The translations under genes and the position numbers were made by a program. Positions 1 to 64,000 of a stretch of DNA of 64,000 nt are shown here, piece after piece. The notes beneath the pieces are model-generated. The model saw only the letters and a program-made list of their open reading frames with translations, had not been told where the DNA came from and ran no database searches. The stretch spans positions 372,001 through 436,000 of the forward strand of contig NZ_VCQU01000004.1 in the NCBI RefSeq assembly GCF_012932915.1. Reading direction: 5' to 3'. Every line of letters begins with the position of its first letter. The first letter of the stretch is position 1. Origin of the DNA: Antrihabitans stalactiti. GTDB lineage: Bacteria; Actinomycetota; Actinomycetes; Mycobacteriales; Mycobacteriaceae.

Positions 1-915
1 GACGACAAGATCCGCACCACCGCCGTCAAGGTCGGTGCGCACATGGTCGAAGGCGCCAAGGCGGTTCGCGCGAACCGGGTGGACGGTCGCGTGCAGTCGG
101 TGACCTTTCAGACCGTGGGCGGCGATCGCACGATTGCCTGCAAGACACTGGTCATTGCCGATGGCGTCCGGTCGACCCTCGGCAAACAACTAGGCCGAAC
201 GTGGCATCGCGACACGCCATATGGAGTTGCTGTGCGTGCGTACGTCAAATCGGGCAGGCACGACGATCCGTTCATCACGACCTACTCGGAGTTGCGCGAT
301 GATTCCCGCAAGTTGCGGCCCGGCTATGGCTGGGTGTTTCCACTGTCGACGGGCGAGGTCAATATCGGTCTTGGCTACCTCGCGACCGACAAACGGCCCG
401 CGCATGTCGCACTGAAGCCGCTGCTCGACTCGCTTGTGCGGCAGCGTCGCCAGGATTGGCAGTTCGACGGGCCCGTGCACTCGGTTACGTCGGCACTCCT
501 GCCACTCGGCGGATCGGTGTCCACCGTGGCGGGGCCCAACTGGGCACTGCTCGGGGACGCTGCGGGCTGCATCAATCCACTCAACGGCGAGGGCATCGAC
601 TACGGGCTCGAGGCAGGCCGCTTCCTCGCCGACCTTCTCGGGGAATCCGACCTCACCGACGCGTGGCCACATCTGCTACGCGCGCACTACGGCAAAGCGT
701 TCTCAGTCGGCCGACGCATTGCGTGGCTCTCGATGCTGCCTGGTGTGCTGGCACTCAGCGGACCGCCGTTGCTGTGGTCGAAGATATTGGGACGTATATC
801 CATTCGAGTCCTGGGTAACCTCGTCACCGACGAAGACGTCGACCTGGTCGCGCGCGCCTGGCGTACAGCTGGACGTGGCTCGTTGGTTCTCGACCGTCGC
901 GCACCATTCGAGTGA
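1..915 (+). CDS. Geranylgeranyl reductase family flavoprotein (5'-truncated by window edge)
   Basis: The frame is open from base 1, so the N-terminus with the first FAD-binding fold lies outside the window; 304 C-terminal residues are visible. They contain an ADG motif (visible residues 53-55), the family signature PGYGWVFPL (107-115) and the FAD-contacting GDAAG...NGEGI segment (185-199). Members of this family reduce isoprenoid double bonds; the mycobacterial MenJ that saturates one isoprene unit of menaquinone belongs here. The stop codon overlaps the GTG of the downstream permease (GTGA), so the two are translationally coupled. A second family member lies at 16635-17879. I cannot tell whether this one serves menaquinone or the adjacent gene cluster. 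Confidence 0.8.
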   Translation, partial: DDKIRTTAVKVGAHMVEGAKAVRANRVDGRVQSVTFQTVGGDRTIACKTLVIADGVRSTLGKQLGRTWHRDTPYGVAVRAYVKSGRHDDPFITTYSELRDDSRKLRPGYGWVFPLSTGEVNIGLGYLATDKRPAHVALKPLLDSLVRQRRQDWQFDGPVHSVTSALLPLGGSVSTVAGPNWALLGDAAGCINPLNGEGIDYGLEAGRFLADLLGESDLTDAWPHLLRAHYGKAFSVGRRIAWLSMLPGVLALSGPPLLWSKILGRISIRVLGNLVTDEDVDLVARAWRTAGRGSLVLDRRAPFE

Positions 916-3413
916 TCGTGATTCGAGCTGGTCTCAGTCGATTGCGTGTGCTCAACCTTCGCGAGATCGCCGCACACGGTGGCCGCACAGCGGCATCGGT
1001 GATCGTCGTTGCCGTCTCTGCCGCACTGTTGATTGCCGTGATTACGACCTACAGCTCGCTCACCGGATCGGTCACACAGCTCACGAAAAGCATCGCCGGC
1101 GATGCGGATCTCGCTGTTACCGGTTTCACCGATACCGGATTCGAAGAGTCCCTGCTGGGCGCCATCGACGCGACCCCGGGGGTCAAGGCGGCGGTCCCGG
1201 TCGTCCAGCTGCAACGTTCACAACCCGAGCCCTTCATCATGTTGGGCGTTGATTTCCGTGCACTGCAACTTCATTCGAGTCTGCAAACCACGTTGGCGCC
1301 GTATCTGAAGATCGATTCCAAGCTTCTGGCGGTCAAGGACGGCGTGCTGGTCGGCGAACAGATGGGCCTCGCAGAAGGTCAACAGTTCGCAGTGTCCGGG
1401 CAGACGCTGACGGCCGCCGTGGTGGTGCCCGCCGACGTCGCGAAGGGCGTCAACGATGGACATTTCGTCGTTGCGCCGCTCGCTTTGGCCCAGCGTGTCG
1501 CGGGTCGTGACCACCGCGTCGATGCCGCGTTCGTGATAGCCGAGCCGAACACCGACCTCGGTGACCTGACGTCGCGAATCACCGATGCGGTCGGGCATCG
1601 GGCGGTCGTATCGGGAACCGGCTTGCGCGCTGCCCAGGTCGAGAATGCCTTGACCCTGACGCGAAGCCTCACCCTGCTCGTCGCAGCAGTATCGCTGGTC
1701 GTTGCGGCGTTCCTTGTCTTCAATGCAATGAATATGTCGGTGGCGCAACGACGTCCGACCATCGCGCTGGTCCGCTCGATCGGCGCCAAGAGGTCGGTCG
1801 TCGCGACCGACGTTGTCATCGAGGCCGCACTGTCGGGCGTCGTGGCGGGATTGATCGGAATCCCGCTCGGACTGGTTCTCGGGTACTGGGCGATCGACCG
1901 CACACCACCGTTCCTATTGCAGATCGTCTCCGCACCGCTCATCTTCGTCGTTCCGTGGATTGCGATTCCGATCACTCTCGTCGCATGCGTGTTCGCCACC
2001 GTGCTCGCCTCGATAGTTGCGGCCCGGCAGGTCTACCGTGTGGAACCGCTCGAGGCGCTGCTGTCCGCGCGCCTGCAGCCCGCAGAGCAGATCGCTCGAC
2101 GCACCACCCTGGTAGCGGGTGTGCTCGGTGCCGCAGCGATCGTTGCCGCATCGGCAATTGCGAAGTTCGTCAGCGGACTCGTCGTCGTCGGTGCCGCAGC
2201 TCTGTTCATTCTCGGCGTCCTGTTGCTGGGCGTCGCCTTTGCGAAGGTGATGGTCGCAGGGGCCGTTTGGCTGTCCAAGCGATTGGGCCCCTCCGGCCAG
2301 CTCGCCTCGGCATCAATCACTAGGTCACCGCGGCGCGCGTGGGCAACAGCAATGACAGTGGGTATCGCGGTCGCCGTCGGCTGCGCCGTTTTCGGCGCCC
2401 TCAACGACCTGGTCGATTCCGCCAGCGACTCGCTCTCACGCGTCCGCAACACCGATCTCCTACTCGCAGGCACCCCGCCCGCGTCAGTGCCGGACGTGGC
2501 GTTCCCAGCAGAGTGGGAAGGAAGGGTCCGCGCGACGCCTGGGGTGGAGTCAGTCGTCCCTGGGCAGTTTGCGCACGTGACCGTCGGTGATGTTCAGACG
2601 CAGGTCGCCGGCCTGGCACCGGGCAACAACATCAATGTCGCGCCGTTGCTGGAGCCGGACGCGCTCCATCGCGTGCTCGCCGGCGAAGGCGTCGCCATCT
2701 CGCAGCCGCTCGCCGATCGATTCGGCTACAGCGTCGGCGACGACATCTCGGTCGGAACACCCACCGGCATACACACGACGAAGGTCGTCGCTCAGTTCAG
2801 ATTCGTCTCGACCGACGCCGGATTGATCGCAATGAGCCTGGGCGACATGCGGCAATGGTTCGACCGCCCTGGTGCAACCTATCTGGCGATCACGCTCGAA
2901 TCCGGGGCCAACGTCGCCGACGTTCAGTCGAGGCTGCGCGCCGAATTCGGCGACCAGGCCTACGTTTTCACAGGTCAACAAGCGTTCGAGGCCACCACAC
3001 GCAACATCACGCAAGCTGGTTCGCTCGCGGTCGGATTACAGTGGATCGTCGCTGTCATCGCCGCGATCGCTCTGATGAACACGCTCACACTCGCTGTGCT
3101 ACAACGCCGACGAGAGTTCGGCGTGTTACGCGCGATCGGTGCGACTCGCCGCCGGATAGCACGAATGGTGCTGGCGGAGGCGCTTGCTGTCGGCGTGGTC
3201 GGTGGAGTCATCGGCATCGTGGGCGGCGAACTGGTGCACTACATTTCCGACATCGTTCTGACCACCACCACCGGGATCGACATCAGCTTCGGCGCCAACC
3301 CACTGATGCTGTTGTCAGCCGCAATCGCGCTGGTGCTGTGCCTGCTCGGCGCCATTCCACCCGCTCTCCGAGCAGCCAGACTGAACATTCTGCAAGCTGT
3401 CACCGTCGAGTAG
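912..3413 (+). CDS. FtsX-like ABC transporter permease, two FtsX domains
   Basis: An 833-residue integral membrane protein. One membrane segment lies near residues 20-45, followed by a long extracytoplasmic region, a three-helix FtsX block around 245-370, further helices near 395-460 and 475-500, a second extracytoplasmic domain and a second FtsX block at the C-terminus (about 705-820). This is the duplicated MacB_PCD/FtsX architecture of permeases that work with a LolD-type ATPase in export or in handling substrates at the outer face of the membrane. No ATPase gene is visible; it may lie upstream of the window. GTG start overlapping the reductase stop. The 3' end overlaps the convergent gene at 3400 by 14 nt. 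Its substrate is unknown; export of the cluster product is only a possibility. Confidence 0.82.
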   Translation: MIVIRAGLSRLRVLNLREIAAHGGRTAASVIVVAVSAALLIAVITTYSSLTGSVTQLTKSIAGDADLAVTGFTDTGFEESLLGAIDATPGVKAAVPVVQLQRSQPEPFIMLGVDFRALQLHSSLQTTLAPYLKIDSKLLAVKDGVLVGEQMGLAEGQQFAVSGQTLTAAVVVPADVAKGVNDGHFVVAPLALAQRVAGRDHRVDAAFVIAEPNTDLGDLTSRITDAVGHRAVVSGTGLRAAQVENALTLTRSLTLLVAAVSLVVAAFLVFNAMNMSVAQRRPTIALVRSIGAKRSVVATDVVIEAALSGVVAGLIGIPLGLVLGYWAIDRTPPFLLQIVSAPLIFVVPWIAIPITLVACVFATVLASIVAARQVYRVEPLEALLSARLQPAEQIARRTTLVAGVLGAAAIVAASAIAKFVSGLVVVGAAALFILGVLLLGVAFAKVMVAGAVWLSKRLGPSGQLASASITRSPRRAWATAMTVGIAVAVGCAVFGALNDLVDSASDSLSRVRNTDLLLAGTPPASVPDVAFPAEWEGRVRATPGVESVVPGQFAHVTVGDVQTQVAGLAPGNNINVAPLLEPDALHRVLAGEGVAISQPLADRFGYSVGDDISVGTPTGIHTTKVVAQFRFVSTDAGLIAMSLGDMRQWFDRPGATYLAITLESGANVADVQSRLRAEFGDQAYVFTGQQAFEATTRNITQAGSLAVGLQWIVAVIAAIALMNTLTLAVLQRRREFGVLRAIGATRRRIARMVLAEALAVGVVGGVIGIVGGELVHYISDIVLTTTTGIDISFGANPLMLLSAAIALVLCLLGAIPPALRAARLNILQAVTVE

Positions 3414-4578
3414 CAAGGGCACCGACCACCGACGTCACAGGTTCACCGTATGCCCGGCTCGCCCTGACGAGGCTTGCCGCCAGCTCGTCGTCCAGTCCGG
3501 CCGTGCGATCCCACACCTGTTGGCGGACCTCTGGATCCATCTGCACCAGCAACGGAACGAGCGGGTCGATCGGGCCGTCCGCGTGCAGTGCGGTCAGTAT
3601 TCGATCGACGATTGCACCGTCGACGACCAGTGGCAGCGTCGCGACCTGACGCAGGCGTTCTGGTGACATGCCTTCGAGAATCGGCCGTAGGTGGTGCCAG
3701 CGCCCGTCCCGGTCTGCCGCGGTGATGATCGAAGTCAGACGCTCGTCGCTCCAGAGGTCGAGCCCGATCAACCGCCGCAGCTGTGGAGGCGACATAGCGG
3801 CGACGATCGGAATCAGCTCGCTCCACGCTTCGATGCGCTCGGCGGTCTCGACCATCGGCACCAGCACGTCCGTGCCCATTGCGACTGCGATGTCGCCGAT
3901 CCGACCGAGCGTCTCGAGCGCGAACTGCGGGATGAGCGTCAACGCCTCGGCGAAGAGGTTCTCTTCGACGGCGGCCGCGAGAATCGATCGGATTCGTTCG
4001 TCGGGCATCTCTATGACGACGAGTTCGAACCGGTCGACGGCGGAGGTGTGGAATCCGGCGAGCAGCAGGTCCTTTCCGCTCGGCACTCGCGGAACCAACG
4101 CGCGCAATTGCGTGTCCGAAGCAACCGAGACGAATTTCGCGACGGTGGGATAGTCCTTGCGGCGCAACAGTTCTACAACAGTCGGCAGCATCACGTCCGG
4201 CTCCAGCTGTCGCACGATCGGCCCTGCCGCTTCGGGATTGACGAATGCCGCAGTGTCGGCTGCAAATTCGGTGGGGGTTGCAGACATCAACCGCGCCGCG
4301 CGCTCCGGACTGAGTTCGCTGGCGACCATTCCCGACAACTCCGGCCCGACGATCTTCGTCGCCATCCGGACGAGAAACGACACCGGCATCGCTCGACTCA
4401 GCGAAGCGATCTTGCGCAGTTTGGAAGCATGTTCGCCGTAGAGCTGACCGACCAGCGCAATCCGGAAGTCTCGTAGATCGTCGGCGCGAGCGCGCTCCAG
4501 AAAAGCGAGCTCGTGGTGGTCCGCACCGAGATCGTGCGCGAGCCTTGCGATTTCGGCGCGGGTAATGAGGTTGGTCAT
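3400..4578 (-). CDS. Alpha-helical repeat protein of unknown function
   Basis: A 392-residue soluble protein with no signal peptide or membrane segment. It is built of repeated 35-45 residue helical units with recurring 'M-P/S-P-E-R-L/V-R' turns (for example around residues 75-100 and 285-310), reminiscent of HEAT-like repeats or the MgtE N-terminal helical domain. I do not recognise a named family. Its ATG overlaps the stop of the 77-residue gene upstream (ATGA), so it is the last gene of the long minus-strand operon that starts with the kynurenine genes. A scaffold or protein-binding role would be usual for such folds, but nothing in the sequence fixes its function. Confidence 0.6.
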   Translation of the reverse strand: MTNLITRAEIARLAHDLGADHHELAFLERARADDLRDFRIALVGQLYGEHASKLRKIASLSRAMPVSFLVRMATKIVGPELSGMVASELSPERAARLMSATPTEFAADTAAFVNPEAAGPIVRQLEPDVMLPTVVELLRRKDYPTVAKFVSVASDTQLRALVPRVPSGKDLLLAGFHTSAVDRFELVVIEMPDERIRSILAAAVEENLFAEALTLIPQFALETLGRIGDIAVAMGTDVLVPMVETAERIEAWSELIPIVAAMSPPQLRRLIGLDLWSDERLTSIITAADRDGRWHHLRPILEGMSPERLRQVATLPLVVDGAIVDRILTALHADGPIDPLVPLLVQMDPEVRQQVWDRTAGLDDELAASLVRASRAYGEPVTSVVGALATRR

Positions 4579-4808
4579 TGCGACCGCTGGAAACTGCGTC
4601 GCACTACGCCGGGTAGCGAGCCGAGCGAGCGGGATATGGCGTCCTTGATCGCTCGATCCCGGTTTCGTTTGGCCTGCAAGCAGATCCGGGAAATAACCTC
4701 GATCTCGGCGTCGTCGAACTGCTCGAGAAATCGGACGACGTCGGCGTGAACACCGAGGTCGCTGCGCAGTCGAGCCAGCACCGGCCGATCAGGGTCTACC
4801 TGGCTCAT
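4575..4808 (-). CDS. Small conserved-type helical protein (77 aa)
   Basis: A 77-residue, highly charged, probably all-helical protein lacking Cys motifs or a signal peptide apart from one Cys in a helix. It overlaps both neighbours by four bases (ATGA at the 5' end with the DUF2834-like gene, ATGA at the 3' end with the helical-repeat gene), which is the main evidence that it is real. The compact size and acidic centre (FDDAEIEVIS) suggest a small partner protein of the helical-repeat protein. I do not recognise a family. Confidence 0.55.
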   Translation of the reverse strand: MSQVDPDRPVLARLRSDLGVHADVVRFLEQFDDAEIEVISRICLQAKRNRDRAIKDAISRSLGSLPGVVRRSFQRSQ

Positions 4809-5236
4809 GTGGTTGCCACTGCGCTGTCCGACGCAACTCCAGCCGCCAGTTTCAACTGCCGGACAATCATGAACGCAGGGAAGCTGACGCTCAGCGCACA
4901 CAACGGCGCGCCGACGATGTAGACCCACACGTATGGAATCCCCAACCGCCGTGCCTCGCCGATCATGTAGAAGGCCAACGCGATCCAGACGAGTGTGAGA
5001 TCGGCGTAGATGAACCAGCCTGCCGGGTTCGCCAAGGCGTCCCGGAAGAATCCACCGACGACCCCAAGCGCTCCACGGCTGTGATTCTCGTAGGCGTAGT
5101 AGCCGGCGATCGCAACGACTGCAACGAAACTGAAAGCAGCGAAAAAGAAGTAGAACGCGCACACTGCCCGGTCGCGGCCGCGCACATGGAGCAGGTCCGC
5201 CAGCACGTCTCGTACGTAGCGTACGAATTGCGTCAC
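4805..5236 (-). CDS. DUF2834-like small integral membrane protein
   Basis: A 143-residue protein with three predicted membrane helices (about residues 27-47, 73-92 and 103-125). The pattern ADLTLVW...EARRLGI (79-100) is typical of the DUF2834 family, whose function is unknown. The GTG start at 5236 is chosen because GGGAGG lies six bases upstream and the ATG just before it is followed directly by a stop. It begins two bases before the flavin monooxygenase stop codon ends, so it belongs to the same transcript. The N-terminal 25 residues are a charged cytoplasmic tail absent from the minimal family. Confidence 0.68.
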   Translation of the reverse strand: MTQFVRYVRDVLADLLHVRGRDRAVCAFYFFFAAFSFVAVVAIAGYYAYENHSRGALGVVGGFFRDALANPAGWFIYADLTLVWIALAFYMIGEARRLGIPYVWVYIVGAPLCALSVSFPAFMIVRQLKLAAGVASDSAVATT

Positions 5237-5237
5237 A

Positions 5238-6749
5238 TCAAGCCTCCCGCCTGATCGGCGAATTATTTCGGTAGAGATAGTCGTCGAGGTCGAAATGTTT
5301 TGAGCGCCAGACCGCTTCGTAGGTAGTCGCGGGCCGAACGGCCGGTGCGTCACCGTTGTCGTCGAAGTAGTAGCTGTTGGACGAATTGCAGTTGTTGTTG
5401 AAGAACACCGTATTGCGCTGTCTGCGCAGCACCTGCCGAAACGACTCGTCATGTTTTTCCGGCCGCACGACCGCCTCGGTCGCGTTCCGGCGGCGCGCCT
5501 CCGCGATCACCCGAACCGCATGGGTGACTTGGTGGTCGATCGTGCCGAACCACGAACCACCCGTGAACGAGTACGGTCCGACGATGAACCAGAGATTCGG
5601 AAACCCTTTGACCGAACTGCCCTCGTAGGCCTGGAAGCGTTCGGTGCGCCAGAATTCGCGGATGTCACGTCCGTTGAGACCGCGCATCGGGAACGGCGGC
5701 AGGTTGTCGAGGACATGGAACCCGGTAGCGAGAACGATGACATCGAAGTTCCGCTCGCCGCCGTCCGTTGTGCGGATCCCGGTCTCGGTCACCGCCGCGA
5801 CCGGTTCGGTGACCAGATCGACATTGGTCCTGACAAAGGTGCGCCAGTAGCCCTTCGCGAACGAGGGACGCTTGCAGCCGAGCCCGTACCGCGGGGTCAG
5901 CTTGTCGATCAGCGTCCGGTCCCCCTTCACTTGGACACGCAGGTAGAGCCTCGACACCGCCTCTCCTAGCTTGATCAGAAACGGGAATTGCCGGTTGTGC
6001 ACCATCGCGATGACGAAGCTCAGTTCCGTTGCGGCATCGGTGAACACGCGGATGATGCGCTGAAGCCACGGGACGATGCGAAACAGCCGCTGGACGACCA
6101 GGGGCACCGGCACGTCAGGTTTGGGGAACAACCAGATAGGCGTTCGCTGATAGACGGTCAATCCGCGCACCGAACCTGCGATCGCCGGTACGACTTGTAC
6201 TGCCGAGGCACCTGTGCCGATGACGGCTACGTGTCGATCGGTCAACTGGATCGACTGGTCCCAGTCGGCGGTATGCACGACAACGCCTCCGAACTGGTCC
6301 AGACCGTCGATGTCCGGCAGCTTCTTCTTCGTGAGCCAACCAGTCGCGCAAATAGCGAAACGTGCGGAGAGCACCGAATCGTCGGCGAGCCGAAACTGCC
6401 ACAGGTGCAGCGAATCGTCGTAGTCGGCACCGATGACTTTTGTTTTCAGCCGAAGATGCGGACGAAGCCGATACTTCTCGACGCACGCGTCCGCATACGC
6501 CTTCATCTCCGCTCCGCCGGGAAACACGCTCGACCACGAGCAGTTCGGCTCGAACGCGAAACAGTAGGAAAATGCAGCAATGTCTACTGCGATACCGGGA
6601 TAGCGGTTCACGTGCCACGATCCGCCGACGTCGTCGTTTTCGTCCACGATCGCAAAGTCGTCGATTCCCGCACGGAGTAGACCGATCGCTGCGCCAATTC
6701 CGGAGAACCCGGCGCCGATCACCAGAACTTCGTGGTCAGGCGCGGTCAC
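5238..6749 (-). CDS. Flavin-containing (Baeyer-Villiger type) monooxygenase
   Basis: A 503-residue FAD/NADPH monooxygenase. It has the N-terminal dinucleotide fold (GAGFSG, residues 12-17), the Baeyer-Villiger fingerprint F-x-G-x-x-x-H-x-x-x-W (F153, G155, H159, W163) directly before the NADPH fold (GTGASA, 178-183), and an ATGF motif near residue 346. Such enzymes insert oxygen next to carbonyls or oxygenate heteroatoms; in this operon it is a candidate for ring hydroxylation, oxidative decarboxylation or N-oxidation of an anthranilate-type intermediate. It overlaps the UbiG-like gene by four bases. The true substrate cannot be read from the sequence. Confidence 0.85.
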   Translation of the reverse strand: MTAPDHEVLVIGAGFSGIGAAIGLLRAGIDDFAIVDENDDVGGSWHVNRYPGIAVDIAAFSYCFAFEPNCSWSSVFPGGAEMKAYADACVEKYRLRPHLRLKTKVIGADYDDSLHLWQFRLADDSVLSARFAICATGWLTKKKLPDIDGLDQFGGVVVHTADWDQSIQLTDRHVAVIGTGASAVQVVPAIAGSVRGLTVYQRTPIWLFPKPDVPVPLVVQRLFRIVPWLQRIIRVFTDAATELSFVIAMVHNRQFPFLIKLGEAVSRLYLRVQVKGDRTLIDKLTPRYGLGCKRPSFAKGYWRTFVRTNVDLVTEPVAAVTETGIRTTDGGERNFDVIVLATGFHVLDNLPPFPMRGLNGRDIREFWRTERFQAYEGSSVKGFPNLWFIVGPYSFTGGSWFGTIDHQVTHAVRVIAEARRRNATEAVVRPEKHDESFRQVLRRQRNTVFFNNNCNSSNSYYFDDNGDAPAVRPATTYEAVWRSKHFDLDDYLYRNNSPIRREA

Positions 6750-7462
6750 GATGCCGATTTCGTACCGACGCCGAGGAAAAGCACAGCGGTGGAGCCAACC
6801 GGGACCATGCGAACCTCCTCGCGGCGTCGGACGAGAAATGGCAATCCGTCCCGGATGCTGGGGCGCAAGCCGTGCAGGGTCAGCTCGACACCATGCGCCC
6901 GCGCGACAGCGATCAACCGCTTACGGTTGACGAACAAGCGGTGGTCGTGAGTCCCTTTCGGCGGCCGGCCCGGCAGCGGAACGTTCTCCGCGACCGTGAT
7001 GGATAGCAGCCTCGCAATCTTGGTATCGGCAATGGTGTCGAGCACGAGTGTCCCGCCAGGACGCAGCACCCTGCACAGTTCTTCGACGACCGTGTATGGG
7101 TCGCGCACGTGTTCCAGGCATTGCCCCGCCGTGACGACATCGATCGACGCGTCAGGGAAAGGCAACCACGAAATATCGGAGCGAACGACGCCGTCGTAGC
7201 CGTGGCCGAGCGCGACCTCGAGCGACTTCTGCGACAGGTCGACGCCGATCACCTTGTAGCCCTTGCCTTCCAGATGCGGACCGAACAGCCCGCCCCCGCA
7301 TGCGACATCGACCAGGGTGGCCGTGTCGGTGACGGGTGTCGGGACGAACGCAGCACGAGCGCGGGCAATCCACCCCAGTGGTGCGAGCGATCCTCTCGGG
7401 TCCCACCACTCGTCGGCGAGCGCGTCGTAATCGGTGATGAAGTCGCTACGAATCTCGGACAT
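6746..7462 (-). CDS. UbiG-like class I SAM-dependent methyltransferase
   Basis: A 238-residue methyltransferase whose N-terminal 'YDALADEWWDP-G...PL' segment (residues 12-30) and SAM loop VDVACGGGLF (51-60) resemble UbiG/Coq3, the O-methyltransferases of ubiquinone synthesis. Typical motifs continue with the acidic loop after IGVDLS and a post-IV block LRPGGTLVLDT. Actinobacteria do not make ubiquinone, so a UbiG-like enzyme next to a UbiA-type prenyltransferase and a UbiE-like enzyme points to O-methylation of a prenylated hydroxy-aromatic. The ATG at 7462 is preceded by AAAGGGA and lies 17 bases inside the upstream monooxygenase gene. Confidence 0.8.
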   Translation of the reverse strand: MSEIRSDFITDYDALADEWWDPRGSLAPLGWIARARAAFVPTPVTDTATLVDVACGGGLFGPHLEGKGYKVIGVDLSQKSLEVALGHGYDGVVRSDISWLPFPDASIDVVTAGQCLEHVRDPYTVVEELCRVLRPGGTLVLDTIADTKIARLLSITVAENVPLPGRPPKGTHDHRLFVNRKRLIAVARAHGVELTLHGLRPSIRDGLPFLVRRREEVRMVPVGSTAVLFLGVGTKSAS

Positions 7463-8525
7463 CGTGTCCCTTTCTGAGGGCGGGCATGACCTCGGTCGCG
7501 AACAGCTTCAGCGACGCGTGGGCGACCTCGATTGGAATGCCATGGAAAAAGAACTGCACGCTGGCGAACTCGAACCCTCCGCAGGATGCGTGATAGTTCA
7601 GCAGCATCTCGGTGATTTCGGCCGGTGTGCCGACCAAGGCGGAGCCACGCTCGTGCAGTCGGTCGAAGTTGTCGGTCGCCAGCTTTTCGATCATTGCTCG
7701 ATACCCGACGTAGTCGTCGCTCTGCGTCCCAGTAGTCCATTCGCTCGCAGCCTCTACGAGGATGCGCAGGTACCGATTGATCGGCTCGCGAGCCAGCGCG
7801 CGCGCGACTGCGCCGTCTTGCATGCAGAGCATATGAAACGCCAACATGACCCGGCCTTGGCCGGGATGCCCAGCCTCTTTCCACGCCTTGCGGTAGATGG
7901 CCAGATTTGTCCGCAACGACTGAGGTACCACCGGTTGCGCCATGATGCCGAATCCGAGTTCACCCGCGAGCTGGAAACTCTCGGCCGTAGACAGCGCAGC
8001 GATCCAGAACGGAGGATGCGGTTTCTGAGTCGGCCGCGGCAGCGAGGTGGTGGACGGGAAGGAGTGAAATAGGCCGTCGTGCACCACGTTTTCATTTGTG
8101 AGCAGGTCACGGACGAGCAAGATTCCTTCGTCGAAGCGCGCGCGACTTTCGTTCATATCCACGCCGAACCGCTGGAATTCGTGCGGGAGAAAAGCGCGGG
8201 CAAAGCCGATTTCGGCACGACCGCCCGAAATCGCGTCCAGCATGCCGATTTCACCTGCCAGCTTGAGCGGATGGTTGAACGCGGGCAACACTGCCCCGGT
8301 GATCAGCCGTAACTGTCGGCTCCGCTGCGATGCAGCCGAGAGAAATACGACAGGGTTCGGCGAGTATCCGCCGTACCTTCGGAAGTAGTGCTCGACGATG
8401 CGAACGTGGTGAAACCCGAGACTATCGCCGTGTTCGACGAGGTCGAGGCATTGAGCGAAATACTCGGCAGCCCCCTTCTCGTCCTCGCCCACATCGGGGA
8501 AGATGCCCAGACCGACATCGATCAT
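7446..8525 (-). CDS. LLM-class (luciferase-like) flavin-dependent monooxygenase
   Basis: A 359-residue TIM-barrel protein of the bacterial luciferase-like family. It begins with DVGLGIFPD, has EH and NPVVFLSAASQRSRQLRLITG in the positions where luciferases bind flavin phosphate, and DAISGGRAEIGFARAF as the family's conserved strand-loop. It uses FMNH2 or F420 and may hydroxylate the aromatic ring or oxidise an intermediate of the operon's pathway. The ATG at 8525 overlaps the methyltransferase stop codon (ATGA), which fixes the start; the open frame continues upstream without a ribosome site. A separate flavin reductase is not encoded nearby. Confidence 0.82.
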   Translation of the reverse strand: MIDVGLGIFPDVGEDEKGAAEYFAQCLDLVEHGDSLGFHHVRIVEHYFRRYGGYSPNPVVFLSAASQRSRQLRLITGAVLPAFNHPLKLAGEIGMLDAISGGRAEIGFARAFLPHEFQRFGVDMNESRARFDEGILLVRDLLTNENVVHDGLFHSFPSTTSLPRPTQKPHPPFWIAALSTAESFQLAGELGFGIMAQPVVPQSLRTNLAIYRKAWKEAGHPGQGRVMLAFHMLCMQDGAVARALAREPINRYLRILVEAASEWTTGTQSDDYVGYRAMIEKLATDNFDRLHERGSALVGTPAEITEMLLNYHASCGGFEFASVQFFFHGIPIEVAHASLKLFATEVMPALRKGHDVRDS

Positions 8526-9562
8526 TTCACCGCTCCGATAACCCCATGCGGCGTCCAGGTCGTTCCCGGCCTGCGAAAGACGTCGCGAAATCCTGCGTCG
8601 ACGAGCCATTCCTCGTATTGCGCCCAGTGATAGATCATGCTGTGCGAGTTGGGCAGTGTGGCGAAGTAGACGTTGTCGAGCGCCGCATACAACGGACCGT
8701 CGCCGGAATCGTCCGACATCGCGTTGAAGATGAGCACCTGCCCGCCATCCGGCAGCGCAGCGTGCGCCTTACGGAGTAGCTCGCGATTTTGGTCCGGGGA
8801 CCAGATCACGAGTTGGTTTGCAAACAGAACACAGTCGTGACCGCTCGGGAAAGGCTCGGCGAACATGTCGCCTTCCACAACGTCTATTCGATCGCCGAGA
8901 CCGCGTTCGGCAATCGTGTCTCTCGCAATGGACACCGCGCCCGGCAGGTCGAGGACAGTGAACTGCACGCCGATGTTGGCCTCCGCCAGCGCAATCGAGT
9001 TAACCGCGTCCCCGCCGCCGACGTCGAGTACGCGACGAACTCGAGTCAGCTGTGCGTTCGCGACGAGGATCGGATTGGACAGTGACGACCAAGACTTCAT
9101 GCAGCGAAAGAAGAGCTTCTCCATTTCCGGATTGCCGGCAATCCGCCGATAGAGGTCGGCTTCGTCACCCGGGACGGTCCGCAGGCCGACGTTGGTGTTG
9201 CTGCGCAACGACGGCACGAAGTCGAGCGACGCGGGACCGGTGATTTTCTGCTGGAACTCTACGAGGTCGTCGATGATGTCCCAACTTCCTGTCTGGAACA
9301 GGCTCTCCACGAGGTCGCTGTTGTCGTACCGGTCGCCTTCTCTGATGGTCAGGCCCAATGCGGTCGTACCGAGCAGCAGAATCTGAACCGGGCGCGCTTG
9401 CAGCCCGAGTCCGGTCATGATCTGCGGCGCCGTCGCCCCTGGTCGGTCCCGCAGCAGGCGAAACAGGCCGAGCTCGCATCCGGCATTGAGCATCTGAAAT
9501 GCTCCCGCGCCGAACAGGATCCGCACCAGACCGTCGCTCGTCAGCGGCTGCGCTTCTGTCAT
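8522..9562 (-). CDS. SAM-dependent methyltransferase with dimerisation domain (kynurenine-type C- or O-methyltransferase)
   Basis: A 346-residue two-domain methyltransferase: N-terminal winged-helix dimerisation domain (about 10-95) and C-terminal Rossmann domain with the SAM loop LDVGGGDA (179-186) and VLDLPG (203-208). This architecture is shared by plant-type O-methyltransferases and, as I recall, by the SibL/AcmL-type enzymes that C-methylate 3-hydroxykynurenine in sibiromycin and actinomycin pathways. Its place immediately downstream of kynureninase makes a kynurenine- or anthranilate-derived substrate likely, but C- versus O-methylation cannot be decided. AAAGGA lies six bases before the ATG; the gap to kynU is 12 bases. 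Confidence 0.78.
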   Translation of the reverse strand: MTEAQPLTSDGLVRILFGAGAFQMLNAGCELGLFRLLRDRPGATAPQIMTGLGLQARPVQILLLGTTALGLTIREGDRYDNSDLVESLFQTGSWDIIDDLVEFQQKITGPASLDFVPSLRSNTNVGLRTVPGDEADLYRRIAGNPEMEKLFFRCMKSWSSLSNPILVANAQLTRVRRVLDVGGGDAVNSIALAEANIGVQFTVLDLPGAVSIARDTIAERGLGDRIDVVEGDMFAEPFPSGHDCVLFANQLVIWSPDQNRELLRKAHAALPDGGQVLIFNAMSDDSGDGPLYAALDNVYFATLPNSHSMIYHWAQYEEWLVDAGFRDVFRRPGTTWTPHGVIGAVK

Positions 9563-9574
9563 CGGTTGTCCTTT

Positions 9575-10843
9575 CTAGGTCACCCTCGTCGTCGCCGCAG
9601 GGAGGTTTTCGTACCGCCGGTCGGCCATGACGGTGCGCAGGCGATCGAGGGCGTCCCAGACGTCGGTGAAGCTCGTGCAGAGCGGGGCGAGACCGATTCG
9701 CAGTCGGTCCGGGGCGCGGAAATCGCAGATCACATTCTCCTGCTCGCGCAGGGCACGACTGATCGACAATGCTTCCGGATGTGCAAGTGACACATGCGAT
9801 CCCCGGCGCGTGGAATCGCGCGGGGACGCGAGCCGGAATCCGTATTCGGTCAGCCATTCGTCAGCCAACGCGATCGTGAACTCGCTCAGCAATACAGATT
9901 TCGACCGCACATCGACTACCGGCACCTGCTCGACGACATCCAGCGCGGGCCAGATGGCGGCGAGCGACAGCAGCGGCGGCGTACCTACGAGAAACCGGTC
10001 GATATCGGCGACCGGGTTGAAGACCTCGCCCATTGCGAACTGGTCTTGCTGGCCGAACCAACCCCAGATCGGCTGGCGAAGCTGCTGTTGAATTCCTTTA
10101 CGTACATAGAGGAAGGCGGGCGAACCCGGGCCTCCGTTGAGGTACTTGTAGGTGGCGCCGATCGCCAGATCGGCTCCATCAGCGCCGAGTTGAATCGGAA
10201 TCACACCGGCGGCGTGGCTCAGATCCCAGAGCACCAGCGCACCGACCTTGCGGGCCGCGTCGGTGATCGCGGCCATGTCGAGCAACGCTCCCGATCGGTA
10301 GGACACCAGCGAGAGCACCACGAGGGCAACATCCTCGGTCAACGCGCGGAACAGTTCGTCGCTGCCGAGGCCGAGGTCCGAATCGGACTGCAGTGCACGC
10401 AGATCGAGCTGCCGCTCGGCGGCGAGTCCCTGCAAGATGTAGCGGTTGGTCGGAAAGTCGTCGCCGTCGACGAGGACCGTGCGGCGCCCAGGCCGCGCGG
10501 CAACCGCGGCTGCTGCGAGTTTGAACAGGTTGACCGAGGTCGAGTCGGCGATGACCACCTCACCCGGCGCCGCACCCAGCGTGTGCGCTGCCAGTCGATC
10601 ACCGAGTTGTCGGCTCCAGCCGATCCAGTTCTCCCACGACCGCACCAAGCCCTCGCCCCATCCCTCGCGGATTATTTGGGCGACAACGCCTTCGGTTGCA
10701 ATCGGTGGTGGGCCGAGCGAATTGCCGTCGAGGTAGATCGTGTCTGGTCGGGGTCTGACGAACTGGTCGCGGCAACGCCGCAATGGGTCGGCGGCGTCGA
10801 GTTCCGCGGCACCGGACCTGTCCAGGCGAGCTTCAGTACGCAT
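9575..10843 (-). CDS. kynU: Kynureninase
   Basis: A 422-residue PLP enzyme that cleaves kynurenine (or 3-hydroxykynurenine) to anthranilate (or 3-hydroxyanthranilate) and alanine. The family features are clear: YLDGNSLGP (37-45), FPTN (130-133), WDLSHAAG with the PLP-ring Asp207 and His210, and the Schiff-base lysine in ATYKYLNGGPG (Lys233). Length is normal for the family. It sits between TDO and the methyltransferase, 18 bases from the former, in the same transcript. With TDO and the formamidase it completes the tryptophan-to-anthranilate route. Confidence 0.93.
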   Translation of the reverse strand: MRTEARLDRSGAAELDAADPLRRCRDQFVRPRPDTIYLDGNSLGPPPIATEGVVAQIIREGWGEGLVRSWENWIGWSRQLGDRLAAHTLGAAPGEVVIADSTSVNLFKLAAAAVAARPGRRTVLVDGDDFPTNRYILQGLAAERQLDLRALQSDSDLGLGSDELFRALTEDVALVVLSLVSYRSGALLDMAAITDAARKVGALVLWDLSHAAGVIPIQLGADGADLAIGATYKYLNGGPGSPAFLYVRKGIQQQLRQPIWGWFGQQDQFAMGEVFNPVADIDRFLVGTPPLLSLAAIWPALDVVEQVPVVDVRSKSVLLSEFTIALADEWLTEYGFRLASPRDSTRRGSHVSLAHPEALSISRALREQENVICDFRAPDRLRIGLAPLCTSFTDVWDALDRLRTVMADRRYENLPAATTRVT

Positions 10844-10861
10844 TCGCGACAGTTCTCCTGT

Positions 10862-11728
10862 TCACAGCGTCGAGCGAATCGACCAGAGCTCGGGAAAGAA
10901 CCGGTGCTGTGCGATCTGGCTCAGCCAGCTGGATCCCTCCGTACCGCCGGTGCCTGGTTTGTCGCCCAGCATCCGCTGGACCGTCACGAGGTGGGTGTAG
11001 CGCCAGCGTGCGAAGAGATCGGCCGTATCGGTGAGGGCCTCGGCGAGAAGGAACAAGTCGTGGCGTTCCCGTCGCTGTTCGTACACCGAATTCCAGGCAG
11101 CCGCAATCTTTGCGTGCGGCTCGTACGGCACCGTCACGTCCCGTTCGAACACCTCGGGCGGGATGTCGCAGCCACGCCGGGCGAGGTAGCGAACCGCCTC
11201 GTCGTACAGACTCGGCGAACGCAGATCGGCAAGCACCTCCGAATACTCCTCGGTCTCGCGGTGTGGGCCGACCAACGCCGAGTTCTTGTTCCCGAGAACG
11301 AATTCCAGCCGGCGATACGACGACGACTGGAAGCCTGACGCTGTCCCCAGAATCTCTCGAAAGGCCGCGAATTCGGTTGGCGACATCGCAGCCAAAGCGT
11401 CCCAGCAAGACAGCAGCACATGCTGCACTCGGAGACTGCGCCGGAGGGTCCAGAGCGCGTCTTCCAGGCGATCGGCGGCAAGGTGCCCGCGGGCGGCTGC
11501 GAACTCGATATAGAGGAGTTTGAACAACAACTCCTTGACCTGACTCAGAATGATGAACCCGGCTTCGGTCGGCTCCTCGGTGACCGGATGCTGCAGAGAC
11601 AGCAGCGTATTCATTGCAGCGTAATCCGAATATGCTGTGGGCGTGAATAATTCGTGCGCCGACTCCGCGACGGATCGCGCGGGCGCGAACAGCGGGCATG
11701 CACTGTCCTTGTCACCAGGCTCGCTCAT
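10862..11728 (-). CDS. kynA: Tryptophan 2,3-dioxygenase
   Basis: A 288-residue haem dioxygenase opening the indole ring of L-tryptophan to N-formylkynurenine. Visible family marks are the distal His in LLSLQHP (His47), the signature SGFQSSSYRRLEFVLGNK (131-148), the haem-ligand His in RWRYTHL (His246) and the substrate loop GTGGTEG (259-265). The ATG at 11728 is preferred over one 14 codons upstream because GAGGTG lies directly before it and it starts eight bases after the formamidase stop. It initiates the kynurenine branch of the operon. Confidence 0.93.
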   Translation of the reverse strand: MSEPGDKDSACPLFAPARSVAESAHELFTPTAYSDYAAMNTLLSLQHPVTEEPTEAGFIILSQVKELLFKLLYIEFAAARGHLAADRLEDALWTLRRSLRVQHVLLSCWDALAAMSPTEFAAFREILGTASGFQSSSYRRLEFVLGNKNSALVGPHRETEEYSEVLADLRSPSLYDEAVRYLARRGCDIPPEVFERDVTVPYEPHAKIAAAWNSVYEQRRERHDLFLLAEALTDTADLFARWRYTHLVTVQRMLGDKPGTGGTEGSSWLSQIAQHRFFPELWSIRSTL

Positions 11729-11735
11729 CGGCACC

Positions 11736-12605
11736 TCACGCAGACTCGGCTTGCACACCCGTGGACGCAACGATGTTGCTCAGGACTGCGCGACCTAGTT
11801 CGGTACTCGGGTCGCCCAGGTCGTAGGGAAGATCGAAATGGTTGCGCGCTGGACCGATTATCTCGGTAACCCGCGCACGCTGCCGCAACAATCCCGACAT
11901 CGTGTCGTGCTGGCGAATGAACTCGCTCGTTTCTATTCCACCTCTAGCGATGACGACAGGCGGCAGTTGCAACGGCAGCCGATAGATCGGGCTGTTGCGC
12001 ACGGCGGCATCGAGATCGAGTCCGAGGGCGTCGTTGACGTAGGTGTGCCGCAAGGGTTCGAGGTCGTAGATGCCACTGAGCAGCGTCGCGCTGGCGATCT
12101 GCTGCGCACAGTCGGCGACGAGCGCCATCGCGACCAGATGAGCGCCTGCGGAGCTTCCGCTCACATGAATTCGCCTCGGATCGATCCCGAATCGCAGCGC
12201 GTTCGCGTGCAGCCAGGCAATGGATGAACGCACCATCGTGACGATGTCATCGAGCGTGTGGTCCGGTGCCAGTCCGTAGTCGATTGCCGCGAAAGCGATT
12301 CCGGCGGAAAGAAAACTCGTCGCCGCGAATTCGGAGTCGCGCTTGGTCAGTTCTTGCCAATAGCCGCCATGGACAAAAACCATGACCGGTGCATCCGGCT
12401 GATCGACAGGGAACAGGTCCAGCGTGGCTTCCGGGAGGGAACCGTAACGCAGTTCTTCGACACGCCCGTGCCGTGTTCGCGCTGCCGCGCTGAGCCGGGC
12501 GTAATCGTCCAAGTAGGCCGGCAAGCTCGAGACGAGCGAACTGGGCGAGTACTCGCGGTCGAGATCGCATCGACTGAACCCGGCGTAGCCGCTGGCGTTG
12601 CTCAA
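11736..12605 (-). CDS. kynB: Arylformamidase (kynurenine formamidase), alpha/beta-hydrolase type
   Basis: An alpha/beta hydrolase of 289 residues with the oxyanion motif HGGYW (79-83) and nucleophile elbow GSSAG (Ser152), plus a late His in ARNHFDLP. HGG-type hydrolases of this kind serve as N-formylkynurenine formamidases; location directly before TDO and kynureninase makes that function likely. There is no ATG at the right place: the proposed TTG at 12605 overlaps the stop of the DUF6875-like gene (TTGA), the same coupling geometry used elsewhere in this operon. The family is not homologous to the metal-dependent bacterial KynB, so the symbol denotes function only. Confidence 0.82.
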   Translation of the reverse strand: MSNASGYAGFSRCDLDREYSPSSLVSSLPAYLDDYARLSAAARTRHGRVEELRYGSLPEATLDLFPVDQPDAPVMVFVHGGYWQELTKRDSEFAATSFLSAGIAFAAIDYGLAPDHTLDDIVTMVRSSIAWLHANALRFGIDPRRIHVSGSSAGAHLVAMALVADCAQQIASATLLSGIYDLEPLRHTYVNDALGLDLDAAVRNSPIYRLPLQLPPVVIARGGIETSEFIRQHDTMSGLLRQRARVTEIIGPARNHFDLPYDLGDPSTELGRAVLSNIVASTGVQAESA

Positions 12606-13195
12606 TGTTGCGGCCCGAACTCTGCGCACGCCTCGCGGTACCGTTCGGCGAAAAGCTGGTCGATGCCCTCGCTGCCGTGCAGGTGATAGGAACCGAACAA
12701 GCGCCGGTACTCCTCGAACCAGTCCCGCTGTTCGTGGAGAAACAGGATGTCGTGCAACGCCATATGACGGATGGCGACCAATGGGATCGGCGCCCTGCTG
12801 ACCTGAAAGTCCGGGTTTCGGACTGCGGGTTCCGTACACGACGGGTGGAACTGCCCAAGCATCATTCCCCTGCGTACTGCGATCGACTTGACTGCGCGAT
12901 GCGCCTCGTCGAGCAACCCGTATGCAGTCGGCGCCAGGTCTGGGATGACCAGAACGAGACACCGCAGAGCCGGATTGGAGCCGTTCCACTCGATCTCATC
13001 GAACTCGTCGAGCGCAGCGAGCACCAAGTCGGTGACATCTGCCTTATCGGGCGCCGAACCAGCGGATTTGATCGTGATCTCGAGCGACCCGGCGCGTTGC
13101 GCAGGCGGCACAAACGGACAGACCGGTCCAGTTCGGCCGATCGATACATTCGGCCGGCATATGTAGTCGGCGAGCCAGTCACGGACAGTCGTCAT
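12602..13195 (-). CDS. DUF6875-like protein, first gene of the kynurenine operon
   Basis: A 197-residue soluble protein of unknown function. The N-terminal block with CPFVPPA (residues 26-32) and a later GQFHPSC...AVRN segment (112-126) match what I recall of the DUF6875 family; the conserved Cys, His and Arg residues look like a catalytic or metal site, but no reaction is known to me. The ATG at 13195 is chosen because GGAG lies six bases upstream, over an upstream in-frame ATG at 13249 that lacks a ribosome site. As the promoter-proximal gene of an eleven-gene operon it is probably part of the same pathway rather than a passenger. Confidence 0.6.
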   Translation of the reverse strand: MTTVRDWLADYICRPNVSIGRTGPVCPFVPPAQRAGSLEITIKSAGSAPDKADVTDLVLAALDEFDEIEWNGSNPALRCLVLVIPDLAPTAYGLLDEAHRAVKSIAVRRGMMLGQFHPSCTEPAVRNPDFQVSRAPIPLVAIRHMALHDILFLHEQRDWFEEYRRLFGSYHLHGSEGIDQLFAERYREACAEFGPQH

Positions 13196-13971
13196 CGTCG
13201 CTCCGGACGACAACTGGGCCCCGGATCTCGTCTTGGTCGACTCATCCATTTCGATCGGCCGGACAATGATCAGGCGTTGCAACGAGACCGCTCGTCGGTC
13301 GCCGCATCCGGACCTCCAGGGCAGGGAACAAAAGCGGTCCGGTGAAGCATAGCTCGCACCAACAGCGATATCTGGCTGTTTGCGGTTGACTTCCGTCAAC
13401 CGCTCGACTCGCTGCCACGCTCCCTGCGATGGACGAGACTTCTCGTCGTCGATGCGGAGTCGCTGTCACCCGCCCACAGGTGACCTGCGCAATCGGTGAC
13501 CCACGCCAGTGAACCGGCCCGCGATGCTCGTCGCGATCGCTGCGGCAGCGCTCTTCAATGATCAACTTTGCCAAGAGAAGATCAAGTATTTGACTACCAT
13601 TGCTGTACAAGCGAATTGATCAGATCGCCCTCGGTTGTCGAAGTTTGCTGGATATACTCTCGCTGAAATCGAGCGCACAAGGGGCAGCCGGCATGAACCG
13701 TAACGGAGTCAACACGGGCGGATTTGCCGCGCTCATGGCAGACTCCGCACCAAGCCGCTCCTCCCCCATGCCATCGATCGACGTTCTCGATCACGTTGAC
13801 CCGCTCGGGAAACATCCGCCCGGAGCGGTCGGTTTCGCGCTACGCCTCGAGTTTGCTGGACCGCTCTCTCAGTTGGCCACACGACCAGCTCGCACGGAAG
13901 TCCGGGATCCTCGGCGCGCGACCTCCATTGCCTGACGTAGCACGTAGCACTCGATCACCAAGAGGATCCTC
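13196..13971. other. Divergent promoter region of the two biosynthetic operons
   Basis: A 776-base gap between the minus-strand kynurenine operon and the plus-strand prenyltransferase operon. It holds the inverted repeat at 13382-13403 and a TTGACT hexamer at 13591-13596 that could be part of a plus-strand promoter. An 80-codon frame at 13693-13935 ends 36 bases before the prenyltransferase, but its composition is unremarkable and I do not count it as a gene. A frame on the minus strand (13242-13610) is likewise unconvincing. The base composition at 13540-13680 is more AT-rich than the flanking genes, as expected for promoters. Confidence 0.6.
13382..13403. promoter_or_regulatory. Perfect inverted repeat, candidate operator of the divergent cluster
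   Basis: Two 9-base arms, GCGGTTGAC and GTCAACCGC, are exact reverse complements separated by TTCC. The repeat lies about 190 bases upstream of the DUF6875-like start and about 570 bases upstream of the prenyltransferase start. It has no T-run, so a terminator is unlikely; the size suits a dimeric repressor or activator. No regulator gene is encoded in the visible part of the cluster. Confidence 0.55.
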
Positions 13972-14916
13972 ATGGCGTTGACGGAACATCAGCAGCCGGC
14001 AACAGCACCTCGCTCCCTTAGAACGCGTTACCTCGCACTCGCGAAGGTAGACGTGCCGGACTACTGGTATGGACCGATTGTTGCGTGGTCCTGCGCAGCG
14101 AGTCCCTTCGGTTGGGTCGTAGTTCCGGCATCGATGTTGGTCACCGGAGTCGCAGGCGGAAACTGGGCGGCTGCCGCGCTCGACGACATCCAAGGACTCG
14201 CCGACGGTATCGACGAGATCACTTACAGCAGCGAAAACACCCTGCGATCACGCAACCGCAAGCCGCTGTTGACCGGAGAGCTCACTGCCGACGAAGCACG
14301 ATTGTTTGCGAGCGCGTGCGTGCTCGGTTCCATGGGCGTGAGCGTTGCCGCCTTCGGGTTGTCGCCGCACCGGCCGCTGCGTTTGGTCCCTATCGGGCTC
14401 GCCGGTTTGCTGCTTTCGGTGCAATATTCGTACGGACTGAAACTCAGCTACCGTCCCGGCGGCGCCGAGGCCAGCCTCTTCGGGACGATGATGCTGGTCA
14501 CCGCCGGACCGGGTTATCTCTTCGGCGCAGCGAGGCCGGCCCTCTGGGCCGCGACATTGCTGCTGTCGTCGACCATGACACAGAGCGCGATGGCTGCGAA
14601 CGGGCAGGACGCTGTCGCCGATGCCGCGGGCGGTCGCCGAACCATCGCGACGCTGCTGACGTCCGCACAATACGGTCGGCTGATCGCTCTGCTGTCCGTC
14701 GTAGATCTTGCTGTTGCGCTCGGGGCCGTGGGTCTCGGTGCGCTGCATCCGATTACCGCTCTCACGTTGACACCGGCCGCAGTGTGCAAAGCGCGACAGG
14801 CTCATTCGGCATGGCAAGGAGACTGGTTGCGGGCCCGTCGCAGAGGATTCACCGCACTGCGAATGATTGCGGGCGGGATCATCGCGGGCAACCTTGTCGG
14901 CAGAGCCCTGCGATGA
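13972..14916 (+). CDS. UbiA-family membrane prenyltransferase
   Basis: A 314-residue polytopic membrane protein (about eight helices) of the UbiA superfamily, which transfers a polyprenyl chain from its diphosphate to an aromatic or other acceptor. The first Asp-rich motif is DDIQGLADGID (71-81) and the second QDAVADAAGGRRT (212-224); both resemble the EboC-like subgroup more than MenA or UbiA proper, where the first motif is N-D-x-x-D-x-x-x-D. AGAGGATC precedes the ATG. It heads a four-gene operon with a UbiE-like methyltransferase, a polyprenyl diphosphate synthase and a prenyl reductase, so the donor is probably made by the same operon and the acceptor by the divergent kynurenine operon. 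Confidence 0.85.
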   Translation: MALTEHQQPATAPRSLRTRYLALAKVDVPDYWYGPIVAWSCAASPFGWVVVPASMLVTGVAGGNWAAAALDDIQGLADGIDEITYSSENTLRSRNRKPLLTGELTADEARLFASACVLGSMGVSVAAFGLSPHRPLRLVPIGLAGLLLSVQYSYGLKLSYRPGGAEASLFGTMMLVTAGPGYLFGAARPALWAATLLLSSTMTQSAMAANGQDAVADAAGGRRTIATLLTSAQYGRLIALLSVVDLAVALGAVGLGALHPITALTLTPAAVCKARQAHSAWQGDWLRARRRGFTALRMIAGGIIAGNLVGRALR

Positions 14917-15548
14917 GTCCCAGTGCGGCGCCGGATTCCTTGCCGGTGGGCGGAAATGCGGCTTGGTCACGATCGATGCCGCTCCAACTGGTGTATACCG
15001 AGGTCGCGCCGATCTACGACAAGGTCAACTTCATGATGACCGGCGGTCAGGACGCCGGCTGGCGGCGCCAAGCAGTCGGAATGCTGGAACTCGGAACATC
15101 GGCAAAGGTACTCGACATCGCCACGGGCACCGGTGCGGTGGCAACCGCGCTCGCAGCAGAACGCCCCGGAGTCTCGTTTCTCGGCATCGACATCAACAAT
15201 CGGATGCTCGAGTATGCACGGCAACGGATGAAGAGACTGACCTTCCTGCGACCCGAAAGCTCTTGGCGCGTCGCACATTGCGCCGCCGAGCGCCTCCACG
15301 ACATCGCCAACCAGTCGCTGGACGCCGCAACGATCGCCTTCGCTATGGACGACCTGGACGACACCTCTGCGGCATTGAACGAAGTCCACCGAGTGTTGCG
15401 CAGCGGCGGGCGGTTCGTCGTGCTGGAGTTCGCTGTGCGTGGCGGTAATCGGACCATCGAACGTTGTGCGGCGGCAGGTCTCACCGTGCGCCGAACTAGA
15501 TCCCTGGCCGCTGGTCTCGTTCGAATCCACTTGTGCGTCAAAGCATGA
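14913..15548 (+). CDS. UbiE/MenG-like methyltransferase, shortened
   Basis: A 211-residue SAM methyltransferase beginning, like UbiE, with VYTEVAPIYDKVNFMM (28-42), SAM loop LDIATGTG (67-74), GIDIN (91-95), ATIAFAM.DLDD (139-150) and VLRSGGRFVVLEFA (161-174). UbiE proteins continue for roughly 80 residues after the LEFS motif; here that part is reduced to about 37, keeping only the final 'AGL...L.AGLVRIHLCVKA' strand that matches the usual LTGGIVALH.G.KP end. The lid region is therefore missing. C-methylation of a prenylated aromatic ring is the family role. ATG overlaps the prenyltransferase stop (ATGA). Confidence 0.8.
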   Translation: MSPSAAPDSLPVGGNAAWSRSMPLQLVYTEVAPIYDKVNFMMTGGQDAGWRRQAVGMLELGTSAKVLDIATGTGAVATALAAERPGVSFLGIDINNRMLEYARQRMKRLTFLRPESSWRVAHCAAERLHDIANQSLDAATIAFAMDDLDDTSAALNEVHRVLRSGGRFVVLEFAVRGGNRTIERCAAAGLTVRRTRSLAAGLVRIHLCVKA

Positions 15549-15567
15549 AACCGGAGGTCAAGCAACC

Positions 15568-16626
15568 ATGAGCGTCCGAACATTCGAATCGGGGCCGTCA
15601 CCGATAAGTCCGAACCAGAGCATGATCTCCGATTTCGACTTCGGCGATACTGCATTGGCCGACGACATCCAGCAGCAGCTCGGGCAGACGGAACATGCGA
15701 TCGTGCGTGAGCTCTCCTGCGGTGAACCTGCACTGGAGGAGCCGATGATGCACCTCACCACATCCGGGGGAAAGCGATTCCGGCCCTTGTTGGCACTGCT
15801 GTCGTCGCAGTTCGGACCGCGTCCCGGTTGTAGCGCCGTGATCGACGCGGCGGCCGCGGTGGAGCTGGTCCACATGGCGTCGCTGTACCACGACGACGTC
15901 ATGGACGAGGCGACGATGCGGCGCGGTGTCGAGAGCGTGAACCTTCGGTGGAACAACTCGGTGGCAATCCTTGCCGGTGATTACATGCTCGTCCGCGCCT
16001 GGAGCGTACTGACCAGGTCACAACTGGATCCCGTGCTCAAGGTTTCGGCGTTGACGACACTGTCCGAGAGTGCGACAGCATTGGTCACGGGGCAACTGCG
16101 TGAGACGGTCCAGAGTCGCGAGGGGATCATCGAACCCGAGCAGTACTTGCAGACTGTGACCGAGAAGACGGCATCCCTGCTCTCGATCGCTGCCTGGCTG
16201 GGCGCCGCATACTCCGGTGCCGACGAGACTGTTGCCAAGACGCTCTCAGCGATCGGCGAAGCCATCGGCATTGTCTTCCAGATCTCCGACGACATCATCG
16301 ACGTCGCCGCACCGTCGGATCGTTCGGGCAAATCTCGGTGTACCGACCTCCGCGAAGGCGTGGCGACGCTCCCCGTCATATATGCGCTTCGCGATGGCGC
16401 GGCGACGACGCGACTACGCGAACTCGTCTCTCGACCAATCACCGACGACAACGAGGTGGAAGAGGCTGTGCAGCTGATCCAGTCCTCGTCGGCGTTCGCC
16501 GAATCACGCGCCATGATGGAGCGTTACGCCGCGCTAGCGCACTCGCACCTCGCAACATTGCAACCAGGTGTCGCCCGCCAGGCGATCGGCAATCTAATCG
16601 ACTTCACGCTGGCCAGATCGAACTAG
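15568..16626 (+). CDS. Long-chain polyprenyl diphosphate synthase
   Basis: A 352-residue trans-isoprenyl diphosphate synthase. GGKRFRP (67-73), first Asp-rich motif DDVMD (109-113) and second DDIID (241-245) are intact. The residues four and five positions before the first Asp are Ser105 and Ala104; small residues there leave the chain pocket open, which by established rules favours long products rather than C15 or C20. GGAGG precedes the ATG. It would supply the side chain for the prenyltransferase two genes upstream. Similar to heptaprenyl/nonaprenyl synthases such as mycobacterial GrcC1, which is likewise adjacent to a MenJ-type reductase. Confidence 0.9.
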   Translation: MSVRTFESGPSPISPNQSMISDFDFGDTALADDIQQQLGQTEHAIVRELSCGEPALEEPMMHLTTSGGKRFRPLLALLSSQFGPRPGCSAVIDAAAAVELVHMASLYHDDVMDEATMRRGVESVNLRWNNSVAILAGDYMLVRAWSVLTRSQLDPVLKVSALTTLSESATALVTGQLRETVQSREGIIEPEQYLQTVTEKTASLLSIAAWLGAAYSGADETVAKTLSAIGEAIGIVFQISDDIIDVAAPSDRSGKSRCTDLREGVATLPVIYALRDGAATTRLRELVSRPITDDNEVEEAVQLIQSSSAFAESRAMMERYAALAHSHLATLQPGVARQAIGNLIDFTLARSN

Positions 16627-16634
16627 GAGTGGCT

Positions 16635-17879
16635 ATGGGCAACAAATACGATCTGGCGATCGTCGGAGGCGGGCCGGCAGGGTCCGCCGCCGCGTGGCAA
16701 GCAGCAAGAGCGGGATTGAAGGTCGTGTGTGTCGACAAGGCAAGGTTTCCGCGCGACAAGGCATGTGGTGACGGGCTGACGCCTCGTGCGGTCGCGCTCC
16801 TCGACTCGATGGGCTTGAGCGAGCAGCTCACGCAGTTCCATCGGATCGACGGTGTGCGATTCAGCGGTGCGAAGAACTGGCAAGTTCCATGGCCGCACCG
16901 CACCGGGCTGCCCGACTACGGCTACGTCGCGCGCAGGACCACGCTCGACGCAATGCTGCTGGAGCATGCCGCGGCGGCCGGTGCCGAGATCCGAGAATCG
17001 ACGGAGGTCGTCGGCCCGGTGGCATCCGGCAATCGAATCACGGGGTTCAAAACGAAGAGTGCCGCGGGCACGGAGCCGATCGTCGCGGATATCGTCCTCG
17101 CCGCCGATGGGGCGTACTCGCCGCTGAAGAAGGCAATCGGCCTGAAGTCGAAGATATCCGGAACTGCAGCAGTCGCCATTCGCGCCGAAATGCGCTCGGA
17201 CCGACCGGATGATCACATGTTCGAGGTCTATCCCCACGTCAAGGTCGGCAAGAACACGATTCCTGGATACGGGTGGGTCTTTCCTCTCGGCGGCGGCCAA
17301 ATCAACGTCGGCATCGGCTATCTCACGTCCTACAAACGGTGGCGCGATATCAACATCTCGCAGCTGCTCGAGCAGTTCACGGCGACGCTGCCGCCCGATT
17401 GGCAGCTACCGCAGATGGACGAATTGCGCCGCAGTCGAGCTGTGCAAGCATGGCGACTGCCGATGGGCTTCACTGCGTGGCCACCGTGGCAGCCTGGCCT
17501 GTTGCTCGCCGGCGACGCGCTCGGCGCAGGCAAGCCGACCAGCGGTGCCGGAATTTCGAAGGCAATCGAGTCCGGGCTGCACGCCGCGCGGTCCGCACAG
17601 CTCGCTCTCGACACGACCGGGCCCGACGATCTGTCCGAATACGCACGTGTGCTTCGCCGTCGCTGGGGAATGCAATACCGGATGGGCAGGATCATCCAGC
17701 GGTGCGGTCGTGAACCCGCCCTCGTCGGGGCAGCGTTCTCCGTCTTCGACCACAAGATCACGCATCGAGCGATCATCTTGGGCGGCTACGGGTGGAAGGC
17801 CGCGAAATCGTATGAGCCGGAACCGAAGCCAAAATCCGCAGCGCGCCTGGAGGGTCCAACAGAGTCGATAAGCCGCTAG
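16635..17879 (+). CDS. Geranylgeranyl reductase family (MenJ-like) prenyl-chain reductase
   Basis: A complete 414-residue FAD enzyme: GGGPAG (11-16), CGDGL (44-48) contacting FAD, AADGAYS (157-162), the family signature PGYGWVFPL (210-218) and AGDALGAGKPTSGAGI (292-307). It is expected to reduce one or more double bonds of a prenyl chain, as MenJ does for menaquinone or ChlP for geranylgeranyl groups. AGGAG lies seven bases before the ATG and only eight bases separate it from the synthase. It is the last gene of the plus-strand operon; its relative at 1-915 is clearly diverged, so this is not a recent duplication. Confidence 0.87.
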   Translation: MGNKYDLAIVGGGPAGSAAAWQAARAGLKVVCVDKARFPRDKACGDGLTPRAVALLDSMGLSEQLTQFHRIDGVRFSGAKNWQVPWPHRTGLPDYGYVARRTTLDAMLLEHAAAAGAEIRESTEVVGPVASGNRITGFKTKSAAGTEPIVADIVLAADGAYSPLKKAIGLKSKISGTAAVAIRAEMRSDRPDDHMFEVYPHVKVGKNTIPGYGWVFPLGGGQINVGIGYLTSYKRWRDINISQLLEQFTATLPPDWQLPQMDELRRSRAVQAWRLPMGFTAWPPWQPGLLLAGDALGAGKPTSGAGISKAIESGLHAARSAQLALDTTGPDDLSEYARVLRRRWGMQYRMGRIIQRCGREPALVGAAFSVFDHKITHRAIILGGYGWKAAKSYEPEPKPKSAARLEGPTESISR

Positions 17880-17951
17880 GACCAGCAGCCCGCGATCACA
17901 TCGTGCGACAACGTCGGCACATCAACGCACATCGAGCGATGGTGTCGACGT

Positions 17952-18950
17952 TCACCGCTTCCTCCGCATTCCAGAAAGACCAAGTGCTGCAGCAATTCCA
18001 GCAACAAATAGTGCCATCGCGCCCGCAAACGACGGACCGCTGCGCACCTCTACGCGCGGTGTGATGACTGCTGGGGCCGGCGGTTCGACGTTCACCAAGG
18101 CGAGGTTCTCGGCTGCCGTCGCAGCCCACGCGGTGGCGAAAAGAATGATGCGCGCAGTGAAGAAGCTGAACACCATGATGCCGATGATCGGGCCGAACGT
18201 CGCCCCTGCGGGGCTGCTCGTCACCTGCTTCAGATAGAACGACGCGAACTGCTTGAAGATCTCGAAAACGATCGCAGCAAGCAGTGCAGCTCGCATTGCA
18301 CTCGCGAACGTAACCGGCTCGCGAGGCAGCCGAGCGATGACCCACACGAACACTGCCCACGAGGCAAGCAGGGCAAGAGCGATCGAGACGATCTTCAGCA
18401 CGATGAACACGCCCGGCGCTTCATCGAGATTCACCAAGGCCAGCAGCTTCCTGCCTACCGCACCCGAGCTGATCGCCGACAAACCGAGGGACACCACCAG
18501 CGCCAGACCGAGGCCCGCGAGCGCGACGAGGTCGCCGAGTTTCTGCTTGACCATGCCCGCCGGCTCGTGTTTTTGATCCCACTGCTCGGTGAGCGCGGCA
18601 CGCAGGTTGGCCATCCAGCCGAGCCCGGCATAAAGCGCACCGAGTAGACCGATGATGCCGACGCTGGTGCGCGCACCGATCGCCTGTTTGATCAGATCGT
18701 TGATCTGCTTGCCGGTATCGCCCTGGAATTTGTCTGCCACGTCCTGTTGGACGGTGCTGAGCAAGTCCGGATTACCCGCAAAGATGAAGCCCGCGATCGA
18801 AAATGCGACCATCAGCAACGGAAACAACGCCAGGACTGTGAAGTAGGTGATGCCCGCCGCGTAGTAGTCGCCGCGTTGTTGCTGGAAACGGCCGGCGGCG
18901 CGCACTGTGTGGTCGAACCACGGCCACGCCGCTCGGCGCTCGGCGATCAT
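17952..18950 (-). CDS. yhjD: YhjD/YihY family inner membrane protein
   Basis: A 332-residue membrane protein of the YihY/UPF0761 group with six to seven helices and the family's N-terminal 'GDYYAAGITYFTVLALFPLL' region (residues 27-46). A predicted extra helix near the C-terminus precedes a short basic tail. Its function is not established; early 'RNase BN' annotations of the family are wrong, and a role in lipid transport or export has been discussed for YhjD. It follows trpS on the same strand, the same arrangement as Rv3335c-Rv3336c. Confidence 0.85.
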   Translation of the reverse strand: MIAERRAAWPWFDHTVRAAGRFQQQRGDYYAAGITYFTVLALFPLLMVAFSIAGFIFAGNPDLLSTVQQDVADKFQGDTGKQINDLIKQAIGARTSVGIIGLLGALYAGLGWMANLRAALTEQWDQKHEPAGMVKQKLGDLVALAGLGLALVVSLGLSAISSGAVGRKLLALVNLDEAPGVFIVLKIVSIALALLASWAVFVWVIARLPREPVTFASAMRAALLAAIVFEIFKQFASFYLKQVTSSPAGATFGPIIGIMVFSFFTARIILFATAWAATAAENLALVNVEPPAPAVITPRVEVRSGPSFAGAMALFVAGIAAALGLSGMRRKR

Positions 18951-18974
18951 TCCTTTGAAGTCCGGGATGGCAGC

Positions 18975-20441
<1,467 letters not shown>

Positions 20442-20449
<8 letters not shown>

Positions 20450-20864
20450 GCCGCTGCGCCTCTCGCTCCAGAGCGGTCAGGGTGGTCGAGATGGACTTGC
20501 GCACTCGCGGACCGAAGTAGAGCCGAAACACCAGGGTGAGCGGTCCGTGGACTTGATATCGCTTGGTGACCTTGACTTTTCCGTCCCTGACAGGCTCGAG
20601 AAAGTGGTCTATGACCAGCTTGCCGCCGGGCAGGGGCGATTCGCCGGTCCAGCGGTTAGGCGACTCGACGCGGGTGATCTTTCCCGTGCCGCCAGGGTTC
20701 CCCTTCTGCTTGGACCTGATGGTCGCTCCAGGAACGAAGGGTCCGTCGATCTCGGCCATCTCCTCGCGCGGGTCCCAATCCGGGAAGCGCGCGAAATCCG
20801 TGAACACCGCCCAGAGCTTGTCGATGTCGCCTTGCAGGATTTGCTCGTCTCCGAACTCGTACAT
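20442..20864 (-). CDS. SRPBCC (START-like) family protein
   Basis: A 140-residue protein of the helix-grip START/Bet v 1 fold. The opening 'I.GDIDKLWAVFTDFARFPDWDP' pattern (residues 10-31) and the terminal helix 'TALEREAQRRG' are typical of the polyketide-cyclase/SRPBCC group that binds hydrophobic ligands. The ATG at 20864 has no clear Shine-Dalgarno sequence, so the mRNA may be leaderless. Paired with a MarR regulator it may bind or dispose of the regulator's ligand. Confidence 0.75.
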
Positions 20865-20876
20865 GCGAGAACAATA

Positions 20877-20896
20877 ATTGTTGTCGCGACAACAAT
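20877..20896. promoter_or_regulatory. Perfect 20-bp palindrome, probable MarR operator
   Basis: ATTGTTGTCG is followed immediately by its reverse complement CGACAACAAT. The site ends 12 bases upstream of the SRPBCC start codon and overlaps the last base of barstar, so it must sit on or next to the promoter. A second, overlapping 13-base palindrome, AACAAT-A-ATTGTT, occupies 20870-20882. Uninterrupted palindromes of 16-20 bp are usual for MarR dimers. Confidence 0.7.
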
Positions 20897-21363
20897 CAAG
20901 CCTTCAGCGCCAGCCGCTCCCCGTCGATCGGGACCGACCCCGACCGGTCCAGCAGCACCACGCGAAAGACGACCGGATCGGCGCGGTTGCTCCACTCGGA
21001 CGCATAGAACGCCATCGCATCCGCGAACCAGGCTCGTTCGGCAGGCTCGTCACGAAGGAGCTGCGCGGCGTCGCGCACCACGACCACATAGCCTTTTGCA
21101 GCGCCGACGAACTCCTCCAAATCACGCATGCATTCGTCGAAAGCGTCCTTGTTCTCGCCGAAGTAGTCCGGGAACTGGAACGCCGCCGCGAACTCGTCGA
21201 ACACCGCCCCCACGGTCGGCATCTTCGCTCCCCTGACCTCTCGCACGACGTAGCCCAATTCGGGGAGCCGGTAGCGCAGCACCGACGCCTGCCCGGGGGT
21301 TGCAGCTACCACCCCGAATACCGCGCTGCTCCGGTCGGCGAGGAATTTCTCGACAGTCCGCAT
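20896..21363 (-). CDS. Barstar-family ribonuclease inhibitor
   Basis: A 155-residue protein whose centre, DYFGENKDAFDECM (66-79), aligns with the barnase-binding helix of barstar. Asp73 corresponds to barstar Asp35, and Glu77 takes the place of Asp39. The C-terminal half (VVVRDAAQLL..., VVFRVVLLDRS) follows the barstar fold; the N-terminal 45 residues are an extension compared with the 90-residue Bacillus protein. It begins at the base where the ribonuclease stop begins (TGATG), so toxin and antitoxin are co-translated. Role: neutralise the ribonuclease inside the cell. Confidence 0.82.
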   Translation of the reverse strand: MRTVEKFLADRSSAVFGVVAATPGQASVLRYRLPELGYVVREVRGAKMPTVGAVFDEFAAAFQFPDYFGENKDAFDECMRDLEEFVGAAKGYVVVVRDAAQLLRDEPAERAWFADAMAFYASEWSNRADPVVFRVVLLDRSGSVPIDGERLALKA

Positions 21364-21782
21364 CAGCGCATCCTCGTGAACGTCTTGTAGTGGTCACCGG
21401 TGTACCAGGCTGATCCGTCGCTCCCGGTGATGATGCGTTCGGCGTCGCGAGTCTGGCCCCGCTGCTTCGGATTCACATCCCATTCCTGGTACGTGATGGC
21501 CTTGCCCTTCGCATCCCTCTCGGGCAACTGATGATCGCGATTTCGCCACGTATCGCCGCCTTTGGTGCCAGGCGCGTTCGCCGCCGCGGGCCACTCGCCA
21601 CTGTCGATCTTCTTCAGTGTCGAGACCGCCGCAGCAGGGACGCCGGGCGTAGCCGCCACGGTGTTCTTCGGTTGCGCAGCATCGTCGCCACCTCCCCTGG
21701 AGAGGACGAACACGATCGCAAGGGCCGCCAGCACCAGGGCAACAACTACTACGCCAAGCGTTTTCGGCCGACCCATCTGCAT
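21363..21782 (-). CDS. Barnase-type (N1/T1 family) ribonuclease, membrane-anchored or secreted
   Basis: A 139-residue protein: an N-terminal hydrophobic segment (about 9-27) without a lipobox Cys, then a Gly/Asp/Pro linker, then a microbial RNase domain. The catalytic residues of barnase can be placed: Glu100 in YQEWDV, Arg116 in ERIITGSD and His131 in DHYKTFTRMR, all in the expected spacing. Expected activity is guanine-preferring RNA cleavage outside the cytoplasm. GGGGG lies six bases before the ATG. The downstream barstar-like gene protects the producer. Divergent from the SCP2 gene with 44 bases between starts. Confidence 0.85.
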   Translation of the reverse strand: MQMGRPKTLGVVVVALVLAALAIVFVLSRGGGDDAAQPKNTVAATPGVPAAAVSTLKKIDSGEWPAAANAPGTKGGDTWRNRDHQLPERDAKGKAITYQEWDVNPKQRGQTRDAERIITGSDGSAWYTGDHYKTFTRMR

Positions 21783-21826
21783 ATCTACCCCCGTCGCTTC
21801 GCTCGCCCCGGTATACGGTAGCGCCC

Positions 21827-22477
21827 ATGCCCGAAGACCTCAGCGAAGCAGCCATCGGCAAATTGAGCTCGAAGGAGCTCGTCGCGCTACTGAAGCGGTT
21901 ACAGCCCGACGACCCGTCCATCGCGAAGCTCGATATCGACGTGATCGGCAGGAACATCGACCCTAAGAAGCTGGGCAACGACGAGTTCGCTGCACTGCTG
22001 GACAATCTCGGTCGCCTCGCTGACGGGGGCGCGAACCTCGACTTGTCGAAAATGGATGCGCGCAACTTCGCCAAGATCATTGCCAGAGCGTCCGACGACC
22101 AACTCAAGGCCGCAACGGCGGAGCCGAGGCTGCGCGCACGGGTGCTCGACGAACTCTTCCGTCGCATGTCGGCACACTTCCTGCCCGAACACGCGCGCGA
22201 CGGACGGGTCGTCATGCAATTTCGCGTATCCGGCAGTACCGCGCCGGGCGGTCACGACGATTACGCCGTGACGATCGAAGATCGGACGGTCTCGGTCGCC
22301 AACGAGCTGGTCGAACACGCGAAGTCGACGATTACGCTCAGCTCGCCCAGCTTGCTGAAGCTTGCGACTGGCAACGCTGGGGCAAAGATGATGTTCGTTC
22401 GAGGCAAGGTCAAGATCGCAGGATCGCTCGGGTTTGCGGCCGGATTCATGAAGATGTTCGAGATTCCGAAGGCCTGA
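21827..22477 (+). CDS. SCP2 sterol-binding-domain protein
   Basis: A 216-residue soluble protein. The N-terminal half is a charged helical region with repeated 'D..L..L' units; the C-terminal half (about 115-215) has the SCP2 lipid-binding pattern, including DRTVSVANELVEHAKSTI and GNAGAKMMFVRGKVKIAGS, where the K/G-rich strand pair is the usual SCP2 hallmark. Such proteins bind lipids or acyl-CoA; no specific ligand can be assigned. Confidence 0.72.
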   Translation: MPEDLSEAAIGKLSSKELVALLKRLQPDDPSIAKLDIDVIGRNIDPKKLGNDEFAALLDNLGRLADGGANLDLSKMDARNFAKIIARASDDQLKAATAEPRLRARVLDELFRRMSAHFLPEHARDGRVVMQFRVSGSTAPGGHDDYAVTIEDRTVSVANELVEHAKSTITLSSPSLLKLATGNAGAKMMFVRGKVKIAGSLGFAAGFMKMFEIPKA

Positions 22478-22570
22478 TGTGACGGGTTGCATAGGTCGGG
22501 AAACTGTGTGAGCCTGAGTTACAGACAAACCGGCTAACCTCCGGACAACGAAGTCGAAAGGTCAACGGGC

Positions 22571-23398
22571 GTGACTAAGACACCCCCAGCCGCGTTGCAC
22601 ATGGGATCCGGCGAGCCGGTTCTGCTTCTGCAACCGTTCTTGCTCTCGGCACACGCTTGGCGACGGACCGCAGAGTTTCTCGCAGAGTCCCACGAAGTGT
22701 TCGTTCCCACATTTGCCGGCCATTGGGGCGGTCCGAGCATCGACAGCTGGAAGGTCGACGTGCCCACGCTGGCCGACGTCGTCGAAGCTCAACTCGACGA
22801 ACTGGGCTGGGAGACCTGCCACATCGTCGGAAATTCGCTCGGCGGCTGGGTCGCATTCGAATTGGAGCAACGCGGTCGGGCACGGACGGTCACGGCCGTG
22901 GCTCCCGCGGGCGGTTGGCACCGGCACTCGCTACCGAAGTTCGAGGTGGGGCTCAAGTTCCTTTCTTTGGCACCGCTGATCGGCCTCGGCAACCGCCTGG
23001 GCAATCTGGTAGCCGAGAACAAGCTCATCCAGCGCGCGGTGCTCCCCTTGGTCAGCAAGAACACCAAGGCAGTGAGTAGTGACGACGCTGCGGACTTGAT
23101 TCGTGCGGGCACCCACTGTGCCGCGTATTTGCCGGTCATCTGGAGCGGAATCAGCCGCGGCGGCATCCATGACCTCAGCGAGATCGAAACACCGGTCCGG
23201 CTGGTGTTGTGCGAGAACGATCGGATCGTGCCGATCAGCCGTTTCGCAGGCCGATTCGTCGACGAACTGCCGGCCCACGCTGACCGGATTACGTTGCGCG
23301 ACATCGGTCATTGCCCGCAACTGGAAGATCCTGCGCTCATCGCGCAGCTGATCGGCGAGCATGTGGCCAGCTACCAGCCGGTCCGCAAGGCGGTCTAG
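22571..23398 (+). CDS. Alpha/beta-fold hydrolase
   Basis: A 275-residue hydrolase with nucleophile elbow GNSLGG (Ser89), acid in CENDRIVP (around residue 219) and catalytic His in [11 protein letters not shown]. The expected HG oxyanion motif is altered to [13 protein letters not shown], which is common in this branch. GTG start at 22571 with a weak GAAAGG upstream. It ends four bases into the 3' end of icd on the opposite strand. Substrate unknown. Confidence 0.78.
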
Positions 23399-24612
23399 CC
23401 CAGCGCTTTCGCCAGGTTCTCGTCGAGTGCACCGAGGAATTCTTCGGTGGTGAGGTAGCTCTGATCGCCGCCGACGAGTAGCGCCAGATCCTTCGTCATC
23501 TGGCCACCCTCGACCGTCTGGATGACGACATCTTCGAGTGCCTGCGCGAAACCGATGACGTCGGGAGTGTTGTCGAGCTTGCCACGGTGTTCGAGCCCAC
23601 GGGTCCACGCGAAGATCGACGCGATCGGGTTCGTCGATGTGGGCTTGCCCTGCTGATGTTGCCGGTAATGACGGGTGACCGTGCCGTGCGCCGCCTCGGC
23701 CTCACAGGTCTTGCCGTCCGGCGTGAGCAGCACCGACGTCATGAGTCCAAGCGAGCCGAAACCTTGTGCGACCGTGTCGGATTGAACGTCGCCGTCGTAG
23801 TTCTTACACGCCCAGACGTAGCCGCCCTCCCACTTCATCGATGAGGCGACCATGTCGTCGATCAGACGATGCTCGTAGGTGAGTCCCGCGGCGTCGTACT
23901 CGGCCTTGAATTCGGCTTCGAAGATCTCCTGGAAGGTGTCTTTGAACATGCCGTCGTAAGCCTTGAGGATGGTGTTCTTCGTCGACAGATACACCGGATA
24001 GTTCGTCTGCAGACCATAATTCAGCGATGCCCGCGCGAAGTCGATGATCGACGATTTGAAGTTGTACATGCCGAGGACGACGCCGCCGTCTTCCGGCAAC
24101 TTCACGACCTCGTGCACGATCGGTTCGCTTCCGTTCTCAGGCGTGAAGGTCAGCGTGACGGTGCCGGCTTCGAAGATCTTGAAGTCGGTGGCGCGGTACT
24201 GGTCGCCGAAGGCGTGCCGACCGATGATGATCGGTTTGGTCCAACCCGGAACCAGCCGAGGTACGTTGGAAATGATGATGGGGGCGCGAAAGATGGTGCC
24301 GCCCAGGATGTTACGGATGGTGCCGTTCGGTGAGCGCCACATTTTCTTGAGACCGAACTCTTCGACGCGAGCTTCGTCGGGAGTGATCGTTGCGCATTTG
24401 ACGCCGACACCGTGCTTCTTGATGGCATTCGCTGCCTCGATGGTGACCTGATCGTCGGTGGCGTCGCGGTGTTCGATACCCAAGTCGTAATACTCGAGAT
24501 TCACGTCCAGATAAGGGTGGATCAGCTTGTCTTTGATGAACTGCCAGATGATCCGCGTCATCTCGTCGCCGTCGAGTTCGACGACCGTACCTTCGACTTT
24601 GATCTTCGACAT
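23395..24612 (-). CDS. icd: NADP-dependent isocitrate dehydrogenase (homodimeric eukaryotic-like type)
   Basis: A 405-residue TCA-cycle enzyme oxidising isocitrate to 2-oxoglutarate. It begins [21 protein letters not shown], the N-terminus typical of the homodimeric IDH found in mycobacteria (Icd1) and eukaryotes rather than the E. coli type. The substrate loop [13 protein letters not shown] (near residues 95-107), the YKTD-like [10 protein letters not shown] metal region and [12 protein letters not shown] are present. Length is normal. Single-gene transcript. Confidence 0.96.
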
Positions 24613-24676
24613 AGGTACTCCGTGTCCTCCACCTTGTGAGTGCGCTTGCGGACGTGCGCACTCATGCTAAGCACGA

Positions 24677-24714
24677 CGCGCGTACGGCTACCTGTGAGGG
24701 TAGCCGCACGCGCG
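24677..24714 (-). terminator. Strong hairpin downstream of the MFS gene
   Basis: A 15-pair stem with a single internal mismatch: CGCGCGT and CGGCTACC pair with GGTAGCCG and ACGCGCG around a 6-base loop. It lies 19 bases past the MFS stop in the direction of transcription and upstream of icd. There is no marked T-run, as is common for actinobacterial terminators. Confidence 0.5.
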
Positions 24715-24732
24715 GGTGGATGGACGGGGGTA

Positions 24733-26232
24733 CTAGTCGGCGACCTTGACCAGCTCCGGCTCGCCTGGTGCCAGCAATTCCCGAGAGGGTTTGATGGTGA
24801 ATGCGACGACGATCACCGACAGCAGGAAGAAGAGCGCGCCCCAGTAGAAGGCCACGTCGTAGCTGTGGATCGCCGCCTTGGCAGGCAGGTCCGACACCGT
24901 CGCGTTGTTGGCGTAGAAGCGTTCCGCCACCTGGACCGAAATCGTTGTCAGCAGCGCGGTTCCGATCGATCCGCCGACCTGCTGCGCGGCGTTGAGCAAG
25001 GCGCTCGCGACCCCGGTGTCTTTCTCGGCTACGCCGTGCAATGCGGTGGTCTGCATGGCGACGAAAACGGGGCCCATGCCGAGTGCCATCAGGATCTGAG
25101 CGGGCAGCACGACCGATGCGTAGCTGTCGCCGAAGCTGAGCTGCGCGAGGTAGAGCAGGCCGATGAAACCGAGCCCCGCCCCGACCAACATCAGCGGCCG
25201 CGGACCGAACCGCGGTAGCAGCTGGCTCGACAATCCCGCCGAGATGATGATGCCTGCAGGGAACGGCAGGAATGCGACGCCGGCCTGGAGCGGCGTGTAC
25301 CCCAGCGTGTTCTGGAAGTAGAAGCTGAGGAACAGGAACATCGCGAACATTGCAATCGGCATCAACAGCGCGACCAAGTACGAGCCGCCGCGATTGATCT
25401 CGCCCGGAATATGCAGCGGCAGAAGCGGATGCTCGGCGCGCTGCTCTATCGCGACGAACACACCGAGCAGCACGATGCCGACGGTGAACAGCGCAAGCGT
25501 GCTCGCGGCGGCCCAGCCATCTTCGGCAGCCCTACTGAAGCCGTACACGATGCCGATCAAACCTGCGGTCGCCGTAATTGCGCCGGGTAGATCGTAATTC
25601 CCGAGCCGCGGTAGCGGAATGTCCTTGCGCACGAACACAATCGTTCCGATTGCCGCGATGATCGCGATCGGCGTGTTCACCAGCAAGCACCAGCGCCACG
25701 ATGCGTACTCCGTCAGCGCGCCACCGGCGATGAGACCGATCGCTGCGCCACCGCCCGAGATACCCGCGAAGACCGCAAAGGCTCGCGCACGCTCGTGCGC
25801 TTCGGTGAAGGTGACAGACACCAGCGACAGAGCCGCGGGGGCCAGCAATGCAGCGAATGCGCCTTGTAGCGCGCGGCCGGCGAACAGCTCAGCACCGTTT
25901 TGCGCAAAGCCGGCCAAGGCCGATGCGGCAGCGAATCCGCCCAACCCGATCAGGAAGATGCGCCTACGCCCTAGGTAGTCGGCAAGCCGGCCACCGAGCA
26001 GCAGTAGTCCACCGAAAATCAAGGTGTACGCGGTGAGAACCCACTGGCGGTTGCTGTCGCTGATGCCAAGGTCGACCTGAGCGTATGGCAGCGAGATCGT
26101 CACGATGGTGGCGTCGAGCACGACCATCAGCTGCGCGATCGCTATGACGCCAAGTGCCCACCATCGACGTGAATCGTTGCCCCCCAATAATCTCGAGTCC
26201 TTCGTTGCCTCTTCGCTATCCGTTTCCAACAT
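24733..26232 (-). CDS. DHA2-family (EmrB/QacA type) MFS efflux transporter
   Basis: A 499-residue transporter with 14 predicted helices. Motif A is visible as GRLADYLGRRRIFLIG (about residues 85-100) and motif C-like helices follow with GRALQGAFAALLAPAALSLV. Proton-driven drug or metabolite export is the family role. The ATG at 26232 is preferred because GAGGAG lies five bases upstream; an in-frame ATG 22 codons earlier has no such site. It is divergent from a TetR regulator, the usual arrangement for a repressed efflux pump. Confidence 0.88.
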   Translation of the reverse strand: MLETDSEEATKDSRLLGGNDSRRWWALGVIAIAQLMVVLDATIVTISLPYAQVDLGISDSNRQWVLTAYTLIFGGLLLLGGRLADYLGRRRIFLIGLGGFAAASALAGFAQNGAELFAGRALQGAFAALLAPAALSLVSVTFTEAHERARAFAVFAGISGGGAAIGLIAGGALTEYASWRWCLLVNTPIAIIAAIGTIVFVRKDIPLPRLGNYDLPGAITATAGLIGIVYGFSRAAEDGWAAASTLALFTVGIVLLGVFVAIEQRAEHPLLPLHIPGEINRGGSYLVALLMPIAMFAMFLFLSFYFQNTLGYTPLQAGVAFLPFPAGIIISAGLSSQLLPRFGPRPLMLVGAGLGFIGLLYLAQLSFGDSYASVVLPAQILMALGMGPVFVAMQTTALHGVAEKDTGVASALLNAAQQVGGSIGTALLTTISVQVAERFYANNATVSDLPAKAAIHSYDVAFYWGALFFLLSVIVVAFTIKPSRELLAPGEPELVKVAD

Positions 26233-26316
26233 GGTGACTCCTCTGTGGCTCGAACCAAGAACGAAAGCGTCTGTGACGATAGTGGCACCCTCCGACAATT
26301 GGCGTCAAGAGAAATC

Positions 26317-26331
26317 TGTCTGAGACTGACA
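26317..26331. promoter_or_regulatory. Candidate TetR operator between efflux gene and regulator
   Basis: TGTC and GACA arms flank TGAGACT in the 148-base divergent intergenic region; inside it GTCT-G-AGAC is also symmetric. Further TGTC half-sites follow at 26334 and 26343. The arms are short, so this is a suggestion from position rather than a strong motif. Confidence 0.35.
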
Positions 26332-26380
26332 TTTGTCCAGAACTGTCGAATTCCGAGCAGAAGCGAGTACTATTGGCAAC

Positions 26381-27016
26381 ATGGCAACGGTCGAGATGGG
26401 CAATGGCGCCCCCGCAATATGCGGCTTGCGTCAGCGCAAGAAGGAGCGGACGCGTACCCAGATCATCGAGGCAGCGCTGGATCTGTGCGAAAAGCAAGGG
26501 TTCGACAAGACGACCGTCGAACAGATCGCGAGCCTGGCAGATGTGTCACCGCGCACCGTCAATCGCTACTTCGCGACGAAGGAAGACATCGTCCTCGGAC
26601 TGATAGACGACTTCCTTGCCGAGTCGGTGGACATCCTGAGGAGCCTGCCCCGGGACGGCGACGAGATCCGCGCCCTGCGCGACAGCTACATCGGACTCGT
26701 GGACCGCATCGTCACGACCGGCGAGCCGATCTCCTTCGAACGGTTCCAGCAGATGCAGCGCGTGGTGAAGGAAACGCCGTCGGTCAGCGCACGCAGCCGC
26801 GAACTCGGCGAGTTCAAGAACAACGTGCTGGGCGCGACAATTGCCGAGCGCATGGGCGTTCGGCCCGACGACTTGTCGGTGCGAGTCGTCATGGCGACGT
26901 GGAGTGCCATCGCGCACGTCGCGATGGACGATTGCGAAGCCCTCACCGGAGAAGAGTGCCGCGACAGTATGACGAAGGCGTACGACGCCTTTCGGGCCAC
27001 CTGCGTCACGCGATAG
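26381..27016 (+). CDS. TetR family transcriptional regulator
   Basis: A 211-residue regulator. The N-terminal DNA-binding domain (about residues 19-66) shows the TetR pattern: RTRTQIIEAALDLCEKQGFDKTTVEQIASLADVSPRTVNRYF with the HTH around 43-62. The C-terminal ligand domain is of the MftR/TetR_C type but not assignable to a compound. It is divergently transcribed from the MFS pump and most likely represses it. The ATG at 26381 gives the usual short leader before the HTH domain. Confidence 0.88.
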   Translation: MATVEMGNGAPAICGLRQRKKERTRTQIIEAALDLCEKQGFDKTTVEQIASLADVSPRTVNRYFATKEDIVLGLIDDFLAESVDILRSLPRDGDEIRALRDSYIGLVDRIVTTGEPISFERFQQMQRVVKETPSVSARSRELGEFKNNVLGATIAERMGVRPDDLSVRVVMATWSAIAHVAMDDCEALTGEECRDSMTKAYDAFRATCVTR

Positions 27017-27055
27017 CCGGATTTTCGTCTACTCGACGCACTGGTTAAGATGTCG

Positions 27056-27172
27056 TCCAGGTCTCGAGTATCAGCGGTAAGCCCCGGCTCGCTGGTCGGC
27101 AACCCTCCTCCGCGGTGGGGTGCCCCGGGTGATGACCGGGCTCTACTCGTGGTGAGAGGGCAAGCGCGCACC
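27056..27172 (+). ncRNA. SAM-IV riboswitch upstream of metY
   Basis: The stretch contains the blocks I remember as diagnostic of the actinobacterial SAM-IV aptamer, in order: AAGCCCCGGCT, GGCAACCCTCC, CGCGGTGGGGTGCCCCGGGT and GATGACC, followed by a GGGCAAGCGCG block. The lineage-typical position upstream of methionine sulfhydrylase genes also fits. S-adenosylmethionine binding is expected to lower metY-metX expression. Boundaries are approximate, since the outer helix was not folded computationally. Confidence 0.85.
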
Positions 27173-27186
27173 GTAGGAGGTTCCCA

Positions 27187-27207
27187 ATGTGTTGTTGTAG
27201 CGGATAG
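27187..27207 (+). CDS. Six-residue cysteine-rich leader peptide (Met-Cys-Cys-Cys-Ser-Gly)
   Basis: An ATG at 27187 is followed by three TGT codons, AGC, GGA and a TAG stop. An ideal AGGAGG sits six bases upstream, stronger than the ribosome site of metY itself (GGAG). The frame lies between the SAM-IV aptamer and metY, 44 bases before the metY start. Consecutive Cys codons in a tiny translated frame resemble the polycysteine upstream frames reported in mycobacteria, where ribosome behaviour at the Cys codons reports cysteine supply. Here it would give a second input to metY, an enzyme that consumes sulfide. Too short for statistical support on its own. Confidence 0.6.
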   Translation: MCCCSG

Positions 27208-27251
27208 GCCCCAACCCAATTCCCTAGCACCCACATCTTTTTGGAGTTCTC

Positions 27252-28562
27252 ATGAGTGACCCTGCTGTGTCCGAAAACGGAGTGCCCGAATGGTCTTTCG
27301 AGACCAAGCAGATTCACGTAGGTCAAGTTCCTGACGGAACCACCAACGCCCGCGCGCTGCCGATCTACCAGACCACGTCGTACACGTTCAACAACACCGA
27401 CCACGCGGCCGCACTGTTCGGCCTCGCCGAGCCCGGCAACATCTATACCCGCATCATGAACCCCACGCAGGACGCCGTCGAGCAGCGAATCGCCGCGCTC
27501 GAAGGTGGCGTTGCCGCGCTCCTGCTCTCCTCGGGTCAGGCGGCCGAAACGCTCGCGATCCTGAACATCGCGGAGTCCGGCGACCACATCGTTTCCAGCC
27601 CGCGCCTGTACGGCGGCACGTACAACCTCTTCCACTACTCCCTTCCCAAGCTGGGCATCACTGTTTCGTTCGTCGACGATCCCGACGACCTCGAACAGTG
27701 GAAAGCGGCCATCCAGCCGAACACGAAGGCCTTCTTCGGCGAGACGATCTCGAACCCGAAGAACGACATCTTCGACATTCCCGGTGTCTCCGCGGTAGCC
27801 CACGCCGCCGGAATTCCGCTCATCGTGGACAACACGGTCGCGACGCCGTACCTCATCCAGCCGCTCGCCCACGGTGCCGACATCGTCGTCCACTCGGCGA
27901 CCAAGTACCTCGGCGGTCATGGCACGGCGATCGCAGGCGTGATCGTCGACGGCGGCACGTTCGACTGGACGCAGGGCCGCTTCCCCGGCTTCACGACGCC
28001 CGACCCGAGCTACCACGGAGTCGTCTTCGCCGACCTCGGCGCTCCTGCATTCGCATTGAAGGCTCGCGTCCAGCTGCTGCGCGACCTCGGTCCGGCCATC
28101 TCGCCGTTCAACGCCTTCCTCATCAGCCAGGGTATCGAGACGTTGAGCCTGCGGATCGAGCGGCACGTATCGAACGCCAAGGCTGTCGCAGCGTTCCTCG
28201 AAGCACATCCGAATGTCACCTCGGTCGCGTACGCGGGCCTGCCCTCGTCGCCGTGGTACGAGCGCGGTCAGCAGTTGGCACCCAAGGGCGCGGGCGCGAT
28301 CGTCGCGTTCGAGATCGTCGGCGGTGTCGATGCAGGTAAGCGGTTCGTCGACGCTCTGACCCTGCACAGCCACGTCGCTAACATCGGTGACGTGCGCTCC
28401 CTCGTCATCCACCCGGCGTCGACCACCCACTCGCAGCTGACCCCCGAAGAGCAGCTCGCGTCAGGTGTCACGCCTGGCCTGGTCCGCTTGGCGGTCGGCA
28501 TCGAGGGAATCGACGACATCCTGGCCGACTTGAAGGTCGGATTTGCGGCGGCCGCATCTTGA
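27252..28562 (+). CDS. metY: O-acetylhomoserine sulfhydrylase
   Basis: A 436-residue PLP enzyme that makes homocysteine from O-acetylhomoserine and sulfide. Cys/Met-metabolism PLP family signature: substrate-binding [10 protein letters not shown] (63-72), SSGQAAE, and the Schiff-base Lys218 in [11 protein letters not shown]. Length fits the MetY group rather than shorter cystathionine enzymes. Preceded by the SAM-IV riboswitch and a Cys-rich leader; GGAG lies six bases before the ATG. It overlaps metX, whose product supplies the substrate. Confidence 0.95.
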
Positions 28563-29710
28563 CCGTGAGCCGAGCGCACACAGCCCGTCCGGAAGCGGCA
28601 TTCCCGCCTCCGGACGGGCAGCTCGGCGTCATCGCAGTCGGTGACCTCACGCTCGAGAGTGGCGCGGTCATTCCCGACGTCGAGATCGCTGTCCAACGAT
28701 GGGGCGAGCCGTCACCGAACCTCGACAACATCGTCCTCGTCGAACACGCATTGACCGGCGATTCCCATGTCTCGGGTCCGCCGGACGACATTCACAAGCT
28801 GCCGGGTTGGTGGAACGGGATGGTCGGTCCCGGCCGGCCGCTCGATACCGACGAGTGGTGCATCGTGGCCACCAATGTGCTCGGCGGCTGCAAAGGCACC
28901 ACCGGCCCGAGCTCGGTTGCGCCAGACGGAAAGCCTTGGGGCTCCCGGTTTCCCGAGATTTCGATCCGCGATCAAGTCACTGCCGAACGTGCGCTGGCAG
29001 ACGCGCTGGGCATCGAACGCCTCGCCGCCGTCGTCGGCGGTTCGATGGGCGGTATGCGGGTGCTCGAATGGATCGTCGGCGACCCGGACCGCGTCAGGGC
29101 AGCCTTGGTACTCGCCGTCGGTGCACGCGCGACAGCCGACCAAATCGGCACGCAGACTACGCAAATCGCCGCGATTCAAGCAGATCCGAATTGGCAAGGC
29201 GGCGATTACCACGGCACCGGACGGGCGCCCTACGTCGGTCTGGGAATCGCGCGACGCATCGCGCACCTGACCTATCGCACCGAGTTCGAGCTCGACAACC
29301 GGTTCTTCAACGACGCCCAGGGCAGCGAAAATCCCTGGTCCGGTGGGCGTTACGCCGTCGAGAGCTACCTGGAACATCAAGCGGACAAGCTCGTCTCGCG
29401 GTTCGACGCAGCCACTTATGTGCTGTTGACCGAGGCCATGAACCGACACGACGTCGGCCGTGGGCGCGGTGGTATCGCGGCCGCCCTGGCCGCGACGCCG
29501 GTGCCGTGCATTGTCGGCGGCGTCGATTCCGACCGGCTCTATCCGCTACGGACCCAGCAAGAAATCGCCGACCTGCTGCCAGGCTGCGCCGGGCTGGAGA
29601 TCCTGCATTCGAAAGACGGGCACGACGGCTTCCTCACCGAGGCTACCGCCGTCGGCAAACTGCTGGTCGAGACGTTGGAGCTAGCCCGTTCCCAGCGGAT
29701 CGATCGATAG
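28559..29710 (+). CDS. metX: Homoserine O-acetyltransferase
   Basis: A 383-residue alpha/beta-hydrolase-fold acetyltransferase using acetyl-CoA and homoserine. Nucleophile elbow GGSMGG (Ser162), early 'EHALTGDSH' (62-70), '[12 protein letters not shown]' (108-119) and late His in KDGHDGFL are all as in MetX. The TTG at 28559 overlaps the metY stop (TTGA); an in-frame GTG two codons later is an equally possible start. It is translationally coupled to metY and falls under the same riboswitch. Confidence 0.94.
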
Positions 29711-29971
29711 TCCGAGGCCGACGATGGCCGCACCGATCGCGAACAATGCGCCCACGTCGAACCACTTCCCTCGGACCGCAAGCAGGCCGACCTGATCCTC
29801 TGGGAGGAACAACCGGAACCCGCCTGCAAGCAGCGTGGCCACGCCGAACACGATCGCTCCACGGCGCCAGCGTTCGGACAGCACGAGCATCACCGCGACC
29901 ACGATCACCGCAACGACGATCACCATCGGCGCGTGGCACCGTGCGTACTTCGTGACTGCGGCCGTGTTCAC
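29681..29971 (-). CDS. DUF3017 small membrane protein
   Basis: A 96-residue protein with three hydrophobic helices (about residues 15-32, 37-51 and 73-91) and the loop [21 protein letters not shown] that I associate with DUF3017. The GTG at 29971 overlaps the folD stop (GTGA). It is the conserved neighbour of folD in mycobacteria (Rv3355c). Its 3' end overlaps the metX 3' end by 30 bases. Function unknown. Confidence 0.78.
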
Positions 29972-30807
29972 TCCCGTTCGGCCCGCTCGACGACGTTGGA
30001 GATCAGGAACGCCCGAGTCAACGGACCTACGCCGCCCGGATTCGGCGACAGGTAGCCCGCGACCGACGCGACGTCGGGAGCGAGGTCGCCCACGCGGCCA
30101 TCGGGCCCGCGAGCGGCACCCACATCGACCACTGCGGCACCCGGCTTGATCATGTCCGCAGTGATCAGTCCGGGCACTCCTGCCGCAGCAACGACGATGT
30201 CTGCTCGGCGCACTTCGGCAGCGAGATCCTTTGTGCCGGTGTGGCAGAGCGTGACCGTCGCGTTCTCCGTGCGCCGGGTGAGCAGCAGCCCGAGCGGCCG
30301 GCCGACCGTCGAACCACGCCCGACGATCACGACATTCGCCCCAGCGATCGGCACGTCGAAACGGCGCAGCAAGGCAAGAACACCCTGCGGTGTACACGGC
30401 AGCGCAGCGGCCTTACCGAGCACCAGCCTGCCCAGGTTGACCGGGTGCAGTCCGTCCGCGTCCTTGTCCGGATCGATGCGCTCGAGCACCTCGTACTCGT
30501 CGAGGTGTTTGGGCAGCGGGAGCTGCACCAAGTAGCCCGTGCACGCTGGGTCGGCATTGAGCTCGTCGATCGCGTCGTTCAGCTGCGCCTGACTCGCATC
30601 CGCAGGCAAGTCACGACGAATCGAGTTGATCCCAACCTTTGCGCAGTCGCTGTGCTTGAGCCGCACGTAGGTCGCCGAGCCGGGATCGTCGCCGACGAGG
30701 ACAGTCCCCAGCCCGGGCGTGATGCCGCGTTCTCGCAGCAGCGTGACCCGTTTGGTCAGGTCTTCGAAGATTTCGTTCCGGGTCGCCTTGCCATCCAGGA
30801 GAATCAC
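29968..30807 (-). CDS. folD: Bifunctional methylenetetrahydrofolate dehydrogenase/cyclohydrolase
   Basis: A 279-residue enzyme interconverting methylene-, methenyl- and formyl-tetrahydrofolate. YVRLKH (47-52) holds the catalytic Lys51, QLPLPKH the folate-binding Asp/Pro region, GRGSTVGRP the NADP loop, and [10 protein letters not shown] the family's C-terminal signature. GTG start at 30807. It is co-transcribed with the DUF3017 gene. Confidence 0.95.
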
Positions 30808-30819
30808 GCGACCATTCTT

Positions 30820-31431
30820 TCAGCTCAGTTCCACTTTGAGCCCATTGGCCCGCGCATACGCCGCGGCTTGTGCGAGTTCGATGTGCGCACCCGTCAGTTT
30901 GGCCGTCGTCCACAGCTGCGCGTCGATGTGCGCCCCTCGCAGATCGGCGTGCTCCAACCGCAATCCTGTCGTCCGCGCGCCAAGGAGGTCCACCGAGTTC
31001 AGCGACGCGCCGCGAAGGTCAGCCTGCACCAGAATCGCCTCCCTGAACCGACAGTCGCTGAGGTCGACCTTCTGGAGGTCCGCACCGCCGAGCGATGCGA
31101 GCGAGAAGTCGACCGATACCAGCTCGATCGGCCGTAATCGGCACCGCGTGAAGACCGAACCGAGCATCGTCGAGTGTTTGAAACTACTGTGCCACAACGT
31201 CGTTCCGCTGAACGTGCACGATCGGAACGCCGAAGCGACATGCCGCGTCTGGCTCATGTCGGCTCCGGTGAAATCGCACTCGCTGAAGACCACACGCTGG
31301 GTATGCAGCCCAGCCAGGTCGGCTTCGCGGAACGAGCATTTGGTGTAGTGCCGGTCGACCCACCGCGAGTCGGCCAGCTGCGCCTCGGAGTAGTCCTCCC
31401 CGACGAATTCTTCGAAGTTGGCGGCAGACAT
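30820..31431 (-). CDS. Pentapeptide-repeat protein
   Basis: A 203-residue protein almost entirely made of A(D/N)LXX-type repeats, with central Leu or Phe at every fifth position from about residue 35 to 185, predicting a right-handed quadrilateral beta-helix. Proteins of this size and fold include MfpA/Qnr, which mimic DNA and bind gyrase; others have unknown roles. Acidic surface residues are frequent but the sequence gives no direct proof of gyrase binding. The ATG at 31431 gives the tidy N-terminus; an in-frame GTG at 31461 is possible. Confidence 0.75.
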   Translation of the reverse strand: MSAANFEEFVGEDYSEAQLADSRWVDRHYTKCSFREADLAGLHTQRVVFSECDFTGADMSQTRHVASAFRSCTFSGTTLWHSSFKHSTMLGSVFTRCRLRPIELVSVDFSLASLGGADLQKVDLSDCRFREAILVQADLRGASLNSVDLLGARTTGLRLEHADLRGAHIDAQLWTTAKLTGAHIELAQAAAYARANGLKVELS

Positions 31432-31464
31432 TTCTCCATTGTCCGCCTCTGACACCCTTAACGC

Positions 31465-31929
31465 GTGTTCCGACTGATGTTTCACGAGCCCCGTATCCCA
31501 CCCAACACCGGCAATGCGATCCGTTTGGTCGCCGGAACAGGGTGTGAGCTGCACCTCGTCGGCCCGTTGGGCTTCGACATGTCCGAGCCGAAGCTCCGCC
31601 GAGCGGGACTCGACTACCACGACCTGGCGTCGGTCACCGTGCACCCAGACCTCCCCTCTGCTTGGCACGCACTCGAGCCGGACCGGGTGTTCGCCTTCAC
31701 CGCGCACGCCAGCACTTCGTACGCCGACATCGCCTATCGCGCGGGTGACGTGCTCCTCTTCGGCCCGGAACCGACTGGGCTGTCCGACGAGGTGCTCGCC
31801 GACCCACACATCACCGCGCAACTACGCATCCCGATGCTGCCTGGCCGGCGGTCGCTGAATTTGGCCAACGCCGCCGCCGTGGCCCTCTACGAAGCCTGGC
31901 GGCAGAACGACTTTCAGGACGGGGTCTGA
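31465..31929 (+). CDS. trmL: tRNA (cytidine/uridine-34 2'-O)-methyltransferase
   Basis: A 154-residue SPOUT-class methyltransferase, minimal length as in TrmL. NPRIPPNTGN-type start appears as HEPRIPPNTGNAIRL (7-21), then HLVGPLGF (30-37), and the trefoil-knot motifs LLFGPEPTGL (96-105) and IPMLPGRRSLNLANAAAV (121-138). It methylates the wobble ribose of certain leucine tRNAs. GTG start. Divergent from the pentapeptide-repeat gene; orthologous in position to Rv3366. Confidence 0.9.
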   Translation: MFRLMFHEPRIPPNTGNAIRLVAGTGCELHLVGPLGFDMSEPKLRRAGLDYHDLASVTVHPDLPSAWHALEPDRVFAFTAHASTSYADIAYRAGDVLLFGPEPTGLSDEVLADPHITAQLRIPMLPGRRSLNLANAAAVALYEAWRQNDFQDGV

Positions 31930-32792
31930 CTAGATCCTCGCCGGCGGACCGCGCGGAATCCGAACCACGCGACGCCACCGATCACGCCGAAGAACGCCAG
32001 CCACGGAATTGCCTTGCCCACGAACACGACTGCGTCGGCTAACGCATCCACCAGTGAGTTCCAGCCGGACACGATGCCGTCCCAGAAGTTGGACGGGCCC
32101 GGATCGGGGTTCGGCGGCGTCACGTCTTCGGTGGTGAATTGAATGGTGAGCGTAGACAAGTCGATCTGATCGTCGAGTCGCCGCTTCTGTGCAGTCAGGC
32201 TGTCGAGATCGGCCTGCCTGCTCGATAGTGCATTCTCTGCCTCCAGCAGGTCGGCCGTGTTGGCAGCACCGGCGATCAACGCGCGGAGGCGATCGACCGA
32301 GGTCTGCAGCGCTTTGATGCGGGCGTCGAGATCCTCGACCTGCATCGTCACGTCGCTCTTGCTGATCGTGATGTTGGTGACGCGACCCAGTTGTTGCAGC
32401 TCCTCGATCAGCTGGTCCGTCTTGGCCGATGGCACCCGCACGGTCAACGACGCGCTCGGCGTCGTGTTGTCGGTGCCAGGCTGCTCGGTCCGGTCGTCGA
32501 TGCGACCTTGCAAAGCTTCGACCTTGCTGATCGCCTTGTGTGCGGAATCGATCGGATCCTTCGCCGTGATGTAGACGCTTCCGGTGGTGATCTCCTTCCG
32601 CTCCGTTGCGTCCGTATCCCCCGGCGGCGTGTTGCTCTGCGTCTCCATGCTCCGCGGCGCCGGAGCCGCCGGTGCGATCGCAGGAGACGCGACCGAATCG
32701 GACTTTGGCTCGGAGGTGGACTTGGAGTCGTCGCCACAGCCGGCGACCAAGAATGAAACCGCGACAAACATCACGAATAGGATCCGCTTCAT
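31914..32792 (-). CDS. DUF4349 lipoprotein with coiled coil and C-terminal membrane helix
   Basis: A 292-residue surface protein. The signal peptide ends in the lipobox VAGC (Cys19). After a Ser/Pro-rich linker, residues 65-230 form the DUF4349 domain, including ITKSDV-type strands and a coiled coil with 'DLLEAENALSSRQADLDSLTAQ' character (residues 182-203). A membrane helix near 260-280 and a basic tail end the protein. Function unknown. It overlaps the 3' end of trmL by 16 bases. Confidence 0.75.
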   Translation of the reverse strand: MKRILFVMFVAVSFLVAGCGDDSKSTSEPKSDSVASPAIAPAAPAPRSMETQSNTPPGDTDATERKEITTGSVYITAKDPIDSAHKAISKVEALQGRIDDRTEQPGTDNTTPSASLTVRVPSAKTDQLIEELQQLGRVTNITISKSDVTMQVEDLDARIKALQTSVDRLRALIAGAANTADLLEAENALSSRQADLDSLTAQKRRLDDQIDLSTLTIQFTTEDVTPPNPDPGPSNFWDGIVSGWNSLVDALADAVVFVGKAIPWLAFFGVIGGVAWFGFRAVRRRGSSQTPS

Positions 32793-32810
32793 GTCCCGAG
32801 GTTAGCCGAA

Positions 32811-35800
32811 TCATCGAAAGTCCCTGGACTTTGCCGTAATTCGCAAATCCATTCGTTGCAATCGGTCCGCGACCACCGTGACCGCCCCTTCGGCGTTCTG
32901 CACCTTGCCCCGGATCAGCAACGCCGGAGCAGTCTGAGCGAGCCTGCGATATTTTGCCCACAACCCCACCGAACACACGACGTTGACCATCCCCGTCTCG
33001 TCTTCGAGATTGATGAACGTCACCCCTGCAGCCGTAGCCGGACGTTGCCGATGGGTCACCGCTCCCCCGACCAACACGCGATCGCCGTCGGGTATCTGCA
33101 AGAGCCGATCTGCCGTGACCACGCCCAGCGCGTCAAGCTGCGGCCGAAGGAATTCCGTCGGGTACGCGCCGGGCGAAACCCCGGTTGCCCAGACATCGGC
33201 TGCCGACAACTCGACATCGCTCATACCTGGCAGTGCGGGAGCCTTGGTGGATGCGCCGAGGCCTGGCAGCCGATCCGGCCGTTCCCCTGCCGCAGCTCCG
33301 GCGGCCCACAACGCTTCTCGGCGGGTGATGCCGAAGCACCCGAGCGCGCCACCCGTCGCGAGCGATTCCGCCTGCGCGACGGAGAGTTCGACTCGCCCGG
33401 TCAGATCGAGAAACGAGGTATAGGGCTGGCCAGCCACAATTCGTTCCGCCAATTCCGTCCCGATATGCCGGACATCTCCGAGCCCCAGCCGGACCTGCAA
33501 TCCCTGTTGTTCGAGCGTCGCGTCGGCCCGGCTCGCGTTCACGTCCGGGCCTGACACGACGACGCCGTGCCTGCGCGCATCGGCAACCAGAGATTGTGGG
33601 GAATAGAACCCCATCGGTTGCGCCCGAAGAAGTCCCGCGCAGAACGCCGCCGGATGGTGCAGCTTGAACCATGACGAGTAGAACACCAACGAGGCGAAAC
33701 TTTGCGAATGACTTTCGGGGAAGCCGAAATTCGCGAAGGCGTAGAGCTTTTCGTAGATGCGGTCCGCGACATCGTCAGGAATGCCATGCAACTCGCGCAT
33801 CCCTTGATAGAGCCTGTCTTTGAGGCGTTCCATCCGTTCGGGCGACCGTTTGGATCCCATCGCACGGCGAAGCTGGTCGGCCTCCGCCGCCGAAAATCCC
33901 GCAACATCGATCGCCATCTGCATCAGCTGCTCCTGGAAGAGCGGAACACCTTTGGTCCGGCGCAACGAGTTCTCCAACGAAGGATGGTCGTAGGTGACCG
34001 GCTCCAATCCGTTGTGGCGTCGGATGTACGGGTGCACCGACCCGCCCTGGATGGGCCCCGGCCTGATCAGCGCGACCTCGACGACCAAGTCGTAGAACGT
34101 GCGTGGCTTCAGCCGCGGCAACGTAGCCATCTGTGCTCGAGACTCGACCTGGAACACGCCGACCGAATCGGCGCGCTGCAGCATTTCGTAGACCGCAGCT
34201 TCGGTCAGGTCCAGCTGCGAGAGGTCGACCTCGATTCCCTTGTGCTCGGCAACCATGTCGATCATGTAGTGCAGCGCCGAGAGCATGCCGAGCCCGAGCA
34301 TGTCGAACTTCACCAATCCGACTGCGGCACAATCATCTTTGTCCCACTGCAACACACTTCGGTTGGGCATTCGCGCCCATTCGACGGGGCATACGTCTGC
34401 AATCGGCCGGTCACAGATCACCATGCCGCCGGAGTGGATGCCCATGTGCCGGGGAAAGCCCTCGATCTGCTCGGCGAGTTCGAGGACCGCCACCGGGATG
34501 TCGGTTCCGACTTCTTTACCGATACCGCTCCAGCGGTTCACCTGCTTGCTCCACGCATCCTGCTGACCTTGCGAAAACCCCAGTGCGCGAGCCATATCCC
34601 GGACCGACGACTTGCCCCGGTAGGTGATCACGTTCGCCACCTGAGCCGCGTAGGCGCGTCCGTACTTGTTGTAGACGTGCTGGATCGCTTCCTCGCGACG
34701 ATCGGATTCGATGTCGACATCGATATCCGGCGGCCCGTCTCGTTCGGGCGAGAGGAACCGTTCGAAAAGCAACTCGTTCCCGACCGGGTCGACGTTGGTG
34801 ATCCCGATCGCGTAACACACCGCGGAATTCGCGGCCGATCCCCTTCCCTGACAAAGGATGTCGTTGGCCTTGCAGAAGGACACGATGTCGTGCACAACCA
34901 GGAAGTACCCCGGAAAACCCAGCTCCTCGATGATTCTCAGCTCGTGTTCGATCTGGTCGTATGCCTTCGGCTTGTCGGACGGCTCGCCGTATCTGCGTCG
35001 AGCACCCGACATGGCGAGTTCGCGCAGCCAACTGTTCTCCGTGTATCCGGCTGGTACGTCGAACGGCGGTAGCTTCGGCGCGATCAGGCGCAGGTCGAAC
35101 GAGCATTCCAGACCGAGCTCGGCCGCATTGCGGACCGCATCCGGATGTTGCGCGAACAGTTGCGCCATCTCCGCCCCGGACCGCAGATGGGCGCCACCGG
35201 TCGGCGCCAACCAGCCCGCAGCCTCGTCCAAACTCTGCCGCGCCCGGACTGCGGCCATTGCCATCGCCAGCCTGCGACCGCGCGGATGCGCGAAATGCGC
35301 TCCGGTAGTTGCGATCACCCGCAACCCGAATTGCCCGGCAAGCTCTGCCAGCCGCGCATTGCGCTCGTCGTCTTCGGGTATTCCGTGATGGGTGAGTTCG
35401 ACAACAACTCGATCATGACCGAACCGATCGACCAGATCCCCCAACGCAGCAGCTGCCGCACCCGGACCGCCGGACTCGAGCGCTCTGCGGACGTGACCCT
35501 TTCGGCAGCCCGTCAGGATCTGCCAATGCCCGCCTGCAGCCTCGGTGAGTGCGTCGTAGTCGTAGCGAAGAATGCCCTTCTCGCCGCCGGCAAGGTGAGC
35601 TGCGGCGATCGCCCGTGACAGCCGCCGATATCCTTCCTGTCCCCTCGCGAGCACGAGCAGATGCGTGCCGTCGGGATCGGGTGCTCCGGTGCGGGAATCG
35701 GTTGAATCCAAGGATAATTCGGAGCCGAAGACGGTCCGCATGCCCAATTCCTTTGCCGCCTCGGCGAAGCGCACGATGCCGTAGAACCCGTCGTGATCGG

Positions 35801-36089
35801 TGATCGCTATCGCTTCGAGCCCCAGCCGCACTGCCTCCTCGACCAACTCCTCCGGATGGCTCGCACCATCGAGGAAGCTGTAGGCAGAGTGGGCATGCAA
35901 TTCCGCATACGGAACGCTCGGCCCGACAGGTTCGATCGCCCCGGCTTGATAGGGACCCCGCTTACGCGACCAGGCAGGACTATCCCCACCGTCGCCCGGA
36001 TACATCGCCTCCGGATTGGTGCGTCCTGGCCTGCCCGACAGCACACGCTCCAACTCGGACCACGTTGGCGGCCCATGATCCCAGCCCAT
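32811..36089 (-). CDS. dnaE2: Error-prone DNA polymerase III alpha subunit
   Basis: A 1092-residue C-family polymerase, the length typical of DnaE2 and shorter than DnaE1. PHP domain at the N-terminus (YAELHAHSAYSFLDGASHPEE), polymerase core with the acidic active site in PDIDVDIESDRREE, and an OB fold near the C-terminus. DnaE2 carries out SOS-induced translesion synthesis with ImuA' and ImuB, both present at 40.3-42.6 kb. Start at 36089 chosen for the GAGG site seven bases upstream. A LexA-like box lies 60 bases upstream. Confidence 0.94.
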   Translation of the reverse strand: MGWDHGPPTWSELERVLSGRPGRTNPEAMYPGDGGDSPAWSRKRGPYQAGAIEPVGPSVPYAELHAHSAYSFLDGASHPEELVEEAVRLGLEAIAITDHDGFYGIVRFAEAAKELGMRTVFGSELSLDSTDSRTGAPDPDGTHLLVLARGQEGYRRLSRAIAAAHLAGGEKGILRYDYDALTEAAGGHWQILTGCRKGHVRRALESGGPGAAAAALGDLVDRFGHDRVVVELTHHGIPEDDERNARLAELAGQFGLRVIATTGAHFAHPRGRRLAMAMAAVRARQSLDEAAGWLAPTGGAHLRSGAEMAQLFAQHPDAVRNAAELGLECSFDLRLIAPKLPPFDVPAGYTENSWLRELAMSGARRRYGEPSDKPKAYDQIEHELRIIEELGFPGYFLVVHDIVSFCKANDILCQGRGSAANSAVCYAIGITNVDPVGNELLFERFLSPERDGPPDIDVDIESDRREEAIQHVYNKYGRAYAAQVANVITYRGKSSVRDMARALGFSQGQQDAWSKQVNRWSGIGKEVGTDIPVAVLELAEQIEGFPRHMGIHSGGMVICDRPIADVCPVEWARMPNRSVLQWDKDDCAAVGLVKFDMLGLGMLSALHYMIDMVAEHKGIEVDLSQLDLTEAAVYEMLQRADSVGVFQVESRAQMATLPRLKPRTFYDLVVEVALIRPGPIQGGSVHPYIRRHNGLEPVTYDHPSLENSLRRTKGVPLFQEQLMQMAIDVAGFSAAEADQLRRAMGSKRSPERMERLKDRLYQGMRELHGIPDDVADRIYEKLYAFANFGFPESHSQSFASLVFYSSWFKLHHPAAFCAGLLRAQPMGFYSPQSLVADARRHGVVVSGPDVNASRADATLEQQGLQVRLGLGDVRHIGTELAERIVAGQPYTSFLDLTGRVELSVAQAESLATGGALGCFGITRREALWAAGAAAGERPDRLPGLGASTKAPALPGMSDVELSAADVWATGVSPGAYPTEFLRPQLDALGVVTADRLLQIPDGDRVLVGGAVTHRQRPATAAGVTFINLEDETGMVNVVCSVGLWAKYRRLAQTAPALLIRGKVQNAEGAVTVVADRLQRMDLRITAKSRDFR

Positions 36090-36148
36090 TACGCAGCCTC
36101 GATCCCGGCCCATAAGGCCAGTTCGGAGGCGGTGATCAGCGACATGAA

Positions 36149-36164
36149 TAGAACATACATTCGG
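36149..36164. promoter_or_regulatory. Candidate LexA (SOS) box upstream of dnaE2
   Basis: TAGAAC-ATAC-ATTCGG compared with the actinobacterial consensus TCGAAC-N4-GTTCGA: nine of twelve symmetric positions agree. It is weaker than the box at 42722 but lies 60-75 bases upstream of the dnaE2 start, where induction by DNA damage is expected. Confidence 0.5.
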
Positions 36165-36187
36165 ACACCGACACGATCTTCCGCTCG

Positions 36188-36207
36188 AACTTACTTTGGA
36201 GTAAGTT
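36188..36207. promoter_or_regulatory. Perfect 8+4+8 inverted repeat before the SDR gene
   Basis: AACTTACT and AGTAAGTT are exact complements around TTGG. The repeat ends seven bases before the SDR start codon, so a bound protein would block transcription or initiation. The TTACT-N4-AGTAA style is common for TetR-type operators. No TetR gene is adjacent, so the regulator is elsewhere. Confidence 0.6.
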
Positions 36208-36214
36208 AGGCGTT

Positions 36215-37132
36215 ATGACAAGCAAAGATGCTTTGGCCGAGCGCCACGTGATCATCACCGGCGCGTCGTCAGGAATCGGCCGCGCCTCCGCGGTCGCCGC
36301 CGCAGCCAAGGGTGCCACAGTCTTCCTGCTGGCCCGCCGCGCGGATGAACTAGAGGTCGTGGTCGACGAGATTCGCGCAAGCGGCGGCAAAGCGTTCGCC
36401 TACCAATGCGATGTCACCGACTCCGATGCGGTCGATACCACCGTCACGTCGATCCTGGACGAGCACGGACACGTGGACATGCTGGTCAACAACGCCGGCC
36501 GTTCGATACGACGATCCGTCTATCGGTCGACCGATCGCCTCCACGACTTCGAGCGCACGATGGCGGTCAACTACTTCGGCGCGGTCCGCATGATCCTCGC
36601 GTTGCTACCGCACATGCGCGAACGCAAGTTCGGCCACATCGTGAACATCAGCAGCGCCGGGGTCCAGATGAGCACACCACGCTTCTCGGCGTATCTGGCG
36701 AGCAAGGCGGCGCTGGACAAGTTTTCCGAGGTCACCGCATCCGAGACATTCGCCGACAGAATCACGTTCACCACGATCCACATGCCGCTGGTGGAGACGC
36801 CGATGATCGCGCCCACCGGGAAGCAGAACCCCGTCGCCGCAGCAAGTCCTGAGTGGGCCGCGGCAACCGTCATGCGCGCACTGATCCAGCGACCGAAACG
36901 AATCGATGTTCCCCTCGGCACCCTTGCCGAATACGGCGCACTGGTAGCGCCACGGCTCAAAGATCGAGTGTTGCACCAGTACTACCGGCGCTACGGCGAG
37001 TCCGCGGCATCGAAAGGGCTCACCGAGCCAGCCGGCGAATCGCCTACCAAGCCGTTGGACGTGAAGGTGCCCAAGGGGGCGGCAAAGGTTGCCCAGCGGA
37101 TCGCCCGCATCGTCCCAGGCGCCCAGTGGTAA
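36215..37132 (+). CDS. Short-chain dehydrogenase/reductase
   Basis: A 305-residue SDR. Cofactor loop TGASSGIG (14-21), NNAG (91-94), catalytic Ser in INISSAG (around 148), and the YXXXK motif as YLASKAA (160-166). A C-terminal extension of about 60 residues beyond the core ends in a Pro/Lys-rich tail. NADPH preference is suggested by the basic RRADE segment after the second strand. Substrate unknown; lipid-type substrates are common for this length class. It is preceded by the operator-like repeat. Confidence 0.88.
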   Translation: MTSKDALAERHVIITGASSGIGRASAVAAAAKGATVFLLARRADELEVVVDEIRASGGKAFAYQCDVTDSDAVDTTVTSILDEHGHVDMLVNNAGRSIRRSVYRSTDRLHDFERTMAVNYFGAVRMILALLPHMRERKFGHIVNISSAGVQMSTPRFSAYLASKAALDKFSEVTASETFADRITFTTIHMPLVETPMIAPTGKQNPVAAASPEWAAATVMRALIQRPKRIDVPLGTLAEYGALVAPRLKDRVLHQYYRRYGESAASKGLTEPAGESPTKPLDVKVPKGAAKVAQRIARIVPGAQW

Positions 37133-37159
37133 CGCCGGACTAGTGCCCGGACAATAAAG

Positions 37160-37196
37160 AGCCTCGCCGGCGGGTCGGGGGTCTGCCGGCGAGGCT
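37160..37196 (+). terminator. Intrinsic terminator after the SDR gene
   Basis: A perfect 12-pair stem, AGCCTCGCCGGC with GCCGGCGAGGCT, around a 13-base loop, followed by ATTTAGT. It lies 28 bases past the SDR stop and before the convergent sucrase/ferredoxin-like gene. Confidence 0.8.
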
Positions 37197-37250
37197 ATTT
37201 AGTAATAGCGCAGGTCAGGCAGACCGTTACACATTTCAACGAAAAGATCT

Positions 37251-38129
37251 TTAGGTAGTCGCGGCACGCACGGTGACAGTCACCGTGTCGACAGGCTTAG
37301 CAACCGCCCCGCAACTTGCCGGGCGCGGCGGTAACGTCGCAATTCGGACCGCACTTTCCCACCGTCGACCGTCCCGATGAACGACCACCGGTAGACCGTC
37401 GCTATCGGTGACGGTCAAATCGTCCACACCGGCGTCGACTTGTTCACGCACGGCGACTTCGGCGGCCTGCGCAGCCGCACCGTAGGAGCTTCGGCCGCGC
37501 AGCCCATCGCTGGACACTCGTCCTGCCAACGCCGCTGCGACCACCGTCTCGCTTCTGTCCCCGTCCAGCCGGCCGTAGGTGTAACCGGTCGGCAGCACGA
37601 TCATCGACGGCGCGAATCGGTGACCGCCCGTGTGTGAGCACTCCCAGACAACGTCGGGAAAAGTCGCCGCGAGACGAGCAGCGATCGGGCGCCCGAAGAG
37701 AGCACAGCACTGATCACGTTTGCCATGCGCGCACACGAGCACAACGGGACCCTCGACTGCGGCACCGATCCCAGGGGCCGCACCGGATAGCCGCGATAGG
37801 TCGATATCAAGCAGCTCGTCGAGCTCGTCTATTGCCACCTGCTCGCACCAGGTGTTGCCGGGCACCGAGTTGGCGAGCAGCACGGTCCGCGGCCGGGACA
37901 GATACGTCCTGCCGGGTCGCCGGATCAGCATCAACCGAACACCCGCCGCAGCGGTCCGGGCGGCCAGCTCCGCCGATAGCTCGACGCCGAGCACGCTGTC
38001 ACCGAGCACGTCCCTGCCCCACGCGCCGGGATGCTCGACGCACAGCCACGACGTCACGTTCGCGGCAGTACCAGGAAGTGGCTCGTCGATGGCGGACGCA
38101 GCTGAGCAGGTCATCGGGTCGGCGGTCAC
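37251..38129 (-). CDS. Sucrase/ferredoxin-like family protein (thioredoxin-like 2Fe-2S type)
   Basis: A 292-residue protein of the Suc_Fer-like family. The segment VLVCAHGKRDQCCALFGRPIA (about 135-155) supplies two to three cysteines, and ECSHTGGHRFAPSMIVLP (about 169-186) the conserved Cys-His-His part. Together these resemble the cluster ligands of thioredoxin-like ferredoxins. The biological role is unknown; 'sucrase' is a historical name with little support. Start taken at 38129; an internal Met at 38114 is possible. Confidence 0.78.
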   Translation of the reverse strand: MTADPMTCSAASAIDEPLPGTAANVTSWLCVEHPGAWGRDVLGDSVLGVELSAELAARTAAAGVRLMLIRRPGRTYLSRPRTVLLANSVPGNTWCEQVAIDELDELLDIDLSRLSGAAPGIGAAVEGPVVLVCAHGKRDQCCALFGRPIAARLAATFPDVVWECSHTGGHRFAPSMIVLPTGYTYGRLDGDRSETVVAAALAGRVSSDGLRGRSSYGAAAQAAEVAVREQVDAGVDDLTVTDSDGLPVVVHRDGRRWESAVRIATLPPRPASCGAVAKPVDTVTVTVRAATT

Positions 38130-38146
38130 CCGACCAGACTAATCAG

Positions 38147-38722
38147 CTACACGATCGGCTTGCCCTCGGCAAGCTTCTCGATGAACTTCGCAATACGCCT
38201 GACCCTGGTTTCCGGCTTCTTGGCGTCGTTGAGCTGCTTATGGACGGCGAAATGGTGGCGCTGCGTCAAGGTGGCGAAGAATGCCTCTGCCGCAGGGTTT
38301 TTCGCGAGTTCGTCGAGGAAATCCTGAGGCGGCTTGGCCGTGCTGGGGGTGTCGGAGGCGCGGTCCCAGCGCCCGTCCGCCTTCGCACGATCGATTTCCG
38401 CCTGCCCCGCCGGTTGCATCAGGCCTTGTTCGATCAACTCGGCGACCTTGTCCTGGTTGCGTTTCGACCACGGACTCTGTGCACGGCGCGGGGTGAAGCC
38501 CTGTAGGTAGTAGGTGTCGTCGATCGACTTCGCCTGTCCATCGATCCAGCCGTAACACAGCGCGACATCGAGCGCCCGGGCGTGGTTCAGCGAGACGATT
38601 CCGGTCCCCTTCTTCGCGAACTTCAGCCAAACCCCTTCGGAAACAGCGTGATTGCTTTCCAACCAGTCGCGAAATTCGGTCTCGTCGGAAAAGAACTCGG
38701 TCGCCCGTTCCTGTGCCGTCAT
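38147..38722 (-). CDS. YdeI/OmpD-associated family protein
   Basis: A 191-residue soluble protein with the family's blocks FRDWLESNHAVSEGVWLKFAKKG (17-39), ALCYGWIDGQ (54-63), FTPRRAQSPWSKRNQDKV (74-91) and a C-terminal TRVRRIAKFIEKLAEGK. The family is widespread but biochemically uncharacterised; links to peptide resistance in enterobacteria are indirect. Divergent from the AraC regulator, which could control it. Confidence 0.78.
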   Translation of the reverse strand: MTAQERATEFFSDETEFRDWLESNHAVSEGVWLKFAKKGTGIVSLNHARALDVALCYGWIDGQAKSIDDTYYLQGFTPRRAQSPWSKRNQDKVAELIEQGLMQPAGQAEIDRAKADGRWDRASDTPSTAKPPQDFLDELAKNPAAEAFFATLTQRHHFAVHKQLNDAKKPETRVRRIAKFIEKLAEGKPIV

Positions 38723-38746
38723 GGTTCCACTCTAGAATTGCGTTTC

Positions 38747-39568
38747 GTGGTCGACGACGCGGAGCAACCGCGAGGAGAACCGAACGCAATCCTGCGGCCG
38801 GACCTCGCCGAACCACTCCTCGACTTGACCAGGCATCATCCGCGAGAATCCTTGCGCCCCTTCATCGACTACCTGTGGATCGTCCGCTGGACGGTCACGA
38901 CGGAACATCGGCAGCAGGTGCTGCCGCAACCGAAGGTGCATCTGGCCGCCGAAGCCGGTCGGTTACTGGTGCACGGCGTGTCACGGGAACCGTTCTATCG
39001 TTCGTTCACCACGTCGGGACAGGTGATCGGTGTGGCGTTCCGTGCCGGTGGTTTTCGGCCTTTTCTGCGGTCGAGCGTCGGCGAGCTAGAGGGCAAGGTG
39101 GTGCCGGCTGCGCAGTTGCTGTACCGGGACGACGCACCTGTCGCACGTCGCGTGCTTGCCAGCGAGGATCGCGACGCAATGGTTGCCGACGTCGAGCAGT
39201 ATCTTGAAATGATTGTGCCCGAAGCAGATCCGACGGTAGACGAGGTCGCCGACATCGTCGAGCGCATCGAGTCGGACGAGAGCATCCACCGCGTCGATCA
39301 AGTCGCGGCGCTGGCAGGCGTGAGCCCCCGCACACTGCAGCGGCTGTTCACCGAATACGTCGGCATCGGACCGAAATGGGTGATTCAACGCCGCCGCCTG
39401 CTCGACGCGGCCGAGCGAGCCCACAGCGGTTCGGTCGTCTGGGCCGAACTGGCCGATCACCTCGGCTTCAGCGATCAAGCCCACCTCATTCGCGCATTCA
39501 CCGCCGCCGTCGGCACCCCGCCTGCGACCTACGCTCGGGAGACGCGGAGCTGGCACCCGCGCGGCTGA
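38747..39568 (+). CDS. AraC family transcriptional regulator
   Basis: A 273-residue regulator with an N-terminal DUF6597-type cupin-like sensor region (residues 20-130, with FIDYLWIVRW and VIGVAFRAGGFRPFL) and a C-terminal double-HTH AraC domain (about 175-265; HRVDQVAALAGVSPRTLQRLF and LGFSDQAHLIRAF). The GTG at 38747 is the best start in the short gap from the divergent YdeI gene; a TTG nine bases earlier is possible. The regulated genes are unknown. Confidence 0.85.
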   Translation: MVDDAEQPRGEPNAILRPDLAEPLLDLTRHHPRESLRPFIDYLWIVRWTVTTEHRQQVLPQPKVHLAAEAGRLLVHGVSREPFYRSFTTSGQVIGVAFRAGGFRPFLRSSVGELEGKVVPAAQLLYRDDAPVARRVLASEDRDAMVADVEQYLEMIVPEADPTVDEVADIVERIESDESIHRVDQVAALAGVSPRTLQRLFTEYVGIGPKWVIQRRRLLDAAERAHSGSVVWAELADHLGFSDQAHLIRAFTAAVGTPPATYARETRSWHPRG

Positions 39569-39569
39569 C

Positions 39570-40316
39570 TCAGCTCGCCATGAGGAACGGCAGTACTGCC
39601 ATCTCGAAATCGCTGTAGCGGTCTCGGTGAATGCTGTGCCCTGACTTGAAACGCATTGCGCGGCAGTCGTTCAGCGCGGCGAGAACAGCCTCCAGTTTGA
39701 CCGGATCGACCATTCCACCTGCGCCTCCGTACAGGATCAGCGTGCTTGCCGTGATATCCGAGAGTTGGTCCCACCATTGCGGATTCGGTTTACGAAACTG
39801 CGCCAGTGCTGACTTCGTCATCGATCGATCGAACGCGAGGACGGTGCGAGGGTGCCGGAGCACGCTCGATGCGGCATGCCACAGTTCGGGCGGCGATGGG
39901 AATCGGCCGGTCATCGATGTCGGCGTATCACCTGGCCGCAACGGCAGCGGGCATTCTTCGATGACGAGTCGACGGACCAGGTCAGGATCGTTCGCCGCGA
40001 CCCTCGACACGGCATATCCGCCGAGCGAATGCCCGACCAGGTCGACCTTGGTCAGCTCGAGGTTCTCGCACAGGCGCGCGACATCGTCGCCGAATTCGTC
40101 GAAAAGGTAGGACGCCGTGTGTGCGCTGCGGCCATGACCGCGCAGGTCCGGAATGATCACCCGCCGGTCGCCCTGAATCAGGCTGCGCGCGAAATGATCC
40201 CACGTATGACCGTCGCCGCCCATGCCGTGTACCAAGACGACGGGAATCGGATCGACACCTCCGGAATCGCGGTAGGCGATGCTCACGTCGCCCAGTGTCA
40301 CCTTTGTCGCGGTCAT
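39570..40316 (-). CDS. Alpha/beta-fold hydrolase
   Basis: A 248-residue hydrolase with the canonical HGMGGDGHTW oxyanion region (residues 31-40), DLRGHGRS (59-66) and nucleophile elbow GHSLGGY (Ser97). A late His in FKSGHSIHRDR completes the triad. The ATG at 40316 is preferred over a GTG two codons upstream. Substrate unknown. It abuts the 3' end of the AraC gene with one base between the stops, and follows imuB on the same strand. Confidence 0.8.
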   Translation of the reverse strand: MTATKVTLGDVSIAYRDSGGVDPIPVVLVHGMGGDGHTWDHFARSLIQGDRRVIIPDLRGHGRSAHTASYLFDEFGDDVARLCENLELTKVDLVGHSLGGYAVSRVAANDPDLVRRLVIEECPLPLRPGDTPTSMTGRFPSPPELWHAASSVLRHPRTVLAFDRSMTKSALAQFRKPNPQWWDQLSDITASTLILYGGAGGMVDPVKLEAVLAALNDCRAMRFKSGHSIHRDRYSDFEMAVLPFLMAS

Positions 40317-40337
40317 CTCCACGCCAAGAAACAGTAG

Positions 40338-41894
40338 TCACTCATACACTCCCTCCACACTCCAGCTCTGGCCGTGGCAGATGAGCAGCAGCGCCTTCTG
40401 CCCTTCCCCGGACAGTTGCACCTGAACGCGGGCAGCCTGGTGGCCTGCGGGATCCCACCATCGTTCGTCCACCAGCCACGGACCTGCCCAGCCCTGGAGC
40501 TGCCATGCCATCGTTCCCCAGCGCAATTGCATCGGAGTTGCGCTGAAGGTGCCGCGGTCGGTGACCAGCACCGGAGCCCCTGCGTCGTCTTCCAAGGCCA
40601 CTTCAGGCCTGCTGTCCAGCACGGCGGCGGGTGCCGGTTCGGGAAGTTTGCCCGGCCAAGGCGCAGCGGGGTCGGCTTCGGGCGCCAACTCGTCCCCGAG
40701 TGGCACGAGCGTGATCCGCTCCCCCGGCCCTCTTCCGCCGCTGAGGACGCCGACTTGCACAGCGGCACCACCCAGCAGGCCCTGGACCCTGACGAGGGCA
40801 CGACGCGCCCTTTCGTCGTCGTCACCGACCCCACCCCACAGCCCCAGCTGCAGCGCACCTGCCGCCACGACCTCGACCGGCTCCAACCGCAGTCTGATGA
40901 TGCCTGCGGTCGGCTTGGCCTCGCTGCGACCGGTCAACCAGCCATCCAGCTGCCATCGAACCCGGTCCGCCGTGCCCTCCGGTGTCAGCGGCTCTGCGCA
41001 TCTCCAGGTGCGGGACAGGTGTTCGCCATTGCCGGTGCTCGCCTGCACGAGCAACCGGGTGCACGCCACAGCCGCTGCGGCCAACTTGACGTGCAATTGC
41101 TCGGCGAGAAACCGGCCTGCGAACGCCGCGGCATCCACTCGGTCGATCGGCGGATCGCACTGCTGCTCCACTTCGAGATCGGGCGGAAGTGCGCGGGCAG
41201 ACGGCGGCCGCTCCGGCTCGCCACGCGCACTTCGATGAGCCGCGACAGCGTCGGTGCCGAACCTGGAGGCCACGTCCACCGGCGTCAACGCCGCGAAATC
41301 ACCTATCGTGCGCAATCCCAAGCGGTGCAACAGATTTACCAGGTCAGTACGCTCCGGAGCTGCCAGGCTCGGTTCGGCAGCCAGTTCGGCAACGGCGAGC
41401 GGACCGAGGAATTGCGCACCACCACCGGGCGGAACAATCTTTGCTTTGCGGGCGGCGATCACCGCAGTGGACAACTCGTCGGCAACTCCGATCTGACATT
41501 CGACACCGACAGCGGATGCTTCGTCGACGAGGCGTTCGGCAGCAGCATGTTCGGACCCGAAGTACCGGCTGACTCCGCGTGCCGACAGGACGAGCAACCC
41601 CGGGCGCAATACCTCGACACCTGGCGCAGCAGCGTCGATCGCAGCGGCAACAGGCTCGAACAATCGTGCATCGCGATCCGAATCTGCTACTGCAACATAC
41701 AAATCCGGGCATCTTGCCTGCGCCTCACGCCGCTTCAGCCCACGCTGCACGCCCTCTGCCCGTGCGGTGGCAGAGCAGGCGATGACCCGATTCGCCGATG
41801 TCACTGCAACAGGCCCCGTCGGCGATATGTCCGCTGCTACCGCTGCTGCGATCGCCGGCCAGTCCGGACACCACAAGGCGAGCACACGCTTCAC
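40338..41894 (-). CDS. imuB: ImuB, Y-family polymerase-like SOS mutasome protein
   Basis: A 518-residue DinB-related protein. It begins [16 protein letters not shown], where catalytic Y-family polymerases have the first Asp of the active site in a D-x-D-x-F/Y context; that acidic site is not recognisable here, as in other ImuB proteins, which act as a platform bridging DnaE2 and the beta clamp. A clamp-binding-like QLGLWG segment lies near residue 355. The GTG at 41894 overlaps the imuA' stop (GTGA). Co-transcribed with imuA'. Confidence 0.9.
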
Positions 41895-42637
41895 AGCGAC
41901 ACCGCCTCCGGAAGCGGTGTGACCACACCGGGCCGGTGTGCGGCTTCGATCCACTCGACCCGACCGGCCACTACCTGCAAATCCAGTCGTCCTGCCGCTG
42001 GGACTGCCGAGCGACCTTGCGTACGGACCGCCAACTGCAGCGATCGCAACCGGCCTGTTCCTCGACCCAAGCCGTCGTAGCCGATCACCTTGGCGTCGAT
42101 CCGGAGATCGGCACCACTCCACTGCCCATCCGTCACGAGCAGAGTGCATCGTTTGCTTCGCGCCCGGGCAATCACTGCTCGTGCCCGCGACGGGGCGATC
42201 GTGGCACCGCCCAACCCGAGCACGACGAGATCCATCCCGTCGAGCAACACAGCCGCCACCTCCACCGGATCGGATCCCGGGTCCGGAACGAGCGCAATGC
42301 GGCGAAGCTGAGCGCCCATTTCGGTTGCGGCGAGCAGGCCGAGCCGAGGACGACCGATCACCACAGCGTGGCCGCCTGCCGCCGTGACCGAGGCGAGCAG
42401 GCCCAGCAGCAGCGAACTCGCCCCCGAAAACGACACCACCGACCCCCGCGCCAACCCTCCCCTCGGCAACAGACCTGCCAGAGCGGGCGGGACGGCCAGC
42501 ATCTCGGCGGATTCGTCCTCGACGTGCAGTCGCTCCGAGACCGCCTCCCCACGCGTGGGCACCGCAGCCATTCGGCTGCGCAACCGATCCAGGCGTTCCT
42601 GCTTGGACAGCCCCGAAAACTCGACTGAAATGCTCAA
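41891..42637 (-). CDS. imuA': ImuA' (RecA-like SOS mutasome protein)
   Basis: A 248-residue protein with a degenerate RecA-like core: [23 protein letters not shown] takes the place of a P-loop (about residues 60-82), followed by [13 protein letters not shown]. Required with ImuB and DnaE2 for SOS mutagenesis in mycobacteria. There is no ATG at the expected position; TTG at 42637 is the proposed start, with the next in-frame ATG at residue 23. A near-perfect LexA box lies about 85 bases upstream. Confidence 0.86.
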
Positions 42638-42721
42638 CTCTTCATCCCCATGACTCCGCTACCTTCGGCCCAATTTCGGCGTCGGCAACCACGGGGAAGA
42701 CGCGGTTGATCAACAGCTCAT

Positions 42722-42737
42722 TCGAACAGAGTTTCGA
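42722..42737. promoter_or_regulatory. LexA (SOS) box upstream of imuA'-imuB
   Basis: TCGAAC-AGAG-TTTCGA differs from the consensus TCGAAC-N4-GTTCGA at one position. It lies in the 240-base divergent region between imuA' (start at 42637) and the Ser/Thr kinase (start at 42878), so both could be affected. Confidence 0.8.
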
Positions 42738-42877
42738 ACTACTTCCAGTAAAGACCTTCGACAAAACCTCGTCAAGTCCAGTTCAGGGCAACTATCCAGC
42801 AACACGGTCGTCACAAACCGGTAGCCTGACCCCGCATACGTTAAGCCTCGGCACCGACACGCGATACGCTCGCTCAG

Positions 42878-44056
42878 GTGACGGAACGCTCTGGACCGGG
42901 TGTCGGCCCTGACTACTTGGTGGCCGGCCGCTACCGGCTGCAAGCGAAACTCGGCGGCGGCGGCATGGGCGCCGTCTGGCTCGCTCACGACAAACTGCTG
43001 GACCGAGACGTCGCGATCAAACGAGTCGCGTCCACCGCAGGGATGAGCCCCGAGAAGGCCGCGGAAGTCCGCAACCGCACGATCCGGGAGGGCCGCATCG
43101 CCGCTTCCCTGTCACACCATCACGCCATCGCGATGTACGACGTCGCCGTGGAGTCCGGCGAGCCCTGGCTCGTCATGGAGTACCTTTCCTCGCGCAGCCT
43201 CGCGCAGGCGCTGAATATCATGGACACCCTGCCGCCGTTCGAGGTCGCACAGATCGGCGCTCAGGTCGCAGACGCACTCGCCGATGCCCACGCTGCAGGC
43301 ATCGTGCACCGCGACATCAAACCGGGCAACATTCTGATCGCCGACCGCGGTCGCCATGTCGGCACAGTGAAGATCAGTGACTTCGGCATTTCGCTGGCAA
43401 AAGGCGATCACGACGAGCGCAGTGACGTCATCACCGGTACCCCCGCATACTTCGCTCCTGAGGTGGCACGCGGTGCGGATCCAACCTCCGCTAGCGACGT
43501 GTTCTCCCTGGGTGCAACGCTTTACACCGCGGTCGAGGGCCAACCTCCGTTCGGCTTCAACGAAGACTCGGCCACATTTCTTCAGCGCGTCGCCACCGGC
43601 GAGATCATCCCGCCCCAACTCTCCGGCCCCATCGCCGACGCCCTGCTCCACATGCTCGAACCCGACCCGGCCCGTCGGCCGACGATGGCGCAGGCACGCG
43701 ACGAACTCGTGACGATCACCGTCGGCAAGGGCGGCAACGCCGGATACATTCTCGGCGCGCCGATTCGCTCCGCCGACGGCACCGTGCCGGATTGGGCTCA
43801 GCGAAACGTGTCGTTCACCGCTCGTCGTCCGAACCGACCGCAGACCCCGCCGTCGTCGAGCCGCACTTCTCATCCACCCATGACACCTCGACCACGCCCC
43901 GAACCACCTCGCCCACCTGCCAAGCCACCAGTGGCGAGCACACCGAAGAAGGCTGCCGCACAATCGAAGTCGCAGACCGCACCGCTGCTGATCGCGATGG
44001 TGCTGCTGGTCGCGGTCATCGCCGGAATCGCGGCAGCGGTCGTGCTGATCTTCTAG
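42878..44056 (+). CDS. Membrane Ser/Thr protein kinase
   Basis: A 392-residue eukaryotic-type kinase: glycine loop LGGGGMG (25-31), Lys48 in VAIK, catalytic HRDIKPGN (144-151), DFG (168-170), activation segment with GTPAYFAPE (187-195). After the kinase domain a Pro-rich linker (about 300-365) leads to one membrane helix ending at the C-terminus (370-391), so there is no extracellular sensor such as PASTA. It resembles the smaller mycobacterial Pkn proteins. GTG start. Its promoter region is shared with the SOS-controlled imuA' operon. Confidence 0.9.
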   Translation: MTERSGPGVGPDYLVAGRYRLQAKLGGGGMGAVWLAHDKLLDRDVAIKRVASTAGMSPEKAAEVRNRTIREGRIAASLSHHHAIAMYDVAVESGEPWLVMEYLSSRSLAQALNIMDTLPPFEVAQIGAQVADALADAHAAGIVHRDIKPGNILIADRGRHVGTVKISDFGISLAKGDHDERSDVITGTPAYFAPEVARGADPTSASDVFSLGATLYTAVEGQPPFGFNEDSATFLQRVATGEIIPPQLSGPIADALLHMLEPDPARRPTMAQARDELVTITVGKGGNAGYILGAPIRSADGTVPDWAQRNVSFTARRPNRPQTPPSSSRTSHPPMTPRPRPEPPRPPAKPPVASTPKKAAAQSKSQTAPLLIAMVLLVAVIAGIAAAVVLIF

Positions 44057-44065
44057 TCGACCGAT

Positions 44066-44728
44066 CTAGTCGATCCGACGGCGATGCGCCCATCTCGTCA
44101 ACGCGTTGCGATTGGATTGCTGGGTTTTCCGCAGGACATTCGATGCATGCGTCTCAACGGTTTTCACCGAAATGAAGAGATCTTCGGCGATCTCCCGGTA
44201 GGTGTATCCGCGAGCGAGCAGACGTAGCACCTCGAGTTCGCGGGGAGTCAACGAATCCAGTTCCGGGTCGAGCGCAGGCTCCGGTGCTGCCGACAGACCG
44301 GTGAAGGAATCGAGAACGAACCCGGCCAGCCGCGGACTGAACACCGCATCCCCGCCCGCTACTCGCCGAATCCCTTCGGCGAGTTCGGTTCCCGAGATCG
44401 TCTTGGTCACATACCCTCGCGCGCCTGCCCTGATCACCGCGATGACGTCCTCTGCCGCGTCCGAAACGCTCAACGCCAGACAGACCGGCCCAGGATGGAT
44501 CCCGCGCAACACCGACACACCCCCGCCATCAGGCATGTGTACGTCGAGCAAGACGACGTTCGGGTGGGTTGCGTTGATGCCTGCGACCGCCTCGGCGACC
44601 CCACCGGCTTCACCGACGACCTCGATGTCGGCGGCCGAACTCAACTCGGCGCGAACGCCCGAGCGAAAGACGGCGTGATCGTCGACCAGGAAGACGCGAT
44701 ACGGCAACGACGGGGGTGACGAGCTCAA
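44066..44728 (-). CDS. NarL/LuxR-type response regulator
   Basis: A 220-residue regulator with receiver domain (phospho-acceptor Asp62 in LLDVHMPDG, acidic pocket Asp16-Asp17, Lys in VTKTISG) and LuxR-type HTH (about 155-215; LTPRELEVLRLLARGYTYREIAE...VKTVETHASN). It overlaps the PspC-containing histidine kinase by four bases and is its cognate partner. An envelope-stress function is plausible from the sensor's PspC domain and the divergent PspC protein. Confidence 0.92.
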   Translation of the reverse strand: MSSSPPSLPYRVFLVDDHAVFRSGVRAELSSAADIEVVGEAGGVAEAVAGINATHPNVVLLDVHMPDGGGVSVLRGIHPGPVCLALSVSDAAEDVIAVIRAGARGYVTKTISGTELAEGIRRVAGGDAVFSPRLAGFVLDSFTGLSAAPEPALDPELDSLTPRELEVLRLLARGYTYREIAEDLFISVKTVETHASNVLRKTQQSNRNALTRWAHRRRID

Positions 44729-46023
44729 CTGGACTGCTCCTCGGGACGATGGTCACTTGCGAAGCCATTGCGTGGCATACAGATTCGAATCTCGGTACCT
44801 TTGCCGATCGTAGACCGCAGATCGACCTCGCCGCCGCGGCGTTCGATACGGCCACGAATGGACCGGGTGAGACCATGCCGGTCCTCCGAAACGGCATCCA
44901 CGTCGAAACCTTTTCCGCGGTCGCGCACGAACACACTTACCTGCTCGGCTTCGACCTCTGCGAACAGATCGATGTCCACACAGCCGGAATGCTTGGCCGC
45001 GTTGACCAAAGCCTCTCGCGTCGCACCGAGGAGTGCGGTGAAATGCTCCTTCGGCAAACCACGCTCGGATGGCTCGTCACCCATTGCGACGTCACCGACC
45101 GTCACCGGAGTCACCTTCACTCCATGCTGATCCTCGACCTCGCCTGCGATGGTCCGCATGGCCGCAGCAAGGCTCGAATGCGCCGTCTCCCCACCACTGA
45201 ACAGCCACTTGCGAAGTTCGCGCTCCTGGCCACGCGCCAATCGCATGACCTCTTGCGGACTTTCCGCTTGCCGCTGAATGAGGGCAAGAGTCTGCAGCAC
45301 GGAATCGTGGAGATGCGAGGCGATTTCCTCACGCTCTTCGTTCCGGATGCGGGCCGCCCGTTCCGCATTGAGCGCCCGCAGCATCCGCAACCACAGTGGG
45401 ACCGTGAGCAATCCCGCTCCGACGAGAGTGACGAACACCGCCAGCAACGACGAGCCGAGCGAATTCAGGTTGACTCTCGCGACAACGACGACACCGAGGC
45501 CGACGACGATCAGCGTTGTGCCACCGATGATTCGGGCCCAGGTGAGCACATTCGGCCGTTGCGGCAACCCGATTGCCGACCGCGGTCCCTCGGAGTCGAA
45601 CTCCCGCCACACCAGCGCCGCACCGACGGCGACCACGACGATCGGAGCAATGACCGACCCCGCTGTCCCGCTGAACGCCCATGACACGGCGGCCGAGAGG
45701 CCCAGCCCCAAGATTGCAAACCCGATGGCCTGCTTGCGCTCCGCGGCGCTGGGCCGTTCGGTATCCGTTCCGCCTGGTGTGAAAATCCACAGCAGTCCAT
45801 AGCCGACGATGCCTGCGCCCGCCATCGCCGCGAGAACGACGAAGGCGATCCGAACCTTGAGCACATCGACGCCGAGATGATCGGCTAGCCCGCCCGCAAC
45901 GCCGCCGATGATCCGCCCACCGGAACGCCGAACCAGCCGGCCCTCCGAAGGGTCCGGCGCCGGTAGCGGATAACTGGCAGGCTGCACTCTTCGATACTGC
46001 CCGATTCGGCGCGCTCGCGGCAT
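44725..46023 (-). CDS. Sensor histidine kinase with N-terminal PspC domain
   Basis: A 432-residue sensor. Residues 28-84 form a PspC domain (RRSGGRIIGGVAGGLADHLG...IFTPGG), followed by several membrane helices (about 98-210), a HisKA_3 dimerisation domain with His239 in SHLHDSVLQ, and a HATPase domain at the C-terminus (NAAKHSG, DRGKGFD, GLTRSIRGRIERRGG). PspC domains link to membrane stress. The ATG at 46023 is chosen; the frame is open upstream but without family similarity. Divergent from another PspC gene. Confidence 0.9.
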   Translation of the reverse strand: MPRARRIGQYRRVQPASYPLPAPDPSEGRLVRRSGGRIIGGVAGGLADHLGVDVLKVRIAFVVLAAMAGAGIVGYGLLWIFTPGGTDTERPSAAERKQAIGFAILGLGLSAAVSWAFSGTAGSVIAPIVVVAVGAALVWREFDSEGPRSAIGLPQRPNVLTWARIIGGTTLIVVGLGVVVVARVNLNSLGSSLLAVFVTLVGAGLLTVPLWLRMLRALNAERAARIRNEEREEIASHLHDSVLQTLALIQRQAESPQEVMRLARGQERELRKWLFSGGETAHSSLAAAMRTIAGEVEDQHGVKVTPVTVGDVAMGDEPSERGLPKEHFTALLGATREALVNAAKHSGCVDIDLFAEVEAEQVSVFVRDRGKGFDVDAVSEDRHGLTRSIRGRIERRGGEVDLRSTIGKGTEIRICMPRNGFASDHRPEEQSS

Positions 46024-46135
46024 CGGGGATCGCCCTGATCTATTCGCCGATCCAGGCCGGTGGACATAAGAATCCGGGGAAAGATCAGGGTTCGCCCCGA
46101 TGTGGGAGACCACCGCTATCACCACCATTGGTGGC

Positions 46136-47524
46136 ATGAGGAATTCGACCTTCGCTGATCAAATCCACGAAATTTGGCGAACCCGGCCCGTGCGGCTACC
46201 CGACAAGGGTCCCGTCGCGGGCGTCGCCGCCGGCATCGCGTATCGGTACGGCGTCGATGCCGTCCTGATTCGTGTGGCATTCGTCGTCGCAACGATTTTC
46301 GGCGGCGCGGGCATCGTGCTCTACCTGGCGTCCTGGTTGTTCCTCAACCAGATCGGCGACGAGTCGTCGGTAGCCGAGTCCCTCTTCGGCAAAGGCCGCA
46401 GCTCGGAATCGCACACCAAGGCAATCGTCCTCGTCGTCGCACTCGCGATCGCGCTGACCACGATGGGCCCCATCGGTGTCGGCCTCGGTGGATCCGGACT
46501 GATCTCGACCGTTCTGCTGCTCGGCGGCCTCTGGTTGCTGCACCAGCGCCGGCCAGTCCCGCCACCGTTGCCCGCTGGCCATCTCCCCGTCGCTCCCATC
46601 ACGGGCTATCCCGGAACCGGCTACACCACAAGTCGATTCAACCCGGCAGCAGGCGAAAGCCTCTTCACCGACCAGTACAGTCCCTACACCCGGTTGCCCG
46701 ACCGCTACGTTCCCGACGTGCCTGCGGACGAGCCGGTCGCCGATACGCCGGCGGACGCGGCTGCCCCGACTGCCGGACCATCGCTGACGAAAGAGACGAA
46801 ACAGACGAAAGTCGAGACTCTCTCCCAGACCGCGGGCTTCCCGGTCCAAGGCATGCCGCCTTCGTGGGATCCACTCGGTGTCGCCCCGTTCGCGTGGGAT
46901 CTACCCGAGCCGACCGGAGCGGTCGCTGCACCGGAAAAGGTGGTCCGGCCGCGGTCACGGCTGACGTCGACCGTTCTCGGAATCGCGATCCTCGCGGCAG
47001 CAGGCACCTCCGCCGCTGCGTTCGCCGGAGCGGATTGGCTCTCACCTGGACGAATCGGTGCCATCTCGCTCGCAGTGATCGGGTTGGGGTTGATCCTCGG
47101 GGCATTCCTGCGACGCGGCTACGGCCTGCTCGTCGTGACCGGTCCGCTGACGGCTTTCGTCGTCGTCGCCTCGTTGCTCGGACCGGTCGATTTCGACGCC
47201 GCCACCCTGGGTGACAAGCAATGGAAGCCGACCACCGCTGCGGACCTGCAGTCCGACTACTCGCTGCTCCTCGGCTCGGGCAACCTCGACCTGCGCGAGC
47301 TCGAACTGTCCGAGAACAAGACGGTCGACATCGATGCGCAGCTGGCAGAGCTGAAGGTCCTGTTGCCCGCGAACCTGGACGTCCACAAAACGAGCACGAT
47401 CTTCGCGGGCGAAGTCACCGGCATTCCCGATGGGACCGACGGTGGCGCGGACGGCACCAAAGGTCCAGTGCTGACCCTCAACATCAAGACCCGACTCGGC
47501 AGCGTGGAGGTACACCGTGGGTGA
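46136..47524 (+). CDS. PspC-domain membrane protein with C-terminal beta-rich domain
   Basis: A 462-residue protein. PspC domain at residues 18-76 (VRLPDKGPVAGVAAGIAYRYG...LFLNQIG), membrane helices near 100-135, a Pro-rich linker (about 145-275), four or five more hydrophobic segments (about 285-365) and a C-terminal LiaF-type domain (375-462) with regular beta strands (DYSLLLGSGNLDLRELEL, ELKVLLPANLDV). The likely target or partner of the divergent two-component system. Start uncertain: ATG at 46136 or 46100. Confidence 0.8.
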   Translation: MRNSTFADQIHEIWRTRPVRLPDKGPVAGVAAGIAYRYGVDAVLIRVAFVVATIFGGAGIVLYLASWLFLNQIGDESSVAESLFGKGRSSESHTKAIVLVVALAIALTTMGPIGVGLGGSGLISTVLLLGGLWLLHQRRPVPPPLPAGHLPVAPITGYPGTGYTTSRFNPAAGESLFTDQYSPYTRLPDRYVPDVPADEPVADTPADAAAPTAGPSLTKETKQTKVETLSQTAGFPVQGMPPSWDPLGVAPFAWDLPEPTGAVAAPEKVVRPRSRLTSTVLGIAILAAAGTSAAAFAGADWLSPGRIGAISLAVIGLGLILGAFLRRGYGLLVVTGPLTAFVVVASLLGPVDFDAATLGDKQWKPTTAADLQSDYSLLLGSGNLDLRELELSENKTVDIDAQLAELKVLLPANLDVHKTSTIFAGEVTGIPDGTDGGADGTKGPVLTLNIKTRLGSVEVHRG

Positions 47525-47720
47525 CAACGAATCGACCAAGCGCGGACCATCCGCCCTCTTGCTGCTGCCCGGCCTGATCGCTGTCGCGGTCAGCGTGTGG
47601 GCACTCGCGGGACCGGATACGTGGGCGGCATTGACGGACAACCACGTCGGCTGGTTCTTCGTCGTCGCCGCCATCGTCGTCGGGGCCGTGCTGGTCATCG
47701 CCCCGAGTTCGAAACGCTAG
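47517..47720 (+). CDS. Small two-helix membrane protein (67 aa)
   Basis: Two hydrophobic helices (about residues 13-31 and 43-62) separated by a short polar loop, with a charged N-terminus. The GTG start lies inside the last codons of the PspC gene (8-base overlap), so the two are co-expressed. It could be a small accessory subunit of the PspC protein. No family recognised. Confidence 0.6.
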   Translation: MGDNESTKRGPSALLLLPGLIAVAVSVWALAGPDTWAALTDNHVGWFFVVAAIVVGAVLVIAPSSKR

Positions 47721-47724
47721 CGAG

Positions 47725-49281
47725 CTACTCCCACTCGATGGTGCCCGGCGGCTTGCTGGTCACGTCGAGCACGACCCGGTTCACCTCCGCAACCTCGTTG
47801 GTGATCCGGGTCGAAATGCGTTCCAGCACTTCGTAAGGCAGCCGCGTCCAGTCGGCGGTCATCGCATCCTCGCTCGATACCGGACGAAGCACGATCGGGT
47901 GCCCATAGGTCCGGCCGTCGCCCTGCACGCCCACGCTGCGAACATCGGCAAGCAACACGACCGGACACTGCCAGATCTGGCCGTCGAGACCTGCCGCGGT
48001 CAACTCTTCGCGGGCGATGGCATCGGCCTGCCGCAAGGTGGCGAGCCGGTCGCGCGTGACCTCGCCTACGATCCGGATCGCCAGCCCAGGCCCCGGGAAG
48101 GGTTGGCGCCCAACGATTTCCTGTGGCAGGCCAAGCTCCCGCCCGACCGCACGGACCTCGTCTTTGAACAGCAGGCGCAGCGGCTCGACCAGCTTGAATT
48201 CCAAATCGTCGGGTAGCCCCCCGACGTTGTGATGACTCTTGATGTTGGCGGTCCCCGAACCACCGCCGGACTCGACCACATCCGGGTAGAGGGTGCCCTG
48301 AACGAGGAAGTCGACAGATTCGGCATGCGTCACTTCGGCCACCGCGCCCTCGAAGCTGCGGATGAACTCGCGACCGATGATCTTGCGCTTCTCTTCCGGA
48401 TCGGACACGCCGTCGAGTTCGCCGAGGAACTTGTCGACCGCATTGACCGTGATCAGTTTCGCGCCGGTTGCGGCGACGAAATCCTGCTGAACTTGCTCGC
48501 GTTCACCGGCACGCAACAGTCCGTGGTCGACGAACACGCAGGTCAAACGGTCACCGATTGCTCGTTGCACCAGTGCCGCAGCGACCGCCGAGTCGACACC
48601 ACCGGACAACCCGCAAATCGCATGACCGTCGCCGATCTGGTCACGCACTTGGGCGACCAACGATTCGGCGATGCTCGCGGCCGTCCACGTCGAGCCGATA
48701 CCGGCAATGTCGTGAAGGAAGCGGCCGAGCACCTGCTGACCGTGCGGCGAATGCAAGACCTCGGGGTGATACTGCACGCCCGCAAGCCGGCGCTCGACAT
48801 TCTCGAACGCCGCCACCGGTGCACCGACGCTCGTCCCGGTTACCGAGAAGCCTTGCGGCGCATCGGTGACCGCGTCGCCATGGCTCATCCATACCGGCTG
48901 CACGGCAGGCAGTCCGTCGTGCAGCACGCCACCGTCGACACTCAGATCGGTGCGTCCGTACTCGCGCGTTCCGGTGTTCGTCACGACGCCCCCGAGTGCC
49001 TGCGCCATGGCCTGGAAGCCGTAGCAGATACCGAAGACCGGGATGTCGAGGTCGAACAAGCGCGGATCCAACTGCGGCGCGCCTTCCGCGTACACGCTGG
49101 ACGGACCGCCAGACAGAACTACCGCGAGTGGATTCTTGGCAGCGATCTCCTCGACCGTCGCCGTATGCGGCACGACCTCCGAGTAGACATTCGCCTCACG
49201 AACCCGCCGCGCGATCAGCTGCGCGTACTGCGCACCGAAGTCGACGACGAGAACCGGCCTGGCCTGGGGGGTATCTGACAC
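47725..49281 (-). CDS. guaA: GMP synthase (glutamine-hydrolysing)
   Basis: A 518-residue two-domain enzyme converting XMP to GMP. Class I glutamine amidotransferase domain at the N-terminus ([19 protein letters not shown]; nucleophile Cys in FGICYGFQ; His-x-Glu in QYHPEV) and ATP-pyrophosphatase domain with SGGVDS (about 226-231), ending in the dimerisation domain [16 protein letters not shown] start. It ends four bases beyond the small membrane gene on the opposite strand. Confidence 0.96.
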
Positions 49282-49313
49282 CCGCCCAGTCTATTGGGCC
49301 CTCTGTGCGGCCT

Positions 49314-50456
49314 TCAGGCGCGGACGGCCAAACCGACCTTCTGAAATTCCTTGAGGTCCGAGTAGCCCGACTTCGCCATCGAGCGACGCAGTCCACCAAC
49401 GAGATTCAAAGATCCGAACGGATCGTTCGACGGGCCGTTGAGCACCTTGTCCAAGCTCGGTCGAGAGCCACCGGGAGCCACAGGCAACAACGCGCCACGT
49501 GGCATCGACGGGTGCGCCGCTGCAGACGGCCAGTACCAACCGGCACCGGGGGCCTCCGCAGCGACCGCCAGCGGCACCCCGAGCATGGCCGCGTCGGCGC
49601 CGCATGCAATCGCCTTCGCGAGCTGCCCGGACGTCTCGATATCGCCGTCGGCGATCACATGCACATACCTGCCGCCGGTCTCGTCCAGGTAATCGCGTCG
49701 AGCCGCTGCAGCATCCGCAATGGCGGTCGCCATCGGCACGCCGATTCCCAGGACCTCACCAGTCGTCGTCGCACCTTCGAACGAGCCGTACCCGACGATC
49801 ACGCCTGCGGCACCGGTACGCATCAGGTGCAACGCAGTCCGGTGGTCGCTGACGCCGCCTGCAACGACTGGCACGTCGAGCTCAGCGATGAACGTCTTCA
49901 GGTTGAGCGGTTCGTCGCCCGAGGGATCGACATGCTCGGCAGAAATGATCGTGCCGTGCACGAACAGCAGGTCGACGCCGGCCTGCACCAGCAGCGGCGT
50001 GAGAGCACGCGCGTTCTGCGGGCTCACACGGACCGCTGTGGTCACTCCAGACTCGCGAATCCGGGCGATCGCAGCCCCGAGTAGGTCCGGCTGCAACGGT
50101 GCGCTGTGGAGTTGCTGAAGCAGCGTGATCGAGGCATCGACATCAGCGTCCGACTCGGCAACCTCGATGAGCTGCTCGAGCTTCGCATCGACGTCGGCGT
50201 GCCTCGCCCACAACCCCTCGCCGTTCAAAACACCGAGGCCGCCTGCCTTGCCGAGCGCGATGACGGTGTCCGGCGACATCAACGCATCGGTCGGATGCGC
50301 CAAAATTGGGATATCGAACCGGTAGGCATCGATCTGCCACGCCGTTGACGCCTGTTGCGACGACCTCGTCCGCCGCGACGGAACGATATCGACATCATCA
50401 AGCTCGTACGTCCGACGAGCAGTTCTGCCCATGCCGATCTCGACGAGATCCCGCAC
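49314..50456 (-). CDS. guaB3: GuaB3 family IMP dehydrogenase-related protein
   Basis: A 380-residue (beta/alpha)8 protein of the IMPDH/GMP reductase superfamily without CBS domains, starting MRDLVEIGMGRTARRTYELDDVDIVPSRRTR, the hallmark of the actinobacterial GuaB3 group. GuaB3 has been annotated as IMP dehydrogenase but a cyanobacterial member was reported as a GMP reductase; the activity here is not decided by sequence. GTG start with AGGAGG seven bases upstream. The neighbour of guaB2, as in Rv3410c-Rv3411c. Confidence 0.9.
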   Translation of the reverse strand: MRDLVEIGMGRTARRTYELDDVDIVPSRRTRSSQQASTAWQIDAYRFDIPILAHPTDALMSPDTVIALGKAGGLGVLNGEGLWARHADVDAKLEQLIEVAESDADVDASITLLQQLHSAPLQPDLLGAAIARIRESGVTTAVRVSPQNARALTPLLVQAGVDLLFVHGTIISAEHVDPSGDEPLNLKTFIAELDVPVVAGGVSDHRTALHLMRTGAAGVIVGYGSFEGATTTGEVLGIGVPMATAIADAAAARRDYLDETGGRYVHVIADGDIETSGQLAKAIACGADAAMLGVPLAVAAEAPGAGWYWPSAAAHPSMPRGALLPVAPGGSRPSLDKVLNGPSNDPFGSLNLVGGLRRSMAKSGYSDLKEFQKVGLAVRA

Positions 50457-50594
50457 TACGTGCCTCCTGTGTCTAATTTGCTTCGCTGCGCGAGCGGGCT
50501 TTTCGACGGTGTCTTCCCTCGTCGCTCCCGCTTCGCGGTCACGCTCCTCAGTCCAGACCCCGCCGGCCCGCTCGCTTGCTCAGCGGAGGCCAAC

Positions 50595-52187
<1,593 letters not shown>

Positions 52188-52322
52188 CTAACTGATAACC
52201 CGTTGAATGGCTGGGCGGGAAGCATTATTCCCCAGCTGTGCATTCCATGGTATCGGCTCACGGAGTGGACGTGTCCCGCCTGCGGCTGGCGCAGACGTAC
52301 CCGATCTGCGTACCGTTGACGT

Positions 52323-52730
52323 GTGCGCGACCATTTGCCTCCAGGCCTACCGCCGGACCCGTTTGCGGGTGACCCCTCGGATCCATCGGCTGCACTCGAC
52401 GAGCTCGAGCCCGGTCAACCTCTCGATCTGCAGGAACGCCTCGCAGTCGAAGAAGACCTCGCCGATCTCGCGGTGTACGAAGCACTGCTCGCCGACCGCG
52501 GCATCCGCGGTCTGGTCGTGTCGTGCGAGGACTGCAAGCAGGATCACTATCACGACTGGGACATGTTGCGCGCGAACCTGCTCCAGCTTCTCGTCGATGG
52601 CACCGTGCGTCCGCACGAGCCCGCCTACGATCCGACGCCCGAGGCCTACGTCACGTGGGACTACTGCCGTGGCTACGCCGACGCATCGATGAACGAAGCG
52701 CTACACGGCGGCGACGGCTTCGACAGCTGA
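52323..52730 (+). CDS. DUF5319 protein (Rv3412-like)
   Basis: A 135-residue acidic soluble protein conserved in mycolic-acid actinobacteria between guaB2 and sigD. Pattern LPPGLPPDPFAGDP (5-18), a long acidic helix (30-58) and SCEDCKQDHYHDWDMLRANLLQLL (67-90), whose two Cys and three His could bind metal. GTG start; the region 52140-52322 upstream holds only its promoter and that of guaB2. Function unknown. Confidence 0.85.
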   Translation: MRDHLPPGLPPDPFAGDPSDPSAALDELEPGQPLDLQERLAVEEDLADLAVYEALLADRGIRGLVVSCEDCKQDHYHDWDMLRANLLQLLVDGTVRPHEPAYDPTPEAYVTWDYCRGYADASMNEALHGGDGFDS

Positions 52731-52777
52731 ACGCCCGTGCCGCCCCGTGAGGGGCACGGAACGGCATGAACAACACG

Positions 52778-52807
52778 AAAGGCCCCCCGGAGTACCGGGG
52801 GGCCTTT
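52778..52807. terminator. Bidirectional intrinsic terminator
   Basis: A perfect 13-pair GC-rich stem, AAAGGCCCCCCGG with CCGGGGGGCCTTT, around AGTA, with A's on one side and TTTT on the other. It lies between the convergent DUF5319 and anti-sigma genes and can serve both. Confidence 0.9.
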
Positions 52808-52825
52808 TCGTTGGTGTTCGGTCCG

Positions 52826-53890
52826 CTAGCGGGTCAGGTTGCGCAAGCCTGGGATCTGCGGGACGGACGACTCGGACGTCGACCCTGACGTCTCGATCAC
52901 AGGCGGTTCAGGTACCGGTGCGCTGTTGGCGGCGCTGGTCGGCGTCACCGGCGGCACGACAACCGGCGGGGGCTCACTTGAAGTGACAGGGGCCGGTGTC
53001 GTCGTCGTGACGGGTGCCTGTGTCGTGGTCGTCGTCACGTCGGTTGTGGTTGTCGTCTCCGGCGGAGTCGAGTCAGCGGGCTTCGGTGTCGGCGAGACAG
53101 TCACCGCCGATGAATCCCCCGGCACGAGCGCAGGATTCGGCTTCGGCGAGGTGCTCGGACTCGGCTTCGTCTCGACGGACACCGAGGACTCCGGCGATGT
53201 CGGCTGCGACGTCGTGTTCGAACCGGGCGCCGTCGGGAGCACCTTGGCGATCTGCTCGTTCAGCTTCTTCCACATCTCGAGCAGGGCGTCGCGATCCTGG
53301 GCGTCGTTGACGTCGGTGACGCGGGATGCCGCATGCTCCAGCTTCTCCTTGGCTGCAGCAGGCTTGCCGCTGTCGAGGAGCTTCTGCGCTTCTTCCAGGT
53401 CCGAGCTTGTGTCGATGTTCGCCATGGTCGAGTTCGCCTGTTCGCTGAACACGACCTGCTTGACCTTCCACAGCGGATCACCGGGCTCGGCGTTGTACGA
53501 GAACGCCGTCATTCCGCCGACGACCAGGGCAATTGCAGCAGCTGCTCCGACGATCGGCCTGACCAGTCGCAACCGTCCGCCGGCGTTGGCGCGGGCCGCC
53601 CTGGCACCGATCTCCTGGTTCACCGCTGCGAATACGGTGTCGATATCGGGCGCCGCGGGCAGCGGCGGCATCGTGAGCTCCGCACGCCAGTTGGCGAGCA
53701 GAGACGCTATTTGGTACTCGTCCGTGCTGTCTGTCGCGACAGGTCCGTCGCTCGCGATGGCATCGATCAGCTCGTCGTCACGTCGGACCGCTGCGATGTC
53801 GACCGGAGTACCGTCCACATTCGCGTCGGCGTAGGGATCGGCGTGCTGCGATCCCGCGCCGAAGCGGCCGCGCTTACTGTCCCTAGCCAT
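52826..53890 (-). CDS. rsdA: Anti-sigma-D factor, membrane-spanning
   Basis: A 354-residue protein with a cytoplasmic N-terminal anti-sigma domain (PVDIAAVRRDDELIDAIASDG, about residues 29-49), one membrane helix (about 108-128, IVGAAAAIALVVGGMTAF), then an extracellular part with a coiled-coil region (140-210) and a long Thr/Pro/Ser-rich tail. Corresponds to Rv3413c (RsdA), which holds SigD until regulated proteolysis. The ATG at 53890 overlaps the sigD stop by eight bases; an in-frame GTG at 53899 is also possible. Confidence 0.88.
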   Translation of the reverse strand: MARDSKRGRFGAGSQHADPYADANVDGTPVDIAAVRRDDELIDAIASDGPVATDSTDEYQIASLLANWRAELTMPPLPAAPDIDTVFAAVNQEIGARAARANAGGRLRLVRPIVGAAAAIALVVGGMTAFSYNAEPGDPLWKVKQVVFSEQANSTMANIDTSSDLEEAQKLLDSGKPAAAKEKLEHAASRVTDVNDAQDRDALLEMWKKLNEQIAKVLPTAPGSNTTSQPTSPESSVSVETKPSPSTSPKPNPALVPGDSSAVTVSPTPKPADSTPPETTTTTDVTTTTTQAPVTTTTPAPVTSSEPPPVVVPPVTPTSAANSAPVPEPPVIETSGSTSESSVPQIPGLRNLTR

Positions 53891-54461
53891 ACATTTCACC
53901 TGCCTTAGCTACCTGAGTCTTCAGTTTCGCGATCGCCCGGTGCTGGGCGACGCGTACTGCGCCTGCTGTGCTGCCAACGGCTGCTGCCGTCTCTTCCGCC
54001 GATAGCCCGACAACCAACCTGAGGATCAAAATCTCGCGGTGCTTTTCGGGAAGTGTCGAGAGCAAATCGTTCATTTGCCTGCTGGCCTCAGAATCGAGGG
54101 CCTGCTGCTCGGGGCCATTGTCGGTGGATATTACGTCTGGTACCTCGGCCATCGGGTCCGCTTTGTTACGCCCAGCATTTCGATGAGCGTCTGCGACCTT
54201 GTGCGAAGCAATTCCGTACACGAAGGCCATGAATGGCCGACCTTGGTCTTGATACCGAGGCAACGCGGTCATCACGGCGAGGCATACCTCCTGCGCCACA
54301 TCGTCTGCGGAGAGCTGCCCACGCTCCGCAGATCCGACCCTAGCTCTGCAATACCGCACAACCAGGGGCCGGACAATTTCCAGGACGAGGGAGAGAGAGG
54401 CTCTGTCGCCCTGCGCTGCGGCAGCTACGGCGGAGTCCAACTCCTCACCCGTATTAGTCAT
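53883..54461 (-). CDS. sigD: ECF RNA polymerase sigma factor SigD
   Basis: A 192-residue ECF sigma factor. Region 2 (LEIVRPLVVRYCRARVG...DDVAQEVCLAVMTALPRY...FMAFVYGIASHKVADAHR) and region 4 (LPEKHREILILRLVVGLSAEETAAAVGSTAGAVRVAQHRAI) closely follow mycobacterial SigD as I know it. The ATG at 54461 gives the matching N-terminus; the open frame extends 26 codons upstream without support. Co-transcribed with the anti-sigma gene. Confidence 0.93.
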   Translation of the reverse strand: MTNTGEELDSAVAAAAQGDRASLSLVLEIVRPLVVRYCRARVGSAERGQLSADDVAQEVCLAVMTALPRYQDQGRPFMAFVYGIASHKVADAHRNAGRNKADPMAEVPDVISTDNGPEQQALDSEASRQMNDLLSTLPEKHREILILRLVVGLSAEETAAAVGSTAGAVRVAQHRAIAKLKTQVAKAGEMYG

Positions 54462-54586
54462 CGTTAGCGAATTCCCTGGCGTTACAGTGGCACGTCCCCC
54501 ACCGGGCATGCTTCCGCCGCGGCGGAACGGTAACAACAATAGCCACCGCGGTATCCCGCTCTTATCTCAACACTGCAGCGATCGGC

Positions 54587-55405
54587 TCAAGGTTGGTAGA
54601 ACCGGCCACCGCGCCGGAAAATCAAGCTCGCACTCGCAGCAGCGATTTCGTTCGGGCAACCCGTACCTGCCAGCAGCATCGCCGCTGCCCAGCGCAGTGG
54701 AATCAAGCCGAACCGCGCGGACTGATCGACAACCTCCCGCGCCTCGGAGTGCGCCTCCGCCAGGCGGTCGGACGCGGCGAAACACGCCGCCACGAGCAGC
54801 GAAGACTTGACGCGGTGGCGCACCGACGGACCTGTGTCCGACAACTCCTTCGCCGCCTGCGCGTGTTTCATCGCACGTCGAGCGTCGCCACCGCCGAGTG
54901 CGAGTTCCGCTCCGACCCACTGCCGTCGGATGTGCTGACGCCACAACGCCTGGTCCGCGCCGGCAGCGTCGAGCATCTCGTCGCAGCGCTGGATGAGTCG
55001 GTGCCCCAATGCGAATCGACCGACGCCGAGGGCATCGGCTGCCAACCCCGTGAAACCATCGCAGCGAGCCGCGGTCGAATCGGTATCACTGCTTACCCCG
55101 TTGAGCAGTGCAAGAGCCGCACCGTCACGTTGGGCGGCAGTGCGATGCCAGCCGAGCTGGCGCAGCAACGAGGCTTCGGTACTCACGATGAGCGACTGCA
55201 GCGAGCGATCGGGACCGGCGAGCGACCGCGCGGCCCGCAACTCCGATCGGGCCCTGCCGTAGTGCCCTTGTCCACCGAGTGCCACTGCGCGTAGCCATGC
55301 GCTCCGCGCGTCGACGGCAGGCATGAGGCGGGCTCGGCCTGGATCGGCCCCGAACGCGACGGCCTCGAGGTCGGACTCTGACCCCGGGGGGAGCTCGCTG
55401 CGCAC
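54587..55405 (-). CDS. Rv3415c-like helical (TPR-type) protein
   Basis: A 272-residue protein of Ala/Leu/Arg-rich helical hairpins (SAWLRAVALGGQGHYGRARSELRAARSLAG, and similar units through residue 255) resembling tetratricopeptide repeats. It lies directly upstream of sigD on the same strand, as Rv3415c does in M. tuberculosis. No catalytic motif or membrane segment is seen. It may take part in the SigD system, but this is positional inference. Confidence 0.7.
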   Translation of the reverse strand: MRSELPPGSESDLEAVAFGADPGRARLMPAVDARSAWLRAVALGGQGHYGRARSELRAARSLAGPDRSLQSLIVSTEASLLRQLGWHRTAAQRDGAALALLNGVSSDTDSTAARCDGFTGLAADALGVGRFALGHRLIQRCDEMLDAAGADQALWRQHIRRQWVGAELALGGGDARRAMKHAQAAKELSDTGPSVRHRVKSSLLVAACFAASDRLAEAHSEAREVVDQSARFGLIPLRWAAAMLLAGTGCPNEIAAASASLIFRRGGRFYQP

Positions 55406-55944
55406 TGGGCAACCATAGTTCCTGCGGCGAGGACGAATACCGGCGGTGGATCCGAAACGGAATGGTTTGGATCGCGAGGATTTGTTTCGTTTGGGTTAAT
55501 CTCGCAAAACGTCCGGATGACCAATTAACCGAAGTGCGCTCACAAACACCTTATCCAGACTTCTCGGACACCGATTTCGGTAACGAAACTGCGCCTTCAC
55601 ACTGCCCTCGCCGGGCCCTCCTGATGGCTGCGAGTCACATCTCGATTCGATAGCGAAATATTACCCTTGAGCTGCGAATATTCCTCACCGACGCAGGTCC
55701 GCAGCGCCGACATATGGCGTTCGAAAAGCAGCGTCGAGACTACCCGAGATCATGACGATCGGCGAAAGTAAACGGATTCCAGGTTAATTCTCTGAAATCA
55801 GGTTATGGAAATCGCCACCCAATCCAACTATTGACGTTATTTCAATACGCACCCTAACGTTGCTCATCGCCCACCAGTCTCGACGATTGCGACTGATCCG
55901 CACTACTTGACGACTCTCACGAGCTCGCACCACTAGGAGTTCAC
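55406..55944. other. Long AT-richer regulatory region upstream of whiB3
   Basis: No convincing gene. The stretch is visibly richer in A and T than its surroundings, and carries three GGTTAAT/ATTAACC words (near 55493, 55528 and 55783) plus the promoter candidate at 55831. Long untranslated or regulatory regions before whiB3 are known from mycobacteria. A 63-codon frame at 55462-55653 has no ribosome site and is not counted. Confidence 0.55.
55831..55860 (+). promoter_or_regulatory. Candidate whiB3 promoter
   Basis: TTGACG at 55831-55836 and TAACGT at 55855-55860 are separated by 18 bases; the start codon is 85 bases further on, after AGGAG. A second TTGACG lies at 55907 but lacks a -10 partner. 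Confidence 0.4.
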
Positions 55945-56238
55945 ATGCCTGCACCGACACACCTACCCGGGCCGAACGCAGACATCTGGGACTGGCAAAT
56001 GCGCGGTCTCTGCCGCGGAGTCGATTCCTCAGTGTTCTTCCATCCCGACGGCGAACGCGGCCGTGCCCGCTCCCAACGCGAGTTGCGCGCCAAAGAGATC
56101 TGCCGCCAGTGCCCCGTGCTCGCTCAGTGCCGCAACCACGCGCTCAACGTGAGCGAACCCTACGGAATCTGGGGTGGCATGTCGGAGACCGAACGCGAGC
56201 TCTACGCCCGCCGGATCCGCCGGCGCATGGCCGGATAG
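55945..56238 (+). CDS. whiB3: WhiB-family iron-sulfur redox regulator WhiB3
   Basis: A 97-residue Wbl protein. The four cluster ligands are Cys23, Cys53, Cys56 and Cys62 (C-x29-C-x2-C-x5-C), followed by the GIWGGM turn (74-79) and a basic C-terminus (RRIRRRMAG) for DNA contact. WhiB3 senses redox state and oxygen/NO via a 4Fe-4S cluster and influences lipid metabolism in mycobacteria. AGGAG lies six bases before the ATG. Located between sigD and groEL1 as in Rv3416. Confidence 0.93.
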   Translation: MPAPTHLPGPNADIWDWQMRGLCRGVDSSVFFHPDGERGRARSQRELRAKEICRQCPVLAQCRNHALNVSEPYGIWGGMSETERELYARRIRRRMAG

Positions 56239-56245
56239 CCATACA

Positions 56246-56296
56246 GACCGAAGGACCCCTTCATGCAGTCAGCCTGCATGAAGGGGTCCTTCGGTC
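56246..56296. terminator. Very long perfect hairpin between whiB3 and groEL1
   Basis: Two 23-base arms (56246-56268 and 56274-56296) are exact complements around a 5-base loop. The element starts eight bases after the whiB3 stop and ends six bases before the groEL1 stop, so it can terminate both convergent genes. It has no T-run and is far longer than needed. Confidence 0.75.
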
Positions 56297-56301
56297 AATG
56301 C

Positions 56302-57942
<1,641 letters not shown>

Positions 57943-58046
57943 TCACGATCAGCGCGAACGCACACCGCCCCGGTTCCGAAATTCGGCGCCGGGGCGGAAG
58001 CGAGCTGGTTTCTTTCGAACGCCTGCTTGGGACTTACTTAGGTGAC

Positions 58047-58346
58047 TTACTTGGTGACGACTGCCAGCACGTCGCGTGCCGACAAAATCAGGTACTCCTG
58101 GCCGCCATACTTGATCTCGGTGCCGCCGTACTTGCTGTAGATGACGGTGTCGCCTTCCTTGACGTCGACCGGAATCCGGTCGCCCTTCTCGGAGACGCGA
58201 CCTTCACCAACGGCAATGACGGTGCCCTCTTGCGGCTTCTCTTTCGCCGTGTCGGGGATGACCAGGCCGGAGGCGGTCGTCGTCTCGGCCTCGTTGGCTT
58301 GGACGAGGATCTTGTCCTCGAGCGGCTTGATGTTCACGCTCGCCAC
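58047..58346 (-). CDS. groES: 10-kDa co-chaperonin GroES
   Basis: A 99-residue co-chaperonin with [16 protein letters not shown] at the N-terminus, the mobile loop [14 protein letters not shown] (about 19-32) and [28 protein letters not shown] at the end. It caps the GroEL ring. 125 bases separate it from groEL1; a CIRCE element lies 135 bases upstream. Confidence 0.97.
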
Positions 58347-58706
58347 GTTGAGCCCTCCACTTTCAGGGGTTGCATCGTCCGAAGCTGATCCTCGGACTTT
58401 CGATTGCTTTGCTTTGCGTAGATGTTGACCCTTCGCGTGACCCCGTCGTCGCGGGTGCCGGGACCAAACTCAGCGTCGACTAGCACTCTATACACGAGAG
58501 TGCCAGCGCTCAAGGGTGCCGTCTGCTCGAGCAGGTTTAGGGCTTCCAGAGTCGGGGAAAACGTGGCGAAACCACACGGCTCGATTTCCCATGTGATCTT
58601 CATTTCTGTAACGTTCAGATAACGGACAAGACTGTAGGGTCTTGAAGGAACAGTTAGCGGCGCGTTTGCGCCGGACGAACCGAACACCTGCGGCGGGAGG
58701 TGAGCG
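58347..58706. other. Divergent regulatory region of groES and the Hsp70-like gene
   Basis: A 360-base gap holding the CIRCE element at 58481-58505 and the promoters of groES (minus) and the Hsp70-like gene (plus). GGGAGGTGAG lies just before the latter's ATG. A CTCAAG half-site at 58512 resembles half of an HspR/HAIR motif but its partner is missing. No gene is seen in it. Confidence 0.6.
58481..58505. promoter_or_regulatory. CIRCE element (HrcA operator) of groES-groEL1
   Basis: TAGCACTC and GAGTGCCA flank a 9-base spacer, matching the CIRCE consensus TTAGCACTC-N9-GAGTGCTAA except at the outermost positions. Heat-shock repressor HrcA is expected to bind here. Confidence 0.9.
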
Positions 58707-60161
58707 ATGCGATCAGCACTGGGCATTTCAGCTGGTACCGAGGTCGTTTGCTCCGCCCTTCTGACCACAACTCCGAACGGCAACCAGGCCTTCGAGTACC
58801 GCGTCATGACCGCCGACGACGAGGCTAATACCGATCTGGGCGACCTCGTTGCCTCGTCGATCGATCTCATGACGACGCACGTGCACACCGAGACCATTCA
58901 TCCCGCGGGAATCGCTGTCGCCTATCGCACGAAGGAACAGACCCAGGCGATTCGCTCCGCCGTCGGCTCACGCCGTCGCGATCTCCATCTCGTCCCGGAA
59001 GCGGCCGCAGCGATCGCCTACCTGCGCAGCACCGGCGAGGTCGCGCAGAACGCCACCATCGCCACGTTCGACCTCGGCGCCTCGGGACTCACCATCAACG
59101 TGCTGGACCAGGTCGACGGAACCGTGCTCGACTCCCGTCGAACCACGGCGGTCAGCGGCTCCACGATCGACGCCCTCGTCGCCGGGCATCTGCTTGCCGA
59201 GCACTACGCCCGCGAACGTGGCGAACGACCAGGCAACTCTTTGCTGACGTCGCGCGCCCGCGTCGCGAAAGAACATCTGTCGACCAACGACGCTGTCACC
59301 GTCGACCACGTGGCAGGGCGTCCTCTGCAACTGACCAGAGTCGATTTCGAAGCCATCATCGGTGACCAGCTCGACGACGCTGCCGAGTTCGCGAAGTCGG
59401 TTTTCGACGACGCCGAGCGGCGACCCGAAATCGTGGCGGTCATCGGTGGCGGGGCGAACATTCCCGCGGTGCGCACCCGACTCGCCGACGCGCTCGAGAT
59501 CCCGATACTCGGCGTCGACGAACCCGAGGCTGTGATTGCGAAAGGTGCAGCACTGCTGGCCGATTCCGCCGGCCCATTGAGCTTCCCCGTCGTCAGTGTG
59601 GGTGCCGACGCCGCAGCGGGGACGTTCAGCAAGGTCGCGGGCGCCCTCATCGGCGCCTTCGTCGTGGTCGGGTTGATCATCGGATACGGCGTCCAAGCGT
59701 TGACGCCGTCGCCTGACGACACGAGCGGCGTTTCGCCTGCAGTTACCAGCGGGCTACAGACGACAGACTCGCAGGTTGCTGTCACGTCCGAGCCTGCGCC
59801 ACCTATCGAGACCGAGACGGGGCCTTCGTTCCCGACCTACGAATCGGCGCAGGTCCCAACGACAACGGCCCGTCGCGTCGACCCGCCGGTTGTGACGACG
59901 ACGATCGTGCGCCCGCCGATCACAACCACGCCCCCGCCGCCGTCGACGACGACCACTCCCAAGAAACCGGGTCCGACACTGCGCCCGGCTCCCGACCTGC
60001 CACTCATCCCGTGGCCGGAGATCGAGAAGTGGTTGCCGCGCCCACCGCAGCTCGGACCGACCGACAGCGTCACCGAGACCAACGCGACGACGGAATCCTC
60101 GGCGCCGGAATCACCCGAGCCACCATTTGCCCCTACACCGTTCGGACTGCTGCCACACTGA
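58707..60161 (+). CDS. Membrane-anchored degenerate Hsp70-like protein
   Basis: A 484-residue protein. Residues 1-295 form an actin/Hsp70-type nucleotide-binding fold: AAAAIAYL (95-102), a phosphate-2 loop FDLGASG (111-117) and adenosine motif VIGGGANIP (245-253). The phosphate-1 loop of Hsp70 (GIDLGTT) is altered to GISAGTE, losing its Asp, and there is no substrate-binding domain. Instead a membrane helix (about 308-330) leads to a Thr/Pro-rich exported tail of 150 residues. A sensor, scaffold or cell-wall role is more likely than folding activity. It interrupts the groES-tsaD order seen in M. tuberculosis. Confidence 0.75.
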   Translation: MRSALGISAGTEVVCSALLTTTPNGNQAFEYRVMTADDEANTDLGDLVASSIDLMTTHVHTETIHPAGIAVAYRTKEQTQAIRSAVGSRRRDLHLVPEAAAAIAYLRSTGEVAQNATIATFDLGASGLTINVLDQVDGTVLDSRRTTAVSGSTIDALVAGHLLAEHYARERGERPGNSLLTSRARVAKEHLSTNDAVTVDHVAGRPLQLTRVDFEAIIGDQLDDAAEFAKSVFDDAERRPEIVAVIGGGANIPAVRTRLADALEIPILGVDEPEAVIAKGAALLADSAGPLSFPVVSVGADAAAGTFSKVAGALIGAFVVVGLIIGYGVQALTPSPDDTSGVSPAVTSGLQTTDSQVAVTSEPAPPIETETGPSFPTYESAQVPTTTARRVDPPVVTTTIVRPPITTTPPPPSTTTTPKKPGPTLRPAPDLPLIPWPEIEKWLPRPPQLGPTDSVTETNATTESSAPESPEPPFAPTPFGLLPH

Positions 60162-60165
60162 GGAG

Positions 60166-61203
60166 CTACGCGAACACCTGGCTGATCGCGACCGACAGCC
60201 CCGGGTCGGTTGCAGCCGACAACTCCGACGGTGCAGCACCACCGGCCACCAGATGGGCACCGAGCGCCGCGATCATCACCCCGTTGTCCGTACACAACCG
60301 AGGTTTCGGCACCCGCAGTGTCAAACCTGCGGCAGCGCAACGCTCCTCCGCGAGCGCTCGAATGCGAGAGTTTGCCGTGGCACCGCCGCCGAGCACGAGA
60401 GTTTCGACCCCGAGGTCCGTTGCCGCACGAACCGCCTTCATCGTCAAGACGTCGGCGACCGCTTCCTGGAAGCTCGCCGCAATATCTGGGATCGACAACG
60501 GTTCTCCAGCGCGTTCCTTGCTTTCGACGTAGCGCGCCACCGCGGTCTTGAGGCCGGAGAACGAGAAGTCGTGGCGGCTGTCGCGCGGTCCGGTCATTCC
60601 GCGTGGGAACGCGATTGCAGACCGATCACCAAACTGCGCCGCCGAATCCAGCGCCGGACCGCCAGGGAAGCCGAGGCCCAGAAGCCGCGCGACTTTGTCG
60701 AAGGCTTCACCCGCCGCGTCGTCGACCGTGCTTCCCAGTTCCACGATCGGTTCGCTCAAGTCGGTCACGTGCAGCAGGTGCGTGTGCCCGCCCGAGACGA
60801 GAAGCGCGACGCACGCAGGCATCGGTCCGTGTTCGAGAGTGTCGACTGCAACGTGGCCGCCGAGATGATTCACCGCATAGAACGGCACGTCCCACGCGGC
60901 GGCATAGGCCTTCGCCGCAGCGACGCCGACCAGGAGCGCTCCGGCAAGCCCAGGTCCGATCGTGACCGCCAACGCGTCCGGAGTGCGGATTCCGGCTTGG
61001 GCCAACGCCTCCCGCATGGTCGGCACGATCGCTTCCAGGTGCGCACGCGATGCGATCTCCGGGACGACGCCACCGAATCGCGCATGCTCGTCGACGCTCG
61101 ACGCGACCGCATCGGCCAGCAGTTCGCACGTGCCGTCCGGGCGCCACCGCACGATGCCGACACCTGTCTCGTCACACGAACTTTCGATTCCCATGACGAT
61201 CAT
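60166..61203 (-). CDS. tsaD: tRNA N6-adenosine threonylcarbamoyltransferase
   Basis: A 345-residue ASKHA-fold enzyme forming t6A37 in tRNAs with TsaB and TsaE. It begins [14 protein letters not shown], has the metal-binding NHLGGHVAV (His residues near 111 and 115), SGGHTHLL and [12 protein letters not shown] in the nucleotide site. The ATG overlaps the rimI stop (ATGA). Last gene of the alr-hydrolase-tsaE-tsaB-rimI-tsaD run. Confidence 0.96.
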
Positions 61204-61685
61204 GAGCCGGCCACTTCCCCACTCGCGGCGAAACGCGCTGTGCGGCGCATCGTGTAGGCGTCGGCACCGCTCGGCTGGTAGTAGCGCGGCCGAGTACCTA
61301 CGATGGTGAACCCCGCCTTGCGGTACAACGTGATTGCGGGTTCGTTGTCGGTCCGTACCTCGAGAAACACTGGACCGCCATGCATCTCGGCCACGTCCAG
61401 GAGCACTCCCAACAACCGCGCACCGATGCCTTTGCCTTGATATTCCGGATCCACACCGATCGTGTGAATCTCCGACTCAGGCGCAATTCTGTTGCCCAGC
61501 ATGGCAACTCCGCCATAACCGACGAGCAGATCGCCTGACCGTGCGGCGAAATAACGGTTGTGACCTGCTGCAAGCTCGCTGCGGAATGCGGCTTCACTCC
61601 ACGGATCATCGCCTGGAAACAGCACTCGCTCCAGCGCGGCACAGCGCGGTGCATCCGCCTCGGTCAATGCTTCGATAGTGATCAT
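61200..61685 (-). CDS. rimI: Ribosomal protein S18-alanine N-acetyltransferase
   Basis: A 161-residue GNAT acetyltransferase with the CoA-binding [15 protein letters not shown] (87-101) and [18 protein letters not shown] (112-129), typical of RimI encoded in the TsaB-TsaD operon. It modifies the N-terminus of S18, and in mycobacteria probably other proteins. Overlaps tsaB and tsaD by four bases each. Confidence 0.92.
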
Positions 61686-62329
61686 CGCGCCGCCGCCGGC
61701 CGTTCGACGGCATCAGGGCGCCGAAGATAAAGCGGGACAAGAGGTTCGGGCTCGGCACCGGATTGCAGTGCGGCGGCTACCGAACCCACCAAGCCCACCG
61801 GAGACGGGCTCTCGATCGACGCGACCGGTAGGTCGAATCCCGCGGCATGAGCCGGCGAACCGGCGATGAGCTCAGCGCCTGCGACGTCGAGATCGGCAGG
61901 CTTGCAGACGTGCGGACCGTCGATACGACGCCTGCCGCTGTAGCGCGCCCAATACACCTCGCGGCGGCGAGCATCGGTGACCACCAACAACTCTCGGTCG
62001 GCCGTAACATCGAACGCAATCGCATCCAGACTGCACGTTCCGTGCACAGCGATGCCGAGCGCATCGGCGAACGCGGCTGCAGTGGCCATTCCGACGCGCA
62101 AGCCGGTGAATGGTCCGGGACCAGCTCCCACCACCACTGCCTCGAGATCAGCTGGGCGCAAACCTGCTTCGGCCAAACTCTCCAGAATCAGCGGAGTCAG
62201 AATCTCGGCGTGACCACGCGGATTCGTTGTCGCGCGACTGGCCAGCGCACGGACCGTTCCGTCCGCGGCGAGCTCGACGACGCCCGTCGTGACCACTGGT
62301 GTCGCGGTATCGATTGCCAGCAGAATCAC
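61682..62329 (-). CDS. tsaB: tRNA t6A synthesis protein TsaB
   Basis: A 215-residue inactive TsaD paralog that binds TsaD and TsaE. LLAIDTATPVVTTGVV (3-18), VVGAGPGPFTGLRVGMATA (around 65-83) and VVTDARRREVYWA (about 117-129) are the family blocks. The GTG at 62329 is chosen because it overlaps the tsaE stop (GTGA), has GGAG eight bases upstream and matches the usual N-terminus; a GTG five codons earlier is possible. Confidence 0.93.
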   Translation of the reverse strand: MILLAIDTATPVVTTGVVELAADGTVRALASRATTNPRGHAEILTPLILESLAEAGLRPADLEAVVVGAGPGPFTGLRVGMATAAAFADALGIAVHGTCSLDAIAFDVTADRELLVVTDARRREVYWARYSGRRRIDGPHVCKPADLDVAGAELIAGSPAHAAGFDLPVASIESPSPVGLVGSVAAALQSGAEPEPLVPLYLRRPDAVERPAAAR

Positions 62330-62778
62330 GACCGCCACTCCCACTGCACGGTCCGGACATCGGACTCCGGCTCACGTCGCAAGCGGACCAGCAAGTGCCG
62401 ATCGGCAAGGTGTTCGACCAGACCCTCGCCCCACTCGACAACGACGACCGCGTGTTCGAGATCGGTATCGAGGTCCAGCGCGTCTAGCTCGTCTAGCGGA
62501 TGTGGGCCCGCGCCGAGGCGGTAGGCATCGACGTGCACCATCGGCACCGGAGGTCCGTCCACTCGCTCGCCTGCGGGATGGCTGCGCGCGATGATGAACG
62601 TCGGTGACGTCACGCGGCCGCGGACACCGAGACCAGCCGCAATCCCCCTCGTCAGCGCCGTCTTTCCGGCGCCGAGCGGTCCGTCGAGGACGACGAGATC
62701 GCCTGCCTTGAGCTCTGCCGCGAGCGCAGCACCGAAGGCTTCGGTGTCGGCCGTCGTCGGCAGTTCTCGCTCAGCCAA
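62326..62778 (-). CDS. tsaE: tRNA t6A synthesis ATPase TsaE
   Basis: A 150-residue P-loop ATPase: Walker A GPLGAGKTAL (34-43), TSPTFIIA switch (56-63), HVDAYRL (77-83) and VEWGEGL (112-118), all canonical for TsaE. No ATG or GTG fits; the TTG at 62778 overlaps the preceding hydrolase stop region and gives a family-like N-terminus ([15 protein letters not shown]). Rv3422c equivalent. Confidence 0.92.
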   Translation of the reverse strand: MAERELPTTADTEAFGAALAAELKAGDLVVLDGPLGAGKTALTRGIAAGLGVRGRVTSPTFIIARSHPAGERVDGPPVPMVHVDAYRLGAGPHPLDELDALDLDTDLEHAVVVVEWGEGLVEHLADRHLLVRLRREPESDVRTVQWEWRS

Positions 62779-63832
62779 CGCGGACCCGCTTCGGCGTGCT
62801 CTGGTACACCCTCGCGCGGTCGAGCAATCGGTCCAATGCGTCGTTGACGACGTCGGGGAATTCCAGGTGGACCATATGGCCGGCACCCTCGACCCGAACG
62901 AGCTCGCTGTTGGGAAGCGCTTCCGCAATCTTCACTGCACCGGCGAACGGGATGACCATGTCGGCGTCGCCTGAGAGGACGAGGGCCGGAATGTCTTCGA
63001 GCACAGGCAACGTCGCGGTCTCGTCGTGCAATTCCAAAGCCTTCAAGAACTTTACGATCGTGACGACGGAGGTGTCGTCGATCATCTCGTAGGTGAATTT
63101 GGCGAGACTCGGACTCACATCGGTCCGAAACGATGCCGCGTGCAGGATCGGCCAGATGACAGTCCGAGCGGTGACGCGCCCCAACTGGACGAGTCCCGGC
63201 GATGCGCGAACCACGAGCCGAAAACCGTCGAGAGCAGGGTTGTGCAGATTTCGGCCGAGTCCATTGCGTGCGATCCCCGCCGCGGTGGTCGACAGCAGCC
63301 CGATGCCGACAACTCGACTCGCAAACAGTTCCGGAAACTGGCGCGCCGTAGCGAGGACCGTCATACCACCCATCGAATGCCCAACCAGGACAACAGGTCC
63401 GGTGGGCGCGACCGCGGCGATGACGGAATTGAGGTCTCGGCCGAGTTGCTCGATCGAGGAGTGCTCGTCAGGCGGTTCACCGGACAGCCCATGGCCGCGC
63501 AGGTCGTAGAACACCATCCTGACATCGTCCCAGCGGTCCGCGAGCAGTTTGCGTTGCAGATGAAACGACGTCATCCGATTGCTGAAACCGTGGCTGAACA
63601 CCATCGTGATCGCGGCATCGGGCGACCCACATTCGCGCACGGCGATTTCCACCCCGTCGTCTGCGATGACGGTGCGTGCGCGATCGGAATCGATCACACC
63701 GAAATTCTCGTCGGCGAACGGGTCACCATGCTTACGCTTGGCAACCTTGCGGACCGCGTGCGCTCCTGCCAGCCCGGCGAGGGCTACCGCGCTGACCGCG
63801 CCGCCGACCACCCCAGCGCGTTGGCGCTTCAT
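62771..63832 (-). CDS. Alpha/beta-fold hydrolase with N-terminal membrane segment
   Basis: A 353-residue hydrolase. A hydrophobic stretch at residues 8-24 may anchor it to the membrane or act as a signal. HGFSNRM (80-86) is the oxyanion region, [10 protein letters not shown] follows, the nucleophile is in GHSMGGM (around Ser149), acid in SGDADMVIP and His in [10 protein letters not shown]. The ATG overlaps the alr stop (ATGA). Substrate unknown; it lies within the alr-tsa operon. Confidence 0.85.
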
Positions 63833-64000
63833 GTGGTCTCCTCCCCGCCGACATGCCTGCGCACGGTCCGGCCGCGCATCCCGGTGACGATTTCGTAGTG
63901 AATTGTGCCCAGCGTATCGGCCCAGTCTTGAGCGCGCGGTCCACCGCGATCGCCGGTGCCGAACAGCTCAGCTTCGTCACCCTCCTCGACGCCACCGCCG
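63829..64000 (-). CDS. alr: Alanine racemase, C-terminal fragment (cut by window edge)
   Basis: Only the last 56 codons are visible. They read as the end of alanine racemase: [21 protein letters not shown], then [18 protein letters not shown] and VRRHVGG, containing the conserved C-terminal beta-domain blocks. The enzyme makes D-alanine for peptidoglycan. Position matches Rv3423c, next to the tsaE-tsaB-rimI-tsaD genes. Confidence 0.9.

Follow-up and report, generated by a model that had tools for sequence, protein, structure and literature searches.

A candidate gene cluster for a polyprenylated 4-methyl-3-hydroxyanthranilate derivative of tryptophan in Antrihabitans stalactiti

In a 64-kb window of Antrihabitans stalactiti DNA (the whole stretch that was analysed), two divergent operons combine enzymes of the kynurenine pathway with a prenylation set, and tryptophan is probably converted by the cluster to a polyprenylated 4-methyl-3-hydroxyanthranilate (4-MHA) derivative. 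Neither a comparable cluster nor any prenylated 4-MHA compound or lipid was found in the literature searched, in agreement with the original prediction, which knew of no described bacterial cluster with this set.

Gene content and genomic setting

The original prediction placed a formamidase, tryptophan 2,3-dioxygenase (TDO), kynureninase, UbiG-like methyltransferase and two flavin monooxygenases in one operon, with a UbiA, a UbiE-like methyltransferase, a polyprenyl synthase and a prenyl reductase divergent from it. Both groups are present as described, the second at 13972-17879 on the plus strand:

12602..13249, minus strand: DUF6875 protein, 215 residues, first gene of the operon (PF21780, 192 bits)
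11736..12605, minus strand: kynurenine formamidase-like alpha/beta hydrolase (Pfam BD-FAE/Abhydrolase_3)
10862..11728, minus strand: TDO (PF03301, 183 bits)
9575..10843, minus strand: kynureninase (NCBIfam equivalog TIGR01814, 258.2 bits, above the cut-off of 246.4)
8522..9562, minus strand: SibL-like 3-hydroxykynurenine C-methyltransferase, Methyltransf_2 type (top solved-structure match SibL)
7446..8525, minus strand: luciferase-like (LLM) flavin monooxygenase (PF00296, 188 bits)
6746..7462, minus strand: UbiG-like methyltransferase (NCBIfam UbiG equivalog, 104.3 bits, cut-off 102.95)
5238..6749, minus strand: FMO/BVMO-like flavin monooxygenase (PF00743, Pyr_redox_3)
4805..5206, minus strand: DUF2834 protein (PF11196)
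13972..14916, plus strand: UbiA-superfamily prenyltransferase of a rare clade (PF01040, 42.1 against 34.2 bits)
14913..15548, plus strand: short UbiE/MenG-like methyltransferase (TIGR01934, 117.9 bits, under the cut-off of 158.35)
15622..16626, plus strand: long-chain-type polyprenyl diphosphate synthase (PF00348, 214.8 bits)
16635..17879, plus strand: MenJ-like flavoprotein of the geranylgeranyl-reductase family (TIGR02032, 194.2 bits against a cut-off of 158.8)
1..915, plus strand, starting 347 bases before the window: second MenJ-like gene (its 304 residues within the window score 395.7 bits with NCBIfam MenJ, under the whole-protein cut-off of 700)

The minus-strand genes, transcribed from DUF6875 to DUF2834 in the order listed, are spaced as in one operon: four of the eight junctions are overlaps of 4-17 bases, three are gaps of 7-18 bases, and FMO and DUF2834 lie 31 bases apart. 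The gene at 3400-4578, which the original prediction counted in, probably lies outside the pathway because its family has several copies in some related genomes. That prediction had also passed over the DUF6875 gene at the operon head, the SibL-like identity of what it called an 'other' methyltransferase, and the second MenJ-like gene.

On the plus strand, the UbiA matched no NCBIfam prenyltransferase family, MenA included, and its relatives (29-39% identity) occur in 3 genomes of a sample of 150 other relatives and in 12 of a class sample of 393 others, one genome being counted in both. The UbiE-like protein aligns to positions 3-147 of the 223-position TIGR01934 profile, so that the usual C-terminal third is missing, and in this shortened form it may be inactive. 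The synthase has the mycobacterial nonaprenyl synthase as its top NCBIfam match (328.5 bits, under the cut-off of 600) and is 47% identical to its nearest paralogue in the same genome. The reductase at 16635..17879 scores 193.2 bits with the MenJ model, under the cut-off of 700, and carries the motif GYGWVFP. The second MenJ-like gene shares 67% identity with a further MenJ-like gene in this genome; each of three congeners has a single strong MenJ-like match. We rejected the cluster UbiA, UbiE-like protein and reductase as the organism's own MenA, MenG and MenJ, because the first has no MenA match, the others fall under the MenG and MenJ cut-offs, and a separate MenA (over its cut-off) and MenJ-like gene lie on another contig (C26), together with a long-chain-type synthase.

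The cluster stretch is missing from two congeners, in which its flanking genes are adjacent; the second MenJ-like gene belongs to this insertion and lies at its edge. In three congeners there was no close kynureninase and there were no cluster genes beside TrpS; missing from these three, the cluster is not part of core metabolism. TDO, formamidase and kynureninase by themselves would fit a simpler role, the breakdown of tryptophan or the supply of an NAD precursor, next to an island for menaquinone tails, but they share their operon with a SibL-like C-methyltransferase, DUF6875, a UbiG-like enzyme and two monooxygenases, and the orthologous set recurs, with a gene fusion, in three Streptomyces; we disfavour this reading as highly improbable.

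The actinomycin-type cassette and the ring precursor

The first five genes of the operon correspond to the actinomycin 4-MHA cassette acnF-G-H-L-M, gene for gene and in the same order, and the published actinomycin cluster likewise has no kynurenine 3-monooxygenase (KMO) gene (PMC6521150). The order is also identical in an actinomycin-type cassette of genome G452, whose five proteins are 51-66% identical to those of the window (54% for the formamidase). One KMO-like query, run at E 1e-3 against all 64 kb of the window, gave no match, and among 38 loci with TDO and kynureninase, 25 carry only DUF6875, 6 only a KMO-like gene, 7 neither and none both. The accessible part of PMC13307353 presents DUF6875 as a family of heme-dependent tryptophan C-7 hydroxylases. 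The window protein is a putative member with this activity and probably stands in for KMO, the 3-hydroxylation being done on tryptophan. Its residues C44, H135, C138 and H166 are invariant in 32 of 32 aligned homologues, the window copy counted; such Cys and His residues could bind heme, although the accessible part of PMC13307353 does not specify the heme-motif residues. In the actinomycin cluster the DUF6875 position is occupied by acnF, an essential hypothetical protein of 211-212 residues; the authors' own view is that KMO is encoded outside the cluster, and they propose a role for acnF in dimerisation (PMC6521150). Our comparison adds an argument for assigning to DUF6875 the 3-hydroxylation that is missing from actinomycin biosynthesis.

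The SibL structures (4qvg, 4u1q, 4x3q) are the top solved-structure match of the window methyltransferase (E 3.6e-116). Using the contact residues given in PMC4426599, we found that the 3-hydroxykynurenine contacts D132, Y134, Y288, D292, Y295 and H335 are retained, while Tyr99 is replaced by F, as it is in five of six homologues (G452, G322, G379, G496, G504 and G217). The cofactor contacts Tyr148, Arg202 and His245 are F, L and N. Since the substrate residues other than Tyr99 are kept, and since the five-gene set is that of actinomycin, the ring precursor is most likely 4-MHA. Loci L100 and L106/L107, which look like sibiromycin-type pyrrolobenzodiazepine clusters, share the SibL-like methyltransferase, TDO, formamidase and kynureninase with the window, but differ in having a KMO-like flavoprotein, NRPS and UvrA-like genes and no UbiA, synthase or geranylgeranyl-reductase match.

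In midpoint-rooted trees, the window and three Streptomyces loci (L109, L110 and L113) formed a single clade for five of five genes (support 0.805-1.0). This clade is nested in groups of 24-27 that include the Streptomyces actinomycinicus locus (L112) and other actinomycin-type loci and from which KMO-bearing loci are absent; support for the larger group was 0.954-1.0 in four trees and 0.493 in the methyltransferase tree.

In actinomycin biosynthesis 4-MHA goes to an NRPS, whereas one NRPS query at E 1e-3 gave no match anywhere in the window, and UbiA, polyprenyl synthase, UbiG-like, LLM and FMO genes are found instead. Across 25 loci with the full cassette, an NRPS match was present in 21 and a UbiA in 4; the cassette by itself therefore does not imply prenylation. 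These NRPS matches would suit divergent operons that work independently, one supplying 4-MHA for an unprenylated product and the other making or tailoring an unrelated isoprenoid lipid, as would the lack of a TDO or kynureninase match in 13 of 14 fetched neighbourhoods of window-UbiA relatives and the single operon, with no divergent pair, at the three Streptomyces loci. Yet at those loci that one operon brings the corresponding functions together, some of them fused in a single protein, the single NRPS query gave no hit in the window, and everything lies in one stretch whose flanking genes are adjacent in two congeners. We consider independent operons unlikely.

Streptomyces orthologues and the case for prenylation

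An orthologous nine-gene series occurs in three named Streptomyces at 54-78% identity, with 76-78% for LLM, 71-72% for kynureninase, 70-74% for the UbiG-like methyltransferase, 70-73% for FMO and 66-71% for the formamidase; DUF2834 follows FMO at all three loci (58-67% across 83-115 residues). Among 80 loci, orthologues of LLM, FMO and the UbiG-like enzyme are confined to these three, and in a phylum sample one of 395 other genomes had an LLM match at E 1e-80, with 41% identity. At all three loci the polyprenyl synthase is fused to DUF6875, both Pfam domains being detected, and a UbiA above the MenA cut-off lies inside the operon. Because of this fusion and of the MenA-type UbiA within the operon, the tryptophan-derived ring is very likely prenylated, and gene conservation supports a single pathway joining the kynurenine product to prenyl chemistry. 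The prenylated (hydroxy)anthranilate originally predicted thus holds in its pairing of kynurenine product and prenyl group (3 of 3 Streptomyces loci) but most likely not in its precursor, and the idea that both operons are conserved together holds at those three loci for their functional pairing, not for the divergent layout or the window UbiA.

The Streptomyces cluster UbiA is 45% identical to the MenA of A. stalactiti. The window UbiA shares 17-19% identity with it, belongs to a different clade and is non-orthologous; given this and the absence of an NCBIfam match, MenA-type decarboxylative attack is not transferable to the window enzyme. The window synthase is 31-36% identical to the fused Streptomyces synthases.

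Directly downstream of the operon, L110 and L113 carry squalene-hopene-cyclase-like and FAD oxidoreductase-like genes, and L113 additionally a P450 match; the terpene cyclase points to a cyclised meroterpenoid at those two loci. It is quite possible that the cluster makes a specialised, antibiotic-like meroterpenoid, in which 4-MHA is prenylated, keeps its aminophenol, is oxidised, methylated and perhaps cyclised, and has no respiratory role. The NRPS matches beside most full cassettes and the cluster's absence from three congeners also favour such a product. However, L109 has the operon and no terpene cyclase in its fetched 21 kb, and the window cluster has none either, while its long-chain-type synthase, geranylgeranyl reductase and second MenJ-like gene are equipment for a lipoquinone tail.

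Predicted pathway and related systems

From these gene families we infer the following reactions in A. stalactiti, including the order of the late steps. DUF6875 would hydroxylate tryptophan at C-7, TDO would open the ring to N-formyl-3-hydroxykynurenine, and the formamidase would convert this to 3-hydroxykynurenine, which the SibL-like enzyme would C-methylate before kynureninase releases 4-MHA. UbiA would couple the ring to the polyprenyl diphosphate from the cluster synthase, LLM and FMO would oxidise it, the UbiG-like enzyme would O-methylate the new hydroxyl, and the geranylgeranyl reductase and MenJ-like enzymes would partly saturate the tail. If the carboxyl were displaced on prenylation, as by MenA, an amino-, methyl-, methoxy-, polyprenyl-1,4-benzoquinone would result; such a regioisomer of rhodoquinone, with the same four substituents reordered, fits the genes best.

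Prenylation at the indole stage, with the kynurenine enzymes acting on prenylated tryptophan, appears quite improbable. The window TDO and kynureninase group with actinomycin-type enzymes, which act on unprenylated substrates, and the indole C2-C3 bond is the very point that TDO attacks. Such early prenylation is proposed for zigralone, also a tryptophan-derived meroterpenoid, whose zig cluster shares DUF6875, UbiA and polyprenyl synthase with the window; it retains the indole, however, and a TPP enzyme takes part in the rearrangement of this ring to a quinolone, and the gene list in the accessible part of PMC13307353 has no TDO, formamidase or kynureninase.

For polyprenylated 4-MHA itself, we suggest tentatively that some actinobacteria make a tryptophan-derived aminobenzoquinone with a long, partly saturated isoprenoid tail, which would serve in the membrane as a redox carrier additional to menaquinone. 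To our knowledge a kynurenine-pathway route to aminoquinone-like lipids is known only from animals; if real, this would be a second, independent one, and would offer bacterial genes to test whether an amine-bearing ring can enter quinone assembly. The likeness to the animal rhodoquinone pathway extends to the UbiG-type methylation and hydroxylations of the ubiquinone route, and the window kynureninase and UbiG/COQ3-type methyltransferase both exceed curated cut-offs, the latter narrowly. In C. elegans, COQ-2 prenylates 3-hydroxyanthranilate from the kynurenine route (PMC6656428), so that the originally proposed parallel is apt as logic: a kynureninase product serves as the amine-bearing ring for polyprenyl transfer. 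If true, bacteria would have invented the worm's trick from an actinomycin precursor cassette, with the amine in the quinone from the outset. Unlike the animal pathway, the window ring would be C-methylated before release, its 3-hydroxylation is probably done on tryptophan, its UbiA is assigned at superfamily level only (PF01040) and the predicted order of substituents differs. Bacterial rhodoquinone is an aminoquinone too, made by RquA, which takes an amino group from SAM and places it on ubiquinone according to PMC9814641; the window amine would instead come from tryptophan. The window synthase and reductases also resemble menaquinone enzymes (MenJ and the mycobacterial nonaprenyl synthase), but the predicted head group is not a naphthoate.

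Gene content and chromosomal setting of the cluster

The gene set listed in the original prediction was found at its places in the window, where it forms two divergent operons:

Minus strand, in transcription order: DUF6875, kynurenine formamidase (KFA)-like hydrolase, TDO, kynureninase (KYNU), Methyltransf_2-type methyltransferase, luciferase-like monooxygenase (LLM), UbiG-like methyltransferase, FMO-like monooxygenase, DUF2834
Plus strand, in order: UbiA, UbiE-like protein, polyprenyl synthase, GG-reductase-family protein
Minus strand, after the plus-strand operon: BrkB and TrpS

By gene-call coordinates, genes of the minus-strand operon overlap at four of eight junctions. When the divergent region was scanned for promoters and terminators, none was found; a near-perfect palindrome there (13958-13975), lying over the UbiA start, is a possible operator. 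The gene at 3400-4578, between an FtsX-type permease and the operon, was left out of the pathway because its family has several copies in some relatives; the family occurred in 20 of 101 genomes searched, its own genome counted.

The genome (6.76 Mb, 26 contigs) was one of four congeneric species compared. The left flanking gene (window -1700 to -405), which we take to be carboxypeptidase-like, is adjacent to BrkB in two of the three congeners (G003 and G001), with no cluster genes between them (aligned ends 7688/7705 in locus L071 and 7799/8024 in locus L072); other genes separate the two in the third, G002. In the window genome, an insertion of 18.4 kb separates them and holds a second MenJ-like gene, the FtsX-type permease and the cluster. 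No match to the cluster proteins was found at E 1e-10 within 20 kb around TrpS in the three congeners, and across their whole genomes the best KYNU matches were distant (E 1.1e-9, 2.0e-10 and 1.5e-8). Among these congeners a relative of the window UbiA occurred only in G002, at 29% identity. The two MenJ-like genes of the window genome are 67% identical over the compared stretch; each congener carries one strong MenJ-like match, with an additional weak one in G003.

The 4-methyl-3-hydroxyanthranilate cassette and DUF6875

The solved structure best matching the window methyltransferase was SibL (E 3.6e-116), a crystallised 3-hydroxykynurenine C-methyltransferase which does not accept 3-hydroxyanthranilate as a substrate (PMC4426599). 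The SibL residues Y134, Y288, D292, Y295 and H335, plus D132, which the same study assigns to 3-hydroxykynurenine binding and catalysis (PMC4426599), are all retained. SibL Y99 is replaced by F, as in five of six homologues from the first search, and the cofactor contacts Y148, R202 and H245 are F, L and N.

The series DUF6875-KFA-TDO-KYNU-methyltransferase recurs in identical order in genome G452, apparently Streptomyces actinomycinicus (L112), behind an NRPS-like end. According to PMC6521150, the last NRPS gene of the actinomycin cluster is followed by acnF (hypothetical, 211-212 aa), acnG (arylformamidase), acnH (TDO), acnL (kynureninase) and acnM (methyltransferase), an order that matches the five window genes. 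This five-gene series is the actinomycin 4-methyl-3-hydroxyanthranilate (4-MHA) cassette. That paper reports no kynurenine 3-monooxygenase (KMO) gene in the actinomycin cluster and finds acnF indispensable; its authors assumed a KMO elsewhere and proposed a role in dimerisation for acnF (PMC6521150). Because size and position agree, acnF should be the DUF6875 gene. DUF6875 is a putative heme-dependent tryptophan C-7 hydroxylase family (PMC13307353). When the indole ring is opened, a hydroxyl at tryptophan C-7 ends up as the 3-hydroxyl on kynurenine, so DUF6875 and TDO together can replace KMO. We infer that DUF6875 stands in for the absent KMO in L112 and other actinomycin-type loci.

Comparisons covered 80 of 114 loci matching the methyltransferase alignment, with genes called by a simple script and thresholds of our own choosing (DUF6875, 100 bits; KMO, 150; NRPS, 65; LLM and FMO, 300; UbiG-like, 200; others, 45; one query each for NRPS and KMO). 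TDO and KYNU were both present in 38 of the 80, and the DUF6875/KMO count was confined to these, the other 42 being excluded. DUF6875 occurred without a KMO-like gene in 25 loci, a KMO-like gene without DUF6875 in six, neither in seven and both in none, absences being weak in several loci because contig ends cut them. Five of the six KMO-like loci had UvrA-like and NRPS matches and read as pyrrolobenzodiazepine-like; the seven with neither gene comprised six Nocardia loci and one short fragment (L128, 6.8 kb). Residues C44, H135, C138 and H166 were invariant in all DUF6875 sequences (n = 32).

SibL-like methyltransferases also occurred in other settings. Seven of the 80 loci (L142 from Streptomyces oryzae, L141, L145, L146, L148, L177 and L178) combined one with 4-hydroxyphenylpyruvate-dioxygenase-like, UbiA, GG-reductase and tocopherol-cyclase-like genes, and in six there were UbiE and polyprenyl synthase matches as well; a tocopherol-like bacterial pathway is possible in those loci. 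A like set was seen in L104/L105 of genome G504 (Pfam assignments for three proteins), which may be the same locus as L142 and whose methyltransferase has Val at the position of SibL Tyr288, which would fit another substrate. In L169 and L170 (Photorhabdus) and L171 (Xenorhabdus) such methyltransferases had NRPS matches as neighbours, and neither TDO nor KYNU was matched within the stretch compared.

Orthologous operons in Streptomyces

The whole series was found in 3 of the 80 loci, each time on one strand:

L109, Streptomyces griseocarneus 132, operon at 5421-15748; L110, Streptomyces sp. NBS 14/10; L113, S. milbemycinicus NRRL 5739
Operon order in all three: [polyprenyl synthase-DUF6875]-KFA-TDO-KYNU-methyltransferase-LLM-UbiG-like-UbiA-FMO-DUF2834

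Polyprenyl synthase and DUF6875 form a single open frame of 509-525 aa in all three, and both Pfam domains were detected in every fused protein (3/3).

Identity of window proteins to those of L109, L110 and L113
DUF6875: 54-60%
KFA: 66-71%
TDO: 67-70%
KYNU: 71-72%
Methyltransferase: 72-73%
LLM: 76-78%
UbiG-like: 70-74%
FMO: 70-73%
DUF2834: 58-67%, over part of the protein

At the chosen thresholds, these were the only loci of the 80 with LLM, FMO or UbiG-like orthologues. The window grouped with them in all five gene trees (support: methyltransferase, 0.999; KYNU, 0.944; TDO, 0.901; KFA, 1.0; DUF6875, 0.805), nested in larger actinomycin-type groups. The full cassette mostly adjoins NRPS genes, which counts against reading prenylation from the cassette by itself: UbiA was present in 4 of 25 full cassettes (L109, L110, L113 and L147), and the remaining 21 had an NRPS match. 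A simple count that ignores kinship gives a probability of 4/2300 that all three LLM-bearing loci fall among the four UbiA-bearing ones; L110 and L113 are closely related, with UbiA 93% identical.

The original prediction would be contradicted if the two divergent operons were not conserved together. The layout and the window's UbiA, UbiE-like and GG-reductase genes are absent from the three Streptomyces, which counts in part against it, although the functions are shared. The Streptomyces UbiA proteins matched our queries weakly (48-60 bits) and were assigned to UbiA by Pfam and to the MenA type by NCBIfam, where all three exceeded both MenA equivalog cut-offs (323-344 bits against 264; 228-233 against 102). 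The window UbiA belongs to another clade (17-19% identity to the Streptomyces cluster UbiA) and had no NCBIfam match.

As cluster markers, UbiA and FMO were both rejected: 13 of 14 UbiA neighbourhoods had no TDO or KYNU match, and FMO matched in 92 of 397 genomes of the order at E 1e-100, with at most 51% identity among the matches listed, the cluster's own aside. The single UbiA sequence queried against genome contigs returned no relative. At E 1e-80, LLM matched one other genome in the phylum sample, where the homologue was 41% identical and had no cassette match in its neighbourhood.

Predicted product and tail

That a tryptophan-derived ring is prenylated, as originally proposed, is well supported by the orthologous Streptomyces operons and the synthase-DUF6875 fusion; as end product, an aminoquinone fits best but is unproven. 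The starting ring would be 4-MHA (COOH at C1, NH2 at C2, OH at C3, CH3 at C4). Prenylation by MenA expels the carboxyl, and a MenA-like step would put the polyprenyl chain in its place. The two monooxygenases could then hydroxylate C6 and C5, and the UbiG-like enzyme would O-methylate at C5, giving a quinone with NH2, CH3, OCH3 and polyprenyl groups. This predicted quinone has the same substituent set as rhodoquinone, but in a different order. The scheme fits the L109 operon best, with its MenA-type UbiA and no cyclase seen; a squalene-hopene-cyclase-like gene in two of the three Streptomyces loci suggests a cyclised meroterpenoid there. Since the window UbiA is of another clade, its prenylation site may differ. 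The window UbiE-like protein (14913-15548) covers only profile positions 3-147 of 223, missing the C-terminal third, and may be inactive, degraded or altered in action.

Chain length can be predicted from the residues that precede a polyprenyl synthase's first Asp-rich motif. Those of the window synthase (HMASLYHDD) resemble its 47% identical paralogue L190 (HLATLYHDD); a similar kind of motif occurs in L191 and in the fused Streptomyces synthases (HTATLVHDD, HIATLHHDD, HAAALCHDD), and those of L192, L193 and G322 differ (HAFALLQDD, QACALIHDD, HDFSLLHDD). The best NCBIfam match of the window synthase was the mycobacterial nonaprenyl synthase (328.5 bits, under the cut-off). From this motif, the GG-reductase and the second MenJ-like gene, the simplest forecast would be a long, partly saturated tail.

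No description of such a cluster was found in the titles and abstract openings of the ranked matches from open-licence PubMed Central papers, preprints aside. We know of no compound from one. Foxicin was considered as a possible known aminoquinone relative and rejected, the passages compared containing none of "kynurenin", "prenyl" or "anthranil".

Another arrangement, with KYNU on the opposite strand, was found in L147 (S. viridochromogenes DSM 40736) and genome G322 (L097/L098). In both, genes of the 4-MHA cassette are accompanied by UbiA, a P450 and acyl-CoA-ligase-like genes (several named by sequence reading), joined in G322 by a polyprenyl synthase and a transporter of the MmpL type. Two relatives of the window UbiA, in L060 and L065, lie in clusters that resemble each other, with genes that read as aminotransferase-, oxidoreductase- and acyl-CoA-ligase-like.
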